Below, one piece after another: positions 1 to 64,000 of a stretch of 64,000 bases of DNA; the stretch's first letter is position 1, and each line of letters begins with the position of its first letter. This stretch comes from Comamonas sp. (GTDB lineage Bacteria > Pseudomonadota > Gammaproteobacteria > Burkholderiales > Burkholderiaceae_C). A model generated the notes under the pieces. The model was not told the origin of the DNA, searched no databases, and was given only the letters and a program-made list of their open reading frames with translations. Location: positions 1 to 64,000 of the forward strand of contig JAJPEQ010000003.1 of NCBI GenBank assembly GCA_021166775.1. The letters run 5' to 3'. Both the position numbers and the translations under genes were made by a program.

Positions 1-22
1 CAGGATCAAACTCTACAGTTCG
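1..22 (-). rRNA. rrs: 16S ribosomal RNA, 5' end only
   Basis: Read on the minus strand, the first bases of the window give the universal start of bacterial 16S rRNA (AGAGTTTGATCCTG), preceded by GAACTGT. Only the first 20 or so nucleotides of the gene are inside the window; the rest lies to the left. The exact mature 5' end is uncertain by a few bases. Confidence 0.93.
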
Positions 23-352
23 ATCTTGTTAAATTTAAGGTCTTTCGACCTCACTCATAAAAACGGAATTGAAGTGATCTTCACTTCTATCTCCATGAGC
101 GTTTGTTTCGGCTTGCCCTCCCCTTCGCGCTTGCGCACAAAAAAGAATGCTCGCCCATGCAGACACCCCAAAGAGTGCCTCCACATCCAAACGCCCACGC
201 TTATCGGCTGTATTTTGTTAACGAACCTGTCCCTCTCACCCCCCCCAAAAACCACTTGCGTGGACCCCGGGGAAACCAGAGGCGCTGCGATCAGCGAAGC
301 CCTGCATTGTATACCCAATTTTGGGGCCGGGGCAAGAAATTGGAGAAAAAGA
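23..352 (-). promoter_or_regulatory. rRNA operon leader and promoter region
   Basis: This gene-free stretch lies between the 16S start and the gshB stop codon, so it should hold the rrn promoter and 5' leader, read leftwards. The best promoter match on the minus strand is TTGCCC (335-330) with TACAAT (311-306), 18 bp apart, followed by a GC-rich discriminator as is usual for growth-controlled rRNA promoters. A short hairpin AGGTC-GAAA-GACCT lies at 38-51, just upstream of the 16S end. No clean boxA was found; CACTCTTTGG near 170 on the minus strand is a weak candidate. No protein gene is credible here. Confidence 0.6.
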
Positions 353-1303
353 TCAGGAGACCCCCAGAACAGCCTCCAGCGCGTCCTGGTAGAGCGCCGA
401 GACGTCGCACCCGGTCTGCTGCGTGATCTCCTGAAAGCAGGTGGGACTGGTGACGTTGATTTCCGTCACGTGCGTGCCAATGATGTCCAGACCGATGAGC
501 AGCAAGCCGCGCGGCGCCAGTGCCTTGCCTATGGCCTCGGCGGTGTGACGATCCGAATCCGTGAGCGGACGAGCCACGCCCTTGGCGCCGGCGGCCAGAT
601 TGCCCCGGATGTCGTTGCCCTGGGGGACGCGCGCCAGGCAATAGGGCACGGGCTCGCCGCCGATCACCAGCACGCGCTTGTCGCCCTCGACGATCTCGGG
701 CAGATAGCGCTGGATCATCACGGTCTGCGCGCCGCCCTTGTTCAGGGTTTCAATGATGGAGCCGAGGTTCAGGCCGTCGGGACCGACACGGAAGATGCCC
801 ATGCCGCCCATACCGTCCAGCGGTTTGAGGATGATGTCCCGATGTTCGGCGTGAAAGCGCCGGATGTCGTCGTCCGAGCGCGTCACGAGCGTGGGCGCTG
901 TGAACTGCGGCCACTCCATGATGGCGAGCTTCTCGGGGTGATCTCTCAGAGCCCGCGGCTTGTTGAAGACACGGGCGCCTTCACGTTCAGCCTGCTCCAG
1001 AAGATGGGTGGCGTAGACGTACTCGGCATCGAACGGGGGGTCCTTGCGCATGAGCACGGCGTCAAAGCTCTTGAGCGCCACCGTGGGCGCGGCCGTTTGC
1101 ACGAACCAGTCGGGCTCGCGGCCCGTGAGTTCAATCTCGCGCGCATGGGCTTCGACCACGCCGCCCGAGCGCCAGTGCAGATCACGCGGTTCGCACGCGG
1201 CGACGCGATGGCCGCGGCGCTGCGCCTCGCGCATCATGGCAAAGGTGGTGTCCTTGTAGGTCTTGAAGTGTTCGAGGGGATCGGCGACGTAGAGGAAATT
1301 CAT
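353..1303 (-). CDS. gshB: Glutathione synthetase
   Basis: This 316-residue cytosolic enzyme joins gamma-glutamylcysteine to glycine using ATP, the second step of glutathione synthesis. The length equals that of other proteobacterial GshB proteins. Family motifs are present in order: MRKDPPFDAEYVYATH (85-100), NKPRALRD (114-121), the glycine-rich ATP-grasp loop LKPLDGMGGMGIFR (159-172), EGDKRVLVIGG (206-216), RGNLAAG (233-239), and the metal-binding EINVTSPT near 281-288. The ATG at 1303 gives the usual MNFLYVADPLE start. It is the last gene of the minus-strand run before the rRNA operon. The gene for the first step, gshA, is 3.2 kb away on the same strand, separated by kup and a transporter gene. 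Confidence 0.96.
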   Translation of the reverse strand: MNFLYVADPLEHFKTYKDTTFAMMREAQRRGHRVAACEPRDLHWRSGGVVEAHAREIELTGREPDWFVQTAAPTVALKSFDAVLMRKDPPFDAEYVYATHLLEQAEREGARVFNKPRALRDHPEKLAIMEWPQFTAPTLVTRSDDDIRRFHAEHRDIILKPLDGMGGMGIFRVGPDGLNLGSIIETLNKGGAQTVMIQRYLPEIVEGDKRVLVIGGEPVPYCLARVPQGNDIRGNLAAGAKGVARPLTDSDRHTAEAIGKALAPRGLLLIGLDIIGTHVTEINVTSPTCFQEITQQTGCDVSALYQDALEAVLGVS

Positions 1304-1315
1304 GGCATTGCAGCT

Positions 1316-2509
1316 CTAGGAGCGTGCGATCGCACGCGGTCTGCGGTACTGTTGCACAAAGAGCGCCACGCTGCCCGCGACCACGCCCCAAAATGCCGAC
1401 CCCACCCCGGCGACCACCACGCCGCTGAGCGTCACGAGGAAGGTAATGAGCGCGGCCTCGCGGTGGCGCTCCTCGCGCAATGAAGACGCCAGCCCGCCGC
1501 CGATGGCCCCCAACAGCGCCAGGCCGGCGATGGCCACCACCAGCTCCTGCGGGAAGGCGAGCAGCAGGCCGGTGACCACGGCACCGAAGATGCCGACCAC
1601 GATGTAGAGCACGCCACAAGCGGCCGACGCGATGTAGCGACGCCTCGGATCGGGGTGAGCCTCCGGCCCCATGCAGATGGCGGCGGTGATGGCGCTGAAA
1701 TTGAAGGCGAAGCCGCCGAAGGGCGCCAGCGCCGCCGTGGCCACGCCCGAGAGCGTGATGAGCTTGGAAACCGGCATGTCCGCATAGCCGGTGGCGCGCA
1801 TCACCGCCACGCCCGGCAGGTTCTGCGAGGCCATGGTGACGATGAACAGCGGCAGCGCCAGACTCATCGTGGCCTGCCAGGTGAACTGCGGCATGGTGAA
1901 GACCGGGCGAGCCAGTTCGAATTCCACGACCGACCAGCGCATCTGCCCGCCGATCGCCGCCCAGGCCACCCCGACCAGCAAGGTGACGAGCACCGCATAG
2001 CGCGGCATGAGGCGGCGTGCCAGCAGATACGCCACCAGCATCGCGAGCACCAGGGGCAGCGCCGTCTGCAGGGCACTGAAAGCCTGCATGCCAAAGCGCG
2101 CAAGCACTCCGGCGAGCAGGGCCGAAGCGATTTCGTCGGGGATGCGGTTCATCACGCGCTCGAACCAGCCCGTGGCGCCCGCGAGCGTGATGAGCAGCGC
2201 GCTCACGAGAAAGGCGCCCACGGCCTCGGGCATGGTGAAGCCCCCGGCCGCACCCGCCGCCGCCAGCACGGCCGCGCCTGGCGTGGACCAGGCAATCATC
2301 ACGGGCTGGCGCAGCCACAGCGAGGGCAACAGCGTGCACAGCCCCATGCCCCAGCCCAGCGCCCACATCCACGAGGTGATCTGCGCCGGGGTCGCGCCAA
2401 AGGCCTGCGCGGCCTGGAACACCAGCGCCACGGAACTTGTGAAGGCCACGAGAACGGCCACGAAACCGGCCACCAGGGCCGACAGGCTGGTGTCTTGCAG
2501 AACGCGCAT
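1316..2509 (-). CDS. BenE-family benzoate/H+ symporter-like transporter
   Basis: The 397-residue product is strongly hydrophobic, with about eleven or twelve predicted membrane helices, and matches the BenE transporter family (benzoate:proton symport in Acinetobacter). Recognisable pieces are the N-terminal LVAGFVAVLVAFTSSVALVFQAA and a central stretch IAWSTPGAAVLAAAG at about residues 73-87. No benzoate-degradation genes are nearby, so the true substrate is unknown and benzoate is only a family-based guess. The gene ends 12 bp before the gshB start, so the two are probably co-transcribed. Confidence 0.85.
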   Translation of the reverse strand: MRVLQDTSLSALVAGFVAVLVAFTSSVALVFQAAQAFGATPAQITSWMWALGWGMGLCTLLPSLWLRQPVMIAWSTPGAAVLAAAGAAGGFTMPEAVGAFLVSALLITLAGATGWFERVMNRIPDEIASALLAGVLARFGMQAFSALQTALPLVLAMLVAYLLARRLMPRYAVLVTLLVGVAWAAIGGQMRWSVVEFELARPVFTMPQFTWQATMSLALPLFIVTMASQNLPGVAVMRATGYADMPVSKLITLSGVATAALAPFGGFAFNFSAITAAICMGPEAHPDPRRRYIASAACGVLYIVVGIFGAVVTGLLLAFPQELVVAIAGLALLGAIGGGLASSLREERHREAALITFLVTLSGVVVAGVGSAFWGVVAGSVALFVQQYRRPRAIARS

Positions 2510-2552
2510 GGCGGGCGATTGTGCACCGCCCGCGCGGCATGGAGCCGCGCCC

Positions 2553-4424
2553 TCAGATTTCGATCTTGGAGCCGAGTTCGACGACCGCGTTGTTCGGCAG
2601 ATTCAGGTACTCGGCCGCGGCCGTGGCGCTGTGGTGCATGTAGGCGAAGAGCTTTTCGCGCCACGGCGCCAGGCCCGGCGTGAGACTGGGCGCGACGATG
2701 TGGCGCGAGAGGAAGTAGCTCGTCGTCATCGGATCGAGATTCACGCCGCGCCCGGCCAGCAGATTCAAGGCCTTGGGCACATCCGGGTCGTTCTTGAAGC
2801 CGTAGTGCAGCACGACGCGCCAGCAGTCGTGCCCCAGCGCCTCGATCTGCACGCGCTTGCCCATGCCAATCCACGGCACTTCGTGCTGGTGCACGCTGAC
2901 GAACAGGTTCTGCTCGTGCAGCACCTTGTTGTGCTTGAGGTTGTGCAGCAGCGCATTGGGCACGATGTTGGCATCGGCGCTCATGAACACGGCCGTGCCC
3001 TCCACGCGCGCGGGCGGCGCGATGAAGAGCGATTCGAGAAAGTCGTCGAGGGACAGCGCCGTCTCCTGCAGCGCGTGGTAGAGGAGCTCGCGTCCGTCGC
3101 GCCAGGTGATCATGAGAATGAACACCGCTCCAGCGATCGCCAGCGGGAACCATCCACCATGCAGGAGCTTGAGCAGGTTGGAGCTCCAGAACAGCAGATC
3201 GACGGTGAGAAACACGCCCGTGGCCACGAGCGAAAGCGCGAGCGACACCTTCCACGCATAGTGCACGACGAAGAACGTGAGCACGGTGGTGATGAGCATG
3301 TCGGTCGTCACCGCGATGCCATAGGCCGCCGCCAGGTTGTTGGAAGAGCGAAACATCGCCACGGCCAGCACGATGAGCGCGAACAGGCCCCAGTTCACCA
3401 GCGGCATGTAGATCTGCCCGAGGTCGCGCACGCTGGTGTGGCTGATCTTCAGGTGCGGCAGAAAACCCAGTTGAATCACCTGCTTGGTGACGCTGAAGGC
3501 GCCCGAGATCAGCGCCTGCGAGGCAATCACCGCAGCCGCCGTGGCCAGCACCACGAGCGCGAGCGTGGCCCAGGAGGGCGCCATGTGAAAGAAGGGATTG
3601 CTCACCACCTCCTTGCCGCGGGCCAGCAGCAGCGCGCCCTGCCCGAAATAATTGAGCACGAGCGCGGGCATAGCGATGAAGAACCACGCCAGGCGGATGG
3701 GACGCCGCCCGAAGTGGCCCATGTCGGCGTACAGCGCCTCGCAGCCCGTGACGCACAGCACCACCGCGCCCAGGATGATGAAGGTCACGCCCGGGCTGTG
3801 CAGCGCGAACTTGAGCGCATGCGTGGGCAGGATGGCCCAGAGCACCTGCGGATGGTGCACGATCTGGCGCACGCCCAGCAGCGCGATGACGAGAAACCAC
3901 AGCAGCATGATCGGGCCGAAGAAGCGGCCGATGCCGGCCGTGCCCTTCTTCTGCAAAAGAAAAAGCGCGAGCAGCACGACGAGCGTGAGCTCGATCACGT
4001 AGTCGCCCAGGACCGGTGAGACGACCTGCAGCCCTTCCATCGCGCCCAGCGTGGTGATGGCCGGGGTGATGACGCCGTCGCCATAAAACAGGCAGGTGCC
4101 GAAGATACCCACGAGCAGCATGCTCGCGCGCAATCGGGGGCGGTCAGCCACCGCGCTCGACGCCAGCGTGAGCATGGCGACGAGCCCGCCCTCGCCGTTG
4201 TTGTCCGCGCGCAGCACCAGCACCACGTACTTGATCGAAACGACGATGGTGAGCGTCCAGAAGATCAGCGAGAGTACGCCATAGACGTTGTCCGGCGTGA
4301 ACTGCACGTGTCCCGCGCCAAAGACCTCCTTGACGGTGTAGAGCACGCTGGTGCCGATATCGCCGAACACCACGCCAATGGCGCCCACCATCAGTGTAGG
4401 AAGGGAAGTGCGCGATTCAGACAT
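2553..4424 (-). CDS. kup: Kup-family potassium uptake protein
   Basis: This 623-residue inner-membrane protein is a low-affinity K+ transporter, probably a proton symporter, of the KUP/HAK/KT family. The N-terminal [17 protein letters not shown] (14-30) is the family signature, followed by about twelve membrane helices and a hydrophilic C-terminal cytoplasmic domain from about residue 450, as in E. coli Kup (622 aa). The ATG at 4424 gives a start that matches homologues. With trkH and trkA it makes this region rich in potassium uptake genes; kup is constitutive in E. coli, and nothing here shows its control. Confidence 0.95.
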
Positions 4425-4502
4425 GCCGGGTCAGGGCGAGCGATGGGGGCGCCATTGTGCCCCGAATCAAGCCACTCGAAAACGCAGGCGCGGGTGCGCG
4501 AC

Positions 4503-5771
4503 TCAGGCCAGCTCCAGCATCTGCGGGTCGGTGGCCTCGAGCTCGTAGCTGGCCGCCAGCATCGCCAGGCGCGCGACCACGCCGTACATGTAGAAGCGGT
4601 TCGGGGCGCTCGCGCCCGGGCGCACGCCGGGCTGGGGCAGGTGGGTGCTGTGCTCGAACGCCAGCGGCACGTACGAGGCGCCATGCGCGTGCACGCCCTC
4701 GCCATTCGTGGCATCCGCATGGATGCGGTACACGCCCCCCACCACGTAACGGTCCATGGTGTAGACGACGGGCTCGGCCACGGCATCGTGCACGCGCTCC
4801 TGCGTGAGCACGCCTTCCTGCACCAGCCAGTGCCCGCTCTTGGGCAGCGCGCCGCTGTCCTGCAGCGCGTCCAGGTCCTTCACATCGCGCAGCAGCGCCA
4901 CGCCCGCCTCGTCGCCCGCGTCGTCGGCCTTGATGACCACGAAGGGCTTTTCGCCGATGCCGTATTCCTTGTACTTGCGCCGCACCTTGGAGAGCGTGAG
5001 CTCGACGGCCGCGCGCAGCGGCTCCAGGCGCTTGGCCTTGGTCTTGCCTGCCTCGGCGCTGTGGCCGATGGGGTGGAGCAGCCAGTGGTCGATCCCCAGC
5101 ATCTTGCCGAAGCGCTTGCCCACTTCCTCATAGCACTGGTAATGGCGGCTGCGGCGGCGCACGGTCCAGCCCGCCTGCAGCGGCGGCAGCAGGTATTGCT
5201 CGTACAGGTCTTCGAGAATGCCGGGCGCGCCCGCGGCCAGCTCGTTGTTGAGCAAGATGGTGCAGGGGTCGAAGTGCTTGAGTCCCACGCGACTGCGAAT
5301 GCGCAGCGCCGGCTCGATCTCCACGCTCTGGCCGTCCGGCAGAGCGTACCGGACCGCCTTCTTGAACTCCGGGTCGATCGAGCCCACGCGCACATTCAGG
5401 CCCGCGAGGTTGAAGATGCGCTGCAGCTGCGCCAGGTCGGCCAGGTCGGATGCGCCCTGCAGGTGGTTTTCAGGGACGATGAGCAGGTTGCGCGCCTCGG
5501 GGCAGATCTTTTCGATGGCCGCCATCGCCGCCTGCACTGCCAGCGGCAGCATCTCGGGCGTGAGGTGACGCCAGCCGTGAGGGAAGAGGCTGGTGTCCAC
5601 GGGCGCCAGCTTGAAGCCCGCGTTGCGCAGGTCCACCGAGGTGTAGAACGGCGGCGTGTGCTCCATCCATTCCAGGCGAAACCAGCGCTCGATGGCAGGC
5701 ATGGCGTCGAGCATGCGCTGCTCGAGCTCGTTGATCGGCCCGGTCAGCGCGGTGATGAGGTGGGGAACCAT
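4503..5771 (-). CDS. gshA: Glutamate--cysteine ligase, proteobacterial GshA type
   Basis: The 422-residue product matches the GshA family first described in Acidithiobacillus-type bacteria, which is distinct from the E. coli enzyme. It makes gamma-glutamylcysteine from glutamate, cysteine and ATP, the rate-limiting step of glutathione synthesis. Diagnostic stretches include the N-terminal MVPHLITALTGPINELEQR, FYTSVDLRNAGFK (45-57), LIVPENHLQG (97-106) and KADDAGDEAGVALLRD near 275. The ATG at 5771 gives the usual start. It sits between kup and trkH on the same strand. The pairing of glutathione and potassium genes is suggestive, because glutathione gates K+ efflux in other bacteria, but no Kef channel is present here. 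Confidence 0.92.
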   Translation of the reverse strand: MVPHLITALTGPINELEQRMLDAMPAIERWFRLEWMEHTPPFYTSVDLRNAGFKLAPVDTSLFPHGWRHLTPEMLPLAVQAAMAAIEKICPEARNLLIVPENHLQGASDLADLAQLQRIFNLAGLNVRVGSIDPEFKKAVRYALPDGQSVEIEPALRIRSRVGLKHFDPCTILLNNELAAGAPGILEDLYEQYLLPPLQAGWTVRRRSRHYQCYEEVGKRFGKMLGIDHWLLHPIGHSAEAGKTKAKRLEPLRAAVELTLSKVRRKYKEYGIGEKPFVVIKADDAGDEAGVALLRDVKDLDALQDSGALPKSGHWLVQEGVLTQERVHDAVAEPVVYTMDRYVVGGVYRIHADATNGEGVHAHGASYVPLAFEHSTHLPQPGVRPGASAPNRFYMYGVVARLAMLAASYELEATDPQMLELA

Positions 5772-5839
5772 GCGGGTGTCTCGTCGTGGCAGGAGAAGTT
5801 GAACCGCATTTTAGGGTTGCCCGTCCGGGCCCCGGACCT

Positions 5840-7306
5840 TCAGCGCCGCCAGAACGCGGGCGAGAGCAGCGCGATGAAACTCAAAATCTCCAGGCGCCCG
5901 AGCAGCATGCCCAGCGTGCAGACCCAGACCTGAAAGTCGGAAAGCTGCGTGTAGCCCAGGTTCACGCCCAACGTGCCCGGGCCGGTGCCGGTGCAGTTCA
6001 CGCTCGAGAGCACAATGGAAAATGCCGTCAACGGGTCCATGTCGGTGAGCAGCAGCGCCATGAACAGCACGAAGACCGTGGCGCCGTAGACCAGCATGAA
6101 GGCCAGCACCGAGAAAATCATGCGGTTGTCCACCACGCTGGCGCCGAGCATCACCGGCTGCATCGCATGCGGATGCACCAGCCGCGTGAGCTCGCGCCGC
6201 GCCTGCTTCACGAGGATGAGCATGCGCACCATCTTGATGCCGCCGCCCGTCGAGCCCGCGCTCGTGGCCACGCCCGAGAGCAGCAGCAGGAACACCGGCA
6301 CGAACACCGGCCAATGCGGATAGTCCACGCTGGCAAAGCCCGTGGTGGTGGCGATGGAGACGGCGTGAAACATGCCGTAGCGCAGCGCATCGAGCGGCCC
6401 GTACACCCCCTTGGCCCAGAGGATGAGCGAAACCAGCAAACCGCCGCCGAGCAGCGCGGCCACGGTGGCGCGGGCCTCGGGATCGCGCCAGAGGCTGCGC
6501 CACTTGCCGCGGCGCAGCGCCACGAAGTACAGCGTGAAGTTGCAGCTGGCGAGCACCATGAAGACGATGGCGATGACCTCCAGCAGCGGCGAGTTGAACC
6601 AGGCGAAGCTCGCATCGTGCGGCGACAGACCGCCCAGGCTCATGGTGGCGAACATGTGCATGAGCGCGTCCATGGGCTGCATGCCCCCGGCCCAGAAGGC
6701 GAGCGCGCACGCCGTGGAGATGGCCACGTACACGCCCCACATGCCGTTGGCCGTCTCGGTGATGCGCGGCGTGAGCTTGGTGTCCTTGATCGGCCCGGCG
6801 GCTTCCGCGCGAAACAGCTGGCTGCCGCCCACGCCCAGCATGGGTAGCACCGCCATGGCCATGATAAGGATGCCCATGCCGCCGATCCACTGCAGGAAGG
6901 TGCGCCAGACGTTGAGCGACAGCGGCAGCGCGTCGGCGCCATCGATCACCGTCGCGCCCGTGGTGGTGAGCGCCGACACCGCCTCGAAGTAGATGTGCGT
7001 GAACGAGAGCACGTGGCCCACGAAGGTGAGCGCCAGCCACAGCGGCAGCGCCGCCGCCAGCGGCAGCACCAGCCACGAGAGCGTGACGAGAATCACCCCG
7101 TGACGCGGCAGCAACTCCCGGCTCTGGCGGCGCAGCGCCCACCAGAGCGCACCGCCGGCGCTCGCGATCGCCAGGCCCGAGAAGGCATAGATGCGCCACA
7201 GGCCATCCATCCATGCCAGCGAGATCGCCAGCGGCAGCAGCAGCGCCGCCGAGAACATGCACAGCAGCATGCCCAGCACGCGCGCGACGAGGGCCAGGTC
7301 CTTCAT
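5840..7306 (-). CDS. trkH: Trk potassium transporter membrane subunit TrkH
   Basis: This 488-residue integral membrane protein forms the K+ translocation pathway of the Trk system. It carries the repeated membrane-pore-membrane architecture with filter-like glycine stretches such as TTGATVIDGAD (about 115-125), MSLGGLSPHD (about 222-231), TTTGFASVDYPHW (about 324-336) and the final NCTGTGPGTLG (about 440-450). The length fits TrkH/KtrB proteins. It starts 9 bp after the trkA stop codon, so trkA-trkH form one operon. TrkH normally needs TrkA for gating by NAD(H) or ATP/ADP. Confidence 0.95.
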   Translation of the reverse strand: MKDLALVARVLGMLLCMFSAALLLPLAISLAWMDGLWRIYAFSGLAIASAGGALWWALRRQSRELLPRHGVILVTLSWLVLPLAAALPLWLALTFVGHVLSFTHIYFEAVSALTTTGATVIDGADALPLSLNVWRTFLQWIGGMGILIMAMAVLPMLGVGGSQLFRAEAAGPIKDTKLTPRITETANGMWGVYVAISTACALAFWAGGMQPMDALMHMFATMSLGGLSPHDASFAWFNSPLLEVIAIVFMVLASCNFTLYFVALRRGKWRSLWRDPEARATVAALLGGGLLVSLILWAKGVYGPLDALRYGMFHAVSIATTTGFASVDYPHWPVFVPVFLLLLSGVATSAGSTGGGIKMVRMLILVKQARRELTRLVHPHAMQPVMLGASVVDNRMIFSVLAFMLVYGATVFVLFMALLLTDMDPLTAFSIVLSSVNCTGTGPGTLGVNLGYTQLSDFQVWVCTLGMLLGRLEILSFIALLSPAFWRR

Positions 7307-7315
7307 GGGCGGCGT

Positions 7316-8800
7316 TCAGAAAAACGTGGCACGCACGCGAAACAGCTCTTCCACTTCCTTGACGAAGCGCTTGCGCGGCAGGAAGAACACCACGTGGTCG
7401 TTGCTCTCCAGCACGGTGTGGCTGCGCGGGATGATGATCTCGGGTTCGCCCGGCGGCTCGACTTGGCGCGGGGCGGCTTCACCCTCGACGGCCGGGGGCG
7501 CATCCGGGTCGGGCAGACCGCGCACGATCAGGCCGATGTGCACCTCGGGCGGCAGCGACAGGTCCTGCACGCGCCGGCCCACGACGCGTGAGTTCTTGCG
7601 ATCGCCGCGCACCACCACCTCCAGCGCCTCGGCCACGCCCCGGCGCAGGCTGTGCACCGCCTGCACGTCGCCGCGACGCACGTAGGTGAGCAGCTCGCCC
7701 AGGATGGTCTGCGCGGGTGAGAGCGCGATGTCGATCTGGGTGCCGTGCACCAGATCGGCGTACGTGTGGCGGTTGATGAGCGCGAGCACCCGGCTCGCGC
7801 CCATGCGCTTGGCCAGCAGGCTGGCCATGATGTTGTCCTCGTCGTCGTCCGAGAGCGAGAGAAAAAGGTCGGTCTCCTCCACACCCTCTTCCGCCAGCAG
7901 ATCCTCGTCGGAGGCCTCGCCGTGCAGCACCAGCACCCCTTCGGGAACGCGCGCGGCCAGCTGCTGGCAACGCGTGGCGTCTTCCTCGATGATCTTGATG
8001 CGAAAGCGCCCCGCCTGGCTGGAGAGTTCCTGAGCCAGCCTCTCGCCCACGCTGGAGCCGCCCGCCACCATGATGCGGCGCACCGGCCGCGCGGGCTGGC
8101 CTTCGCCGCGGTGCAGCGCCGCGAGCACCTGCGCCACGCGCTGACGCCCGGCGAGCACGAAAACCTCGTCGTCCGGCTCGATGCGGGTTTCGCCGCCGCA
8201 GGACACGAAGCGGTCCGGCCCCTCGGTGAAGCGCCGGTAGATCGCGACGATGCGCATCGCCACCTCGGGCATCTGCTCGCGCAGCTGATGGATCTGCACC
8301 CCCACCGCCGGCGCCCCGGGGCGTGCACGCGCCGACACCAGGCAGGCGCGCCCGCCGGCGAATTCGCGCACCTGCAGCGCCTCGGGGTACTGCACGAGCA
8401 GACCGATGTAGCGCGTGAGCGAATTTTCCGGGCACAGGATGTGATCAACCGCGAAGCCCTCCTTGGACAGCAGCTTGCTGCCGTCCTCGAAGCCCTGCGC
8501 GCGCACGCGGGCGATGCGCGTGGGGATGCTGAACTGCATCCACGCGAGCTTGCAGCACACGAGGTTCACCTCGTCCTGCAAGGCGCAGGCGATGAGCAGG
8601 TCGGTGTCCCTGGCGCCCGCCTCGGCGAGCACGGCCGGGTCGGTGCCGCTGCCGACCACGCCGCGCAGGTCAAAACGCTGCTGCAGTTCGCGCAGACACT
8701 CGGCGTCGTGGTCGATCACGGTGATGTCGTTCTTCTCCGACACCAGACTCTCGGCCACGCCCGTGCCCACGCGACCGGCTCCGACGATGATGATTTTCAT
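7316..8800 (-). CDS. trkA: Trk system regulatory subunit TrkA
   Basis: This 494-residue cytoplasmic, membrane-associated protein gates TrkH. It holds two tandem RCK modules. The first Rossmann fold begins IIIVGAGRVGTGVAE (3-17) with the acidic ribose-binding end of strand two in TVIDHD (27-32); the second begins RIMVAGGSSVGERLA (242-256). Each is followed by a RCK_C regulatory domain. A proline-, alanine- and glutamate-rich insert (near PDPDAPPAVEGEAAP) interrupts the last RCK_C domain and makes the protein longer than E. coli TrkA (458 aa). It lies directly upstream of trkH. Confidence 0.95.
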   Translation of the reverse strand: MKIIIVGAGRVGTGVAESLVSEKNDITVIDHDAECLRELQQRFDLRGVVGSGTDPAVLAEAGARDTDLLIACALQDEVNLVCCKLAWMQFSIPTRIARVRAQGFEDGSKLLSKEGFAVDHILCPENSLTRYIGLLVQYPEALQVREFAGGRACLVSARARPGAPAVGVQIHQLREQMPEVAMRIVAIYRRFTEGPDRFVSCGGETRIEPDDEVFVLAGRQRVAQVLAALHRGEGQPARPVRRIMVAGGSSVGERLAQELSSQAGRFRIKIIEEDATRCQQLAARVPEGVLVLHGEASDEDLLAEEGVEETDLFLSLSDDDEDNIMASLLAKRMGASRVLALINRHTYADLVHGTQIDIALSPAQTILGELLTYVRRGDVQAVHSLRRGVAEALEVVVRGDRKNSRVVGRRVQDLSLPPEVHIGLIVRGLPDPDAPPAVEGEAAPRQVEPPGEPEIIIPRSHTVLESNDHVVFFLPRKRFVKEVEELFRVRATFF

Positions 8801-8834
8801 GGCGGCGCGGCGTGTGGGGGCGTGTGGGGGCGCG

Positions 8835-10157
8835 TCAGCCGCGCACCTCGCCCTCGCCCAGCACCACCCACTTGAGCGAGGTCAGGCCCTCGATGCCCAC
8901 GGGCCCGCGCGCGTGGAACTTGTCGGTGCTGATGCCGATTTCCGCGCCCAGCCCATACTCGAAGCCGTCGGCAAAGCGCGTGCTGGCGTTGACCATCACG
9001 CTGGCGGAATCGACCTCGCGCAGGAAGCGCTGCGCGTGCACGTGATCGGTCGTGAGAATGGCATCGGTGTGGTGGCTGCCGTAGCGGTTGATGTGGGAAA
9101 TCGCCTCATCCAGCCCCGCGACCACCTTCACGCTGATGATGGGCGCGAGGTATTCCTCGGACCAGTCGGACTCTTGCGCGGCGCGCAGCAATTCTTTTGT
9201 ATTGATAGCTGATTGCGCTTGTCCATCAAGGGGTTGAACCTGGTTTTCCTCAAGAATTTTCAAGGATTCGGCATCGCAGCGCATCTGCACGCCCTTGGCG
9301 GCAAACACCTGCGCAATGCGCGGCAGAAACTGCGGCGCCACGCCGCGCGCCACCAGCAGGCTCTCGGTGGCGTTGCACGGGCTGTATTTCTGCGTCTTGG
9401 CGTTGTCCACCACCTTGAGCGCCAGCTCGATGTCGCAGGGCTCATCGACGTAACTGTGGCAGTTGCCGTCCAGGTGCTTGATGACGGGCACCTTCGCCTC
9501 GGCGCTCACGCGCTCGATCAGGCCCCTGCCGCCGCGCGGAATCACCAGATCCACATACTCGGGCATCGCGATCAGCCGCCCCACGGCCGCGCGGTCCGTC
9601 GTCTGCACCAGCTGCACGCCGTGCTCGGGCAGGCCCGCCTCGCGCAGCGCCTGCGTGACCAGTCGGGCCAGCGCCAGGTTGGAGGCGATCGCCTCCGAGC
9701 CGCCGCGCAAAATCGCCGCGTTGCCGCTCTTGATCGACAGGCTCGCCGCCTCGATCGTCACGTTCGGGCGGCTCTCGTAGATCATGCAGAACACGCCGAT
9801 GGGCACGCGCATCTGCCCGACGCGGATGCCGCTGGGCTGCTGGCGCATGCCCAGCACCTCGCCGATGATGTCGGGCATGGCGGCCAGCTGCTCGCAGCCG
9901 AGCGCACAGGTCTCGATCACTTGGGGCGTGAGACGCAGGCGATCGACCATGGGCGCGGCCAGACCCGCCTGCACAGCCTGTGCCAGGTCGCGCGCATTGG
10001 CCTCCTGCAGCGCCGCCACGCTCTCGCGCAGCCGCCGCGCAAGCGCCCGCAGAGCTTTGTTTTTGATAGCCGCTGGCGCACGCGCCATCAGCGCTGAGGC
10101 CACTTTGGCCTGAAGGCCCAGCGACTCGGTGTATTCGGCGATGTTCAGCGCATTCAT
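8835..10157 (-). CDS. proA: Glutamate-5-semialdehyde dehydrogenase (gamma-glutamyl phosphate reductase)
   Basis: ProA reduces gamma-glutamyl phosphate to glutamate semialdehyde with NADPH, the second step of proline synthesis. The catalytic cysteine is Cys261 in [10 protein letters not shown], and [13 protein letters not shown] (357-369) and [10 protein letters not shown] (389-398) are standard aldehyde-dehydrogenase-fold motifs. The protein has 440 residues against about 417 in E. coli. The extra length falls at about 297-326, where a dispersed short repeat is read in frame as part of the protein. A second copy-like stretch underlies residues 17-38. The reading frame stays open and the active-site motifs are intact, so the enzyme is probably functional. 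proB is not in the window. Confidence 0.93.
9191..9260 (+). repeat. Dispersed short repeat, copy 1 (inside proA)
   Basis: AT-richer element starting TTGATAGCTGATTGCGCTTG, followed by a degenerate tail ending TTTTCCTCAAGAATTTT. It shares the core ATAGCTG-NNN-GCGCTTG with other copies in this window. It lies on the strand opposite to proA and is translated in frame as the extra segment at about residues 297-326, where the codons CAA GCG CAA TCA GCT ATC give Q-A-Q-S-A-I. This is the best-supported insertion, because the protein is longer than its relatives at exactly this place. Confidence 0.65.
10057..10115 (+). repeat. Dispersed short repeat, copy 2 (5' part of proA)
   Basis: The stretch TTTTTGATAGCCGCTGGCGC, then CATCAGCGCTGAGGCC and TTTGGCCTGAAG, matches the core, the GCGCTGAGG middle and the CTGAA end of the repeat family. 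It encodes residues 17-38 of ProA, read as GCG CCA GCG GCT ATC AAA (A-P-A-A-I-K), the same frame and strand as copy 1. No length difference from relatives marks an insertion here, so chance similarity or replacement of native codons cannot be excluded. Confidence 0.45.
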
Positions 10158-10224
10158 GGGGCGGATTCTGACGCAATCGGGCCCGTCCCACGCTCACGCG
10201 GTCCGCACTCTGGCGCGGCTGCCC

Positions 10225-11055
10225 TCAGGCCGCCAGGCCAAAGCGCTGGCGCAGCCCGGCCAGCAGCGCCTCTTCGCCCAGCTCCTGGCGCAGGCGCATC
10301 ACCTGCAGCGCATCGGGTCCCACCACGTAGCGCACCTGCGCGCTGCCATCCGTGGCGGCGCCAAGCAGGGCCTGCGCCAGCGCCTCGGGCGAAGAGGCGC
10401 TGCCGCCGCTCTCGCGGTTGGCCGAAAACGTCGCCTGCACCTTGGCGATCGACGCGGCATAGGGCCCGCCGTCGCCCTCCCAGGTGCGCGCCAGCGAGCG
10501 GCCCGAAAAATCGGTATTGACCGCCCCCGGCGCGAACACCTTCACGCGGATACCCAGCGGCGCCAGCTCATGGCTCAGCGATTCGGAAAAACCCACCACC
10601 GCGAACTTGGACGCGGCGTACAGCGAATACAGCGGCATCGCCACCAGCCCCGTGAGCGAGGCCACGTTGATGATCACGCCGCTGCCCTGCGCGCGCATGC
10701 CGGGCAGCACCGCGCGCGTCACGGCGAACACGCCCTGCACATTGGTGGCGAACTGGCGCTCGATCATCTCGGGCGTCGCCGTCTCGAACGGGCCGAACAG
10801 GCCGTAGCCCGCGTTGTTGATCAGCACGTCGATGCGGCCGAAGCGCCCCAGCGCCTGCGCCACCGCCGCGTTCACCGAGGCCGCGTCGGTCACATCGAGC
10901 GCGAACGCCTGCACCTGGCCCGCCCCTTGCTCGAAGTGCGCCTTGGCCGGGTCGCGCAGCGTCGCCGCCACGTTCCAGCCCTGATCGGCGAACGCGCGCA
11001 CCGTCGCCGCGCCTATGCCCGAGGAACACCCGGTGATCAATACCGTCGAAGCCAT
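10225..11055 (-). CDS. SDR-family oxidoreductase
   Basis: This 276-residue short-chain dehydrogenase/reductase is of the classical type. The NAD(P)-binding motif TGCSSGIG is at 8-15, the structural NNAG at 80-83, and the catalytic triad is Ser133, Tyr146 and Lys150 (YAASK). An Arg in ATLRDP after the second strand favours NADP(H). It belongs to the large 'SDR with FAPGAVNTDF' subgroup whose substrates are mostly unassigned; nothing in the neighbourhood fixes its role. It ends 67 bp upstream of proA on the same strand and starts with an ATG at 11055. Confidence 0.88.
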   Translation of the reverse strand: MASTVLITGCSSGIGAATVRAFADQGWNVAATLRDPAKAHFEQGAGQVQAFALDVTDAASVNAAVAQALGRFGRIDVLINNAGYGLFGPFETATPEMIERQFATNVQGVFAVTRAVLPGMRAQGSGVIINVASLTGLVAMPLYSLYAASKFAVVGFSESLSHELAPLGIRVKVFAPGAVNTDFSGRSLARTWEGDGGPYAASIAKVQATFSANRESGGSASSPEALAQALLGAATDGSAQVRYVVGPDALQVMRLRQELGEEALLAGLRQRFGLAA

Positions 11056-11121
11056 GGCCGCACCCGCCTTCCAAAGTGTTTCACGATACCCCTCGACCCG
11101 ATAGGGGGATGCAAGATTTCG

Positions 11122-11682
11122 TTACAACCGCGCATCGAAGTGGCCGAGCACGCGATACGTGGGTGGCTGCACCGCCAGGTCCGACCACAGCAGCTCCAGC
11201 GCCTGCACCCGCCAGCGCACCGGCGCCGCCAGCCGCGCCAGCCGCACGCCTTCGGCCCGGCGCAGCGCCGTCAGGTGCGGCTTGAACGGCCGCGCCTCGG
11301 GTGTCAGACCCGCGACGCGCGCGATCTCGTCGGTGGCCGCGTGCAGCGCCGTCAGCGCCTCGGACGGCGCCGCGCGCAGCACCGCGATGGTGCCGTGCGG
11401 CGCGTGCCACAGTTCGGCGCGCGTGAGCTGCAGCTCGAACGGCGCAAAGCGCAGCCCCGCCAGTGCCTCAAGCCACACCGCCTCCTGCGCCGCCTCCACC
11501 GCGTTGAAGAACTGCAGCGTGACATGCATGCGCTCGGGCGCGGGCTTCAGGCGCTCGGGCAGTCCGCCCCACTGCTGGCGCACCAACGCGATCGCGGCGC
11601 GCGCGGCGGCGTCGGGCATCAGCGCGGTGAAGAGACGCCGGGGGGCGGAGGTGGTTGCGGGGACGGCAGCAGGCAAGGTCAT
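11122..11682 (-). CDS. thpR: RNA 2',3'-cyclic phosphodiesterase (2H superfamily)
   Basis: The 186-residue protein belongs to the LigT/ThpR branch of the 2H phosphoesterases, which opens 2',3'-cyclic phosphates on RNA ends. Both catalytic motifs are present: HVT at 53-55 and HLT at 136-138. The frame stays open upstream for another 98 codons, but those codons lie over a pseudogene on the other strand. The ATG at 11682 gives the normal family length, so I start there. Its upstream side is the edge of the accessory island, and its promoter must lie within or beside the relic methyltransferase. Confidence 0.9.
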   Translation of the reverse strand: MTLPAAVPATTSAPRRLFTALMPDAAARAAIALVRQQWGGLPERLKPAPERMHVTLQFFNAVEAAQEAVWLEALAGLRFAPFELQLTRAELWHAPHGTIAVLRAAPSEALTALHAATDEIARVAGLTPEARPFKPHLTALRRAEGVRLARLAAPVRWRVQALELLWSDLAVQPPTYRVLGHFDARL

Positions 11683-11693
11683 CGGTTCAGCAT

Positions 11694-12494
11694 ACGCCCC
11701 GGGCCCGATGACATCCCCTGGTTCAACGGCGGACTGTTCGCGCACATCGACCTGCCGCGCCTGCAGATCACCGACGTGACCGAGCTGCGCAACGCCGCGC
11801 GGCTGAACTGGAGCGCGATCGACGTCAGCATCTTCGGCATCCTGCATAGCCGCTTTCACGAGCTCTGGTCGCTGCGCATGGGCACCTCGCTCGAAGAGCG
11901 GCCACGCTACACCCCCACCACCTGCTTTGAAACTTTCCCCTTCCCCGCCGGCCTCACGCCCTTTGATACCGTCCACCAGCGCACCGAGCCACTCGCCAGC
12001 GGCGCGCTGATTCCGGCGGGGCTGGATGAAACATACGATTCAAATCAGCGTCCAGCACAAGCGAGACGGGCGCTATAAGCTATCAAATCAGAAGCCCCGC
12101 CCCCCCACCCCCCACCCAACACACACTGCGCTCGCACGCCAGCGCCATCGCCGAGGCCGCGCACCGGCTCGACACGCCGCGCCGCCAGTGGCTGAACCCG
12201 CCCGAATGGACGCGCGTCGTGCCCGAGGTGGTGCCGCTGGGCCTGGCGCGCTCGCCCTACCCCGACCGCAGCGAGCCGCGCCTCGATCTGTCCGAGCACG
12301 ACGCCAAGGCGCTGCAAAAGCGCACCCTGACCAACCTCTACAACCAGCGCCCTGCCTGGCTGGCGCAGGCACACGCGCAGCTTGACGCGGCCGTGGCCGC
12401 CGCTTAAGGCTGGGCCGACTACACCCTCGCGATGACCGACGACGAAATCCTGCGGCGGCGGCTGGCGCTGAACCTGGCGCGCGCGGCGGATTGA
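11694..12494 (+). pseudogene. Relic of an MmeI-like DNA methyltransferase / restriction-modification protein
   Basis: Three pieces of one family can be read. At 11706-11850 is DIPWFNGGLFAHIDLPRLQ up to SAIDVSIFGILHSR, the part just before the catalytic domain. It is joined directly to the C-terminal segment FHELWSLRMGTSLEERPRYTPTTCFETFPFP (to about 12030), so the middle with the methyltransferase NPPY-type motif is missing. After a repeat insertion with an in-frame TAA (12076-12078) and a frame change near a C-rich run, the tail WLNPPEWTRVVPEVVPLG to KRTLTNLYNQRPAWLAQ continues at 12123-12404. A second stop TAA (12405) interrupts a final readable GWADYTLAMTDDEILRRRLALNLARAAD, ending at 12494. 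The gene cannot make an active enzyme. Confidence 0.85.
12037..12091 (-). repeat. Dispersed short repeat, copy 3 (inside the methyltransferase relic)
   Basis: On the minus strand it reads TTTGATAGCTTATAGCGCCC and ends GGACGCTGATTTGAATC, matching the core of the family. It splits the methyltransferase relic between LDETYDSNQ and the TLRSHAS tail. In the frame of the dead gene the core reads GCG CTA TAA GCT ATC AAA, the same frame as the copies in living genes, but here it contains a stop. As no selection on protein sequence is expected here, this is good evidence that the element itself is mobile or was once mobile. Confidence 0.65.
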
Positions 12495-12500
12495 GTTGCA

Positions 12501-13037
12501 TCAAGGCAGGCGCTTCCCCGCCACGCCGATCAACTGCCACTGCCGTGCGATGTCTTGCGGGGATTCGAGGGCCATCAAGCCGTCAAACAGCGCGCAGAGT
12601 TCGTTCCTGCTCGCCAGTGCGGCCTCGGAAAAAAGAGCGTCGAAGCGATGCGGACCGCCTCTGACGGCTTCTTCGGGTGGCCACATGGAGCGGGTGGCCT
12701 CGAAGTTGCGCCGCGCCTGGGTCAGGCTCACTCCGTAGTTGGGGCCGCTCCCCCATACTTCGTCGGCATCGGGGTCGTCCTGACCTTCGCACTCCCATTG
12801 GCACACCCCGCACATGTCATGACCCTGCCGGTTGCCCAGGGTTGGATAACCGCAGACAGGGCAGGCCCAATGACCCTCGTTGTGCGTTTTCCGGTGACGC
12901 TCGAAGAACATGCGCCGGATGGCAAAAGCGCTGCCTTCCCATTCCGCCGGGGGAGTCCAGTGTTCAAGATGGCCCAGCGTTTCCCACCAACTCTTGAATG
13001 GATAGGCGTTGCGGTCTTCAGGTGGGGTGATGCTCAT
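12501..13037 (-). CDS. Cysteine-rich CPCC family protein
   Basis: The 178-residue protein has the CPCC-domain pattern: Cys59-Pro-Val-Cys62, then Cys76-Gly-Val-Cys79, then GQDDPDADEVWGSGPN (85-100) and SLTQARRNF (104-112), as in the family named after CPCC. The cysteine pairs probably bind a metal such as zinc. An extra N-terminal 55 residues (Trp- and Pro-rich) and a C-terminal helical tail flank the domain. The biochemical function of the family is unknown to me; members often occur in accessory regions and near toxin loci. The gene faces the methyltransferase relic tail to tail, with only 6 bp between the two ends. Confidence 0.8.
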   Translation of the reverse strand: MSITPPEDRNAYPFKSWWETLGHLEHWTPPAEWEGSAFAIRRMFFERHRKTHNEGHWACPVCGYPTLGNRQGHDMCGVCQWECEGQDDPDADEVWGSGPNYGVSLTQARRNFEATRSMWPPEEAVRGGPHRFDALFSEAALASRNELCALFDGLMALESPQDIARQWQLIGVAGKRLP

Positions 13038-13097
13038 GGAATGTTGCCAGTGGCTGCGCCGTGCGATTGTTCAGGCCAGTCTTCCACCATCAGAAGG

Positions 13098-13300
13098 CGG
13101 CCGTCATCGGTATGCAACAACAGGGTATTTCATCGCTTGCCTCTCTCACTACCAGCCTGCCTGCCTCTGGATACTGCCCAGCGGATTTGACGGCGCGCCA
13201 CCTTGCGAGGATCGGACGGCAGGCGGGGGACTTGAACCCCATCGACATCCGCAGTTGCGGCGCCTCGTCTCCAGGGAGCGAATCTACCTGCCGAAGCCCG
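13098..13300 (-). pseudogene. Probable relic of a hicA-hicB toxin-antitoxin pair
   Basis: On the minus strand an ATG at 13133 begins MKYPVV, and after a one-base frame change HTDDG follows; together they match the N-terminus typical of HicB antitoxins. It breaks off after about 12 residues. Just upstream, a frame ends GSIQRQAGW and a TAG stop (13151-13149), resembling the HicA C-terminus (SI-x-KQAG), with 15 bp and a GAGAGG ribosome-site-like sequence before the hicB ATG. That is the normal hicA-hicB spacing. The rest of hicA cannot be followed confidently. Neither product can be functional. The match is by eye and short. Confidence 0.42.
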
Positions 13301-13790
13301 AGGGTAAGGCGCAGCCACGATCGAAGTCAACGACCGCCCGGTGCTCCTTCCCCACCCAGCTCTACAACCAGCTCCCCGCCTGACTCGCGCAGGCGCAGCT
13401 TGGCGGCGCGCACTTGGTCACGCAGCCAGGCGCTCGTGCAAGGTCGTGAGGTACTGGCGCAAGGCGGTGTCGTCGACGTCGGCGGTGATCATGGCGCGGG
13501 CCTTCCAAAATCGACCGCGCACCGGGCGCGAAAGCGGCTGGCGACCGGGCCTGTAGCCGCCTGGAAAATGACCCCCGCCCCAGTTGGCTGCGGGAGCTTT
13601 ATCCCCGGTGCGCCTTATTTTCTCTTGGTTGGCGGCATGTCTCAGACTCCCTCCCCTTCCGGGGGAAGAGAGCAGGGCGCAGGGTGTTCATGCCCTTGCG
13701 ATCGCGGTTGATCAGGTTCCAGAGAATCCGGCCGTTTTCCATCTGCCGGTCCACCAGCAGAACGCCCTGTTTGCTGTCAACCTCTTGCAA
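13301..13790 (+). other. Decayed intergenic stretch without a confident gene
   Basis: No intact gene is supported between the hicAB relic and the gene at 13802. On the minus strand a short frame begins MITADVDDTALRQYL (ATG at 13492) and seems to continue after a frame change as LRDQVRAAKLRLRESGG to a stop at 13327; it may be a broken small gene of unknown family. Another open minus frame at 13790-13599 contains VLLVDRQMENGRILWNL, unrecognised. A hairpin-forming CCCTCCCCTTCCGGGGGAAG lies at about 13650-13670, a type of GC-rich interspersed palindrome. The GGGGGACTTGAACCCC at about 13226-13241 is not part of a tRNA. Confidence 0.4.
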
Positions 13791-13801
13791 AGGAGCCGCC
13801 C

Positions 13802-14071
13802 ATGTCCAGAGCCGTCCCCGCCACCCCCGAGCAGATCGGCGACGGCGAAGACCATCTGGTGAATGTGCACGACCCTGAGGTGCCCGCGGGCGTGCGCGAC
13901 AAAGTGCTCGGGCTGATGCAGCCCGGCGATCAGCTCTGGCGCTGCCCGCGACGGGACGCGCCGCGCGGACTGCTGGGCGTGTTGGGAATGGGCACGCGCG
14001 ACGTGGTCATCGAATGGTGGTTGGTGGATGCCCAGGGCGAACTGATCGAGGCGTTCTGGGAAGAGGCGTAA
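13802..14071 (+). CDS. Hypothetical protein, 89 residues
   Basis: I do not recognise this family. The small acidic soluble protein begins MSRAVPATPEQIGDG and ends with a Trp-rich segment DVVIEWWLVDAQGELIEAFWEEA. It has a good ribosome-binding site (AAAGGAG, eight bases before the ATG) and codon use like real genes of the window, which argues that it is expressed. There is no signal peptide or membrane helix. It is the only plus-strand gene of the accessory island that looks intact, and it converges on thiE. Confidence 0.6.
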   Translation: MSRAVPATPEQIGDGEDHLVNVHDPEVPAGVRDKVLGLMQPGDQLWRCPRRDAPRGLLGVLGMGTRDVVIEWWLVDAQGELIEAFWEEA

Positions 14072-14213
14072 GTGTCTGGCGGGGCGGGCATGTTGTCCGA
14101 ACAGCCCTGCAGGCCGATGAGCAGGCTGGCCGTGGCCTGCGACGCGCGCGCCACGCGCCGCCCACCCGGCATCAACGCAAAAAAATCCGAGCGACCACGC
14201 CGTCTGATACGGC

Positions 14214-14867
14214 TCAGGCGCTGGCCGCGCCGTCCCAGGCGATGCGCAACCGCCGCGTGGCCTCGGTCACATCCGGCTGGCCGCAGATGGCGCTGACCAC
14301 CGAGACGCCGGCCGCGCCGCAGCGGCGCACCTCGGCCACCCGTGTCGCGTCGATGCCGCCGATGGCGACGCAGGGCCAGGGGCTGGCGCGCACGATGTCG
14401 GCCAGCACCTCGGGGCCGCCCGCGGGCGCCGCGTCGGGCTTGGTGCGCTGGGCCCAGACCGGGCCGACGCCCAGATAGTCGAGCGTGCCCGCGGGCAGCG
14501 CCAGCGCGGCCTGCAGGTGCGCCGAGGTCTGCACCGACAGGCCCAGCCAACCCTGATCGCCCAACAGGCGCCGCGCCTGCACCGGACTGATGTCGCCCTG
14601 GCCCACGTGCGCGCCATCGGCGCCGATGGCGGCCACGAGATGCACGCGGTCGTTGACGATCAGCGGCACGCCGCTGCCCGCGAGCACCCGCACCAGCGCG
14701 CGCCCGAGCGCGGCGAACTCGGCATCGCTCGCCTGCGGGTCGCGCAGCTGCACCAGCGTGGCACCCGCCGCCACGGCCTCGGCCACGGTGCGCGCCACGC
14801 CGCGCGCACCGCACAGGCGGGTGTCGGTGATGAGGTACAGCCGCAGGTCGAGCAGCGCGCGCGCCAT
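14214..14867 (-). CDS. thiE: Thiamine-phosphate synthase
   Basis: This 217-residue TIM-barrel enzyme couples the pyrimidine (HMP-PP) and thiazole phosphates to thiamine monophosphate. Motifs in order are VQLRD (39-43), VNDR (71-74), GAHVGQGD (85-92), the phosphate-binding GVGPVW (133-138) and AIGGI (168-172). The frame runs open far upstream through thiM in another register; the ATG at 14867 gives the family N-terminus LYLITD and follows the thiM stop by 8 bp. A short hairpin (14199-14213) and a T-run on the minus strand follow the stop and may end transcription. Confidence 0.95.
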   Translation of the reverse strand: MARALLDLRLYLITDTRLCGARGVARTVAEAVAAGATLVQLRDPQASDAEFAALGRALVRVLAGSGVPLIVNDRVHLVAAIGADGAHVGQGDISPVQARRLLGDQGWLGLSVQTSAHLQAALALPAGTLDYLGVGPVWAQRTKPDAAPAGGPEVLADIVRASPWPCVAIGGIDATRVAEVRRCGAAGVSVVSAICGQPDVTEATRRLRIAWDGAASA

Positions 14868-14875
14868 GGGCGGTC

Positions 14876-15694
14876 TCACGCGAGCTTCAGGTGCGCCGCC
14901 AGCGCCTCGGGGGCCAATGCGTAGAGCTGGTCGATCAGCGCCACGGCAAAGCTGCCGGGGCCGTGGCATTGTTTGGCCGCCGCGTCCGCCGCCACGGTGA
15001 GCAGCGCGGTGGCCGCCGCCGCCGCCAGCAGCGCATCGTCGGTGACGGCCGCGAAACCGGCCATCAGCGCGCCCAGCGCGCAGCCCGCGCCGGTCACGCG
15101 CGTAAGCAAGGGATGGCCGTTGGCGATGCGCACCAGCCGCTCGCCGTCGGTGAGCTGATCGACCGCGCCGCTCACGGCCACCACCATGCGGTGCTTGCGC
15201 GCCAGGCGCACGGCGGCCTCGACGGCCTGGTCGGCCCCGGCCGTGGATTCCACGCCCTTGCCGCCCTGCCCGCCGGTGAGCGCGAGGATTTCCGAGCCGT
15301 TGCCGCGCACGATGGTGGGCGAGTGCCCGGCCAGCAGCTCCAGCGCGATCGAGGTGCGCCAGGGCACGGCGCCCGCGGCCACCGGATCGAGCACCCAGGG
15401 CACGTGGGCGTTTTCTGCCCCGCGCACGGCGACGCGCATGGCCTGCGCGGTTTCCTGATACGGCGTGCCCAGGTTGACGAGCACGCCCGCGCTGATCGCG
15501 GCAAAGCCCTCGGCCTCCTGCGCGTTGTCCACCATCGCCGGAGCGCAGCCCGCCGCCAGCAGCACGTTGGCGGTGAAGTTGGCGACGACGATGTTGGTCA
15601 GGCACTGCACCAGCGGCGCGCGCTCGCGCAGGGCGTGCAGCGCCTCGGCAAAGCGCTGCGGCGCCAGGGGATTGAGATTCGGGGAATGGGTCAT
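14876..15694 (-). CDS. thiM: Hydroxyethylthiazole kinase
   Basis: ThiM phosphorylates the thiazole moiety (THZ) with ATP so that it can be salvaged into thiamine. The 272-residue ribokinase-fold protein has the substrate loop CLTNIVVANFTANVLLAAG (31-49), NLGTP (74-78), WVLDPVAAG (100-108), GNGSEI (131-136) and the catalytic GAGCALGAL with Cys205. It is preceded immediately by a TPP riboswitch and followed by thiE, so the pair is a thiamine-repressed salvage operon. No thiD or thiC is adjacent. Confidence 0.95.
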   Translation of the reverse strand: MTHSPNLNPLAPQRFAEALHALRERAPLVQCLTNIVVANFTANVLLAAGCAPAMVDNAQEAEGFAAISAGVLVNLGTPYQETAQAMRVAVRGAENAHVPWVLDPVAAGAVPWRTSIALELLAGHSPTIVRGNGSEILALTGGQGGKGVESTAGADQAVEAAVRLARKHRMVVAVSGAVDQLTDGERLVRIANGHPLLTRVTGAGCALGALMAGFAAVTDDALLAAAAATALLTVAADAAAKQCHGPGSFAVALIDQLYALAPEALAAHLKLA

Positions 15695-15699
15695 AAGGA

Positions 15700-15778
15700 C
15701 GTTCCTACGCCAGGATGATCTGGATCAGGTTCAACGGGTGTGCTCTCAGCACGGAAAGGCTCCGTGCACCCCGCGTCA
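15700..15778 (-). promoter_or_regulatory. TPP riboswitch controlling thiM-thiE
   Basis: On the minus strand the conserved thi-box elements are all present: CGGGGTGC, then CTGAGAGCACACCCG, then TTGAACCTGATCCAGATCAT and GGCGTAGG. This is the thiamine-pyrophosphate aptamer. It ends only about 6 bp before the thiM ATG and the AGGA of GTAGGAACG is the only visible ribosome-binding site, so control is most likely by hiding that site when TPP binds. The 5' edge touches the stop codon of the upstream sirtuin gene (15776). Confidence 0.95.
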
Positions 15779-16639
15779 AAGGGGGAATCTTAGCGCGGCA
15801 GCGCCCGTCAACACGTGCGCCAGTTCGCTCAACGCCGTGCCCACGGGCTGCTCGACCTTGAGCGCCAGCGATGCGTCCGCGCGCGTGCAGCCCAGGTTGA
15901 CGGCGGCCACGGGCTTGCCCGCCTGCACCGCCGCGCGCACGAAGCGCAAGCCCGAATACACCATGAGCGATGAGCCGGCCACGAGCAGCGCGTCCGCGCG
16001 CTCCAGCGCCTGCAGCACGGTCTGCACGCGCTCGCGCGGCACGTTTTCGCCGAAGAACACCACGTCGGGCTTGAGCACGCCCGCACATGCGGGGCAAGCG
16101 GGCACCTCGAAACCCGAAAAATCCAGCTCCTGCACCAACGCATCCCCGTCGGGCGCGGTGGCCACGTCCTGCGGCAGATGCGCTCGCAGCCAGTCGTCGT
16201 TGGCCGCGCGCAGCATCTGCTGCATGCGCTGGCGCGGCCATCGCGCCTGGCAGCTCAGGCAGCGCACGCCATCGAGCCGGCCATGCAGATCGATCACGCG
16301 CCGGCTGCCCGCCGCGTCGTGCAGGCCATCGACGTTTTGCGTGACCAGAAGCCGCACGTGCCCCGCCGCTTCCAGTTGCGCCAGCGCCGCATGCGCCGGG
16401 CCGGGGCGGCTCGCTGCGATGCGCGGCCAGCCGATCATGCTGCGCACCCAGTAGCGCCGACGCGCCGCCACATCGCCGACGAAGGCCTGGAAATTCATGG
16501 GCGCGGGGCGCTTCCATCGGCCCTGCAGATCGCGGTAATCGGGGATGCCGCTTTCCGTGCTGCAGCCTGCGCCGGTGAGCACGAGCAGCCGCGGGTGGCG
16601 GCGGATGAATTCGGCCAGGGCGGGGATGTCGGCGGGCAT
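15776..16639 (-). CDS. SIR2-family NAD-dependent protein deacetylase
   Basis: The 287-residue sirtuin removes acyl groups from lysines using NAD+. It has GAGCSTESGIPDYR (23-36), TQNVDGLHDAAG (100-111) with the catalytic His at HG119-120, a zinc site of Cys127, Cys130, Cys182 and Cys185, and FFGENVP (195-201). An in-frame ATG seven codons earlier (16660) is also possible; neither has a clear ribosome site, and I prefer the one that starts MPADIPALAEFI as in relatives. Its stop codon lies at the very 5' edge of the TPP riboswitch, so read-through from this gene would enter the aptamer. Confidence 0.9.
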   Translation of the reverse strand: MPADIPALAEFIRRHPRLLVLTGAGCSTESGIPDYRDLQGRWKRPAPMNFQAFVGDVAARRRYWVRSMIGWPRIAASRPGPAHAALAQLEAAGHVRLLVTQNVDGLHDAAGSRRVIDLHGRLDGVRCLSCQARWPRQRMQQMLRAANDDWLRAHLPQDVATAPDGDALVQELDFSGFEVPACPACAGVLKPDVVFFGENVPRERVQTVLQALERADALLVAGSSLMVYSGLRFVRAAVQAGKPVAAVNLGCTRADASLALKVEQPVGTALSELAHVLTGAAALRFPL

Positions 16640-16675
16640 GGCACGGCCATGATGCCGCAAAACGCGGGCGGTGCG

Positions 16676-17722
16676 TCAGCGAACCAGCGCGCACATCTGC
16701 GTGGCCAGCCTGAGCAGCGCCTGCCACGGCTCGCTCGGCCAGCCGGGGGCCTTCAGTCCCTTGACGATGCCGTCCACGCGGTGCGCCGCCACCAGCAGGC
16801 GCGTGAGCTCACGCCGCTGCAGACGCGGCAGCACGCGTTCGTACAGGCGCTCCTTCCTGCCCCAGACGCGCGCCTCGCGCAGCGCCATCGGCAGCGGGCG
16901 GCCGGCGTCCATCGCATCCTTCACGCGCCTGAGGCCACGGATGTCCTCGGCCAGCGCCCAGTGCACGAGCACCTCGGCCTCGCCCTCGGCGCGCAGGCCG
17001 TCGAGCATGCGCTGCACGCGCGCGACCTGCCCGGCGAGCACTGCCTCGCTCAGTTGAAACACGTCGTAGCGCGCGACGTTGAGCACCGCCGATTCGACCT
17101 GTTCGGCCGAGAGCTCGCCCGCCGGGTACAGCAGCGCGAGCTTCTGGATTTCCTGGTGCGCCGCGAGCAAGTTGCCCTCGACGCGGTCGGCGAAGAACTG
17201 CAGCGTGTGCTGGCCCTCGGCGCCCGCGCTCACACGCTGGCCCTGCAGGGCCAGGCGCTCGGCGATCCAGCCGGGCAGGCGCTCGCGCGCGATGGACTCG
17301 ATGGCGATGCTCACGCCCGCGCCTTCGAGCGCCGAGAACCACGCCCCCGAGCGCGTGGCTTTGTCCAGGCGCGGCAGGCTCACGAGCGTGAGCACGCTGT
17401 CGCTGCCCGCGCTGGCCTGCGCGATCTGCTGCAGCGCGCTGGAGCCGTCCTTGCCGGGTTTGCCGCCGGGAATGCGGATGTCGATGATCTGCCGTTCGGC
17501 GAACAGGCTCAAGGACCCGCCCGCGGCCAGCACCGCGCTCCAGTCGAAGTGCGCGCCGCTCACGGTGTAGCTCGTGCGCTCGGTGTAGCCGCGCTCGCGC
17601 GCGGCGGCGCGGATCGCGTCCTGCGCCTCCTGCTGCAGCAGCGGCTCGTCGCCGTGCAGCACATACAGCGCCTTGAGGTCTTTGCTCAAATGCGCGGCGA
17701 GCTGGTTGAGCGCAAGCTGCAC
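16676..17722 (-). CDS. holA: DNA polymerase III subunit delta
   Basis: The 348-residue delta subunit opens the beta sliding clamp within the clamp loader. The N-terminal MQLALNQLAAHLSKDLKALYVLHGDEPLLQQEA is typical, with YVLHGDEPLL marking the degenerate AAA+ fold. The start is a GTG (17722), because no ATG occurs at the conserved position. The gene follows lptE by 22 bp, and the order leuS-lptE-holA is conserved across proteobacteria, which supports all three assignments. Confidence 0.94.
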   Translation of the reverse strand: MQLALNQLAAHLSKDLKALYVLHGDEPLLQQEAQDAIRAAARERGYTERTSYTVSGAHFDWSAVLAAGGSLSLFAERQIIDIRIPGGKPGKDGSSALQQIAQASAGSDSVLTLVSLPRLDKATRSGAWFSALEGAGVSIAIESIARERLPGWIAERLALQGQRVSAGAEGQHTLQFFADRVEGNLLAAHQEIQKLALLYPAGELSAEQVESAVLNVARYDVFQLSEAVLAGQVARVQRMLDGLRAEGEAEVLVHWALAEDIRGLRRVKDAMDAGRPLPMALREARVWGRKERLYERVLPRLQRRELTRLLVAAHRVDGIVKGLKAPGWPSEPWQALLRLATQMCALVR

Positions 17723-17744
17723 GGAACCGCTCCTCAGACCTGCG

Positions 17745-18245
17745 TCACCGCGGCACCTTCACGGCCGCGAGGCGTCGCACGATCTGCTGCACCAGGTCGG
17801 TACGCATGTTGCGGTACAGCAGCGCCTCTTCCGACTCCTTGGCGAGCGAGACCGATTCGTCGTAGCTCACGTCCTCGGTGCGCGCCAGGCGCGTATCGGC
17901 GATCCACTCGCGCCCATGCGCGTCCCTGAGGCGAAAGTGCACCGCCAGGCCCAGCTGCAGCTCGCGCACCTGCCCGGCGGTCGTCAATCCCACGACGGTG
18001 CGCGTGCGCTCTTCGCCGAAGAGTTCGAGCGCGGCCTCGGCCTGCTTGATCTGCGCCGGGTCGGTGATGACCACGAGGCGCCCTCCCGCGCCCTGCAGGG
18101 TGCGGATCATGTCCTTGTTCAGCGACGTGCCGCCGGTGGGCACGTACAGCGAGTTGAACGCGAAATCGGGCGCGCCGCGCAGGTGAAAGCCGCAGCCCGC
18201 CACAGGCGCGGAGGCAGCGATGGCAAGCAGGGTGCGGCGATGCAT
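17745..18245 (-). CDS. lptE: LPS-assembly lipoprotein LptE
   Basis: LptE plugs the LptD barrel in the outer membrane and delivers lipopolysaccharide to the cell surface. The 166-residue product has a lipoprotein signal with the lipobox VAGC (acylated Cys18), followed by GFHLRG, the LptE hallmark. The open frame extends upstream into leuS in another register, but the ATG at 18245 places the signal peptide correctly. It lies 11 bp after leuS and 22 bp before holA. Confidence 0.92.
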   Translation of the reverse strand: MHRRTLLAIAASAPVAGCGFHLRGAPDFAFNSLYVPTGGTSLNKDMIRTLQGAGGRLVVITDPAQIKQAEAALELFGEERTRTVVGLTTAGQVRELQLGLAVHFRLRDAHGREWIADTRLARTEDVSYDESVSLAKESEEALLYRNMRTDLVQQIVRRLAAVKVPR

Positions 18246-18256
18246 TTGAAACGCGC

Positions 18257-20989
18257 TCAGACGACGATGTTCACCAGGCGCCCGGGCACGATGATGATTT
18301 TCTTCGGCGCCGCACCCTGCATGAATTTCTGCGCCTCGGGGTTGGACAGCGCCGCCGCCTCGATCGCGGCCTTGTCCGCGTCCGCGCTCACATGGATCGC
18401 GCCGCGCAGCTTGCCGCCCACCTGCAGCATGAGCTCGATCTCGTCCTGCTTGAGCGCCTCGGGATCGACCCTGGGCCAGGGCGCATCGAGCAGGTCGCCC
18501 AGCACGCCGGCGTAGCCCAGCTCCTGCCAGAGCACGTGCGTGAGGTGCGGCGTGGCCGGGTAGAGCACGCGCAGCAGGATGGAATAGCCTTCGATCAGCG
18601 CCACCTGCGCGCCCGCATCCTCCAGCGCCTTGAAGCTCTCCAGCGCGTTGAGCATCTTCATCGCGCCCGAGACCACGGTGTTGTACTGCATGCGCTGGTA
18701 GTCGTAATCCACCTGTTTGAGCACGCCGTGGATCTCCAGGCGCAGCGCCTTCGCGGCCTTGCCGAAGGACACGTCGCGCAGGCGCGCGGCACCGGCCGCG
18801 CTGGCGATCGCGGCGCTCGGGTCCATGGTGGACAGCCGGTGGCCAAAGCCCCAGACGCGGCGCAAAAACCGGCTGCTGCCCTCCACGGCCGAGTCGTTCC
18901 ATTCGAGCGTCAGCTCGGGCGGCGAGGTGAACATGGTGTACAGGCGCGCGGTGTCGGCGCCGTACTTCTCGATCAGCTCCTGCGGATCGACGCCGTTGTT
19001 CTTGGACTTGGACATCGTGCCCACGCCCTCATAGTCGATCGCCGTGCCCACGCTCAAGAGGCCGTCGCCGCTGTCGGCCGGATGAATGAGGCGCGCGCCG
19101 ACAATCTTGCCCGAGGCATCGAACACATGCTCCACGTCCTTGGGCCAGAAGTAGTCCTTGCCGCCCTTGGCGGTGCGCCGGCTGTAGATGTGGTTGAGCA
19201 CCATGCCCTGCGTCAGCAGGCGCGTGAAGGGCTCGTCGACCTTCACCAGGCCCAGGTCCCGCATCACCTTGGTCCAGAAGCGCGCGTACAGCAGGTGCAG
19301 GATGGCGTGCTCGATGCCGCCGATGTACTGGTCCATGCCGCTGCCGCCCGTGGCATGCGCCGCGTCCCGCATCCAGTAATCGGTGCCGGCGCCGACCATC
19401 GCGTCGTCCTTGCGCGCATCGCAGTAGCGCATGAAGTACCACGAGCTGTCGACGAAGGTATCCATGGTGTCGGTCTCGCGCCGCGCAGGCTGGCCGCAGC
19501 ATGGGCAAGGCACGTTCAGAAAGGCCGCGCTCTTGTTCAGGGGGTTGCCGCTGCCGTCGGGCACGAGGTCCTGCGGCAGCACCACGGGCAGATCCTTCTC
19601 GGGCACCGGCACCACGCCGCAGGCCGGGCAGTGGATGATGGGAATCGGCGTGCCCCAGTAGCGCTGGCGCGAGATGCCCCAGTCGCGCAGGCGCCAGGTG
19701 GTCTTCTTCTCGCCCAGGCCTTTTTCGGCGAGCAGCGCGGCGACCTTGTCCACCGCCTGCGTCTGGCCCAGGCCGTCGAGCACGCCGGAGTTGACGCACA
19801 CGCATTTCTGCTTGTCGCCATACCACTCCTGCCAGCTATCGAGCGAGAAGCGCTCGCCTTCGACGGCCACGACCTGCCGGATGGCGATGCCGTATTTTTT
19901 GGCAAACGCAAAGTCGCGCTCGTCGTGCGCGGGCACGCCCATGACGGCGCCATCGCCGTAGCTCATCAGCACGTAGTTGCCCACCCACACATCCACCGGC
20001 TCGCCGGTCAGCGGGTGCGTGACGGTGAGACCCGTGGGCATGCCCTCTTTTTCCTTGAGCGCGAGCTCCGCCTCGGTGGTGCCGCCTTCCTTGCAGTGCT
20101 GGATGAATTCGGCCAACCTGGGCTGGGTGGCGGCCGCATGCGCGGCGAGCGGATGCTCGGGCGCGACGGCGCAGAAGGTGACGCCCATGATGGTGTCGGC
20201 GCGGGTGGTGAAGACATACATCCTGCCGCCCTGGATCAACTCGCCCTGCGCGTTCCTGATGTCATGGGTGAAGGCGAAGCGCACGCCGCTGGATTTGCCG
20301 ATCCAGTTCTCCTGCATCAGCCGCACCTTGTCGGGCCAACCGGTAAGCGTGGCCTTCTCGCCGCCGAGCTGCACGTGGTCCAGCAGCTCCTGCGCGTAAT
20401 CGGTGATCTTCAGGTAGTAGCCGGGAATCTCGCGCTTTTCCACCAGCGCGCCGGTGCGCCAGCCGCGCCCGTCGATCACCTGCTCATTGGCCAGCACCGT
20501 CTGATCGACCGGATCCCAGTTGACCACCTGGGTCTTGCGGTAGGCGATGCCCTTTTCGAGCATCTTCAGAAACAGCCACTGGTTCCACTTGTAGTAGCTG
20601 GGGTCGCAGGTGGCGACCTCGCGGCTCCAGTCGATGGCCAGGCCCATGGCCTGCATCTGCTGCTTCATGTAGGCGATGTTGTCGTAGGTCCACTTGGCGG
20701 GCGGCACCTTGTGCTTGAGCGCGGCGTTCTCCGCCGGCAGGCCGAAAGCGTCCCAGCCCATGGGCATGAGCACGTTCATGCCCTGCATGCGCAAGCTGCG
20801 CGCGAGCATGTCGTTGATGGTGTAGTTGCGCACGTGGCCCATGTGCAGCTTGCCACTGGGGTAGGGCAGCATGGAGCAGGCGTAGAACTTCTTCTTGTTC
20901 TCGTCTTCGCTCACGCGGTAGGCATCGGTGGCGTTCCAGTGGGCGTGCGCGGCGCGCTCCACGGCAGCGGGGTCGTATCGGTCTTGCAT
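18257..20989 (-). CDS. leuS: Leucyl-tRNA synthetase
   Basis: This 910-residue class I synthetase charges tRNA-Leu. The ATP-binding HIGH motif is HMGH (49-52, in [12 protein letters not shown]). The KMSKS loop reads TMSKSKNNG, with Thr at its first position. The connective editing domain and the zinc-type cysteines IHCPACG and VPCPCCG are present. I use the ATG at 20989; a TTG four codons upstream is open but less likely. Neither has a strong ribosome site. It is the first gene of leuS-lptE-holA, and exbB-exbD lie upstream, separated by a repeat-containing gap of about 170 bp. Confidence 0.97.
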
Positions 20990-21066
20990 GGAAGCTGGCA
21001 AAGGGAGAAGCCGCGCCCACGGGCACGGAAATCACAAGCCGGTCATTCTAGTAGCGCGGCCAGTTC

Positions 21067-21142
21067 ATCATCAAAAAAGGAGCTGACTGCGCTTGATTAT
21101 CAATGAATTCAAATAGATTGATATCTGATATTCAATACAGGT
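21067..21142 (+). repeat. Dispersed short repeat, copy 4 (leuS upstream gap)
   Basis: The gap between exbD and leuS is markedly AT-rich and begins AAAAAAGGAGCTGACTGCGC followed by TTGATTATCAATGAATTC and ending TTCAATACAG. It matches the core (GAGCTG-NNN-GCGCTTGAT) of the other copies. It is the only clearly intergenic copy, placed where the leuS promoter is expected, so it could influence leuS transcription or end transcription of exbD. Confidence 0.55.
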
Positions 21143-21157
21143 AAGCGTTGGCAGCTC

Positions 21158-21595
21158 TCATTTTTTCTGATGATTTGCCATCGTTTCGGGCTGCGCCGCA
21201 AAGCCGATGCGCGCCAGCCCCGCCGCCTGCGCCATGCCGATGATCTCGACCACGCGGCCATAAGGCACGGCGGCGTCGGCGCGCAGCTGCAGTTCGGCGT
21301 CGGGTTGCTGCGCGGCCAGGCTCTGGAGCCGGGCGGCCACCTCATCGGCCGCCACGGGCGCATCGTTGACAAGCACCTGACCCGTCCGGTCCAGCACCAC
21401 GGAAATGGCCGAGGCGGCCACCCCCGGCTGCGTCGAGGCAGCGCGCGGCAGTTCGAGCCGGATGCTGCTCGCGAGCAGCGGCGCCGCAAGGATGAACACC
21501 ACGACCAGCACCAGCATCACGTCCACGAGCGGCGTGACGTTGATCTCGCTCATGGGGCGAGACGCCGCGGACTCGCTCAGGCGGCCGAAAGCCAT
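21158..21595 (-). CDS. exbD: ExbD/TolR-family biopolymer transport protein
   Basis: This 145-residue protein has one N-terminal membrane helix and a periplasmic domain. MSEINVTPLVDVMLVLVVVFILAAPLL (about 15-41) contains the essential Asp (LVDV) that takes part in proton flow. With ExbB it forms the stator-motor that energises TonB-dependent uptake. The true start is the ATG at 21595, directly after the exbB stop (one base between), so translation of the pair is probably coupled. ExbD and TolR are hard to tell apart; no tonB, tolA or tolB is near. Confidence 0.9.
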   Translation of the reverse strand: MAFGRLSESAASRPMSEINVTPLVDVMLVLVVVFILAAPLLASSIRLELPRAASTQPGVAASAISVVLDRTGQVLVNDAPVAADEVAARLQSLAAQQPDAELQLRADAAVPYGRVVEIIGMAQAAGLARIGFAAQPETMANHQKK

Positions 21596-21596
21596 G

Positions 21597-22259
21597 TCAG
21601 CGCGGCCCCGGCGCATCGGCCACGAAGGCGCGCAGATCGTGCGCCAGGCCTTCGAGCTCGGCCTCGACCTCACCCACCGAGCGCCCGAAGCCGTTGTAGG
21701 CCAGCACGGCCGGAATCGCCGCCGCCAAGCCCGCCGCCGTCATGATGAGCGCCTCGCCCACCGGACCCGCGAGGCGTTCGATGCTGATCTGGCCGCTGCC
21801 CGCCAGTTGCGTGAGCGCATGCTGGATGCCCCACACGGTGCCCAGCAGCCCGACGAAGGGCGCGGTGGCGCCCACGGTGGCCAGCAACACCTGGCCGTAG
21901 CGCAGGCGCGCGAGCGCCGCATGCAGCGCCGCCCGCAGCGCACGCGTGGCGCGCTGCGCTGGCGTGGCCTGCTGTGCCAGCGCCGCCGAGCCACCACCGC
22001 CCTGCAGCGCTGCGGCCGCCTGTACCAGCGGCCACACCAGCGCGTGGCGATCGAGCGCGCGCACACGCTCGACGGCCTGCGCCAGCGCGGGCGCGGCCCA
22101 GAGCGCCTCGGCGGCGCGTGCCACGTCGGTGCGCGCATGCGCCATCAGGCGCAGCTTGTAAAGAATGACGACCCAGCTCGCGACCGACATCGCCAGCAGC
22201 ACGGCGGCGCAGGCCTGGATGACCGTGTCGGCCTCGGCCAGCCACTGCAGCGCGTTCAT
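21597..22259 (-). CDS. exbB: ExbB/TolQ/MotA-family proton channel protein
   Basis: The 220-residue protein has three membrane helices: one near the N-terminus (about 12-36) and two in the C-terminal half, around ATVGATAPFVGLLGTVWGI and LIMTAAGLAAAIPAVLAYNG, the conserved ExbB/TolQ motifs. It builds the pentameric channel around ExbD. It lies between dapB and exbD on the same strand. Given the fur gene close by, iron-uptake energisation is the likely role, though Tol-Pal use is possible. Confidence 0.9.
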   Translation of the reverse strand: MNALQWLAEADTVIQACAAVLLAMSVASWVVILYKLRLMAHARTDVARAAEALWAAPALAQAVERVRALDRHALVWPLVQAAAALQGGGGSAALAQQATPAQRATRALRAALHAALARLRYGQVLLATVGATAPFVGLLGTVWGIQHALTQLAGSGQISIERLAGPVGEALIMTAAGLAAAIPAVLAYNGFGRSVGEVEAELEGLAHDLRAFVADAPGPR

Positions 22260-22300
22260 GGCCGGGTCATGGGCAAATTGGGGGCAGATCGCGGCGCCGT

Positions 22301-23116
22301 TCAGCGCAGGCCGAGCACGTCGAACATGTCGAACAGCCCGCGCGGCTTGTCCGCGAGCCAGCGCACGGCGCGCAGGCTCCCCTGCGCGTAACCGGCGCGG
22401 CTGCCCGAGCGGTGCGTGATCTCCACGCGCTCGCCGGTGCCCGCGAACAGCACCGTGTGGTCGCCCACGATGTCGCCACCGCGCACCGTGGCAAAGCCGA
22501 TGGCGCCGCTCTTCCTCTCGCCGGTATGGCCGTAGCGCTCGTAGACCGCGCGCTCCGCCAGCCGCGTGCCCTGCGCGGCGGCGATCACCTCACCCATCTT
22601 CAGCGCCGTGCCCGAGGGCGCATCCACCTTGTGCTTGTGGTGCGCCTCGATGATCTCGATGTCGTAGCCATCAGTGAGCGCCTTCGCGGCCAGCTCCAGC
22701 AGCTTCATCGTCACGTTCACGCCCACGCTCATGTTGGGCGAAAACACGATCGCAACCCGCTCGGCCGCCTGCGCCAGCGCCGCCTTGCCCGCCTCATCGA
22801 ACCCCGTGGTGCCGATCACCATCTGCACGCCAAGCTCGGCGCAGACCCGGGCGTGCGCCAGCGTGCCCTCGGGGCGGGTGAAGTCGATCAGCACGTCGCA
22901 GCCGGCCAAGCCCGCGCGCGGGTCGGCCGTGACGGCCACGCCGCTCGCGCGCCCGAGAAATGCCGTCGCGTCCTGCCCGATCGCTGGACTCGCGGCCACG
23001 TCCAGCGCCCCGGCGAGCACGGCGTCCGTGCTTTCGCCCACGGCCTCGATCAACATGCGGCCCATGCGGCCGCTGGCTCCGGCAACGGCGATGCGCCGCG
23101 CAGTGGTGGAAGTCAT
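22301..23116 (-). CDS. dapB: 4-hydroxy-tetrahydrodipicolinate reductase
   Basis: DapB makes tetrahydrodipicolinate with NAD(P)H in the lysine and diaminopimelate pathway. The 271-residue protein has the nucleotide-binding [11 protein letters not shown] (11-21), the catalytic [16 protein letters not shown] and the C-terminal [18 protein letters not shown] start at the ATG at 23116, which has a GAGG site six bases upstream; a TTG five codons earlier is less likely. It lies between bamE and exbB in one minus-strand run. Confidence 0.96.
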
Positions 23117-23176
23117 GCCATCCTCATTCAATCAAAACGGATCAAGGCCGGACGCCGCACGGGGCGCCCGAGCGCG

Positions 23177-23725
23177 TTAACGGCCCGCCGGCTCCAGCGG
23201 CGGGTAGGACGACGGCGCGGGCGCCGCGGCGTCCACCGGTTGGCTGGCGCTTTCCGGCGCCTCGGCCTTGGGGTAGCGCGCCAGCTGCGCCTCGGTGGCC
23301 TCCAGCGGCGGCGCCTTGGCGTTCTTGACCTTGGACGCGAGCGAGGCGACGAACTCCTGCTCGGTCGGCATCTCGTCGCCCTCGACACGATCGAACCGGT
23401 CGCCGTCGAAGAACACCGTCAGGTGGCGCGACTGATCCGCCACGCCCTGGCGGCGGATCGTGAACACGTATTCCCAGCGGTTATCGTGAAACAGGCTGGT
23501 CATCAGCGGCGTGCCCAGGATTTCGCGCACCTGCTGGCGGCTCATGCCGGGCTTGAGGGCATCGACCTGCTCGCTTGAGACGAAATTGCCCTGCACGACG
23601 TCGGCTCGGTAGGGCGTGACCATGGTGGCAAGGCGCTCTCCCGAACCCGCGCAGCCTGCGACGAGGCCCACGGCAAGCACGACGGCGGCGCTCAGGCGCA
23701 CATCCCAACGGGGGGTGACTGGCAT
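23177..23725 (-). CDS. bamE: Outer membrane protein assembly factor BamE (SmpA/OmlA)
   Basis: BamE is a small lipoprotein of the BAM complex that inserts beta-barrels in the outer membrane. The 182-residue product has a lipobox LVAGC about 25 residues from the chosen start. The SmpA/OmlA domain follows (NFVSSEQVDALKPGMSRQQVREILGTPL, then WEYVF). The C-terminal 65 residues are Ala/Pro/Glu-rich and longer than in E. coli BamE. An ATG eleven codons upstream (23758) is also open; the ATG at 23725 gives a cleaner signal peptide. Divergent fur starts 78 bp away. Confidence 0.9.
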   Translation of the reverse strand: MPVTPRWDVRLSAAVVLAVGLVAGCAGSGERLATMVTPYRADVVQGNFVSSEQVDALKPGMSRQQVREILGTPLMTSLFHDNRWEYVFTIRRQGVADQSRHLTVFFDGDRFDRVEGDEMPTEQEFVASLASKVKNAKAPPLEATEAQLARYPKAEAPESASQPVDAAAPAPSSYPPLEPAGR

Positions 23726-23802
23726 GGTTATAGCTATCCGGACTATGATCGGTTTCATTGTAGCGACAGGCACCGGCCTGCCATGCCGCCCGACACCACA
23801 CC

Positions 23803-24225
23803 ATGACGACGAACATCGAAGAGCTCAAGAGCACCGGCCTGAAGGCGACGCTGCCGCGTCTGAAGATCATGGAGATCTTCCAGCAGGGCAAACAGCGCCA
23901 CATGACGGCCGAGGACGTGTTTCGCGTGCTGCTCGAAGATCGCTCGGACATAGGTCTCGCCACCGTCTACCGCGTGCTCACGCAGTTCGAGCAGGCCGGC
24001 ATCCTGATGCGCAGCAACTTCGATGGCGGCAAGGCGGTGTACGAACTCAACGAAGGCCAGCACCACGACCACTTCGTCTGCACCGGCTGCGGCAAGGTGG
24101 AGGAATTCTTCGACGGCGAAATCGAAAAGCGCCAGCAGCGCATCGCCAAGGATCGCGGCTGGCAGGTGCACGACCACGCCATGGCGCTCTACGGCCTGTG
24201 CGCCGAGTGCGCCGCCAAGCACTGA
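23803..24225 (+). CDS. fur: Ferric uptake regulator
   Basis: The 140-residue Fur protein represses iron-uptake genes when loaded with Fe2+. The N-terminal winged helix carries the recognition segment [19 protein letters not shown] (50-68). The metal sites are seen as [11 protein letters not shown] (about 87-97), with the zinc Cys pair CxxC, and a second pair near the C-terminus (LCAEC). Divergence from bamE is conserved in Burkholderiales. No classic 19-bp Fur box is visible in the shared upstream gap. Confidence 0.97.
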
Positions 24226-24238
24226 CCGCGGCTGGCGC

Positions 24239-25198
24239 CTACTGCGGCTCCTTGCCGCTGGCCATCGCATCGCGGTGGCGCGCGATGAACTCCTGGTAGG
24301 TGTCGATACCGCGAAACTGCAGGATGGTGTTGCGCACGGCCGCTTCCACCAGCACCGCGATGTTGCGCCCGGCCACCACCTCGACGACGACCTTGCGGAT
24401 GGGCACGCCCAGCACGTCCTGCGTGAGCGGCTCGCCCGGCAGACGTTCGTAATCGCGCTCCAGCGTCTCCTTGCGCACCAGGTGCACGATCAGGCGCAGC
24501 CGCATGCGCCGGCGCACCGCGTTTTCACCGAAGATCGCGCGGATGTCGAGCAGGCCGATGCCGCGCACCTCCATGAGGTTGCGCAGCAGCTCGGGGCAGC
24601 GCCCCTCGATCGTGCTCTGGTTGATGCGCGAGAGGTCGACCACGTCGTCGGCCACGAGGCCGTTGCCGCGCGTGATCAGCTCCAGCCCCAGCTCGCTCTT
24701 GCCCAGGCCCGACTCCCCGGTGATGAGCACGCCCAGGCCCAGGATGTCCATGAACACGCCGTGCATCGAGGTGCGCTCGGCGAAGTGCTTGGCCAGAAAC
24801 CCGCGCAGCACGTCGATCACGAACGCCGAGGACTCGGCCGTGGCGAACAGCGGCAACTGCCCCCGGTCGCACATCTGCAGCAACTCGCCGGGCGGCTCCT
24901 TGCCGTCGGCGAGCACCAGCACGGGCGGCTCCAGCGTCAGGATGCGCGCCAGGCGCCGCTTGCAATCGGCCGCGCTGCCCCGCGTGAGGTAGGACACCTC
25001 GCGCTCGCCGATGATCTGCACGCGGTAGGGGTGAATGTAGTTCAGGTGCCCGACAAGGTCGGCGCTGGAGCTGGCCGCGCGCACCGCCACGTCCTCGAAA
25101 CGCCGGTCGCCCGAACCCTGCCCCGCGAGCCACTGCCAGCGCAGCAGCGTGGAAAACTCCTGAAAGAGGGCGTCGGCGCTGACGACGTTGGCTTTCAT
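24239..25198 (-). CDS. hprK: HPr kinase/phosphorylase
   Basis: This 319-residue bifunctional enzyme phosphorylates HPr on a serine and removes that phosphate. The C-terminal kinase domain carries the P-loop GESGLGKSE (about 153-161) and the HprK signature [19 protein letters not shown] (about 201-219). In betaproteobacteria it acts within the nitrogen/carbon PTS rather than in sugar transport. It follows ptsN by 24 bp, and its stop lies 13 bp from the convergent fur stop, with no strong terminator between. Confidence 0.95.
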
Positions 25199-25222
25199 GG
25201 TGCCCGCCGTGTATCCGATGGA

Positions 25223-25699
25223 TCAGGCGCTCTGTACCGCCTGTGTGCTTTGCCAGCCTGCGATCAGGCCATGCAGCTCGGTGGCGTCGGTGCAGCCCTT
25301 GATGCGCTCGCGCAGCGGCGTGTCGCCCAGCAGCTCGGCGATCTCGGAGAGGATTTCCAGGTGCTTCTGTGTCGCTGCCTCGGGCACCAGCAGGAAGATG
25401 AGCAGGCTCACCGGCTGCTCATCGGGCGCATCGAACCCGATGGGCTGCGCCAGGCGGAAGACCGCAGCCATCGGCGCCTTCAGACCCTTGATGCGTCCGT
25501 GCGGGATCGCCACGCCGTAGCCCAGCCCGGTCGAGCCCAGACGCTCGCGCGCAAACAGGCTGTCGGTGATCAGGGCGCGCGAGAGCCCGTGCTGGCTCTC
25601 GAAAAGCAGGCCGGCCTCTTCAAACGCACGCTTCTTGCTGGTGGCATCAACGCCCACGAGCACCTGCGCGGGAGGCAATATGGAAGCTAGTCGATTCAT
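25223..25699 (-). CDS. ptsN: Nitrogen-PTS phosphocarrier EIIA-Ntr
   Basis: The 158-residue IIA-Ntr protein is the end of the regulatory PTS-Ntr phosphate chain and controls K+ transport and other targets in relatives. The phosphorylated histidine is His67 in YGVAIPHGRIKGL. I use the ATG at 25699 (MNRLASILP) instead of a TTG five codons upstream. In E. coli unphosphorylated EIIA-Ntr binds TrkA, and trkA is also present in this window, though 17 kb away. It lies between hpf (separated by a terminator) and hprK. Confidence 0.94.
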   Translation of the reverse strand: MNRLASILPPAQVLVGVDATSKKRAFEEAGLLFESQHGLSRALITDSLFARERLGSTGLGYGVAIPHGRIKGLKAPMAAVFRLAQPIGFDAPDEQPVSLLIFLLVPEAATQKHLEILSEIAELLGDTPLRERIKGCTDATELHGLIAGWQSTQAVQSA

Positions 25700-25760
25700 G
25701 GCGATGGGCCGCAATTATGCACAATCAGCGTAAACCCTGACAAAGGAAACATTCAGGCAC

Positions 25761-25784
25761 AAAAAAACCGCCCCTGGGGGCGGT
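25761..25784 (-). terminator. Rho-independent terminator after hpf
   Basis: On the minus strand ACCGCCCC-CA-GGGGCGGT is followed directly by seven Ts. It lies between the hpf stop (25810) and the ptsN start (25699), so it should partly or fully separate hpf transcription from ptsN-hprK. Confidence 0.9.
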
Positions 25785-25809
25785 CTCATGACGCGGCCGG
25801 CGCCGGCCC

Positions 25810-26160
25810 TCAGGCGGTGGCCCCGGCGGCCTGCATCAGGCTGCGGTGCACCTCGGCCTGGTGATCCTGCACCCGTGTCTTGTGGCGCACCACCTGGCGA
25901 TCGAGCTTGTCCACGAGCGCGTCGATCGCAGCGTACAGATCGAAGTGGCTGGCCTCGGCAAACAGATCCGAGCCCTTGACGCGCACGCTGCATTCGGCGC
26001 GCTGGCGTTTTTCCTTCTCTTTCTGCTTTTCCACCGTGAGCAGCACCTTGATGTCGACCATCTGGTCGAAATGCCGCATCAGCCGATCAAGCTTGGACGT
26101 GACGTAGCCGCGCAAGGCGGGGGTCACTTCGAGGTGATGGCCGCTGATCGTCAAATTCAT
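25810..26160 (-). CDS. hpf: Ribosome hibernation-promoting factor
   Basis: The 116-residue short-form HPF/RaiA protein binds the 30S decoding region in stationary phase and helps form inactive ribosomes. The N-terminal [20 protein letters not shown] and the basic segment [14 protein letters not shown] are typical. The ATG at 26160 is preceded by CAGGAGA. The usual upstream neighbour in proteobacteria, rpoN, is not here; purC is divergent instead. No convincing sigma-54 promoter was seen upstream. Confidence 0.94.
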
Positions 26161-26392
26161 GGAAATCTCCTGTGGTTGCACAGTTGAACAATGCCACCCG
26201 GACGCAAGCCCCGGTGACCGACGAAGCTCTCTGGCGAATTGGAACCACTATGCGCCGCAAAGTTGCGACGCGCAAACCCTCATCCGAGCGGCGCGCGTGG
26301 CCTTCGCCCGCAAAATGGGCAAAACGCTGCACAATGGCGGGATTGCCAGCCCAACGACCCGCGCCGCCCGACTGGGCGGCGTGCCTTTTTCC

Positions 26393-27310
26393 ATGACCGC
26401 TTCCACCCCCGACACCCTGCACACTTCCTCGCTCACCTCCCTGAAGCTGCTGGCGCGCGGCAAGGTGCGCGACAACTACGCCGTGGGCGAGGACCGCATC
26501 CTCATGGTCGCGAGCGACCGCCTCTCGGCCTTTGACGTGATCATGGGCGAGCCCATCCCCGGCAAGGGCCGGCTGCTCACGCAGATGGCGCTGTTCTGGT
26601 TCGCCCGGCTCGGCCACATCATCCCCAACCACCTCACGGGCGAGGCGCCCGAGAGCGTGGTGACGCCAGCCGAGGTGCCACAGGTGCAGGGCCGCTCCAT
26701 GCTGGTGCAGCGTCTTGAACCCATCGCCATCGAGGCCGTGGTGCGCGGCTATCTGGCGGGCAGCGGCTGGAAGGAATACCAGGCGAGCCGCACGGTCTGC
26801 GGCGTGGCGCTGCCCGCGGGGCTCACCAACGCCGCGCGCCTGCCCCACCCCATCTACACCCCCGCGGCCAAGGCGGCCTCGGGGCACGACGAGAACATCA
26901 CCTTCGAGAAGACGGTGACGATGGTGGGCGCAGATCTGGCGGGCCGCATCCGCGACACCGCCATTGCGCTGTACGAGACCGCGGCCGCCTACGCGCTCAC
27001 GCGCGGCCTGATCATCGCCGACACCAAGTTCGAGTTCGGCCTGGCCAGGGACGGCAGCCTCGTGCTCATGGACGAGGTGCTCACGCCAGACAGCTCGCGC
27101 TACTGGCCCGTGGAAGGCTACGAGGCGGCGCTGGCCGCGGGCGCCAACCCGCCGAGCTACGACAAACAGTTCGTGCGCGACTGGCTGGAGCAGGCGCAGG
27201 TGGACGGCCGGCCCTGGAACAAGACCGCGCCCGCACCGCATCTGCCGCCGGACGTGATCGAGAAAACCGCCGCCAAGTACCGCGAGGCTTTCGAGCGCCT
27301 CACTGGCTGA
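26393..27310 (+). CDS. purC: SAICAR synthase (phosphoribosylaminoimidazole-succinocarboxamide synthase)
   Basis: PurC ligates aspartate to CAIR in purine synthesis. The 305-residue protein is the longer, yeast-like type: [11 protein letters not shown] (20-30), [15 protein letters not shown] (36-50), [14 protein letters not shown] (about 118-131), DTKFEFGL and [13 protein letters not shown] (about 223-235). The frame is open further upstream, but the ATG at 26393 gives the correct N-terminus. About 230 bp separate it from divergent hpf. The stop overlaps the convergent lipoprotein gene by 11 bp. purE and purK follow 1.9 kb downstream. Confidence 0.96.
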
Positions 27311-28124
27311 TCTCCGCCGCGGGCGGCAGGGGCGCCAGGCCCCGCTCCTCGGCCTGCAGGCGCAGCAGCGGCGTGCCGTCGCTCGCACGCAGCTCCAGCA
27401 TGCGGCCGCGCTGCACGTACGCCGCGACCTGGGGCAGGCGCTCGAAAAGCGCCGCCTCGGCCAAACCGCCATCCAGGCAAAGCCTGAGCGACGCACTCAA
27501 GTCGATGAACCTCAGGCGGTCGCCGTCCAACCGGTACCGCCCCGCAAGGCGATTGCACCCGCCCGAGCCGCTCAGGCGCGCCTCACCCGCGTGCAGCAGC
27601 AGGTGCGCGGGCTGGGCGTGGGCAGCCGGCGCACCCACGGCCCCGGGAGCATCCACAATGTCCACGAGCCGCCACCAGGTCTGGCGCAGCGCCACCGTGG
27701 CCCGCGCCGTGGCGGGTAGCGGCGGCACGCGCGCCAGCAGCACGTCGACGCGGCGCAGCCCGGGGTCGAGCAGCACGGGCACGTCGCGCTCGGTGGCGAG
27801 CAGCCGCCGCTCGTCGACCGACACGCTGGCGCGCACACGGTAGCGTGCGCCGGGCTCGATCTGCGCCTGCCGGTAGGCCAGACGCAGGGCATAGGGCGGT
27901 GCGCCTGCGTCATCCAGGCGCTGGCGCGCGAGCACCGTGGGCGGTGCGCCGTCGCCGTCCCAGCGCAGCAGCGCCGCCTCGAAGACGACAGGCGCAGGGA
28001 GGGCGACCGGCTGGCGCGTGACGACCGCGCCCGCGATCCACGCGTCGGGGGATGGCACGCTCGCGCAGCCAACGAGCCAGAGCGCCGCGAGCAGCGCCCC
28101 GGCGCCTGCCCGGCGCGCGCGCAT
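27300..28124 (-). CDS. Two-domain lipoprotein: YbaY-like plus META (HslJ-like) domain
   Basis: This 274-residue predicted lipoprotein has the lipobox LVGC (Cys20). A YbaY-like beta-sandwich domain (about 40-150) includes a region around [24 protein letters not shown]/HslJ-type domain (about 165-270) carries [13 protein letters not shown]. Related single-domain proteins are YbaY and HslJ of E. coli, the latter linked to stress tolerance; the role of the combined form is unknown to me. The ATG overlaps the stop of the upstream thioredoxin gene by one base (TGATG), so translation is probably coupled. Its 3' end overlaps purC tail to tail by 11 bp. Confidence 0.78.
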
Positions 28125-29011
28125 CAGCTCAGCACGACGCTGGACAGCCGCCTGCGGTAAGTGGCCACCACAGGGTCTTGCGGCGGAATCTGGCCGTCGG
28201 CCACCTTGACCTCGGGCGGCTCGATCAGATCGAGAATGGCGACATAGGCCTTGCGCGCCGCGCCCTCGTTCCAGCCCTTGTCGCGCATGAGGATTTCCAG
28301 CAACTCATCCATCGCGTCCGTGAAGCGGTGCAGGGCCAGCAGGATGCGCGCGCGGTCCAGCCGAGCCTCGAAATCGCGCTTGTTGGCCGCGATCCGGCCA
28401 TCGAGCGCGACGATGGCGCTCTCGCCCCCGGGCTGGGCGGCGAGGAAGTCGATGGCATTGATCCACAACTGCAGCGCCGCAAGCCGCCGCGAGATCTCCA
28501 CCTTCGCGGCCACGGGCGCGAACGCCACCTTGGCGGCATCGAGTTCGCCGCGCTGCAGCAGCAGCTTGACGAGCCCGAAACGCGCATCGTCGTTGGCCGG
28601 GTCGGCCACCACCGCGTCCTGCAGCCTCTGCAGCGCATCGCCCGCATCGAGCGTGTCCGCCGCCGCATCTTCCTGCGCCTGCTCGGCCGGGGGCAGGTGC
28701 TTGTCCAGGAAGGCGCGCACCTGGCTCTCGGGCAGCGCGCCCATGAAACCGTCGACCGGCTGGCCATCCATCATCAGCACCACCGTGGGGATGCTGCGCA
28801 CGCCGAACATCGCGGCGAGCTGCTGCTCCTGGTCGGAATCGATCTTCACCAGCTTGAAGCGCCCGGCGTAGTCCGTCTCGAGCTTTTCAAGGATGGGGCC
28901 CAGCGTCTTGCACGGGCCGCACCACGGGGCCCAGAAATCCACCAGCACGGGCACCTCGCTGGATGCGGCAATCACCTCGGCTTCGAAACTCGATACGGTG
29001 ACGTCAATCAT
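28124..29011 (-). CDS. Thioredoxin-TPR co-chaperone, CnoX/YbbN-like
   Basis: The 295-residue protein has an N-terminal thioredoxin fold with an intact WCGPC active site (Cys31, Cys34) and a C-terminal helical TPR-like region (about 120-290) with RLQDAVVADPANDDARFGLVKLL. This matches CnoX (YbbN), a redox-sensitive holdase working with GroEL. E. coli CnoX has SxxC instead of CxxC; here both cysteines remain, as in Caulobacter, so it may also be an active thiol reductase. It is transcribed divergently from purE, 177 bp away, and coupled to the lipoprotein gene behind it. Confidence 0.88.
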   Translation of the reverse strand: MIDVTVSSFEAEVIAASSEVPVLVDFWAPWCGPCKTLGPILEKLETDYAGRFKLVKIDSDQEQQLAAMFGVRSIPTVVLMMDGQPVDGFMGALPESQVRAFLDKHLPPAEQAQEDAAADTLDAGDALQRLQDAVVADPANDDARFGLVKLLLQRGELDAAKVAFAPVAAKVEISRRLAALQLWINAIDFLAAQPGGESAIVALDGRIAANKRDFEARLDRARILLALHRFTDAMDELLEILMRDKGWNEGAARKAYVAILDLIEPPEVKVADGQIPPQDPVVATYRRRLSSVVLS

Positions 29012-29188
29012 GGCTATGCTCCTGAAGAACGCTCCCGGCACACGGCATGCCGGGGAGAATAAGTTGATTGTCCGGCATCCGGGGCGTTGCGGACGGGCGC
29101 ACGGGCCGCGTCGCCGACGACGCGACCGGCACGCTCGTAAAATCGGCACTCGTCGACAGCCCGGGCGCGCCACGCCGCGCCAAGCCCC

Positions 29189-29686
29189 ATGAATCCCATC
29201 CAGATCGGCGTGGTCATGGGTTCTTCCAGCGACTGGGAGACCCTGCAGCACGCCGTCGCCATCCTGCAGCACTTCGCCGTGGCGCACGAGGCCCGCGTGG
29301 TCTCCGCGCACCGCATGCCCGACGAGATGTTCGCCTACGCCGAGCAGGCGGCGGCGCGCGGCCTCAAGGCCATCATCGCGGGCGCCGGCGGTGCGGCGCA
29401 TCTGCCGGGCATGCTCGCGGCCAAGACCACGGTGCCGGTGCTGGGCGTGCCTGTCGCCAGCCGCCACCTGCAGGGCGTCGATTCGCTGTACTCCATCGTG
29501 CAGATGCCCAAGGGCGTGCCGGTGGCCACCTTCGCCATCGGACCGGCCGGGGCGGCCAATGCGGCGCTGTTCGCCGTGGCACTGCTGGCGGGCGAAGCAC
29601 CGGCGCTGCGCGAGCGGCTCCAGGCCTACCGGCGCGAGCAGACCGCGGCCGCGCAGGCCATGCGGCTGCCACCGGCCGCGCCATGA
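29189..29686 (+). CDS. purE: N5-carboxyaminoimidazole ribonucleotide mutase
   Basis: PurE moves the carboxyl group of N5-CAIR to give CAIR. The 165-residue protein has the substrate loop [14 protein letters not shown] (10-23), SAHRMPDEM (45-53) and [11 protein letters not shown] (about 70-80), all typical of class I PurE. Its stop codon overlaps the purK start (ATGA), which indicates coupled translation. Confidence 0.97.
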
Positions 29687-30846
29687 CGCAAGGCGTGATC
29701 CTGCCGGGCGCCACGCTCGGCGTGCTCGGTGGCGGGCAGCTCGGGCGCATGTTCGTGCACGCGGCGCAGACCCTGGGCTACTTCACCGCCGTGCTCGACC
29801 CCGATGCCGACAGTCCCGCCGGGCGCGTGAGCCACCACCACATCCGCGCCGATTACGAAGACACGCAGGGCCTGGACGAACTCGCCCGGCTGTGTGCCGC
29901 CGTCACCACCGAATTCGAGAACGTGCCCGCGAGCGCGCTGCGCACGCTCGCGCAGCGCATCGCCGTCTCGCCCGACGCCCATGCGGTGGCCGTGGCGCAG
30001 CACCGCGCACGCGAGAAGGCGCATTTCGTGCACTGTGGTGTGCCGGTGGCGCCGCATGCGGTGATCGAATCGCCCGCGCAGCTCGCGGCCGTCGATGCGG
30101 CGCTGCTGCCCGGCATCCTCAAAACCGCCACGCTGGGCTACGACGGCAAGGGCCAGGCGCGCGTGCAGACGCCCGCCGAGCTCGCCGCCGCCTGGGAACA
30201 ACTCGCACGCGTGCCCTGCGTGCTCGAAAAACGCCTGCCACTGTCGCTGGAATGCTCGGTGGTTCTGGCGCGCGGGCGTGATGGCACCGTGGTGAGCCTG
30301 CCGGTGCAGCGCAACCTGCACCGCAACGGTATTCTCGCGGTGACCGAGGTTTTTGATGGAAATCTGCCTCAAACCATTACCCAACAAGCGCTGGCAGCTG
30401 CCGAATCAGTAGCGCGAGGACTGGCTTACGTCGGTGTGCTCTGCGTTGAATTCTTCGTGCTGCAGGACGGCTCGCTCGTGGTCAACGAGATCGCGCCGCG
30501 CCCGCACAACAGCGGGCACTGGAGCATCGACGGCTGCGACGTCTCGCAGTTCGAGCTGCAGGTGCGCGCCATGACCGGCCTGCCGCTCGCGGCGCCGCGC
30601 CAGCACAGCCCGGCCGTCATGCTCAACCTGCTGGGCGACCTGTGGTTCGCGCACTCGGCCAGCGCCGCCACGCCGCCGTGGGACGCGGTGCTGCGCCTGC
30701 CTGGCGCCCACCTGCACCTGTACGGCAAGCGCGAGGCGCGGCGCGGGCGCAAGATGGGGCATCTCACCCTCACCGGCGCCACGCCCGAGGCGGCGCGCGC
30801 CACGGCGTTGCAAGCCGCACGCATCCTCGGCATCGACGCCTTCTGA
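29683..30846 (+). CDS. purK: N5-carboxyaminoimidazole ribonucleotide synthase
   Basis: This 387-residue ATP-grasp enzyme carboxylates AIR with bicarbonate. It shows [12 protein letters not shown] (12-23), TEFENVP (74-80), [13 protein letters not shown] (146-158), VEFFVL (261-266) and [13 protein letters not shown] (274-286). Around residues 222-245 ([17 protein letters not shown]) the DNA matches the dispersed repeat family. The alignment around it looks continuous, so the element either replaced native codons or resembles them by chance. The gene overlaps purE by four bases and is followed by tsaC after 3 bp. Confidence 0.96.
30350..30415 (-). repeat. Dispersed short repeat, copy 5 (inside purK)
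   Basis: Read on the minus strand the core is GGCAGCTGCCAGCGCTTGTT followed by a TTTGAGGCAGATT tail. The purK strand reads it as CAA GCG CTG GCA GCT GCC (Q-A-L-A-A-A), the same frame as the copies in proA. The match to the family core is good, but no length change in PurK marks an insertion. Confidence 0.45.
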
Positions 30847-30849
30847 GCC

Positions 30850-31848
30850 ATGATGCTCGACGGTACGCTTCAAAGCTCCGTGCAGGCGGCCGTCGCGGCG
30901 CTGGCGCGCGGCGAGCTGCTGGGCCTGCCGACCGAAACCGTCTACGGTCTAGCAGCCAACGCCGATGACGAGGCGGCCGTGGCGCGCATCTTCAGCACCA
31001 AGGGCCGCCCCGCCAACCACCCGCTGATCGTGCACGTGGCCAGCCCCGAGGGCGTGGCGCACTACGCGCGCGAAGTGCCCGGCTTCGCGCAGCGGCTGAT
31101 CGACGCCTTCTGGCCCGGCCCGCTCACGCTCATCCTGCCCCGGCGCGAGGGCGTGGCCCGCGCCGCCGCCGGCGGGCAGGACAGCATCGGCCTGCGCTGC
31201 CCCTCACACCCGGTGGCGCAGCGCGTGCTCGCGGCCTGCGCGGCGCACCAGCCGGCGCTCCACGGCCTGGCCGCGCCCAGCGCCAACCGCTTCGGGCGCG
31301 TGAGCCCGACGACGGCGGCGCACGTGCAGGAGGAATTCGGCGACGCGCTGCTGGTGCTCGACGGCGGCGCGTGCGCGGTCGGCATCGAATCGACCATCGT
31401 CGACTGCACGCGCGGCCAGCCCGTGCTGCTGCGCCCCGGCGTGCTAGACCCCGTGGATCTGGCCCGCGTCTGCGGCCAGCGCATCCTCTCGAAAGAGGAG
31501 CTGAGTGCGCATACCCCGCGGGCCTCGGGTACGCTTTTGGCACATTACGCGCCCAAGGCGACGCTGCGCCTGATGAGCGCTGGAGAACTGCAGGCGGGGC
31601 TGAACGTGCTCGGCGCCGACGCCGTGCACGTGGCCGTCTATGCGCGCAGCCGCCTGCGCCTGCCCACGCCGCGCATGCCCTTCGTCCGGATGCCCGAAGC
31701 CCCGACCGACGCGGCGCACGAGCTCTTTGCCCAGCTGCGCGCGTTTGACGAGCGCGGCGTGCGCCTGATCTGGGTCGAGGCACCGCCCGAAGACCCGGCC
31801 TGGGACGGCGTGCGTGACCGCCTGCAGCGGGCCGCTGCCGCCGGATGA
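30850..31848 (+). CDS. tsaC: L-threonylcarbamoyladenylate synthase (Sua5/YrdC type)
   Basis: The enzyme makes threonylcarbamoyl-AMP from threonine, bicarbonate and ATP, the first step of t6A37 tRNA modification. The 332-residue protein is the long Sua5 form: a YrdC domain (LGLPTETVYGLAANA, KGRPANHPLIVHV, STIVDCTRGQPVLLRPG) plus a C-terminal Sua5 domain beginning SGTLLAHYAPKATLRL. The start at 30850 is the first of two adjacent ATG-like codons, 3 bp after the purK stop. Confidence 0.94.
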   Translation: MMLDGTLQSSVQAAVAALARGELLGLPTETVYGLAANADDEAAVARIFSTKGRPANHPLIVHVASPEGVAHYAREVPGFAQRLIDAFWPGPLTLILPRREGVARAAAGGQDSIGLRCPSHPVAQRVLAACAAHQPALHGLAAPSANRFGRVSPTTAAHVQEEFGDALLVLDGGACAVGIESTIVDCTRGQPVLLRPGVLDPVDLARVCGQRILSKEELSAHTPRASGTLLAHYAPKATLRLMSAGELQAGLNVLGADAVHVAVYARSRLRLPTPRMPFVRMPEAPTDAAHELFAQLRAFDERGVRLIWVEAPPEDPAWDGVRDRLQRAAAAG

Positions 31849-31898
31849 GCCGCCCCGTGTCCCTTACACTCGCCCCCAATCTTTTGGAGAATCACCTC

Positions 31899-32867
31899 AT
31901 GGCAGCACTTTGGTTGCGCCGCTCCCTTCTGGCCGCGGCCTGCGTCTCGACCGCCTGGCTGGCCGCCTGCGGCTCCAGCGTCGAAAAAGCCTTCGTCCCC
32001 CAACGCATGATCGCCTTCGGCGACAGCATGGCCTACCTGGGCGACGCCACGGGCAGCGGCCGTTACACCGTCAATGACGGCAGCGTGAACAACTGGATGG
32101 TCCAAGTCGCACAGCACTACGGTCTGACGCTTGCCTCGGCCGCCGCCGGCGGCATGAGCTACGCGCAGGGCAACGCCCGCGTCATCGCCAAGCCCGACGC
32201 GGCCGGCAATGCCACCACCGCGACGGTTGCCGAGCAGGTGGACCATTTCCTCGCCACCCAGACAGTGCAGCCCAAGGACATGGTGATGATCAGCGCCGGC
32301 ACGGCCGATCTCATCGTCGGCATGCGGGCGGTGCAGGCCGGCACCCAGACCGCCGCCCAGTACCTCGCGCAGGCCACGCAGGCCGGCGCCGATCTGGCCG
32401 CGCAGGTGCGTCGCCTGTCGGAAGTGAATCTGCACGTGGTCGTCGCCGGGGTCTACCGCCTCGGGCGCACGCCCTGGGCCACGACGCTGGGGCAGCCAGA
32501 CCTGCTCACCAATGCCAGCGATGCCTTCAACAACAGTTTGCTGCTGAACATCCAGGACCTGGGCGCGAACGTGCGCTACGTGGAAATGGCGGGCTACGTG
32601 AACCCGATCAACGACACCTTCCACCGCCCCTGGAACTATGTCGGCTTCGCCAACAGCGTGAGCCCCGTCTGCACCTCGGTCGATGCGGGGCCTGGCATAG
32701 GCATCGGTGCCGGACAGGTCAATTCCTCGCTGTGCACGAGCAGCACGCTGGTCGGCGGCGCCGACCCCAACACCTACGAGTTCGCCGATCAGGTCTACGT
32801 CTCGCCGGCCTCGCAGCGCCAGCTGGGCGACCACGCCTACAACGACGTGCTGCGCGAGACCTGGTAA
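31899..32867 (+). CDS. SGNH/GDSL-type esterase-like lipoprotein
   Basis: The 322-residue secreted protein has a lipobox LAAC (Cys24) and the GDSL-type block I motif IAFGDSM (38-44) with the nucleophile Ser43. Later blocks are recognisable: GGMSYAQGNARV, ISAGTADLI in place of the usual GxND, and a C-terminal DHAYND that probably holds the catalytic Asp and His. Substrate unknown. An in-frame ATG overlapping the tsaC stop (31845, ATGA) is also open; I chose 31899 because it has GGAGA upstream and a proper signal peptide. Confidence 0.82.
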   Translation: MAALWLRRSLLAAACVSTAWLAACGSSVEKAFVPQRMIAFGDSMAYLGDATGSGRYTVNDGSVNNWMVQVAQHYGLTLASAAAGGMSYAQGNARVIAKPDAAGNATTATVAEQVDHFLATQTVQPKDMVMISAGTADLIVGMRAVQAGTQTAAQYLAQATQAGADLAAQVRRLSEVNLHVVVAGVYRLGRTPWATTLGQPDLLTNASDAFNNSLLLNIQDLGANVRYVEMAGYVNPINDTFHRPWNYVGFANSVSPVCTSVDAGPGIGIGAGQVNSSLCTSSTLVGGADPNTYEFADQVYVSPASQRQLGDHAYNDVLRETW

Positions 32868-32882
32868 GCCAAAGAGCCCGCC

Positions 32883-32920
32883 CCATGAAAAAACGCACCC
32901 TCGGGTGCGTTTTTTCATGG
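32883..32920. terminator. Bidirectional terminator between the GDSL gene and gap
   Basis: A perfect inverted repeat with 18-bp arms (CCATGAAAAAACGCACCC and its complement) and a two-base centre. The A-run on one arm becomes a T-run on the other, so the hairpin ends in six Ts on either strand. It lies between the convergent genes at 32867 and 32934. Confidence 0.95.
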
Positions 32921-32933
32921 CGGCGTGCCGTGC

Positions 32934-36002
<3,069 letters not shown>

Positions 36003-36106
36003 GCGGGAAACGCGCCACGCGGCGCGCGGGGGAAAAGGACGGCGGGTATTTTACCGGCGCGGTCGCCTCAGGCCGGGTAGGCATCCCTGGAGCCTGTCCA
36101 GCCACC

Positions 36107-37261
36107 TCACCTGGGCCACAGCGCCCACAGCCGCAACCCCTGCTTGAGCCGCCCGGCCAGCGCGCCCGCCTCGGCGCCCGAGCCGGCGAAGTAATCGGCC
36201 CGCACCGCGCCGACGATGGCGCTGCCCGTGTCCTGCGCCATCACCAGGCGTTCAAGCCGCGCCGTCGGCCCGTTGCTCACCAGCCAGACCGGCGTGCCGT
36301 AGGGGATGCTGGTGCGATCCACGGCAATCGAACGGCCCGACGTGAGGGGCACGCCCTGCGCGCCGCGCGGACCGGATTCGGCGGCGATGGCGTCCAGTGG
36401 CTCCTCGCGAAAGAACACGTAGCGCGGGTTGGCCCAGAGCATTTCCTGCACGCGGGCGGGATTGGCCTGCGCCCAGGCGCTGATGCCAGGCCAGGTAGCG
36501 TCGCGCACCAGGCCTCGCTCAAGCAGCCAGCGGCCCACGCTCTGGTAGGGCTGGTTGTTGGTGCCGGCATACGCCAGGCGCACCAGGCGGGTGCTGCCGT
36601 CCGCCTCGTGCAGGCGCAGGCGCCCCGTGCCCTGGATGTGCAGCACCATGGCCTCGATGGGGTCGCGCACCCAGGCGATCACGCGGCCCGCGAGCTGTGC
36701 CTGCGCCTCGGGCAGCGTGTCGATCTGCTGGCGCGTGTACCAGGGCTGCTTGGCGGGCAGGCCGGACGGGGGCGCGTAGATCGGCACCTCGTAGCCATTG
36801 CCGCGCACGCGCGCGCCGTCGAGCTCGGGCTCGAAATAGCTGGTGAGCAACCCGTCGGGGTTGCCGTCGGCCGCCTCGATGCGGTAGGGACGCAGACGCT
36901 CCTGCATCCAGGCGCGCTGCTCGTCGTCGCTGGCGATCGACAAGCGCCGCACCTCGGGACACAGCGGCGCGAACGCGGGTGCGGGGCGCTCGCAATTGCG
37001 CAGCCACGCGTCCCAGGCTTCGTGCAGGGCGTCGCGCGGCCAGCCGGGCAGCTCGCTCCAGTCTGCCGGCACCCAGCGGCTGCGGTAGGGCGCGAGGGTG
37101 CCGGGCACGGCGGTGGGGCCGCCCAGGGGGCCGAGCTGGGGCGGACCGACCGTACCGATGGACTCGGCCCCGCCCGCGGGCGCGGGGGGGCGCGTGCCGC
37201 ATGCGGCGAGCACTCCTACAATGAAGAATCCGATGGTGAGACGCAAGAGGCGCAACGACAT
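36107..37261 (-). CDS. mltA: Membrane-bound lytic murein transglycosylase A
   Basis: MltA cleaves peptidoglycan glycan strands from the outer membrane. The 384-residue product has a lipobox LAAC about 22 residues from the start. The MltA domain holds GLLTSYFEPELDGAR and PIYAPPSGLP, IQGTGRLRL, and the C-terminal 3D domain has AQDTGSAIVGAVRADYFAGSG, with its conserved aspartates. The start codon at 37261 overlaps in opposite direction with a start codon at 37260 (shared CATG). The frame continues upstream, but that part is the shadow of the neighbouring gene. Confidence 0.94.
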   Translation of the reverse strand: MSLRLLRLTIGFFIVGVLAACGTRPPAPAGGAESIGTVGPPQLGPLGGPTAVPGTLAPYRSRWVPADWSELPGWPRDALHEAWDAWLRNCERPAPAFAPLCPEVRRLSIASDDEQRAWMQERLRPYRIEAADGNPDGLLTSYFEPELDGARVRGNGYEVPIYAPPSGLPAKQPWYTRQQIDTLPEAQAQLAGRVIAWVRDPIEAMVLHIQGTGRLRLHEADGSTRLVRLAYAGTNNQPYQSVGRWLLERGLVRDATWPGISAWAQANPARVQEMLWANPRYVFFREEPLDAIAAESGPRGAQGVPLTSGRSIAVDRTSIPYGTPVWLVSNGPTARLERLVMAQDTGSAIVGAVRADYFAGSGAEAGALAGRLKQGLRLWALWPR

Positions 37262-37415
37262 GCTGCTGATTTTCCTTGAAGCGATGCTCGCGCTCGTGCT
37301 GTTCTTGCTGCTGATCTGGTGGACGATGTTCTCGGGCCGCAAGGGTGGCGAACTGCACCGCGATGCCGACGACACGCCAGACGCCCAACCACCGGGCAAG
37401 GATCCCAAGCCATAG
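37260..37415 (+). CDS. Small single-helix membrane protein, 51 residues
   Basis: The predicted peptide begins MLLIFLEAMLALVLFLLLIWW, one membrane helix, followed by a hydrophilic tail rich in Asp and Pro (DADDTPDAQPPGKDPKP). Function unknown. The strongly biased helix and charged tail argue that it is real, and it lies 16 bp upstream of an ompA-like gene on the same strand. In-frame ATGs at 37221 and 37233 would give longer versions overlapping mltA. With the ATG at 37260 the two divergent genes share a CATG. Confidence 0.55.
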   Translation: MLLIFLEAMLALVLFLLLIWWTMFSGRKGGELHRDADDTPDAQPPGKDPKP

Positions 37416-37431
37416 CGAAAGGAAGGACATC

Positions 37432-38079
37432 ATGCGCCACAACGCCACACTCTCGATCATCGCCGCGGCCGCCCTGCTCACGGGCTGCGCCAACATGAGC
37501 GACACCCAGCGCCACACCGCGACGGGCGCGGGCATAGGCGCGCTCGGTGGCGCGGCCATAGGCGCGCTGACCGGTGGCTCCGCCGGCACCGGTGCCGTGG
37601 TCGGCGCCGGGGTGGGTGCGCTGGGCGGCTACATCTGGTCGCAGCACATGGAGCAGCAAAAGCGCGACATGCAGGCGGCCACGCAGGGCAGCGGCGTGAC
37701 GGTGTCGCAGACGGCGGACAACCAGCTCAAGCTGGATATCCCGAGTGACATCTCGTTCGCCACCGGCCGCGCGGACATCGAACCCAATTTGCGCACCGTG
37801 CTCGACCGCTTCGCACAGAGCCTGCGCGCCAACCCCGGCACCGAGGTACGCATCATCGGCCACACCGACTCGACGGGCTCGGACGCGGTCAATGACCCGC
37901 TGTCGGTGGCGCGCGCCAGCAGCACGCGCAACTACCTGACCGATCGCGGGGTGGACCCGGCGCGCATCCAGGTGGCGGGGCGCGGCTCGCACGAGCCCAT
38001 CGCCAGCAACGCCACGGCCGAGGGCCGCGCGCGCAACCGCCGCGTCGAGATCTACGTGGGCGAGCGTCAACGCGGGTAG
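37432..38079 (+). CDS. OmpA-family lipoprotein (YiaD-like)
   Basis: The 215-residue lipoprotein has a lipobox LTGC (Cys18), then a glycine-zipper region (GAGIGALGGAAIGALTGG, about 29-60) likely to enter the membrane. The C-terminal OmpA domain has ISFATGRADIEPNLR, IIGHTDSTGS and NRRVEIYV and binds peptidoglycan non-covalently. AAAGGAAGGA precedes the ATG at 37432. It probably anchors the outer membrane to the cell wall, in keeping with the adjacent mltA. Confidence 0.9.
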   Translation: MRHNATLSIIAAAALLTGCANMSDTQRHTATGAGIGALGGAAIGALTGGSAGTGAVVGAGVGALGGYIWSQHMEQQKRDMQAATQGSGVTVSQTADNQLKLDIPSDISFATGRADIEPNLRTVLDRFAQSLRANPGTEVRIIGHTDSTGSDAVNDPLSVARASSTRNYLTDRGVDPARIQVAGRGSHEPIASNATAEGRARNRRVEIYVGERQRG

Positions 38080-38166
38080 GCGCGCCCTGCATGGGGAAGG
38101 CACGCCACGCCGCAGACCACCCCGGGCAGGAATGCGACGCCCGCGCGGGGCTTGTTCTGCGTTGCC

Positions 38167-38982
38167 TTAAAGCACGCGGTGGTCGAGCGCGGGCAGCTGA
38201 GCGCGCACCTCGCGCAGGCGCCCCGCATCGAGCCCGGCCAGCACCACGCCCGCGCCTTCGGCCTGCTGCGCCAGCACCTCACCCCAGGGGTCGACGACCA
38301 TGCTGTGGCCCCAGGTGCGCCGGCCGTTTTCATGCTGCCCACCCTGCGCGGCCGCGAGCACGAAAGCCTGGTTCTCGATGGCGCGGGCGCGCAGCAGCAC
38401 CTCCCAGTGCGCGCGCCCCGTGGTCCAGGTGAAGGCGCTGGGCATGAGCAGCAGATCGCAGCCCGCCCGCGCATGCGCACGGTACAGCTCGGGAAAGCGC
38501 AGGTCATAGCAGACCGAGAGCCCCACGCGCCAGCGCGTGCCGTCGCGCGCGGCAAGGTCGAAATGCACCGGCGCATCGCCCGGCTCGATGCTGCGCGCCT
38601 CGTGAAAGTGCTCGTCGCCGCGATCGAAGCCGAAAAGGTGGATCTTGTCGTAGCGCGCCACGCACGCGCCCCGCGGGTCAAAAACCAGCGAGCTGTTGCG
38701 CACGCGCGCCGCATCGTGGCTGGTGAGCGGCAACGTACCGCCCACGAGCCACAGCCCGCACTCGCGCGCGGCCTGCGCAAGAAAGCGCTGCACCGGGCCG
38801 TCGCCAAAGGGCTCGGCCAGCGCCAGCTTGTCCTGGTCGCTCGCGCCCATGAGACAGAAGTACTCGGGCAGCACCGCCAGCTCGGCGCCCGCCTGCGCGG
38901 CCTGCTCCAGCAGGTCGCGCGCGTGCGCCAGGTTGTCGGTCAGCACTTGGCCGGAAACCATCTGCAGGGATGCGGCTTTCAT
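38167..38982 (-). CDS. Carbon-nitrogen hydrolase, Nit1-like (deaminated glutathione amidase-like)
   Basis: The 271-residue nitrilase-superfamily protein has the Glu-Lys-Cys triad: Glu in LPEYF (about 40), Lys in RYDKIHLFGFD (about 113) and Cys in VCYDLRFPELYR (about 157). The KIHLFGFD and CYDLRFPE forms are typical of the Nit branch, which removes the amide from deaminated glutathione, so a link with the glutathione genes of the window is plausible. The ATG overlaps the yhdP stop by four bases, implying coupled translation. Confidence 0.88.
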   Translation of the reverse strand: MKAASLQMVSGQVLTDNLAHARDLLEQAAQAGAELAVLPEYFCLMGASDQDKLALAEPFGDGPVQRFLAQAARECGLWLVGGTLPLTSHDAARVRNSSLVFDPRGACVARYDKIHLFGFDRGDEHFHEARSIEPGDAPVHFDLAARDGTRWRVGLSVCYDLRFPELYRAHARAGCDLLLMPSAFTWTTGRAHWEVLLRARAIENQAFVLAAAQGGQHENGRRTWGHSMVVDPWGEVLAQQAEGAGVVLAGLDAGRLREVRAQLPALDHRVL

Positions 38983-41900
38983 GGGGTGTCTCCTTTCCCG
39001 GTCGATGCATCGGTGCTGCCCGGTTCGATCTGCGTCACCTGCGGATCGCTCCAGGTGCCCTCGATGCGGAATTCCCGCGTCGCGGCCTTCACGAGTTTGT
39101 CACCGAGCACGGCCTGCGCCAGGAAACTGCTCAGGCCCACCACGGGGTTGATGACCGTGGCGATGAGCGAGGCCGTGAGCGTGTTGAGCTGAGGCACCAC
39201 CACCACATGCAGGTCCTCGGTCTCATTGGCAATGTCGGCGTGGCCTTCCATCAGCACGGCGGCGTTCACGCCCTTCATCTGCAGGTTGTTGGTGCGCGCG
39301 ATGCCCCTGTCGATCTGCACATCGGCACGCACGAAGTCGAAGGCGAACCCGGCGCTGAAGATATCGCGGAAATCGAGCGTGAGCCGCCGGGGCAGCGCCT
39401 GCAGGCTGAGCACCCCCAGCAGCTTGGAGATGCCCGGATCGGCCTTGAGGAACTGGCCGGCCGTCATGTCCAGCTTCATCTGCCCGGTCATGCTCGCGTA
39501 GTCGGGAGCAACCGGCGAGCCGAGCCAGCCGATCTGCCCATCGAGCTCGCCCGCGCCCCGGCTCACCACGCCGGGCATGCCCATGCGGGTCAGCAGCTCA
39601 CCCGAGTCGCGCACCTTGAGCGCGAACTTGAGCGCGGTGCGCCGCCGCGCGTTGGGCCCGGCGTTGCCCAGCAGCGCCCAGTTGCCGCTGGAGGTGAAGC
39701 TGGCCTCGGGCATCTCCAGGTTCAGGCTGGAGAGGCGCCACTCGCGCTGGCCGTCGGCGCTGGCGCGATTGCTCGCCTGCAGCGTGAGCTGGCCCAGACG
39801 TTTGCCGCGCAGCTCGAAATCCTGCGCCTGCACATCCAGCGCGGGCAGCTCGCTGAGATCGCCCCCGTCCAGCAGCGCATCCACCTGCGTCTCATCCGTC
39901 CTGGGCAGCGCCAGGCGCGACAGGCGCGCATGCACCAACCCCTGCGGCGCGGTCGCATCGGGCGCACGGTAGGCGATGCGGCCCTCGAGTTCGCGCGCCG
40001 ATACCTGCGCGCTCCAGCTCTTGTCCTGCGCCTGCGCCTGCGCCACCACGTCATGCAGCGTGCGCTGCTTCCAGGTAAGCGCGCCCACGCGCAGATCGAC
40101 GCTGTGCGGCTCCCAGGGCGAGGGGGGCGCGGCAGGTGCGGTGGAGGAACCGCCCGCCAGAGCGCTCCAGGCATCAAGGTCCAGCGTCTGCAGCGCCACA
40201 TGCGCCTGCACGCCACGACCCGCGGGCTGCGCCGCCACGCCCGGTCCGAGCACGATGGTGCCCGCCAGCACCGGCGGCGCGCCCGCCCCGTCGGCCGCGA
40301 TCGCGCGCAGGTAATTGAAGGCGAAGACCTCCCCCACCGTGAGCCGCAGGTTCTCCCGTGCGAGCTCACCCTTGCCGGGGCCGGTCAGCAGCCGGGTTTC
40401 GTAGCGCACCGGCAGGGCCTGGTCAGCCGACTTGGTCAGGGGCGCGGGCAGATCGAGCGCCATGCCCTGCAGGTCGGTGGTGACGAGCAGTTCGGGCACG
40501 CCCTCGCGCACACCCAGCGTCAGCGCATAGCGGCTGGCGCCGTGCGATCGCGCCGCCAGCGCGGCCAGTGTCCGGTCGCCCGCCGCGGCCTGGCGCAGGC
40601 CCTCGGCCGTGGCCGCGCCATCGGCCTGAATGCGCAGCTGTGGCACCGCGCCCTTGACCTGTGGGCGCAGCCCACCGCTGAGCTGCACCTCGCCGCCGAG
40701 CGCCTGGGCGCGCACCTGCTCCAGCTCGAAACCGCGCTCGGAAAATTTCACGACACCGCGCGCCTGCGTCAGCGGCGGCGCCGCGCGCGCCACGCGCACT
40801 TCGTTGCCTGAAAGCGTGATGCGGCCCTCCACCTGGCTTTTCGCCATGGCCTCGATGGGCAGGCGCAGCTGCAGCCGCAAGGCGGCATCCCCGGTGCCGG
40901 TCATCGCGTCGAGCGTGCCGTCGGTGAGCTGCGCCACCTGCGAGCCGCGCACGAAGGACAGCATGTCGGCCAGCGGCCCGCGCACATCGCCCTGAACCTC
41001 CACCAACGGCCTGGACAGGTCCGCGATCCGGGCGCTGACCTGCTGCACTTTCAGCAGCTTCGCGCCCTCGACGTGCCCGGACGCCCCGTTGACGCGCATG
41101 CCTGCCCGGTCGAACACCAGCGAGCCCGACAGCCCCGCGAGCGCCGGCCAGGGCTTGTCGCCCGGTTCCGCAAGTGCCGTAGGCACGTAGACCAGCGTGG
41201 TGTCCTTGACCTGCGCGGCGATGTGAAATTCACCGCTCTTGTCCTCGTCGAAAGGCATATGGCGCAAATCGCCCTTGACGCGAAATTTCACGTCGCTGCT
41301 CGTGCCGGCGGTGATGGCATCGCGCACGTAGCGGCGCGCATCGTCCCCCACGGCCAGCGGCAGATAGCGGTACACGCGCGTGCCGTCGGCGCGCGTGAGG
41401 CTGCCCGACAGATCGAGCACGCCGGGCAGGTAGGCCTCGTCGCTCTCGCCCGTGTGCCAGTGCAGCCGCGCCTGGCCCTGCGCATCGGCATTGGCAAAGC
41501 GCAGGTCGTCGCTCTGCACCGCGATGCGCGCGCCATCGATCTGCCAGCGCACCGTGGCGTCCAGGGTTTGCACCGGCACGCACGGGTCCGCGAACACGCC
41601 CGGCAGCAGCAGCGCGCCATCGGCGATCGACAGGCTCGCGCTGCCGCCCGCCTGCGTGAGTTCGAAGCGGCCCGCGGCGCCGCGCAGGCCGAACGCCTTG
41701 GGCGCGCAATCGGTGGCGCTGGCGGCCGCGTTGGGGCTGGCGTTGGCGGCCAGCGCCAGCGCCGACACGCGCCCCTTGGCGCTGTAGCCGGTCAGCGCGT
41801 CCGGTGCGCCCTGCCAGCTCGCCTGCAGCTGCTGCACCCGCCCCTCGGGGGCGTAGCGCTCCAGCGCCTCGCGCAGCTCACGATCGAGCGGCACGCGCGT

Positions 41901-43019
41901 GGCAATGCGTGCGAGCAAGGCCAGGTCCAGCACGTCGGCATGCAGCTCGCCGCGCTGCGCCGCCCCCGTGCCCTGCGTGCGCAAGGCCAGCGAGCCGCTT
42001 TGCCAGGCCAACCCGTCATCGGTGAGGAAATGCAGATCGCGCGCCGACAGATCAAGCCCCCCCGGCAGGGGCTGCAGCGTCACGCGCGCGCCCAGCTCAT
42101 CGAGCGCCAGCGGCTGCAGGGCCCGACCCCACTGCATGCGCACCTGCTGCATCGCCACGTCGGAGACCGCGCGCACGAGCCGCCCCTGGCGTACGTCGGC
42201 CCAGGCGCGCAGCGCGCCCTGGCCCGCGTCCAGCGTCATGCCACGCAAGTCCACGTGGGGCGCGAGCTGCGCCAGATCGACGCGAGGCCACTCGACGTAC
42301 CACTGGCCGCTCCAATGCGTCCAGGCCCTGCCCAGCGGATCCCACAGCGGCTCCTGCAGCTGCGCCCGCAGCGACAGCCGATCGCCCCAGGACGCGGGCG
42401 GTGTCGCGTCCACGCGCAGCGCGTGACGCCATGGGCCGCCGCGCATCACCAGATTCACATCGCCGAACGTCACGGCGGGCTGCGCGCGCTGCTCGTCGAG
42501 CCACTGCACCTCGCCGCCCTGCACCACCACCTCGGCCTGCGACAGCAGCCAATCGAGCGTCGCGCCGTCCCCCTGAGCCCCCTGCACCGGCTGGCCCGCA
42601 ACGAACAGGCGCCCAGCCGTATCGCGGCGCGCCTGCAGCCGGGGTGCTTCGATATAGAGCTGCTGCAATCCCAGGTGCAAGGCCGAGCGCGGCGAGAGCG
42701 TGATCACCACGCGAGGCAGGCGCAAGGCCTCATGGCCCTGCGCATCGAGCAACTGCACGCCTTGCAGTTCAAAGGTGGGAAACACCCCTTCGCTGCGCGC
42801 CGACAGGTGCTGCACGCGCACCGCAAGCCCGAGCCGCTGCTGCGCCTGCTGCTGCAGCAGCGGGCGAAAATCGTCGATGCGCGGCACAATCCAGAAATGG
42901 AGCAGCGCCCACGCCAGTACCAGCATCAGCCAGAACGTCAGCAAGCCTGCGAGAACCCATCGTGCCGTGCTCGCCAAAAAACGGAGCCAGCGGGGGGGAT
43001 GTGTGAACGCCTCGGTCAT
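38979..43019 (-). CDS. yhdP: YhdP-family AsmA-like envelope protein
   Basis: The 1346-residue protein has one N-terminal membrane helix (about 20-45) and a very long periplasmic part of beta-strand repeats. This matches YhdP, an AsmA-like bridge protein that, with TamB and YdbH, carries phospholipids to the outer membrane in E. coli. The C-terminal AsmA2 part includes GAGELDGQIGWLGSP and VNAAVLMEGHADIANETEDLHV. I use the ATG at 43019; a TTG five codons earlier is less likely. It is divergent from glnE across about 110 bp, and yhdP-nit is a conserved gene pair. Confidence 0.92.
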   Translation of the reverse strand: MTEAFTHPPRWLRFLASTARWVLAGLLTFWLMLVLAWALLHFWIVPRIDDFRPLLQQQAQQRLGLAVRVQHLSARSEGVFPTFELQGVQLLDAQGHEALRLPRVVITLSPRSALHLGLQQLYIEAPRLQARRDTAGRLFVAGQPVQGAQGDGATLDWLLSQAEVVVQGGEVQWLDEQRAQPAVTFGDVNLVMRGGPWRHALRVDATPPASWGDRLSLRAQLQEPLWDPLGRAWTHWSGQWYVEWPRVDLAQLAPHVDLRGMTLDAGQGALRAWADVRQGRLVRAVSDVAMQQVRMQWGRALQPLALDELGARVTLQPLPGGLDLSARDLHFLTDDGLAWQSGSLALRTQGTGAAQRGELHADVLDLALLARIATRVPLDRELREALERYAPEGRVQQLQASWQGAPDALTGYSAKGRVSALALAANASPNAAASATDCAPKAFGLRGAAGRFELTQAGGSASLSIADGALLLPGVFADPCVPVQTLDATVRWQIDGARIAVQSDDLRFANADAQGQARLHWHTGESDEAYLPGVLDLSGSLTRADGTRVYRYLPLAVGDDARRYVRDAITAGTSSDVKFRVKGDLRHMPFDEDKSGEFHIAAQVKDTTLVYVPTALAEPGDKPWPALAGLSGSLVFDRAGMRVNGASGHVEGAKLLKVQQVSARIADLSRPLVEVQGDVRGPLADMLSFVRGSQVAQLTDGTLDAMTGTGDAALRLQLRLPIEAMAKSQVEGRITLSGNEVRVARAAPPLTQARGVVKFSERGFELEQVRAQALGGEVQLSGGLRPQVKGAVPQLRIQADGAATAEGLRQAAAGDRTLAALAARSHGASRYALTLGVREGVPELLVTTDLQGMALDLPAPLTKSADQALPVRYETRLLTGPGKGELARENLRLTVGEVFAFNYLRAIAADGAGAPPVLAGTIVLGPGVAAQPAGRGVQAHVALQTLDLDAWSALAGGSSTAPAAPPSPWEPHSVDLRVGALTWKQRTLHDVVAQAQAQDKSWSAQVSARELEGRIAYRAPDATAPQGLVHARLSRLALPRTDETQVDALLDGGDLSELPALDVQAQDFELRGKRLGQLTLQASNRASADGQREWRLSSLNLEMPEASFTSSGNWALLGNAGPNARRRTALKFALKVRDSGELLTRMGMPGVVSRGAGELDGQIGWLGSPVAPDYASMTGQMKLDMTAGQFLKADPGISKLLGVLSLQALPRRLTLDFRDIFSAGFAFDFVRADVQIDRGIARTNNLQMKGVNAAVLMEGHADIANETEDLHVVVVPQLNTLTASLIATVINPVVGLSSFLAQAVLGDKLVKAATREFRIEGTWSDPQVTQIEPGSTDASTGKGDTP

Positions 43020-43130
43020 GACGGTGGGTTGCAATGTCAGGAATTATGACCCGCTGCCCGTGATGACCCACCTGTTCACAGCCCCCCACGACAGACGCCG
43101 CGCGCATGCACCGTGCGGGCTGCGCCAACG

Positions 43131-45872
43131 ATGACGTCCGCTCTTGAGGTCACCGCCAGCGCGGGCGGCCTGGCCAGCCACTCGCGCCTGTACCAGCGCC
43201 TGCACCGGCGCTACGACCAGGCGTGGTCGCTGCTGGCGCCCGGCATGCCGGGGCGCGACGCGATGGCGGCCGCGTGCGAGCGGCTGCTTGCCCAAGGCAA
43301 CGATCTGGCCAGCAGCCTGCGCATCCTGCGCCAGCTGGTGATCGAGCGCCTCATGGTGCTCGATTGCGAGCAAGGCGCACCGCTCGATGGCATCTGCGCC
43401 GCGCTCACCACCCTGGCCGAGGTGGCACTGGACCGCGCCGGCACGCAGGCACGCACCGAGCTGGATGCGCTGCACGGCGCGCCGCTGAGTCCCGAGGGCG
43501 AGCCGGTGCAACTGTGGACCCTGGGCATGGGCAAGCTTGGCGCGCGCGAGCTCAATGTCTCCAGCGACGTCGATCTGATCTTCATCTACGAGTGCGACGG
43601 CGAGACGGCGGGCCTGGCCGACGGGCGCGGCAAGCTGTCCAACCACGAGTATTTCGTGCGCGCCGTCAAGCGCATCAGCGCGCTCATCGGCGAGCAGACG
43701 GCCGACGGCTTCGTCTTTCGCGTCGATCTGGCGCTGCGCCCGCATGGCAACTCGGGGCCGCTGGCCATTTCACTGCCCGCGCTGGAAGATTACCTGCGGC
43801 TGCACGGGCGCGAGTGGGAGCGCTTTGCCTGGCTCAAGAGCCGCGTGGTCGCGCCGCGCGCCTGCCTGTCCTCGCCCAACGTGCAGGCGCTGCGCCAGGT
43901 GGTACTGCCCTTCGTGTTCCGGCGCTACCTCGATTACGCCGTCTTCGACGCGCTCAGGGCGCTGCACCGCCAGATCCGGCAGGACGCGCAGCGCCGCTGC
44001 GCCGGCCACCCCGAGCGCGCCAACGACGTCAAGCTCTCGCGCGGGGGCATACGCGAGATCGAATTCACCGTGCAGCTGGTGCAGGTGGTGCGCGGCGGAC
44101 AGTTCCCCGAGCTGCGCTGCCGCCCCACGCTCGAAGCGCTGCAGCGCCTGACCCGCGCCGGCCTGATGCCGGCCGAGAGCGGCGAGGCGCTGGCGCAGGC
44201 CTACGTATTTCTGCGCCGCGTCGAGCACCGCATCCAGTACCTGGACGACCAGCAGACCCACGTGCTGCCCGTGAACGACGAGGACGTAACCTGGATCGCA
44301 CACAGCATGGGCCTGGGCTGCTGCGAATTCCTGCGCCAGCTCGACACCCACCGCGAGCGCGTGGCGCACGAGTTCGATGAACTGCTGGGCGGTCCGCCGA
44401 AGAACTCCTGCTCCGGGCCCGGCTGCAAGCAAGCGGACGACGCGCCCGCGGACTGGGACGCCGTCCTGCAGCTTCAGCCCGCCGCCGTGGCCGCGCGCAT
44501 GCGCCAGTGGCGCGAGCAGCCGCGCGTGCAGCAGCTCAGCGACAAGGCGACGGGCCGCCTGCTGCGCATCCTGCGCCAGACCGGCCAATGGCTGCAGGAT
44601 GGCAGCGCCACCGAGACCGCAGCACTGCGTCTGCTCGACTGGCTGGAACTGCTGCTGCGCCGCGAAAGCTATCTGGCGCTGCTCGTGGAGCGCCCGCTGG
44701 TGCTGAACCGGCTCATCTCCCTGCTGGGCGCGGCGCGCTGGCCCGCGCACTACCTGCAGCAACACCCGGGCGTGATCGACGAACTGGCGAGCGAGGCCTT
44801 GTTCGGCGAGCGCTTCGACGCGCAGGCCTTCCGCCAGGAGCTGCACGAGCGCCGCGCGGCGCTGGCCTCCACCGGCGAGGACGACGAGGAGGCGCTGCTG
44901 AACCTGCTGCGCCGCGCCCACCATGCCGAGGTGTTTCGCACGCTGGCGCGCGACGTGGAAGGGCGCCTCACGGTGGAGCAGGTGGCCGACGATCTTTCGC
45001 TGCTGGCCGACACGCTGCTCAGCGTCACCGTGCACTGGTGCTGGGAGCACTTCAAGGGCCGTCACCGCGAGGCGCCGCAGCTGGCCATCATCGGCTACGG
45101 CAAGCTCGGCGGCAAGGAGCTCGGTTACGGCAGCGACCTCGATATCGTCTTCGCGTTCGACGACACGGCCGACAACGCCCCGGAGCTGTACGCCGCGTTC
45201 GTGCGCAAGCTCATGTCCTGGCTCACCGTGAAAACCGGCGAGGGCGACCTCTACGAAATCGACACGCAGCTGCGCCCCAACGGCAATTCGGGGCTGCTCG
45301 TCACCTCGTTCGACGCCTACGCCGCCTACCAGCAGCAGCGTGGCAGCAACACCGCCTGGACCTGGGAGCATCAGGCGATGACGCGCGCACGCTGCGTGCT
45401 CGGTTCGGACGCCCTGCACGCGCGCTTTGACGCCGTACGCGAGGCCGTGATCACCGCGCCGCGCGAACGGACGCAACTGGCGCGTGAAATCCTCGCGATG
45501 CGCGAGCGTCTGCGCGAGGCCCATCGCGCCAGCGGCGCGCTGTTCGACCTCAAGCACGGTCAGGGCGGCATGGTGGACGTGGAATTCGCCGTGCAATACC
45601 TCGTGCTCGCGCATTCGGCCGCGCACGCCGGGCTGCGCGAGAACAAGGGCAACATCGGCCTGCTCGAGCGCGCCGAGCAGGCGGGCCTGTTGCCGCCCGG
45701 CGTCGGGCACGCGGCCGCCGACGCCTACCGCACGCTGCGCCAGGCGCAGCACCGCGCGCGGCTGAACGAGGAGCCCACGCGCGTGCCGCCGCAGCAGCTG
45801 GCGCAGGAACGCCAGGCCGTGCTGGCGCTGTGGAACGCCGTATTCGCCGCGGGGGAGAGCGCAACGGGCTGA
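43131..45872 (+). CDS. glnE: Bifunctional glutamine synthetase adenylyltransferase/deadenylase
   Basis: GlnE adds and removes AMP on glutamine synthetase in response to PII and glutamine. The 913-residue protein has two nucleotidyltransferase domains: LGARELNVSSDVDLIFIYE (about 130-148, deadenylase) and KLGGKELGYGSDLDIVFAFDD (about 658-678, adenylylase), each with the catalytic GSD/SSD-x-D pattern. A helical linker lies between, with ILRQTGQWLQDGS near 480. The start MTSALEV at 43131 fits relatives. Confidence 0.95.
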   Translation: MTSALEVTASAGGLASHSRLYQRLHRRYDQAWSLLAPGMPGRDAMAAACERLLAQGNDLASSLRILRQLVIERLMVLDCEQGAPLDGICAALTTLAEVALDRAGTQARTELDALHGAPLSPEGEPVQLWTLGMGKLGARELNVSSDVDLIFIYECDGETAGLADGRGKLSNHEYFVRAVKRISALIGEQTADGFVFRVDLALRPHGNSGPLAISLPALEDYLRLHGREWERFAWLKSRVVAPRACLSSPNVQALRQVVLPFVFRRYLDYAVFDALRALHRQIRQDAQRRCAGHPERANDVKLSRGGIREIEFTVQLVQVVRGGQFPELRCRPTLEALQRLTRAGLMPAESGEALAQAYVFLRRVEHRIQYLDDQQTHVLPVNDEDVTWIAHSMGLGCCEFLRQLDTHRERVAHEFDELLGGPPKNSCSGPGCKQADDAPADWDAVLQLQPAAVAARMRQWREQPRVQQLSDKATGRLLRILRQTGQWLQDGSATETAALRLLDWLELLLRRESYLALLVERPLVLNRLISLLGAARWPAHYLQQHPGVIDELASEALFGERFDAQAFRQELHERRAALASTGEDDEEALLNLLRRAHHAEVFRTLARDVEGRLTVEQVADDLSLLADTLLSVTVHWCWEHFKGRHREAPQLAIIGYGKLGGKELGYGSDLDIVFAFDDTADNAPELYAAFVRKLMSWLTVKTGEGDLYEIDTQLRPNGNSGLLVTSFDAYAAYQQQRGSNTAWTWEHQAMTRARCVLGSDALHARFDAVREAVITAPRERTQLAREILAMRERLREAHRASGALFDLKHGQGGMVDVEFAVQYLVLAHSAAHAGLRENKGNIGLLERAEQAGLLPPGVGHAAADAYRTLRQAQHRARLNEEPTRVPPQQLAQERQAVLALWNAVFAAGESATG

Positions 45873-45902
45873 GCGGCCCAGGATTTTCAGGGTCGCCGTG
45901 AT

Positions 45903-45919
45903 TTGCTGCGTTGCAGCAA
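45903..45919. promoter_or_regulatory. 17-bp palindrome upstream of metN, possible operator
   Basis: TTGCTGC-GTT-GCAGCAA is a perfect inverted repeat in the 140-bp gap between glnE and metN. The CTGC-N3-GCAG core has the form reported for PhaR-type polyhydroxybutyrate regulators, but no pha gene is in the window. A possible -10 box TAAAAT follows 10 bases downstream. It could be an operator for met transport genes or simply a small hairpin. Confidence 0.35.
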
Positions 45920-46012
45920 TGCACCTCGTAAAATCCGCCGTTTGGCTGCAACCACGTGAGCACGCCTGATTTGGCGCACCCACGAGGCGCGCCCGTACCG
46001 CGATAGGCATAC

Positions 46013-47077
46013 ATGATCGAACTGCGGGACATCACCCAGATCTACCCTGGCCCGAACGGCCCCGTGACGGCGCTGCACCGCGTCGACCTGCGGATCGCCT
46101 CGGGCGAGGTGTTCGGCATCATCGGGCGCTCGGGCGCGGGCAAGAGCTCACTCGTGCGCGTCATCAATCTGCTCAACCGCCCGACACACGGACAGGTGTG
46201 GGTGGGCGGGCGCGAACTCACGCAGCTGCCCGAGGCCGAGCTGCGCGCCGCACGCCGCGAGATCGGCATGGTGTTCCAGCATTTCAACCTGCTGTCCTCG
46301 CGCACGGTGTACGACAACGCGGCGCTTCCGCTGGAACTGGCTGGCATGGACAAGGCGGCGATCCGTGAACGTGTGACGCCGCTGCTGGAACTGGTGGGAC
46401 TGGCCGAGCTGGCCGACCGCTACCCGGCGCAAATCTCGGGGGGTCAGAAGCAGCGCGTGGGCATTGCGCGGGCGCTGGCGAGCCGCCCCAAGGTGCTGCT
46501 CTCGGACGAGGCCACGAGCGCACTCGACCCCGAGACCACGCGCTCCATCCTCGACCTGCTGCGCCGCGTCAACCGCGAGCTGGGTGTGACGGTAGTGCTC
46601 ATCACGCACCAGATGCAGGTGATCAAACAGATCGCCGACCGCGTGGCGGTGATCGACGCCGGTCGCATCGTGGAAATGGGCCCGGTGCTGGAGCTGTTCA
46701 CGCGCCCGCGCGAGGCGATCACGCGCAGCCTGATCGACGAAATCGTGCCGCAGACGCTGCCCGCCGCCGTGCTCGCCCGCGTGCGCGAGCTCGACCAGGG
46801 CCTGGCGCGGGACCACGCCGGGCGCCTCGTGCGTCTGACGTACGCGGGCGACCAGGCCTACGAGCCCATCCTCTCGCACCTGATCCGCGAGCGCGGGCTG
46901 GAGCTGTCCATCCTGCACGGGCAGATCGACGACATCCAGGGGCAGGCATTCGGCTCGCTCGCCGTTTACCTGAGCGGCACGCCCGCGGACATCGAACGCG
47001 CCACCCGGGACCTGCAGGCGCGCGGCGTGCTGGCGCAGGTGCAGGAAGCAGCGGTGACGGAGGGTCGCCATGTTTGA
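46013..47077 (+). CDS. metN: Methionine ABC transporter ATP-binding protein
   Basis: The 354-residue ATPase drives uptake of methionine. Walker A is GRSGAGKSS (38-46), the signature is SGGQKQRV (about 143-150), Walker B is [15 protein letters not shown] (about 162-176), and the C-terminal NIL regulatory domain (from about 265) senses methionine in this family. The order metN-metI-metQ matches other bacteria. The stop overlaps the metI start by eight bases. Confidence 0.96.
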
Positions 47078-47735
47078 CAACTTCACCCCCATGATGCTCG
47101 CGCTCTTCGGCACGTCGCTGTGGGAAACCGTGATCATGGTCGGCGTCTCGGGCGCGATCGGCGGCCTGCTCGGCATCCCGCTGGGCGTGTTCCTGCGTCT
47201 GACGGACCACAAGGGCATTCTGGGCAACCGCCCGGCCAACGTGGTGGTGGGCGGCCTCGTGAACGCGGTGCGCTCCACGCCCTTCATCATCCTGCTCGTG
47301 GCCATCATTCCGTTCACGCGCCTCGTCACCGGCACCTCGATTGGCACCTGGGCCGCGATCGTCCCGATGACGCTGGCGGCCGCGCCCTTCATCGCGCGCC
47401 TGGTGGAGACGGCGCTGCGCGAGGTCGACGCGGGTCTGATCGAAGCGGCGCAGTCCATGGGCGCGAGCACCTGGCAGATCGTCTGGAAGGTGCTGCTGCC
47501 CGAGGCGCTGCCCGGCATCGTCGCGGGGCTGACCATCGCGCTCGTGAGCCTGACCGGCTACTCGGCAATGGCGGGCGCGGTGGGCGGCGGGGGTCTGGGC
47601 GACCTCGGCATCCGCTACGGCTACCAACGCTTCCTGCCGGACGTGATGCTGGCCGTGGTGCTGATTCTCATCGTCTTCGTGCAGGGGCTGCAGAGCCTCG
47701 GCGACTGGCTGGTACGGCGCCTTTCGCACCGCTGA
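47070..47735 (+). CDS. metI: Methionine ABC transporter permease
   Basis: The 221-residue protein has five membrane helices and the binding-protein-dependent transport loop [25 protein letters not shown] (about 130-154), which docks on MetN. It overlaps metN by 8 bp. A large inverted repeat directly follows its stop codon. Confidence 0.95.
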
Positions 47736-47775
47736 AACGACACATTCGTCATGTACTCATGGCGCATGTGTCGTT
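47736..47775 (+). promoter_or_regulatory. Intercistronic stem-loop between metI and metQ
   Basis: AACGACACAT (47736-47745) is exactly complementary to ATGTGTCGTT (47766-47775), a 10-bp stem with a 20-base loop, starting right at the metI stop codon. No T-run follows, so it is not a standard terminator. It may protect the upstream mRNA or tune the amount of the abundant binding protein MetQ relative to the membrane parts. Confidence 0.6.
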
Positions 47776-47830
47776 GTGCAGCGCAACATCAGCGACTAGC
47801 ATCCAGGGTCTGATTTTTCGAGGTTCATCC

Positions 47831-48631
47831 ATGTACTCCAAGCGCTCCTTCCTGCAAACCGCCCTGGCGCTCGCCGGTGCCGCCACTCTGGGGCAGGCCG
47901 CCCATGCCCAGGACAAGACCATCAAAATCGGCGTGACGGCGGGGCCGCACGCGCAGATCATGGAGCGGGTCAAGCAGGTGGCGGCAAAGGACGGGCTCAA
48001 GATCGACATCGTCGAGTTCAGCGATTACGTGCAGCCCAACGCGGCGCTGGCCTCGGGCGACCTGGACGCCAACAGCTATCAGCACAAGCCCTACCTGGAC
48101 GCACAGATCAAGGACCGGGGATACAAGTTCTCGGTGGCCGCCAACACCGTGACCTTCCCGATCGGGCTCTACTCCAAGAAGATCAAGAAGCTCGCCGAGC
48201 TCAAGGAAGGCGCGCGTTTCGGCATCCCCAACGATCCGACCAACGGCGGGCGCGTGCTGTTGCTGCTGCAATCGCAGGGCCTCATCACGCTCAAGCCGGG
48301 CGCGGGTCTGAAGGCGACGCCGCTCGATATCGTCTCCAACCCGAAGAAGCTCAAGTTCGTCGAGCTCGATGCCGCGCAGCTGCCGCGCTCGCTCGATGAT
48401 CTGGACGCCTCGGCGATCAACACCAATTTCGCGATCTCCGCCGGGCTGGACCCCAAGCGCGACGCCATCGCCATGGAAGACCCGGACGGCCCCTATGTGA
48501 ATATCCTCGTCGTGCGCAGCGCCGACAAGGACGCGCCCTGGGTGGCCAGGCTGGTCAAGGCCTACCACAACGAGGAAATCCGCCAGTTCATCGACACCCA
48601 GTTCAAGGGCTCGATCATCGCGGGCTGGTGA
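47831..48631 (+). CDS. metQ: Methionine ABC transporter substrate-binding protein
   Basis: The 266-residue periplasmic protein of the NlpA family binds methionine. An N-terminal signal (SKRSFLQTALALAGAATLGQAAHAQ) ends in an AHA-Q type I cleavage site and not in a lipobox, so unlike E. coli MetQ it is probably soluble; the KRSFLQ start is faintly Tat-like. Family motifs are VTAGPHAQIMERV, DYVQPNAALASGDLDANSYQHKPYL and NDPTNGGRVLLLLQ. It lies 95 bp after metI. Confidence 0.94.
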   Translation: MYSKRSFLQTALALAGAATLGQAAHAQDKTIKIGVTAGPHAQIMERVKQVAAKDGLKIDIVEFSDYVQPNAALASGDLDANSYQHKPYLDAQIKDRGYKFSVAANTVTFPIGLYSKKIKKLAELKEGARFGIPNDPTNGGRVLLLLQSQGLITLKPGAGLKATPLDIVSNPKKLKFVELDAAQLPRSLDDLDASAINTNFAISAGLDPKRDAIAMEDPDGPYVNILVVRSADKDAPWVARLVKAYHNEEIRQFIDTQFKGSIIAGW

Positions 48632-48734
48632 TCGGCGCGGGGCGAGCGCCTCGCTTCGCCTCGTCCAGGCAGCCGCACGCCGTTGGCGGGGCCATGTCCA
48701 TGCGACACTCGGCGCTTTTGCACATCGACGGCGT

Positions 48735-49862
48735 ATGCAGCGTCCCCTCCTGCCTCTCATCGCACTGATCGCGTCGCTCTGGCTGACGGGTGGCCACGCC
48801 GCCGACACCCCCGCCAAGGCGCAACCGGCGCTCACGGTCACCGTCACCCTCCCCGTGCGCGGCCTGCTGGCCGAGCACCTGACAGCCAACGGCAACATCG
48901 CCGCATGGCAAGAAGCGAGCGTGGGCGCGGAAATCGGCGGCCTGCGCATCGCACAGGTCCTGGCCAACGTGGGCGACACCGTGCGCAAGGGTCAGGTGCT
49001 GGCGCGCTTCGCCACCGACCTCGTCCAGAGCGACGTGGCGCAGGCGCGTGCCGCGCTCCAGCAGGCGCAAGCGGCCGTGGCCGAAGCGCAGGCCAATGCG
49101 GCGCGCGCCCAGGCGCTCGCCGGCAGCGGCGCGATGAGCGCACAGCAGATTCAGCAGTACGCCACAGCCGAGCAGAGCGCCAGCGCCAGCGTGGCGGCGG
49201 CGCAGGCCGCCCTGGGCACCCAGCTGCTGCGCCTGAAGCACACCGAGCTGCTCGCCCCCGACGACGGCATCATCTCCGCGCGCACGGCCACCGTGGGAGC
49301 GGTGGTGAACGTCGGCGCCGAACTGTTTCGCATGGTGCGCCAGGGGCGCCTGGAGTGGCGCGCGGAGGTGAACGCCTCCGAGCTGTCGCGCCTGCGCGTG
49401 GGCACCCGGGCCCTGATCTCCACCACGAGCGGCGCGCAGGTGCAAGGCCGGGTGCGCGTGCTCGGCCCGACGGTGGACCTGGCCACCCGCAACGCGCTGG
49501 TCTACGTGGACCTGCCCAGCCAACCCGATCTGCGCGCCGGTCTGTACGCCAGCGGCCAGTTCCTGCTTGGCGACAAGCAGGCGTTGTCGTTGCCGCTGTC
49601 GAGCGTGGTGGTGCGTGACGGCTTTCCCAGCGTGTTCGAGCTGCAGGGGGGTGACCACGTGGTGCTGCGCCGCGTGCGCACCGGCCAGCGTGTGGGCGAC
49701 CGCATCGAAATCACCCGGGGCCTGGCCGAGAACGCCCGCGTCGTCGAGCGCGGCGGCACCTTTCTGAACGATGGCGACCTGGTGCACGTGGTCACGGATT
49801 CTGAACAAAAACAGGATCAAAGCAGCGCCAGCCAAGCGCAGACAGCTACGAAAACCAAGTAA
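48735..49862 (+). CDS. RND efflux periplasmic adaptor (membrane fusion protein)
   Basis: The 375-residue protein has a cleavable signal (LTGGHAA-D), a biotinyl-lipoyl-like domain (EIGGLRIAQVLANVGDTVRKGQVLARF, about 68-94), an Ala/Gln-rich coiled-coil hairpin (about 100-165) and the beta-barrel domain. It links an RND pump to an outer-membrane channel. No TolC-type gene is adjacent. Its last 20 codons (SEQKQDQSSASQAQTATKTK) derive from a dispersed repeat copy and are probably an unstructured tail. The stop lies 2 bp before the pump gene. Confidence 0.92.
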   Translation: MQRPLLPLIALIASLWLTGGHAADTPAKAQPALTVTVTLPVRGLLAEHLTANGNIAAWQEASVGAEIGGLRIAQVLANVGDTVRKGQVLARFATDLVQSDVAQARAALQQAQAAVAEAQANAARAQALAGSGAMSAQQIQQYATAEQSASASVAAAQAALGTQLLRLKHTELLAPDDGIISARTATVGAVVNVGAELFRMVRQGRLEWRAEVNASELSRLRVGTRALISTTSGAQVQGRVRVLGPTVDLATRNALVYVDLPSQPDLRAGLYASGQFLLGDKQALSLPLSSVVVRDGFPSVFELQGGDHVVLRRVRTGQRVGDRIEITRGLAENARVVERGGTFLNDGDLVHVVTDSEQKQDQSSASQAQTATKTK

Positions 49863-49863
49863 T
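49800..49863 (-). repeat. Dispersed short repeat, copy 6 (3' end of the RND adaptor gene)
   Basis: On the minus strand the core reads TTTCGTAGCTGTCTGCGCTTGG and continues to GATCCTGTTTTTGTTCAG, AT-richer than its surroundings. The adaptor gene reads it as CAA GCG CAG ACA GCT ACG (Q-A-Q-T-A-T), the same frame as in proA and purK. The element forms the C-terminal tail and the stop codon of the adaptor. Confidence 0.55.
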
Positions 49864-49864
49864 C

Positions 49865-52800
49865 ATGAACGTCTCTGCCTGGAGCATCCGCAACCCCGTT
49901 CCGGCGGCGATGCTGTTCGTGCTGCTCACGCTCGCGGGGCTGATGTCGTTCCGGTCCATGAAGGTGCAGAACTTTCCCGACATGGACCTGCCGGTGGTGA
50001 TCGTCACCGCCATCCTGCCCGGCGCAGCGCCCGAGCAGCTCGAAAGCGACGTGGCGCAGCGCCTGGAAAACGCGATCGCCACCACGCAGGGGCTCAAGCA
50101 CATCACGAGCACGCTGACCGACGGGCTGGTGACCATCGCCGCCGAGTACGTGCTGGAAAAGCCCGGCCAGGAAGCCGTGGACGACGTGCGCACGGCGGTG
50201 GCGCGCGTGCGCGCCGACCTGCCCGCCGACGTGCGCGATCCCATCGTCGCCAAGTTCGACCTCAACAGCCAGCCCATCCTCGCCTACGCGATCGCCTCCA
50301 GCCGCTGGAGCGACGAGGCGCTGTCCTGGTTCGTCGATGACACGCTGCAGCGACGCCTGCTGGCCGTGCCCGGCGTGGGCGCGGTCACACGCGTGGGCGG
50401 CGTGACGCGCGAGGTGCGCGTGCTGCTCGATCCGCTGAAGCTGCAGGCGCTGGGCGCCACGGCCGCCGAGGTCTCGCGCCAGCTGCGCCAGGTACAGCTG
50501 GAGAGCGCGGGCGGGCGCGCCGACCTGGGCTCGGGCGAGCAGCCCATGCGCACGCTGGCCACGGTGCGCACCGCCGAGGAGGTGGCACGCATCGAGATTG
50601 CGCTTTCGGGCGGACGCAAGGTGCGGCTGGACCGGCTCGCCAGCGTCAGCGACACCTTTGCCGAGCCGCGCGCCGCAGCGCTGCTGGGCGAGCAGAAGGT
50701 CATCGGTTTCGAGATTTCGCGCAGCAAGGGCGCCAGCGAAGTCGAAGTGGGCGCGGGCGTGCAGAAGGTGCTGGAAAAGCTCCAGGCCGACTACCCGCAC
50801 CTGCAGCTGACCAAGACGGTGGACTTCGTCGATATCGCGCAGGACGAGTACGACAGCTCGATGCGCCTGCTCTACGAAGGCGCGCTGCTGGCGGTGGTCG
50901 TCGTCTGGCTGTTCCTGCATTCGGCGCGCGCCACGCTGATCTCGGCCGTGGCGCTGCCGCTGTCGATGATTCCGGCCTTCGTCGGCATGCAGTATCTGGG
51001 TTTCACGATCAACATCCTCACGCTGCTCGCGCTCTCGCTCGTCGTCGGCATCCTGGTGGACGACGCGATTGTCGAGGTCGAAAACATCGTGCGCCACCAG
51101 GGCATGGGCAAGACACCGTACCAGGCGGCGATGGAGGCGGCCGACGAAATCGGCCTGGCGGTGGTCGCCACCACCTTCGCGCTGATCGCGGTGTTCCTGC
51201 CCACGGCCTTCATGAGCGGCATCCCGGGGCGCTTCTTCAAGCAGTTCGGCTGGACCGCGGCGCTCGCCGTGTTCGCCTCGCTCGTGGTCGCGCGGCTGCT
51301 CACGCCCATGATGTGCGCCTACCTGCTCAAGCCGGTCAAGCAGGCGCACAGGGAGCCAGGCTGGCTCAGGTTGTACATGCACGCCGTCGGCTGGTGCCTG
51401 CACCATCGCTTCACCACGCTGGTGCTGGCGCTGCTGTTTTTCGTCGCCTCGCTCGCGCTCATTCCGCTGCTGCCCTCGGGCTTCATGCCGGCCGACAACA
51501 ACGCGCAGACACAGGTGAACCTGGAGCTGCCCCCGGGCACGCTGCTGCCCGAAACCGAGGCGCTGGTGCTGCAAGCCGCCCAGCGCGCAATGAGCGTGGG
51601 CCACATCCAAACCATCTACAGCACCATCGGCGGCGGCAGCGCGGGCTCGGACCCGATGACGGGCAGCGGCGCGGCCGATCCGCGCAAGGCCACGCTCACG
51701 CTGCGCATGACCGCGCGCGGCGAGCGCCCGCCCAAGCAGGAGATCGAGCAGCGCCTGCGCGAGGTGATGCGCGACCTGCCGGGGGCGCGCGTGCGCGTGG
51801 GCCTGGGCGGCTCCAACGACAAATACATGATGACGCTCAGCAGCGACGACCCGGCCATGCTCGACCGCGTGGCGCGCGACGTCGAGCGCGGCATCCGCAC
51901 CATCGCCGGCATCGGCGGCGTCACCTCCACCGCCAGCCTGGTGCGCCCCGAAATCTACGTACGCCCCGACTTCGCGCGCGCCGCCGACCTGGGAGTGACC
52001 AGCGCGGCGATTGCCGAAACCCTGCGCGTGGCCACCGTCGGCGACTACGAGCAGAACCTGGCCAAGCTCAACGTCGCACAGCGCCAGATCCCCATTCTCG
52101 TGCGGCTCGACGACGCGGCGCGCGAGGATCTGCACGTGCTCGAACGCCTGGCCGTTCCGGGCCAGAGGGGGCCGGTACGCCTGGGCGAGGTGGCCACGCT
52201 TTCGATGTCCGGCGGGCCGGCGGTGATCCGGCGCTACGACCGCTCGCGCAACGTGCGCTTCGAGATCGAGCTGGGCAGCCGGGGCCTGGGCGAGGTGACG
52301 CAGGCCGTGCGCGCGCTGCCCGCCGTGGCGCAGATGCCGTCGAGCGTGCACCTCGTGGATGTGGGCGACGCGGAGATGATGACCGAGCTCTTCGGCAGCT
52401 TCGGCATCGCCATGCTCACCGGCGTGGTGTGCATCTACATCGTGCTCGTGATGCTGTTCAAGGATCTGCTGCAGCCCTTCACCATCCTCGTGGCGCTGCC
52501 GCTCTCGCTGGGCGGCGCCTTCGTTGCGCTGATGCTCGCGCACCAGAGCTTTTCCATGCCCTCGCTCATCGGCCTGGTGATGCTCATGGGCATCGCCACA
52601 AAGAACTCCATCCTGCTCGTCGAGTACGCGATCACGGCGCGGCGCGAACTCGGCATGGGGCGGCTCGAAGCGCTGCTGGACGCCTGCCACAAGCGCGCAC
52701 GCCCCATCATCATGACGACGCTCGCCATGGGCGCGGGCATGCTGCCCATCGCGCTCGGCCTGGGCAGCGCCGACATGAGTTTTCGCTCGCCCATGGCGAT

Positions 52801-52981
52801 GGCCGTCATCGGCGGGCTGCTGACCTCGACGGTGCTGAGCCTGCTGGTGGTGCCGGCGGTGTTCACCTACGTCGACGATTTCGCGCAGTGGATCAAACGC
52901 CTCACCGGCTCGCACGGGCATGCGGGCGGCGCGCGGGCGCATCCGGACGGGGATAATGTCCCGCCGGGTACACCGACATGA
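49865..52981 (+). CDS. RND-family efflux permease (AcrB/HAE-1-like)
   Basis: The 1038-residue inner-membrane pump uses the proton gradient to export drugs or other small molecules. It has the N-terminal NPVPAAMLFVLLTLAG helix, two large periplasmic loops, and the proton-relay Asp pair in LVVGILVDDAIVEVENI (about 399-400) within helix 4. The C-terminal helices include MLMGIATKNSILLVEYA. The duplicated 12-helix plan and length fit AcrB-like pumps; the sequence is nearer to the group found with single adaptors. The substrate cannot be told. It overlaps the next gene by four bases. Confidence 0.93.
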   Translation: MNVSAWSIRNPVPAAMLFVLLTLAGLMSFRSMKVQNFPDMDLPVVIVTAILPGAAPEQLESDVAQRLENAIATTQGLKHITSTLTDGLVTIAAEYVLEKPGQEAVDDVRTAVARVRADLPADVRDPIVAKFDLNSQPILAYAIASSRWSDEALSWFVDDTLQRRLLAVPGVGAVTRVGGVTREVRVLLDPLKLQALGATAAEVSRQLRQVQLESAGGRADLGSGEQPMRTLATVRTAEEVARIEIALSGGRKVRLDRLASVSDTFAEPRAAALLGEQKVIGFEISRSKGASEVEVGAGVQKVLEKLQADYPHLQLTKTVDFVDIAQDEYDSSMRLLYEGALLAVVVVWLFLHSARATLISAVALPLSMIPAFVGMQYLGFTINILTLLALSLVVGILVDDAIVEVENIVRHQGMGKTPYQAAMEAADEIGLAVVATTFALIAVFLPTAFMSGIPGRFFKQFGWTAALAVFASLVVARLLTPMMCAYLLKPVKQAHREPGWLRLYMHAVGWCLHHRFTTLVLALLFFVASLALIPLLPSGFMPADNNAQTQVNLELPPGTLLPETEALVLQAAQRAMSVGHIQTIYSTIGGGSAGSDPMTGSGAADPRKATLTLRMTARGERPPKQEIEQRLREVMRDLPGARVRVGLGGSNDKYMMTLSSDDPAMLDRVARDVERGIRTIAGIGGVTSTASLVRPEIYVRPDFARAADLGVTSAAIAETLRVATVGDYEQNLAKLNVAQRQIPILVRLDDAAREDLHVLERLAVPGQRGPVRLGEVATLSMSGGPAVIRRYDRSRNVRFEIELGSRGLGEVTQAVRALPAVAQMPSSVHLVDVGDAEMMTELFGSFGIAMLTGVVCIYIVLVMLFKDLLQPFTILVALPLSLGGAFVALMLAHQSFSMPSLIGLVMLMGIATKNSILLVEYAITARRELGMGRLEALLDACHKRARPIIMTTLAMGAGMLPIALGLGSADMSFRSPMAMAVIGGLLTSTVLSLLVVPAVFTYVDDFAQWIKRLTGSHGHAGGARAHPDGDNVPPGTPT

Positions 52982-54180
52982 ATCTGGTCGCGATCGACAT
53001 CGATTCCCTGCCCCTGGGCCAGCCGCTGCCGTTCGCACTGCGCTCGGCCAAGGGCACGCTGCTGGCGCCACGCGGCTACACCATCGCCTCGCGCGAGGAG
53101 CTCGACAGCTACAAGGGGCGTGGCATCGACATCTGCGTGGACACCGACGAAGCCTCCGCCAGCCACCGCAGCTTCATGAACCAGCTGCAGCAGATGCTGC
53201 GCAAGGACACGCCGCTGGGGCAGATCGCCGCGATGAAGCTCTCGCTGTCGGGGCGCGCCGTGCAGGCCCCCCGGCGTGAAGGCCCGCCCGACTGGCGCGA
53301 GCTGCAGCAGCGCGCCACCCAGCTGCTGTACACGCCCGCGCAGCCCGAGTTCCCGGAGCACCTCGCCCGCCTCGGGGTCGAGCTCGATCAGCTGTGCCGC
53401 GACAACCCGGACGCGGCGCTGCTGGCGCTGATCTTCCTCTCGGGCCAGCAGCCGCACCAGTACAGCGCCACGCACGCCATGCTCGTGGCCTGCGCCAGCA
53501 TGCTGACCGCGCGCCAGACGCTGCAGTGGCCCGAACCTCAGGTGCTGCGGCTGGGCCGCGCAGCGCTCACGATGAACGTGGCCATGTCCGAGCTGCAGGA
53601 CACGCTGGCACGCCAGACCGAGGCGCTAACGGGCGATCAACTGCAGGCCATCCAGGAACACGCCCACCGGTCCGAGGCGCTGCTGCGCCAATGCGGCGTG
53701 CGCGATGCGGTCTGGCTGCAGGCGGTGCGCCAGCACCACCAGCTCGCCAGCGGTCCGCTGGCCGAGCAGGACGCAGCCGGGCAGATGGCCCGGCTGATCC
53801 AGCGCGCCGACGTGTTCGGCGCCCGCATCGCGCCGCGCGCCACGCGCCGTGCCATGCCCGTCACGGCCGCCGTGCAGGCCAGCTACTACAACGAGCGGCG
53901 CGAGGTCGACGACGCCGGCGCGGCGCTGCTGCGCACGCTGGGGGTGTACCCGCCGGGGGCTTTCGTGCGCCTGGCGAGCGACGAGGTCGCCGTGGTGCTG
54001 CGCCGCGGCGCCAGCGCCACCACGCCGCGCGTGGCAGTGGTGATCGGCCGCTCGGGCATGCCCACGGGCGAGCCCATCCCGCGCGACACGGCCCAGGCCG
54101 CGTACAAGATCACCGCGTCGCTGGCGCCCCACGAGGTCCGCCTGCAGGTGTCACTGCAGAGGCTGTTGAAACTGCCCTGA
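52978..54180 (+). CDS. Degenerate HD-GYP/HDOD-like protein coupled to the RND pump
   Basis: The 400-residue soluble protein has an N-terminal region like the DUF3391-type domain of HD-GYP phosphodiesterases (LPLGQPLPFALRSAKGTLLAPRGYTI) and a helical region (about 155-330) in the place of the HD-GYP domain. The metal-binding motifs are not conserved: TMNVAMSE stands where LLHDIGK is expected, HHQL where HHE is expected, and the GYP loop is absent. It is therefore unlikely to cleave cyclic di-GMP and may be a sensor or binding protein. The ATG overlaps the pump stop (ATGA). The family assignment is an inference from pattern and layout. Confidence 0.6.
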   Translation: MNLVAIDIDSLPLGQPLPFALRSAKGTLLAPRGYTIASREELDSYKGRGIDICVDTDEASASHRSFMNQLQQMLRKDTPLGQIAAMKLSLSGRAVQAPRREGPPDWRELQQRATQLLYTPAQPEFPEHLARLGVELDQLCRDNPDAALLALIFLSGQQPHQYSATHAMLVACASMLTARQTLQWPEPQVLRLGRAALTMNVAMSELQDTLARQTEALTGDQLQAIQEHAHRSEALLRQCGVRDAVWLQAVRQHHQLASGPLAEQDAAGQMARLIQRADVFGARIAPRATRRAMPVTAAVQASYYNERREVDDAGAALLRTLGVYPPGAFVRLASDEVAVVLRRGASATTPRVAVVIGRSGMPTGEPIPRDTAQAAYKITASLAPHEVRLQVSLQRLLKLP

Positions 54181-54400
54181 GCCCTCGAAATCCGCTCGCG
54201 GACCTTGGAACTTTCCATTTCCTGAATGCTCTTAAACAGGGTGAACCGCAACAGGCATTCTGTTGTAGCATATGTAAGAGGTAGTAAACGATTTACGGCT
54301 GCGAAGTCTTCCGGCTTGTCCGGTTGCCCTCCTGAGGCGTCCTCTCCTCCCTCCCTCTCTTCTTTCGTTTCAGGACGCTTCGCGGCTTTTTCTACAAAGA
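54181..54400. other. Intergenic stretch, no gene seen; AT-rich segment and pyrimidine tract
   Basis: After the HD-like gene comes an AT-rich segment (about 54205-54295), then a small palindrome CCGG-CTTGT-CCGG (about 54312-54324), and a nearly pure pyrimidine tract of about 30 bases (54340-54371). The sequences GAGGCGTCCT and AGGACGCTTC on either side of the tract can pair. No open frame is convincing. A small RNA or simply decayed sequence is possible. Confidence 0.35.
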
Positions 54401-54440
54401 CACAAAGCCCGCACCCCGATTTCCGGGGGCGGGCTTTGTG
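54401..54440. terminator. Terminator-like hairpin after gst
   Basis: CACAAAGCCCGC pairs with GCGGGCTTTGTG, with an inner CCCCG/CGGGG pairing and an ATTT loop. It lies just beyond the gst stop codon (54467, minus strand) and between convergent genes, so it can serve both. The T-runs after it are short. Confidence 0.75.
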
Positions 54441-54466
54441 CTTGACGGCGCCCGAGGGACGCTGCG

Positions 54467-56552
<2,086 letters not shown>

Positions 56553-56573
56553 CGGCCGGGCACCCCGCTGGCC

Positions 56574-57134
56574 ATGGCTCTCAAATCCACCATCTTCAAG
56601 GCCGAGCTGCAGCTCGCGGACATCGACCACGGCTGCTACACCGATCTTTCGCTGACGCTGGCGCGCCACCCGAGCGAAACCGACGAACGCATGATGATGC
56701 GCCTGGCGGCACTGGCGCTGAACGCGCACCAGGTGCAGGACCTGTGCGGTGGCGACGCCCGCATCGGCTTTGGCGCGGGGCTCTCCAGCCCCGAGGAGCC
56801 GGACGTGCTGCTGCAGGACTACACTGGGCGCACGCGGCTGTGGATCGAAGTCGGCCAGCCCGAGGAGAGGGCGTTGTCCAAGGCCTGCTCCAAGGCGGAC
56901 GCGGTGGTGCTCTATGCCTACGGCCCGGCGGCCGAAGTTTGGTGGCACGGCGCGCAGGACAAGCTCGCGCGCCTGGACAAGCTCGGCGTCTGGCGCATTG
57001 CGGCCGATCAGGCCCGGGCACTGGCGCCGCTGGCCGAGCGCAGCATGCAGCTGCAGGCGACCGTGCAGGAAGGGCAGCTCACGGTCTCGGGCAGCGCCGC
57101 CAGCGTGACGCTGGAACCTGTGCGCTGGAAGTGA
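56574..57134 (+). CDS. yaeQ: YaeQ family protein
   Basis: The 186-residue protein matches YaeQ, a compact PD-(D/E)xK nuclease-fold protein of unclear function. Features are the N-terminal MALKSTIFKAELQLADIDHGCY, HPSETDERMMMRLAALAL (32-49), EPDVLLQDYTGRTRLWIEVGQPE (about 74-96), which carries the nuclease-like D...E-x pattern, and a C-terminal beta-rich part. It follows purB by 21 bp and is probably transcribed with it. Confidence 0.92.
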   Translation: MALKSTIFKAELQLADIDHGCYTDLSLTLARHPSETDERMMMRLAALALNAHQVQDLCGGDARIGFGAGLSSPEEPDVLLQDYTGRTRLWIEVGQPEERALSKACSKADAVVLYAYGPAAEVWWHGAQDKLARLDKLGVWRIAADQARALAPLAERSMQLQATVQEGQLTVSGSAASVTLEPVRWK

Positions 57135-57200
57135 ACGGCTCCCGGGGGTACTCCGACCGCGCACGTTCACCCGCCAACGCCCCATGGGGCATCCAAGCCA

Positions 57201-58430
57201 CTATCTCAACGATTCGTTCTGCGGCCACTTCCAGAAGGCGAACGCACCCATGAGCAGCAGGGCGCTCATCGTCAGCAGCGCGGCGGTGAAAGGCTCCACG
57301 CCCCAGCGCGGAGCCAGGCTGGCCGCGACGCCGCTCGCCGATTGCATCAGCGAGACGCCCAGGAACATCGCCATGGTGAGCAGCGACAGCGCCCGCCCCC
57401 GCACGGCGGCGGGGTAGCTGGCGTGCACGTAGCCATACTGCAGGACCATGTAGCCCGACAGCAGGCCGAAACAGATCACCAGTAGCACATCGACCCAGGC
57501 CACGCGCACGAGCGCCATGGAGGCGATCAGCAGCGCCACCCCCCCGGCCATCAGGACGAGCCAGCGCCGCAGCCCGCGCCCGGCGGGCGCGATGCGGCCG
57601 AAGAGCGCCGGGCTGCCGATGCTCGCGAGCGTCATCGCCAGTGCGACGTTGCCGCTTTGCACCAGCGAGAAATCGAACCGGTCCACCAGCAGCGGCCCGA
57701 GCCACAGTCCCCGGATGGTGATGTAGGTGGCATAGGCGACGAGCGCGTAGGCGACCAGGCCGCGCGTGTACGGCAGCCTGAAAAGCGCCAGCAGCCCGGT
57801 GAGCGCGGCCATGGGCGAAGGCCGGCGCGTCGGCGCGCCGGGCGGCGGCGCGGGCTCGTGCACGCGCCAGAAGATCCACAACCAGGTCACGAGCGCCACG
57901 ACCGCGAGCACGCCAAAGCCCCAGCGCCACGAGGTCCGCGCGATCAGCCAGGCCAGCGGCGTTGCCGTGAGCAGCATGCCGCTGTAGCCGATGCTCATCA
58001 CCGTGCCCGAGACCGGCGTGAAGCGATCGGGCGCGAAATGGCGGCTGATGAACACGGTGCACACGAGAAAGGCCGGCGCGCAGCCCGTGCCGATCAAAAG
58101 CTGCCCCCACATCAGTGCGCCGTAGCTGCCAGCTTGCGACGACAGCGCCGCGCCCGCGATGGTCAGCGGAAACGCCAGCAAAATGGTGCGGCGCACGCCC
58201 CAGACATCCAGCGAAATGCCCATCGCCACCTGCATCACGCCGAAGGCGAAGTGGTAGGCGGCGGACCAGTTGCCCAGCTCACGAGCGCTCAGTTGCAGGT
58301 CTTGCGTGAGCGGCGGCCCCATGATGGCCGCGAGCGAGCGGAACGCCTGGCTCAGGACAAAGGCGCACGAAAGCGCCAGCAGCATGCCCCAGGCGGCGCG
58401 CGAGGACAGCGGCGCGGCAGGCGGGCTCAT
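57201..58430 (-). CDS. MFS transporter
   Basis: The 409-residue protein has twelve predicted membrane helices and belongs to the major facilitator superfamily. The loop between helices 2 and 3 reads DVWGVRRTILL, the usual G-x-x-x-D-R-x-G-R-[RK] region in reduced form. The substrate cannot be inferred. The frame continues upstream through the zinc-ribbon gene; the ATG at 58430 gives a natural N-terminus and overlaps the stop codon of that gene by four bases, implying coupled translation. Confidence 0.87.
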   Translation of the reverse strand: MSPPAAPLSSRAAWGMLLALSCAFVLSQAFRSLAAIMGPPLTQDLQLSARELGNWSAAYHFAFGVMQVAMGISLDVWGVRRTILLAFPLTIAGAALSSQAGSYGALMWGQLLIGTGCAPAFLVCTVFISRHFAPDRFTPVSGTVMSIGYSGMLLTATPLAWLIARTSWRWGFGVLAVVALVTWLWIFWRVHEPAPPPGAPTRRPSPMAALTGLLALFRLPYTRGLVAYALVAYATYITIRGLWLGPLLVDRFDFSLVQSGNVALAMTLASIGSPALFGRIAPAGRGLRRWLVLMAGGVALLIASMALVRVAWVDVLLVICFGLLSGYMVLQYGYVHASYPAAVRGRALSLLTMAMFLGVSLMQSASGVAASLAPRWGVEPFTAALLTMSALLLMGAFAFWKWPQNESLR

Positions 58431-58732
58431 CGGGGCATCAGCGCGCCGCAGTTCCAGCACTGTTCGAAGCCTCCCTCCACCCTTTCGCCACAGGCGGGGC
58501 AGCACCAGCGCCGCTGCGGCAGGTGCTGCAATGCATCGAGCAAGGCGCGGGCGCGCTCCAGATGTTCCCCGTGCTCCAGCCAGATCTCGGGCAGGCATTC
58601 GCTGGGCGGGAGCTGCCCCGCGGCCGAGCTCAGGTACTGGCGCTGCACGGTGGCGCGCAGTCCTGCCTCGCAGAGCAGGTCGCACCAGACGGTGGCGATC
58701 GCGATGTTGGGAGCTTGGGTGAGGCGTTGCAC
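58427..58732 (-). CDS. DUF2007-like protein with C-terminal zinc ribbon
   Basis: The predicted 101-residue protein begins (GTG) QRLTQAPNIAIATVWCDLLCEAGL, a ferredoxin-like domain of the putative signal-transducing DUF2007 type. It ends in a zinc ribbon, WCCPACGE then FEQCWNCGALMPR. Function unknown. The GTG at 58732 gives the family N-terminus; an ATG at 58765 (MIAELRSTVLH) is an alternative. Its upstream gap is shared with the divergent manganese riboswitch and terC. Confidence 0.75.
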   Translation of the reverse strand: MQRLTQAPNIAIATVWCDLLCEAGLRATVQRQYLSSAAGQLPPSECLPEIWLEHGEHLERARALLDALQHLPQRRWCCPACGERVEGGFEQCWNCGALMPR

Positions 58733-58790
58733 GTGCAAAACCGTTGAACGGAGTTCAGCAATCATAGGCCGCTTGTGGTCTAATCCCATC

Positions 58791-58956
58791 CCTTCAAGGG
58801 GGAGTAGCTCCCCGCCGATGGGGTGCTCCTGCTCCCCACCGGCGACTGGCACGGTCGTCATCACGAAGCGCTGGCGCGCTTCCGGCCCGCCAGGCGCAGC
58901 CGGGCTGCGTCGAGCAAGACCCTTGAGCCCCGGGTTTCCCGTGCGCGGCTCAAGGT
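58791..58956 (+). promoter_or_regulatory. yybP-ykoY (Mn2+) riboswitch upstream of terC
   Basis: The aptamer hallmarks are present: TTCAAGGGGGAGTAGC at the 5' side, GGCGACTGGCACGGTCGTCAT in the middle, and GAGCAAGACCCTTGAG at the 3' side. The outer stem forms between TCAAGGG and CCCTTGA. The 3' strand of that stem (CTTGAGCC, 58922-58929) can instead pair with GGCTCAAG (58947-58954), a mutually exclusive hairpin that looks like the expression switch. TerC-family proteins are standard targets of this riboswitch, which senses manganese. Confidence 0.92.
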
Positions 58957-59061
58957 GTCCCTGCCTGCAGAAATGGCGGCAACATCGCGAGTTGCTCCGG
59001 TTGCCCATAACCATCGGCCAGCCCGCGCATGCAGGGCTGGCGGGTACTCAGGACATCCACC

Positions 59062-59826
59062 ATGGATTTGGAATTTTTCCTGCACGCGCCTTTCTGGATT
59101 GCGCTCGGTCAGCTCATCATCATCGACATCCTGCTCGGCGGCGACAATGCGGTGGTGATCGCGCTCGCCTGCCACAAGCTGCCGCCCAAGCAGCGCACGC
59201 AGGGCATCGTCTGGGGCACGGCGGCGGCCATCGCGCTGCGCGTGGTGCTCATCGTCTTCGCGATGACGCTGCTCACGCTGCCGTTCCTCAAGCTCGTGGG
59301 CGCGCTGCTGCTGATCTGGATCGGCGTCAAGCTCATCGTGCCGCAGGAAGAAGGGCACGAGACCATCCAGAGCAGCGACAGGCTGATGACGGCCATCAAG
59401 ACCATCGTCGTGGCCGACGTGGTGATGAGCCTGGACAACGTGATCGCGATCGCCGCCGCGGCCAAGAACGCGGGGCAGTCGCACGAGCTGGTGCTGGTCA
59501 TCCTGGGCCTGCTGATCTCGGTGCCCATCATCGTCGGCGGCTCGCAGCTCGTGATGCGCATCATGGAGCGCTTCCCGGTGGTGATCGTGCTCGGCGGCAT
59601 GCTGCTGGGCTGGATCGCGGGCGGCATGCTGGTGACCGACCCGGTCTTCACCCACCCAGATCAGTGGCTGTGGGCGCCCAAGTTCGGCACGCTCGATGCC
59701 AATGGCATGGCGCAGGTGCACGGCGCGCTGTACTACGGTGCCCACCTGGCGGGCGCGCTGCTGGTGCTGGCCCTGGGCAAGTGGTTGCTGGCCCGCGGCA
59801 AGAAGGCAGCGGCGCACGCCTCGTGA
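59062..59826 (+). CDS. TerC-family membrane protein, manganese-riboswitch controlled
   Basis: The 254-residue protein has seven or more membrane helices with conserved acidic residues in LGGDNAVVIALAC (about 28-40) and VMSLDNVIAIAAAAKN (about 123-138), as in the TerC/Alx family. These proteins export or balance manganese in several bacteria. The ATG at 59062 has AGGA nine bases upstream and fits the family start MDLEFFLHAPFW. It lies directly downstream of the manganese riboswitch, which makes a role in Mn2+ efflux or metal loading of exported proteins likely. Confidence 0.92.
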   Translation: MDLEFFLHAPFWIALGQLIIIDILLGGDNAVVIALACHKLPPKQRTQGIVWGTAAAIALRVVLIVFAMTLLTLPFLKLVGALLLIWIGVKLIVPQEEGHETIQSSDRLMTAIKTIVVADVVMSLDNVIAIAAAAKNAGQSHELVLVILGLLISVPIIVGGSQLVMRIMERFPVVIVLGGMLLGWIAGGMLVTDPVFTHPDQWLWAPKFGTLDANGMAQVHGALYYGAHLAGALLVLALGKWLLARGKKAAAHAS

Positions 59827-59845
59827 GCGATGCTATGCTGACATA

Positions 59846-60202
59846 ATGCGCATCCTCTTCAAATGGGCCCTGCACGCGGTGGCGCTGCTGTGCGTGGCCT
59901 ACCTCTACAGCGGCGTCGAAGTGCACAGCTTTGGCGCTGCGCTGGGCGCGGCCTTCGTGATCGGCCTGCTCAACACCCTGCTGCGCCCGGTGCTCGTCAT
60001 CCTGACGCTGCCGGTGACCATCGTCACGATCGGGCTGTTCCTGTTTGTGATCAACGCGCTGATGTTCTGGGCCGCATCGGGTCTGCTGGGCGACGGCTTT
60101 CAGGTGCACGGCTTCGGCGCCGCGCTGATCGGCTCGGTGATCTATTCGGCGCTGGGATTACTGATCGAGGCGGCGCTCACGCGTCTGCTCATCCAGAAGT
60201 GA
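59846..60202 (+). CDS. Small membrane protein of the phage-holin-4-2-like family
   Basis: The 118-residue protein has four membrane helices and contains NTLLRPVLVILTLPVTIVTIGLFLFVINALMF, the hallmark of a widespread family often labelled 'phage holin family protein'. Despite the name it is a chromosomal housekeeping-like protein of unknown role; there are no phage genes here. It starts 20 bp after terC, and its 3' end overlaps the convergent protease gene by 45 bp. Confidence 0.82.
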   Translation: MRILFKWALHAVALLCVAYLYSGVEVHSFGAALGAAFVIGLLNTLLRPVLVILTLPVTIVTIGLFLFVINALMFWAASGLLGDGFQVHGFGAALIGSVIYSALGLLIEAALTRLLIQK

Positions 60203-61723
60203 TTTGACGGCGCGCAGGCGCGTGTCGATGATCGAGGCCTCGATGTAGTCCTGCGAGCTGGCGCTCTTGCGCGCCAGGTCCTGTCCCGCGCGAAAGCGGT
60301 CCACGGCCCCGGCGTAATCGTAGTGCGCCACCTGCGCCTCGGCCTCGGCGCGGATGGCACGCAACATCTGCCCGTCGGCGCGCCAGACCTGCGCCAGCGC
60401 CTGCCAGACAGCGCCGTCATGCGGGTGCAAAGTCACCCAGGTCTGCAGCGCTGCCGCCATGGGCGCGGCCTCGCCCGTGGCCAGCAGTGCCTGCGTGCGC
60501 GCCAACATTTCGGGGCGCGGCTCTTTTTGAGCGGCGGGCCCCAGCACCTGGAGCGCGCCCCGGGCATCGCCGGAGGCGAGCGCCAGCTCGGCGTCCATCA
60601 GGCGAGCCTGCCGCAGCGCGTCACCGTTGCCGCGCACATCGCCCTGCAAGGCCGTGAAGATCGCGCGCGCAACGGGGTATTCGTTCAGCTGCTCGGCGGC
60701 CAGCACGGCCTGCGTGCGCGCGCTGACGCGCGCGGACAGGGAAAGCTGCGACAGGCGCGCATCCTGCGCCTCGTTCACCCACTGGCGCCACAGCTCGATG
60801 CCGGGACGCATCAGCACGCGAGCGCGCCCGACCATCATGGCGTGCGCCAGGGGCTCGGGCGGCGCGGGCGGCAGGTCCTTGGGCAGGCGGCTGTGCATGT
60901 CGGCGATGCGCTGGCTCGTGAGCGGGTGGCTGCGCAGCCAGGGCCAGCTGCCGTTGTCGTTGAGGCGGTTGGCCGTCTGCAGCTTGTCGAACATCTGCAC
61001 GAAGCCCTGCGGCGCAAAACCCGCGGGCTGCATCAGCGAAAAGCCCACGCGATCGGCCTCGCGCTCCATGCCGCGCGAGAAGTTGAGCTGCGTCTGCACC
61101 GCCAGCGCCTGTCCACCCACCATCAGCGCCTGACCCGCGGCGGGGCTGTGCGTGGTGGCGACGGCGCCCAGAATCATCGCGCCGATCATCAAGGGCGTGA
61201 TGCGCTTGTCCTGCGCGATCAGGCGCGAGATGTGCCGCTGCGTCACGTGGCTCAACTCGTGCGCCAGCACCGAGGCGAGCTGGTCGGGCGTATCCACCAC
61301 CGCCAGCAACCCCAGGTGCAGGCCAAAGAAGCCGCCGGGCATCGCGAAGGCGTTCACCGTGCGGTCGCGGATCAGCAGAATCTTCCAGGCGAAGCGCTCG
61401 TGCATCTCGGGCGTCATCTCGCCGCGCGCGAGCGAGGCCTTCACCAGCCGGTCGAGCACGCCCTGTGCGTACTGCTGCAGCACCGGATCCTCGACATAGC
61501 TCGGATCGCGGTAGATCTCGGCCACGATGCGCTCGCCGAAAGAGCGCTCGCTGGCCAGCGACATCTCGTCGCCATCGCCCAGCGCAGGCAGGCCCTGCGC
61601 GCGCGCCACCCCCGTGGTCAACACCACGAAAATCGCAAAAAACAGAGCTCCCAGCGCTTGCCAGTAATGGGCTGGAGCCGGTTTTTGCCTGAAATATCTC
61701 ACACTATGCCTCAAGGCTTGCAT
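60158..61723 (-). CDS. M48-family metalloprotease with TPR tail, BepA-like
   Basis: The 521-residue periplasmic protein has a signal peptide (cleavage after ARA-Q, about residue 42), the zinc site HELSH (about 155-159) with the downstream Glu in MEREADRVGF, and a C-terminal TPR-like region. This is the plan of BepA, which degrades or matures misassembled outer-membrane proteins such as LptD. The N-terminus is unusual: codons about 10-30 (RYFRQKPAPAHYWQALGALFF) come from a dispersed repeat copy, so the signal peptide itself is partly repeat-encoded. Confidence 0.88.
   Translation of the reverse strand: MQALRHSVRYFRQKPAPAHYWQALGALFFAIFVVLTTGVARAQGLPALGDGDEMSLASERSFGERIVAEIYRDPSYVEDPVLQQYAQGVLDRLVKASLARGEMTPEMHERFAWKILLIRDRTVNAFAMPGGFFGLHLGLLAVVDTPDQLASVLAHELSHVTQRHISRLIAQDKRITPLMIGAMILGAVATTHSPAAGQALMVGGQALAVQTQLNFSRGMEREADRVGFSLMQPAGFAPQGFVQMFDKLQTANRLNDNGSWPWLRSHPLTSQRIADMHSRLPKDLPPAPPEPLAHAMMVGRARVLMRPGIELWRQWVNEAQDARLSQLSLSARVSARTQAVLAAEQLNEYPVARAIFTALQGDVRGNGDALRQARLMDAELALASGDARGALQVLGPAAQKEPRPEMLARTQALLATGEAAPMAAALQTWVTLHPHDGAVWQALAQVWRADGQMLRAIRAEAEAQVAHYDYAGAVDRFRAGQDLARKSASSQDYIEASIIDTRLRAVKSLLDEQTRERRLDQ
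61631..61697 (+). repeat. Dispersed short repeat, copy 8 (signal-peptide region of the M48 protease)
   Basis: AAAAAACAGAGCTCCCAGCGCTTG followed by GGGCTGGAGCCGGTTTTTGCC and TGAAAT matches the core and both later blocks of the family, making it one of the most complete copies. The protease gene on the other strand reads CAA GCG CTG GGA GCT CTG (Q-A-L-G-A-L), the same frame as the other genic copies, just before the hydrophobic core of its signal peptide. Confidence 0.6.
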
Positions 61724-61774
61724 TCTCGCAGGACCGTATGATGCCCACTGCATGTGAAGGTTTCGTATCTGCCG

Positions 61775-62278
61775 ATGTCCAACGACTCCCCTCTCACCCA
61801 CTTCGACGCTTCAGGCCAGGCCCACATGGTGGACGTGGGCGCCAAGGCCGACACGCACCGCGTCGCCATCGCCAGCGGGCGCATCCGCATGCAGCGCGCC
61901 ACCTACGCGCTGATCGCCTCGGGCAACGCCAAGAAGGGCAACGTACTGGCCATCGCGCGCATCGCCGGCATCATGGCCAGCAAGAAGACCAGCGAGCTCA
62001 TTCCGCTGTGTCACCCGATCGCTCTCACGCACGTGGCGGTGGACTTCGAGCTGCTGGAGGGTGAGAGCGCCGTGCAATGCACCGCCCGCGCCGAAACCGT
62101 GGGCCCCACGGGCGTGGAGATGGAAGCGCTCACCGCGGTGCAGGTGGCGCTACTCACCATCTACGACATGTGCAAGGCGGTGGACCGCGGCATGGTGATC
62201 GAAGGCGTGCGGCTGCTAGAGAAAAGCGGGGGCAAATCGGGCCACTTCATGAACGCATCCCAAGGTGAGGCTGAATAA
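61775..62278 (+). CDS. moaC: Cyclic pyranopterin monophosphate synthase
   Basis: MoaC makes cPMP, the first pterin of molybdenum cofactor synthesis, together with MoaA. The 167-residue protein has [17 protein letters not shown] (20-36), [17 protein letters not shown] (about 75-91) and the catalytic [25 protein letters not shown] (about 114-138). I use the ATG at 61775; a GTG seven codons upstream is open. It is divergent from the M48 gene with only about 50 bp between, and no other moa gene is nearby. Confidence 0.96.
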
Positions 62279-62618
62279 GTCCCCGCGCAGGCACACGCCC
62301 GTCCCTGAAATACACCGCAGCTATCGCGAGGATATGCAACGCTATGCTCCGTAGCAGCATGCGATGCGCGACGTGTGAGCGGCCCGCTCAGGCTTGCTCG
62401 AACCGACCGGTGTCACAAGGATCGTCTTTCGCCTGCGCAAGCGCAGCAGGGACTCTGGCCGAGGCGAGCGAGCAAGCACCGCGTAGCCGATGACACCAGC
62501 GAGACGACCGGCGGGCACGTCAGCCATTGAGCGAGTGCAGACGGCGCCGTGGACCATGGGCGCGGCACCACGCGTCAGCGGCGCCAGAATGTCCGGAGCC
62601 GGTTTTCATGCAAGCACA
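62279..62618. other. Intergenic region between moaC and the sigma-factor gene, nothing recognised
   Basis: The 340 bp between the convergent stops hold no gene that I can support. A 71-codon minus frame (62557-62342) has no recognisable content. No strong terminator hairpin was found. CCGCAGCTATCGCG near 62309-62322 loosely recalls the dispersed-repeat core but is too short to call. Confidence 0.4.
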
Positions 62619-63374
62619 TCAACCCGCGGAGCTGACCGTTGGAGCGAACGCAGGCAGCGCTTCACGGCCCGCGTCTGCAAACGATCGATCGCCTCTTGCC
62701 GCGAGCCGAGCAAACACGCCCGCGACCACGCGGTCGCAGCGCACCCCGGCAAACTCAAACGCGTCTCTCACCGAAAAGTCCATTTCCGTCTGCAAGGCCT
62801 TGCGCAACAGGCCTCGTGCCCGCATGAAGCGCACCCGCACGGTGGCCGCCGACAAGCCGAGGAGCGACGCCACATCACTGAAATCCATGCCCTCGATACC
62901 GCGCAACATGAAGACCGAACGGTACTTGTCCGGCAATTCATCCACGTGCAATTCAATCAGTCTGCTCAGTTGCTGGCGCGCCACCTGGTTCTCGGGGTGG
63001 GTCGATTCGGGAGCTGGCATGCGTTCCTCCTGCGAGGGTTGATCTTCGGTTTCATCGCCGCCCTCGAACGGCCGGACGAGCGCCACGCGCGATTTGTTGC
63101 GTCGCAGGCGCTGCAAGGATTCATTGACGGCAATACGCGTGAGCCATGTGAGTGGCTCGGAATCAGCACGAAACTGGCCGAAGTGTTGATAGGCATTCCA
63201 CCACGCATCCTGTATCGCTTCCTCGGCGTCAGCGTCATTGCGCAAGATGCCACGCGCCGCACGAAAAAGACGCTGATTGTGGCGATGCATGAGCCTATCG
63301 AACGCTTTCACATCGCCGCCCGCGGCGCACTGGACCAGCGCCAGATCGGTGTCCTTTGATATATCGTCGGTCAT
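62619..63374 (-). CDS. ECF-type RNA polymerase sigma factor
   Basis: The 251-residue protein has sigma region 2 (AFDRLMHRHNQRLFRAARGILRNDADAEEAIQDAWWNAY) and region 4 (LPDKYRSVFMLRGIEGMDFSDVASLLGLSAATVRVRFMRARGLLRKAL) and lacks region 3, as ECF sigmas do. About 55 residues follow region 4, including FEFAGVRCDRVVAGVFARL, a tail I have seen in related ECF proteins and which might bind a regulator. GGGAGGAA precedes the ATG at 63374. No anti-sigma gene is seen downstream; the small secreted protein and a partial gene lie upstream on the same strand. Confidence 0.9.
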   Translation of the reverse strand: MTDDISKDTDLALVQCAAGGDVKAFDRLMHRHNQRLFRAARGILRNDADAEEAIQDAWWNAYQHFGQFRADSEPLTWLTRIAVNESLQRLRRNKSRVALVRPFEGGDETEDQPSQEERMPAPESTHPENQVARQQLSRLIELHVDELPDKYRSVFMLRGIEGMDFSDVASLLGLSAATVRVRFMRARGLLRKALQTEMDFSVRDAFEFAGVRCDRVVAGVFARLAARGDRSFADAGREALPAFAPTVSSAG

Positions 63375-63505
63375 GGTCGATTCCTCCCAGGCGTGACTGC
63401 CGTTCATCCCCAAACCCCAGCCTTCCGGATGCGCGTACCACGTTTCACGTCGAATGGTGAGCGCCGGGCCAGCCTCAGTCCGGGCGCCCATGGATCCGCG
63501 TTCGA

Positions 63506-63805
63506 TCAGGACGCAAACGGCAACTCCCCGACCGCCGGACGTCGCACCAAGGCTTCGGCGGCCACGACCGAGCGCACTTGTCGCACGCCCACAGCAGCCG
63601 TTTGCGCAACGAAGGGCTGGTTGCCTGCCGCAGGCCGTTGCCGTGCGGCTTGGGCTTGAACCGTGCTGCGCTCAATCGTGCTGTTCGTAGCAAGGGCTTG
63701 GCTGAAGTACGGCGCATTCCCCGCGGCGGGTTGAGTGGCCTCTGCCATGGCACCGCTCGTGATCAAAAGAGCGGCGGCAAAGAGCGTTGTATTGAACTTG
63801 ATCAT
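63506..63805 (-). CDS. Small secreted protein with three PA-x-G-x-x-P repeats
   Basis: The 99-residue protein has a clear signal peptide (FAAALLITSGAMA-EA). The mature part of about 77 residues shows a motif three times at roughly 30-residue spacing: PAAGNAPYF, PAAGNQPFV and PAVGELPFA. I do not recognise the family. CAGGAGAAA precedes the ATG at 63805. The start codon overlaps the stop of the gene upstream by four bases, and the ECF sigma gene follows 131 bp downstream, so it may be a target or partner of that sigma factor. Confidence 0.72.
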   Translation of the reverse strand: MIKFNTTLFAAALLITSGAMAEATQPAAGNAPYFSQALATNSTIERSTVQAQAARQRPAAGNQPFVAQTAAVGVRQVRSVVAAEALVRRPAVGELPFAS

Positions 63806-64000
63806 GATGTTTCTCCTGTGCGTTCAAGCACCGATCCAAAGAACTCGACGAGTCGCTCAACTGCCCCCTGCTTCGAGATCGAAGACCCATCGGCAATGGC
63901 CTTCACCACGTTGGATGAGCGACAGGCAGGAGACGTTACGAAATGGAGGCGCACGATCTCGGGGGGCGGCTCGCTGGCGGCGGACGGCAGGACGCAATTG
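63802..64000 (-). CDS. Partial gene at window edge, unknown
   Basis: On the minus strand a frame is open from the window end (64000) to a TGA at 63804-63802, which overlaps the ATG of the secreted-protein gene (ATGA arrangement). The visible C-terminal 65 residues include PEIVRLHFVTSPACRSSNVV and KQGAVERLVEFFGSVLERTG, helical and plausible as protein. The start is outside the window and I do not recognise it. The tight overlap suggests translation coupled to the secreted protein. Confidence 0.5.
   Translation of the reverse strand, partial: NCVLPSAASEPPPEIVRLHFVTSPACRSSNVVKAIADGSSISKQGAVERLVEFFGSVLERTGETS

Follow-up and report, generated by a model that had tools for sequence, protein, structure and literature searches.

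An AT-rich dispersed repeat of Burkholderiales shows a preferred reading frame within protein-coding genes

Inside protein-coding genes of one branch of Burkholderiales, copies of a small AT-rich dispersed repeat fall preferentially into one reading frame, and in the genus of the organism analysed here this bias is strong and goes beyond the avoidance of stop codons. The genic copies are visible as AT-rich patches within GC-rich genes, and the proteins that carry them differ in length by anything from -2 to about +29 codons, in many cases not at all. The best-known examples of in-frame repeats in proteins come from Rickettsia, whose small populations tolerate them. Here, we describe the repeat in a window of 64,000 nucleotides (the whole stretch of DNA that was analysed), in the genome to which the window belongs and in related genera, and weigh the ways in which it may have reached its positions in genes. 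The in-frame copies reported in the original prediction are confirmed, and its interpretation is partly supported.

The repeat family

Profile and alignment give the consensus CTAYTGATTTGATAGCTGCTNGCGCTTGNCNGGCAAGCGCTNGAGCCNNATTTNNTTCAAAA for a repeat of about 60-61 bp, with a GC content of 48.6% (0.486; 107 copies). In the whole genome of the window's organism the strict core AGCTNNNNGCGCTTG occurs 107 times, as against 12 occurrences of the reversed pattern. The number of strict-core copies per genome depends on the genus and ranges from none up to hundreds, with a maximum of 309, and genomes lacking the strict core proved to contain many diverged copies; 29 genera were positive for the repeat, which also shows sequence variants from genus to genus. 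The 367 copies collected come from the genus of the window and from four further genera; 53 of them lie in frame within genes and represent 38 independent sites. Copies near gene ends are in excess between convergent genes (77, versus 31 between divergent genes), inverted pairs occur, and the consensus hairpin is weak (6 pairs, -3.47 kcal/mol, one pair with a double change in a fold of 74 copies). An orientation dependent on replicon direction was considered and dropped, since copy orientation is mixed along stretches of two genomes (G088 and G031). Six core 16-mers, searched as text, were matched in no open-licence PMC paper, and a search of the window against Rfam returned only a TPP riboswitch.

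Copies in the window

The search profile was built from 107 intergenic copies of the window's genus and finds six copies in the window. Noise was at most 11.3 bits in 20 block-shuffles of the window, and the reversed window was without any match of at least 8 bits. Given this shuffle maximum, the dead-gene copy (14.0 bits) and the intergenic copy (13.6 bits) barely exceed noise. The copies, together with one weaker site, are as follows.

9185-9259, + strand: copy in proA (gene 8838-10157 on the - strand), 39.5 bits, (Q)-A-x-x-A frame
10044-10121 (about), + strand: weak, element-like N-terminal site of proA, in place and of the same length, 6.0 bits in the window
12024-12100, - strand: decayed copy in a dead gene (MmeI-like remnant, gene on the + strand), 14.0 bits, TAA within the frame
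21061-21156, both strands: intergenic inverted double copy, 13.6 bits for the + half (21061-21103), whose two cores, at 21081 (+) and 21142 (-), point outward
30340-30413, - strand: full-length copy in purK (gene 29683-30843 on the + strand), in place with length unchanged, 47.7 bits
49788-49854, - strand: copy close to the C-terminus of an RND adaptor (gene 48735-49862 on the + strand), 21.8 bits, frame SASQAQTAT
61628-61699, + strand: copy close to the N-terminus of an M48 peptidase (gene about 60161-61741 on the - strand), 41.6 bits, frame KPAPAHYWQALGAL

Domain searches identify the RND adaptor gene product as an HlyD-family adaptor, match the M48 gene product to Peptidase_M48, and find Pfam MmeI_TRD, a remnant of MmeI target recognition, in the dead-gene open reading frame (10129-12078). 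The claim that genic copies are read on the same strand and in the same frame holds for all five gene-borne profile matches of the window, each of which uses the (Q)-A-x-x-A frame, and the dead gene carries a TAA in that frame as had been described. The second proA copy that had been proposed reaches only 6.0 bits in the window but scores 14.4, 17.9 and 21.7 bits in three relatives (G005, G008 and G007, respectively), with equal spans in relatives. The 9185-9259 segment of proA is present in G000, G003, G005, G006, G007 and G008 and absent from G002.

AT-rich codon patches

Third-position GC content (GC3) falls to 0.30 in the 9185-9259 patch of proA, compared with 0.86 for the whole gene, and to 0.32 in the purK patch of the window, where the gene again has 0.86. 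Among 828 genes, 30 of 35 AT-rich codon patches score at least 10 bits to the repeat, a figure from loci picked around copies and with orthologues uncollapsed; in stretches picked without regard to copies, 10 of 17 patches match (seven of 14 in G031, three of three in G088, none in G227). In-place sites recur at the identical position of purK and of rarA in many genera. The purK patch (GC3 up to 0.52) is found in 12 of 14 element-rich genomes versus one of 15 element-poor ones; as exceptions, G011 is element-rich yet has GC-normal purK and rarA, and G041 is the reverse.

Reading frames of the genic copies

Independent sites were counted from genic copies of at least 20 bits, with gene calls from a home-made codon model. 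Tabulated more widely against a uniform six-frame expectation, as had been proposed, the (Q)-A-x-x-A frame holds 23 of the 38 sites (p = 1.5e-9 against 1/6). That frame had been thought to prevail as the only one free of stops, an explanation that is largely refuted: in 314 non-genic copies it is open in 181, and the other frames are open in 154, 149, 140, 136 and 18. Stop-codon avoidance as the sole cause is thus ruled out by the openness counts, which predict 8.8 sites in the favoured frame (p = 9.7e-7 for the observed number). Over all six frames, the counts of 23/7/5/1/1/1 compare with openness expectations of 8.8/6.6/0.9/6.8/7.3/7.5, with five sites in frame F2 (p = 0.0018) and three in frames F0, R1 and R2 combined (p = 2.6e-10). 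When only copies of at least 30 bits are counted, 19 of 30 sites remain in the (Q)-A-x-x-A frame (p = 3.3e-6); this recount loses rfbB (22 bits), rarA (25), rsmB (28) and the second dnaE2 site (23), all of which are kept among the 38, and flgK (16 bits) is left out by the 20-bit threshold.

The bias stands clearly in the window's genus (19 of 27 sites) and is weak outside it, where five of 12 sites use the frame (p = 0.036 against 1/6) and the departure from openness is not significant (p = 0.12). The favoured frame encodes a mild peptide rich in alanine and glutamine. In both enriched frames the core translates approximately to A-L-x-x-Q-A, a sign of filtering at the level of the peptide, and frames rich in Arg, Lys, Cys and Ser are depleted among genic sites. 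As the copies sit in housekeeping enzymes, they are very probably translated.

Protein length at copy sites

Net length was compared with homologues, mostly distant ones from the PDB, at 16 sites (rfbB not among them), nine of which gain 1 to 29 codons and seven of which show no gain or a loss. The latter are purK, rarA, imuB, coaBC, rsmB and the proA N-terminus, each with a change of zero, and selO with -2. Gains were recorded in prmC (+1, in an alignment that begins within the patch), truB (+4), the first dnaE2 site (+4), aroE (+5), the geranyl-CoA carboxylase-like beta chain (+7), purL (+7) and tex (+10), and are clear at the 9185-9259 site of proA, which is about 14 codons longer than in G002 and most family members, and at the second dnaE2 site (+21 to +29 versus G005 and G004). 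For ParC, the alignment stopped at the copy.

Equal length over the segment is seen in 31 of 32 alignment rows for purK and in 32 of 32 for rarA, and both genes keep the patch at exact length in at least 13 genera. Insertion in the manner of Rickettsia palindromic elements, as originally envisaged, is therefore not supported for these two genes: the segment is no addition there and resembles the peptide that is native to the protein, which for the purK and rarA families is an outcome foreseen as a possible refutation. Alignments do bear out a real gain at proA and at one dnaE2 site. Among 13 rows of fetched loci no pair of near-identical strains differed in one copy, and the sole alignable filled and empty pair, proA of G008 and G002 (84-85% identity), is too distant for the element's boundaries, and with them terminal inverted repeats or a target-site duplication, to be read; with no event caught between near-identical strains, replacement itself is not directly seen.

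Comparison with known repeats

Within the open-licence PMC literature on repeats of Comamonadaceae, Polaromonas and Acidovorax/Comamonas, the sole related report concerns BRE, a dispersed repeat of Bordetella and Comamonadaceae with some copies wholly in coding sequences (PMC3110155). BRE is described as 75-91 bp long, with a mean GC content of 69%, often tandem and in at most 29 copies (PMC3110155); as far as that description goes, the present repeat, with about 60 bp, 48.6% GC and up to 309 strict-core copies, is set apart from it, and identity is unlikely in view of GC content and length. ERIC/RU-1, YPAL/RU-2, RU-3 and Correia are further short repeats whose open frame is fused in frame to genes (PMC2229807, PMC2759123), and these are likewise set apart by their description as MITE-like elements of 103-168 bp.

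The short unit, the inverted pairs and the excess at convergent gene ends resemble REP/BIME. A RAYT as the mover was rejected, since the complete, copy-rich genomes G003 (46 strict-core copies) and G006 (66) have no Y1_Tnp gene; the same search found none in G001, G005, G007 and G008, one weak match in G000 and one in G002, with G004 below the cut-off.

Rickettsia palindromic elements are described as 100-150 bp long with long stem-loops (PMC2229807, PMC3767692). Like them, the present repeat is small, dispersed and in frame in many unrelated conserved proteins (38 independent sites) as well as intergenic, and a further likeness is that they are, as far as known, tolerated rather than useful. 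The repeat has neither their length nor a long stable stem-loop with terminal inverted repeats; at about 61 bp it has a weak hairpin, its hosts are free-living Burkholderiales, and in many cases the protein is no longer for carrying it. The best reading is that it resembles these elements in effect but differs in size, structure and mode.

Origin of the genic copies

We see about an even chance that the DNA of this small repeat, which has spread between and into genes in one branch of Burkholderiales, takes the place of coding sequence or is added to it, the net change in length varying from case to case, and that selection then retains the tolerated peptides. In each such event a copy of repeat DNA would substitute for a target stretch of variable size in a gene, for example when a short single strand of the repeat anneals at microhomologies, and protein-level selection would then purge nearly all outcomes except frame-keeping, bland, helix-compatible peptides. 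Such peptides might be tolerated in surface loops, with a gain in length, or as a swap for a similar alanine-rich helix, without one. Short-patch double illegitimate recombination is a known mechanism, on which no paper was found among open-licence PMC papers. More specifically, and only tentatively, the repeat may spread by overwriting short stretches and not by transposing, with about 60 bp replacing native coding DNA at any net length and a peptide filter leaving one frame.

Equal lengths could also result if the whole repeat were inserted and adjacent native codons were then deleted in compensation, so that old sites mimic replacement. Net lengths running from +29 to 0, and the bigger gains where the compared genomes are all of one genus (dnaE2), agree with such trimming, which we nevertheless regard as unlikely because the exact lengths of purK and rarA across the genera carrying the patch would need several independent exact restorations.

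DNA uptake sequences occur in place in genes with tolerated peptides and as inverted pairs at gene ends, and the repeat shares its in-place genic sites and inverted pairs with them; its motif is far longer and adds length at some sites. By analogy, it might be a DNA-level signal for uptake or protein binding that originates and is maintained where it stands, with the frame bias coming from tolerated peptides. The same-position sites of purK and rarA, the inverted pairs with their convergent-end excess and the genus-specific variants would fit, but a length of about 60 bp, the real gains at proA and dnaE2 and strict-core numbers from none to hundreds across genera make this decidedly improbable.

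It is very doubtful that the family derives from a piece of purK whose own frame was kept in the moved copies. The intergenic-copy profile does match purK at full length and in its native frame (47.7 bits in G000, 49.4 in G031, 37.9 in G030 and 25.7 in G010), PurK does not change in length at the site, and a similar peptide is present in the GC-normal PurK of element-poor genera, such as YEGNLPDALAQRAVAATRAIAEGL in G060. However, the purK stretch is AT-rich only in repeat-rich genomes, so that movement from the repeat to purK would fit too, and at the protein level the frame matches GC-normal PurK only weakly (best E = 0.3, L401). In-place copies also exist in rarA, the proA N-terminus, imuB, rsmB and coaBC, which cannot all be the source, and these, with the diverged copies in genomes free of the strict core, weaken the case for purK.

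Whole insertion of an element like those of Rickettsia, with the sole stop-free frame being the one seen, would account for in-frame copies in housekeeping genes, the gains at proA and dnaE2 and the most frequent openness of the used frame (181 of 314), but is very unlikely given that each of four further frames is free of stops in 136-154 of the 314 copies (8.8 of 38 sites predicted, 23 observed), that seven of 16 sites gain no length and that the hairpin is weak.

Significance

The free-living bacteria studied here carry in-frame repeats in GyrA/ParC-type topoisomerase, PurK, PurL, ProA, TruB, Tex and CoaBC. AT-rich codon patches offer a simple handle for finding such repeats, and the frame bias is a natural experiment on the 20-residue peptides that proteins tolerate. 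Apparent replacement in several of the genes checked hints at an unusual route by which DNA repeats remodel proteins; if it is the mode, they do so at constant length, and searches for insertions based on length would overlook them. If overwriting is true, it would provide a continuing supply of interchangeable alanine- and glutamine-rich helical patches in unrelated proteins, at the same site across genera.

The repeat and its copies in the window

Using a profile trained on 107 intergenic copies from the genus of the window, we detected six copies of the repeat in the window, five of them gene-borne. As predicted, the gene-borne copies share one frame (5/5, the TAA of the dead gene included), with the core read as GCG Cxx xxA GCT, giving (Q)-A-x-x-A.

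Repeat copies detected in the window
proA: copy in the predicted frame
purK: copy in the predicted frame
RND adaptor gene: frame peptide SASQAQTAT
M48 protease gene: frame peptide KPAPAHYWQALGAL
Dead MmeI-like gene: copy at 14.0 bits, with a TAA within the predicted frame
Intergenic: double copy at 13.6 bits

Taken singly, the last two copies are marginal because shuffled windows attain up to 11.3 bits. For the second proA copy of the original prediction, the window gives only a very weak match (6.0 bits), although the equivalent position in genome G007 scores 21.7 bits.

Other features observed were:
10129-12078 (+): an ORF that adjoins the decayed repeat copy, contains a remnant of an MmeI target-recognition domain (28.3 bits) and is what is left of a type IIG-like restriction-modification gene
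15685-15783 (-): TPP riboswitch, 70.7 bits

Structure and distribution

The whole-genome count of the repeat core was 107, versus 12 for the reversed pattern. The conserved stretch spans about 61 bp (mean GC 0.486, 107 copies), and the repeat also exists as a longer inverted double form. The label "palindromic element" overstates its structure, since its consensus folds only weakly (6 pairs, -3.47 kcal/mol). One weak Y1_Tnp (RAYT-like) match (26.7 bits) was observed in the window's own genome (locus L112, C7:4955-5269).

Sampling of 250 genomes from the family showed the strict core in 46, belonging to 29 of 141 genera, with a maximum of 309 copies. A more sensitive sequence model, run on 34 genomes at E <=1, gave at least 77 to 139 diverged matches in eight genomes with no strict core (G010, G028, G030, G036, G047, G051, G055 and G058) and 1 to 11 in most of the remaining ones. 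Among 80 named proA loci, five carry a copy of at least 14 bits, a score that one reversed-sequence control equalled (14.0). Non-genic copies are flanked more often by convergent than by divergent gene pairs (77 versus 31). Additionally, two genes for branched-chain amino acid ABC ATPase-like proteins are apparently fused in one frame via a repeat copy in loci L323 (genome G151) and L317 (genome G088).

In the publications compared (PMC2229807, PMC3767692, PMC10969869, PMC2755013, PMC3110155, PMC2759123), Rickettsia palindromic elements, ERIC and similar elements occur in frame within proteins, so an in-frame repeat inside proteins is of an already known kind. No earlier description of this particular repeat was located in the open-licence literature.

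Insertion or overwriting at genic sites

Genic copies stand out by low third-position GC (GC3). In 828 genes from loci fetched around copies, with orthologues counted separately, 30 of 35 low-GC3 patches score at least 10 bits with the repeat; in stretches of G031, G088 and G227 picked regardless of copies, 10 of 17 match it. The purK patch (GC3 0.24-0.52) is present in 13 of 30 genomes, including 12 of 14 repeat-rich but only 1 of 15 repeat-poor ones (G041), and eight of the 13 match the profile at >=14 bits; it is absent from G043, which has 39 repeat matches. For rarA, GC3 is <=0.64 in 13 of 14 repeat-rich genomes and >=0.77 in 11 of 12 poor ones, with just five patches attaining 14 bits. 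Genome G011 is repeat-rich, yet lacks both patches. Where present, the patches keep their AT-rich composition from genus to genus.

The repeat appears as an added segment at some sites only. In proA the segment is new: six genus members have about 14 extra codons, which are missing from G002 and from almost all of the 80 other loci of the family. In dnaE2, four genus members have 21 to 29 extra codons and two lack them. In contrast, length is unchanged in purK (31/32 rows), rarA (32/32 rows) and the N-terminal proA site (equal spans); imuB with the repeat is as long as the GC-normal G005 gene, i.e. one without an AT-rich patch, and rsmB and coaBC align gaplessly across the patch with PDB homologues. 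Other sites range from 2 shorter in selO through +1 codon in prmC (partial alignment), +4 in truB and at the first dnaE2 site, +5 in aroE, and +7 in a geranyl-CoA carboxylase-like chain and purL to +10 in tex. Comparators for these length measurements are often distant. A fixed-size transposon would not yield this spread unless trimming came after, and no gain or loss of the repeat was caught between near-identical strains.

Other fillers were observed at the ProA loop of the window: a different 17-residue segment, APAHPGNDIVKAYASMS, in G001 and G004 (L200, L201), and further extra segments in L140, L144 and L116 (Rhodoferax-labelled), one of them repeat-like in peptide.

The repeat was possibly derived from purK: the match between them spans the entire repeat and follows the reading frame of purK, and a similar peptide is present in PurK proteins from GC-normal genes and, just loosely, in those of other families. 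The same observations also fit the alternative that the repeat overwrote a similar stretch of purK. Overwriting is needed whether or not purK was the source, because rarA, imuB, rsmB, coaBC and the proA N-terminus behave like purK.

Frame use and its meaning

For a larger test of frame use, we took 367 copies of at least 20 bits from the window's genus and four other genera. Copies were called genic, by a rule blind to the repeat's own frame, when a home-made codon model gave 180 coding bases on each side in the same strand and frame with no stop between. The 53 genic copies (40/190 in the genus, 13/177 in the other genera) collapse to 38 independent sites, although sites from different genera may share history. 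The predicted frame is used at 23 sites (p = 1.5e-9 under equal use), two forward frames at 7 and 5, and the remaining three at 1 each; at >=30 bits it accounts for 19 of 30 sites (p = 3.3e-6). The bias is present, but the window's genus drives it, with 19 of 27 sites against 5 of 12 outside (p = 0.036 versus 1/6, 0.12 versus openness, i.e. how often a frame is stop-free in non-genic copies), the purK site being counted in both groups.

The idea that just one frame is free of stops did not stand. Among 314 other copies, the predicted frame is open in 181 and four others in 136 to 154; stop codons alone therefore do not produce the bias, and the stop-adjusted expectation is 8.8 sites versus 23 seen (p = 9.7e-7). 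One frame, open in just 18 of these copies, is over-used too (5 sites versus 0.9 expected, p = 0.0018) and likewise reads the near-palindromic core as A-L-x-x-Q-A. Hardly any site uses the three frames whose peptides are rich in Arg, Lys, Cys or Ser (3/38 sites, p = 2.6e-10). The frame bias is most simply explained by selection acting on the peptide once the event has taken place.
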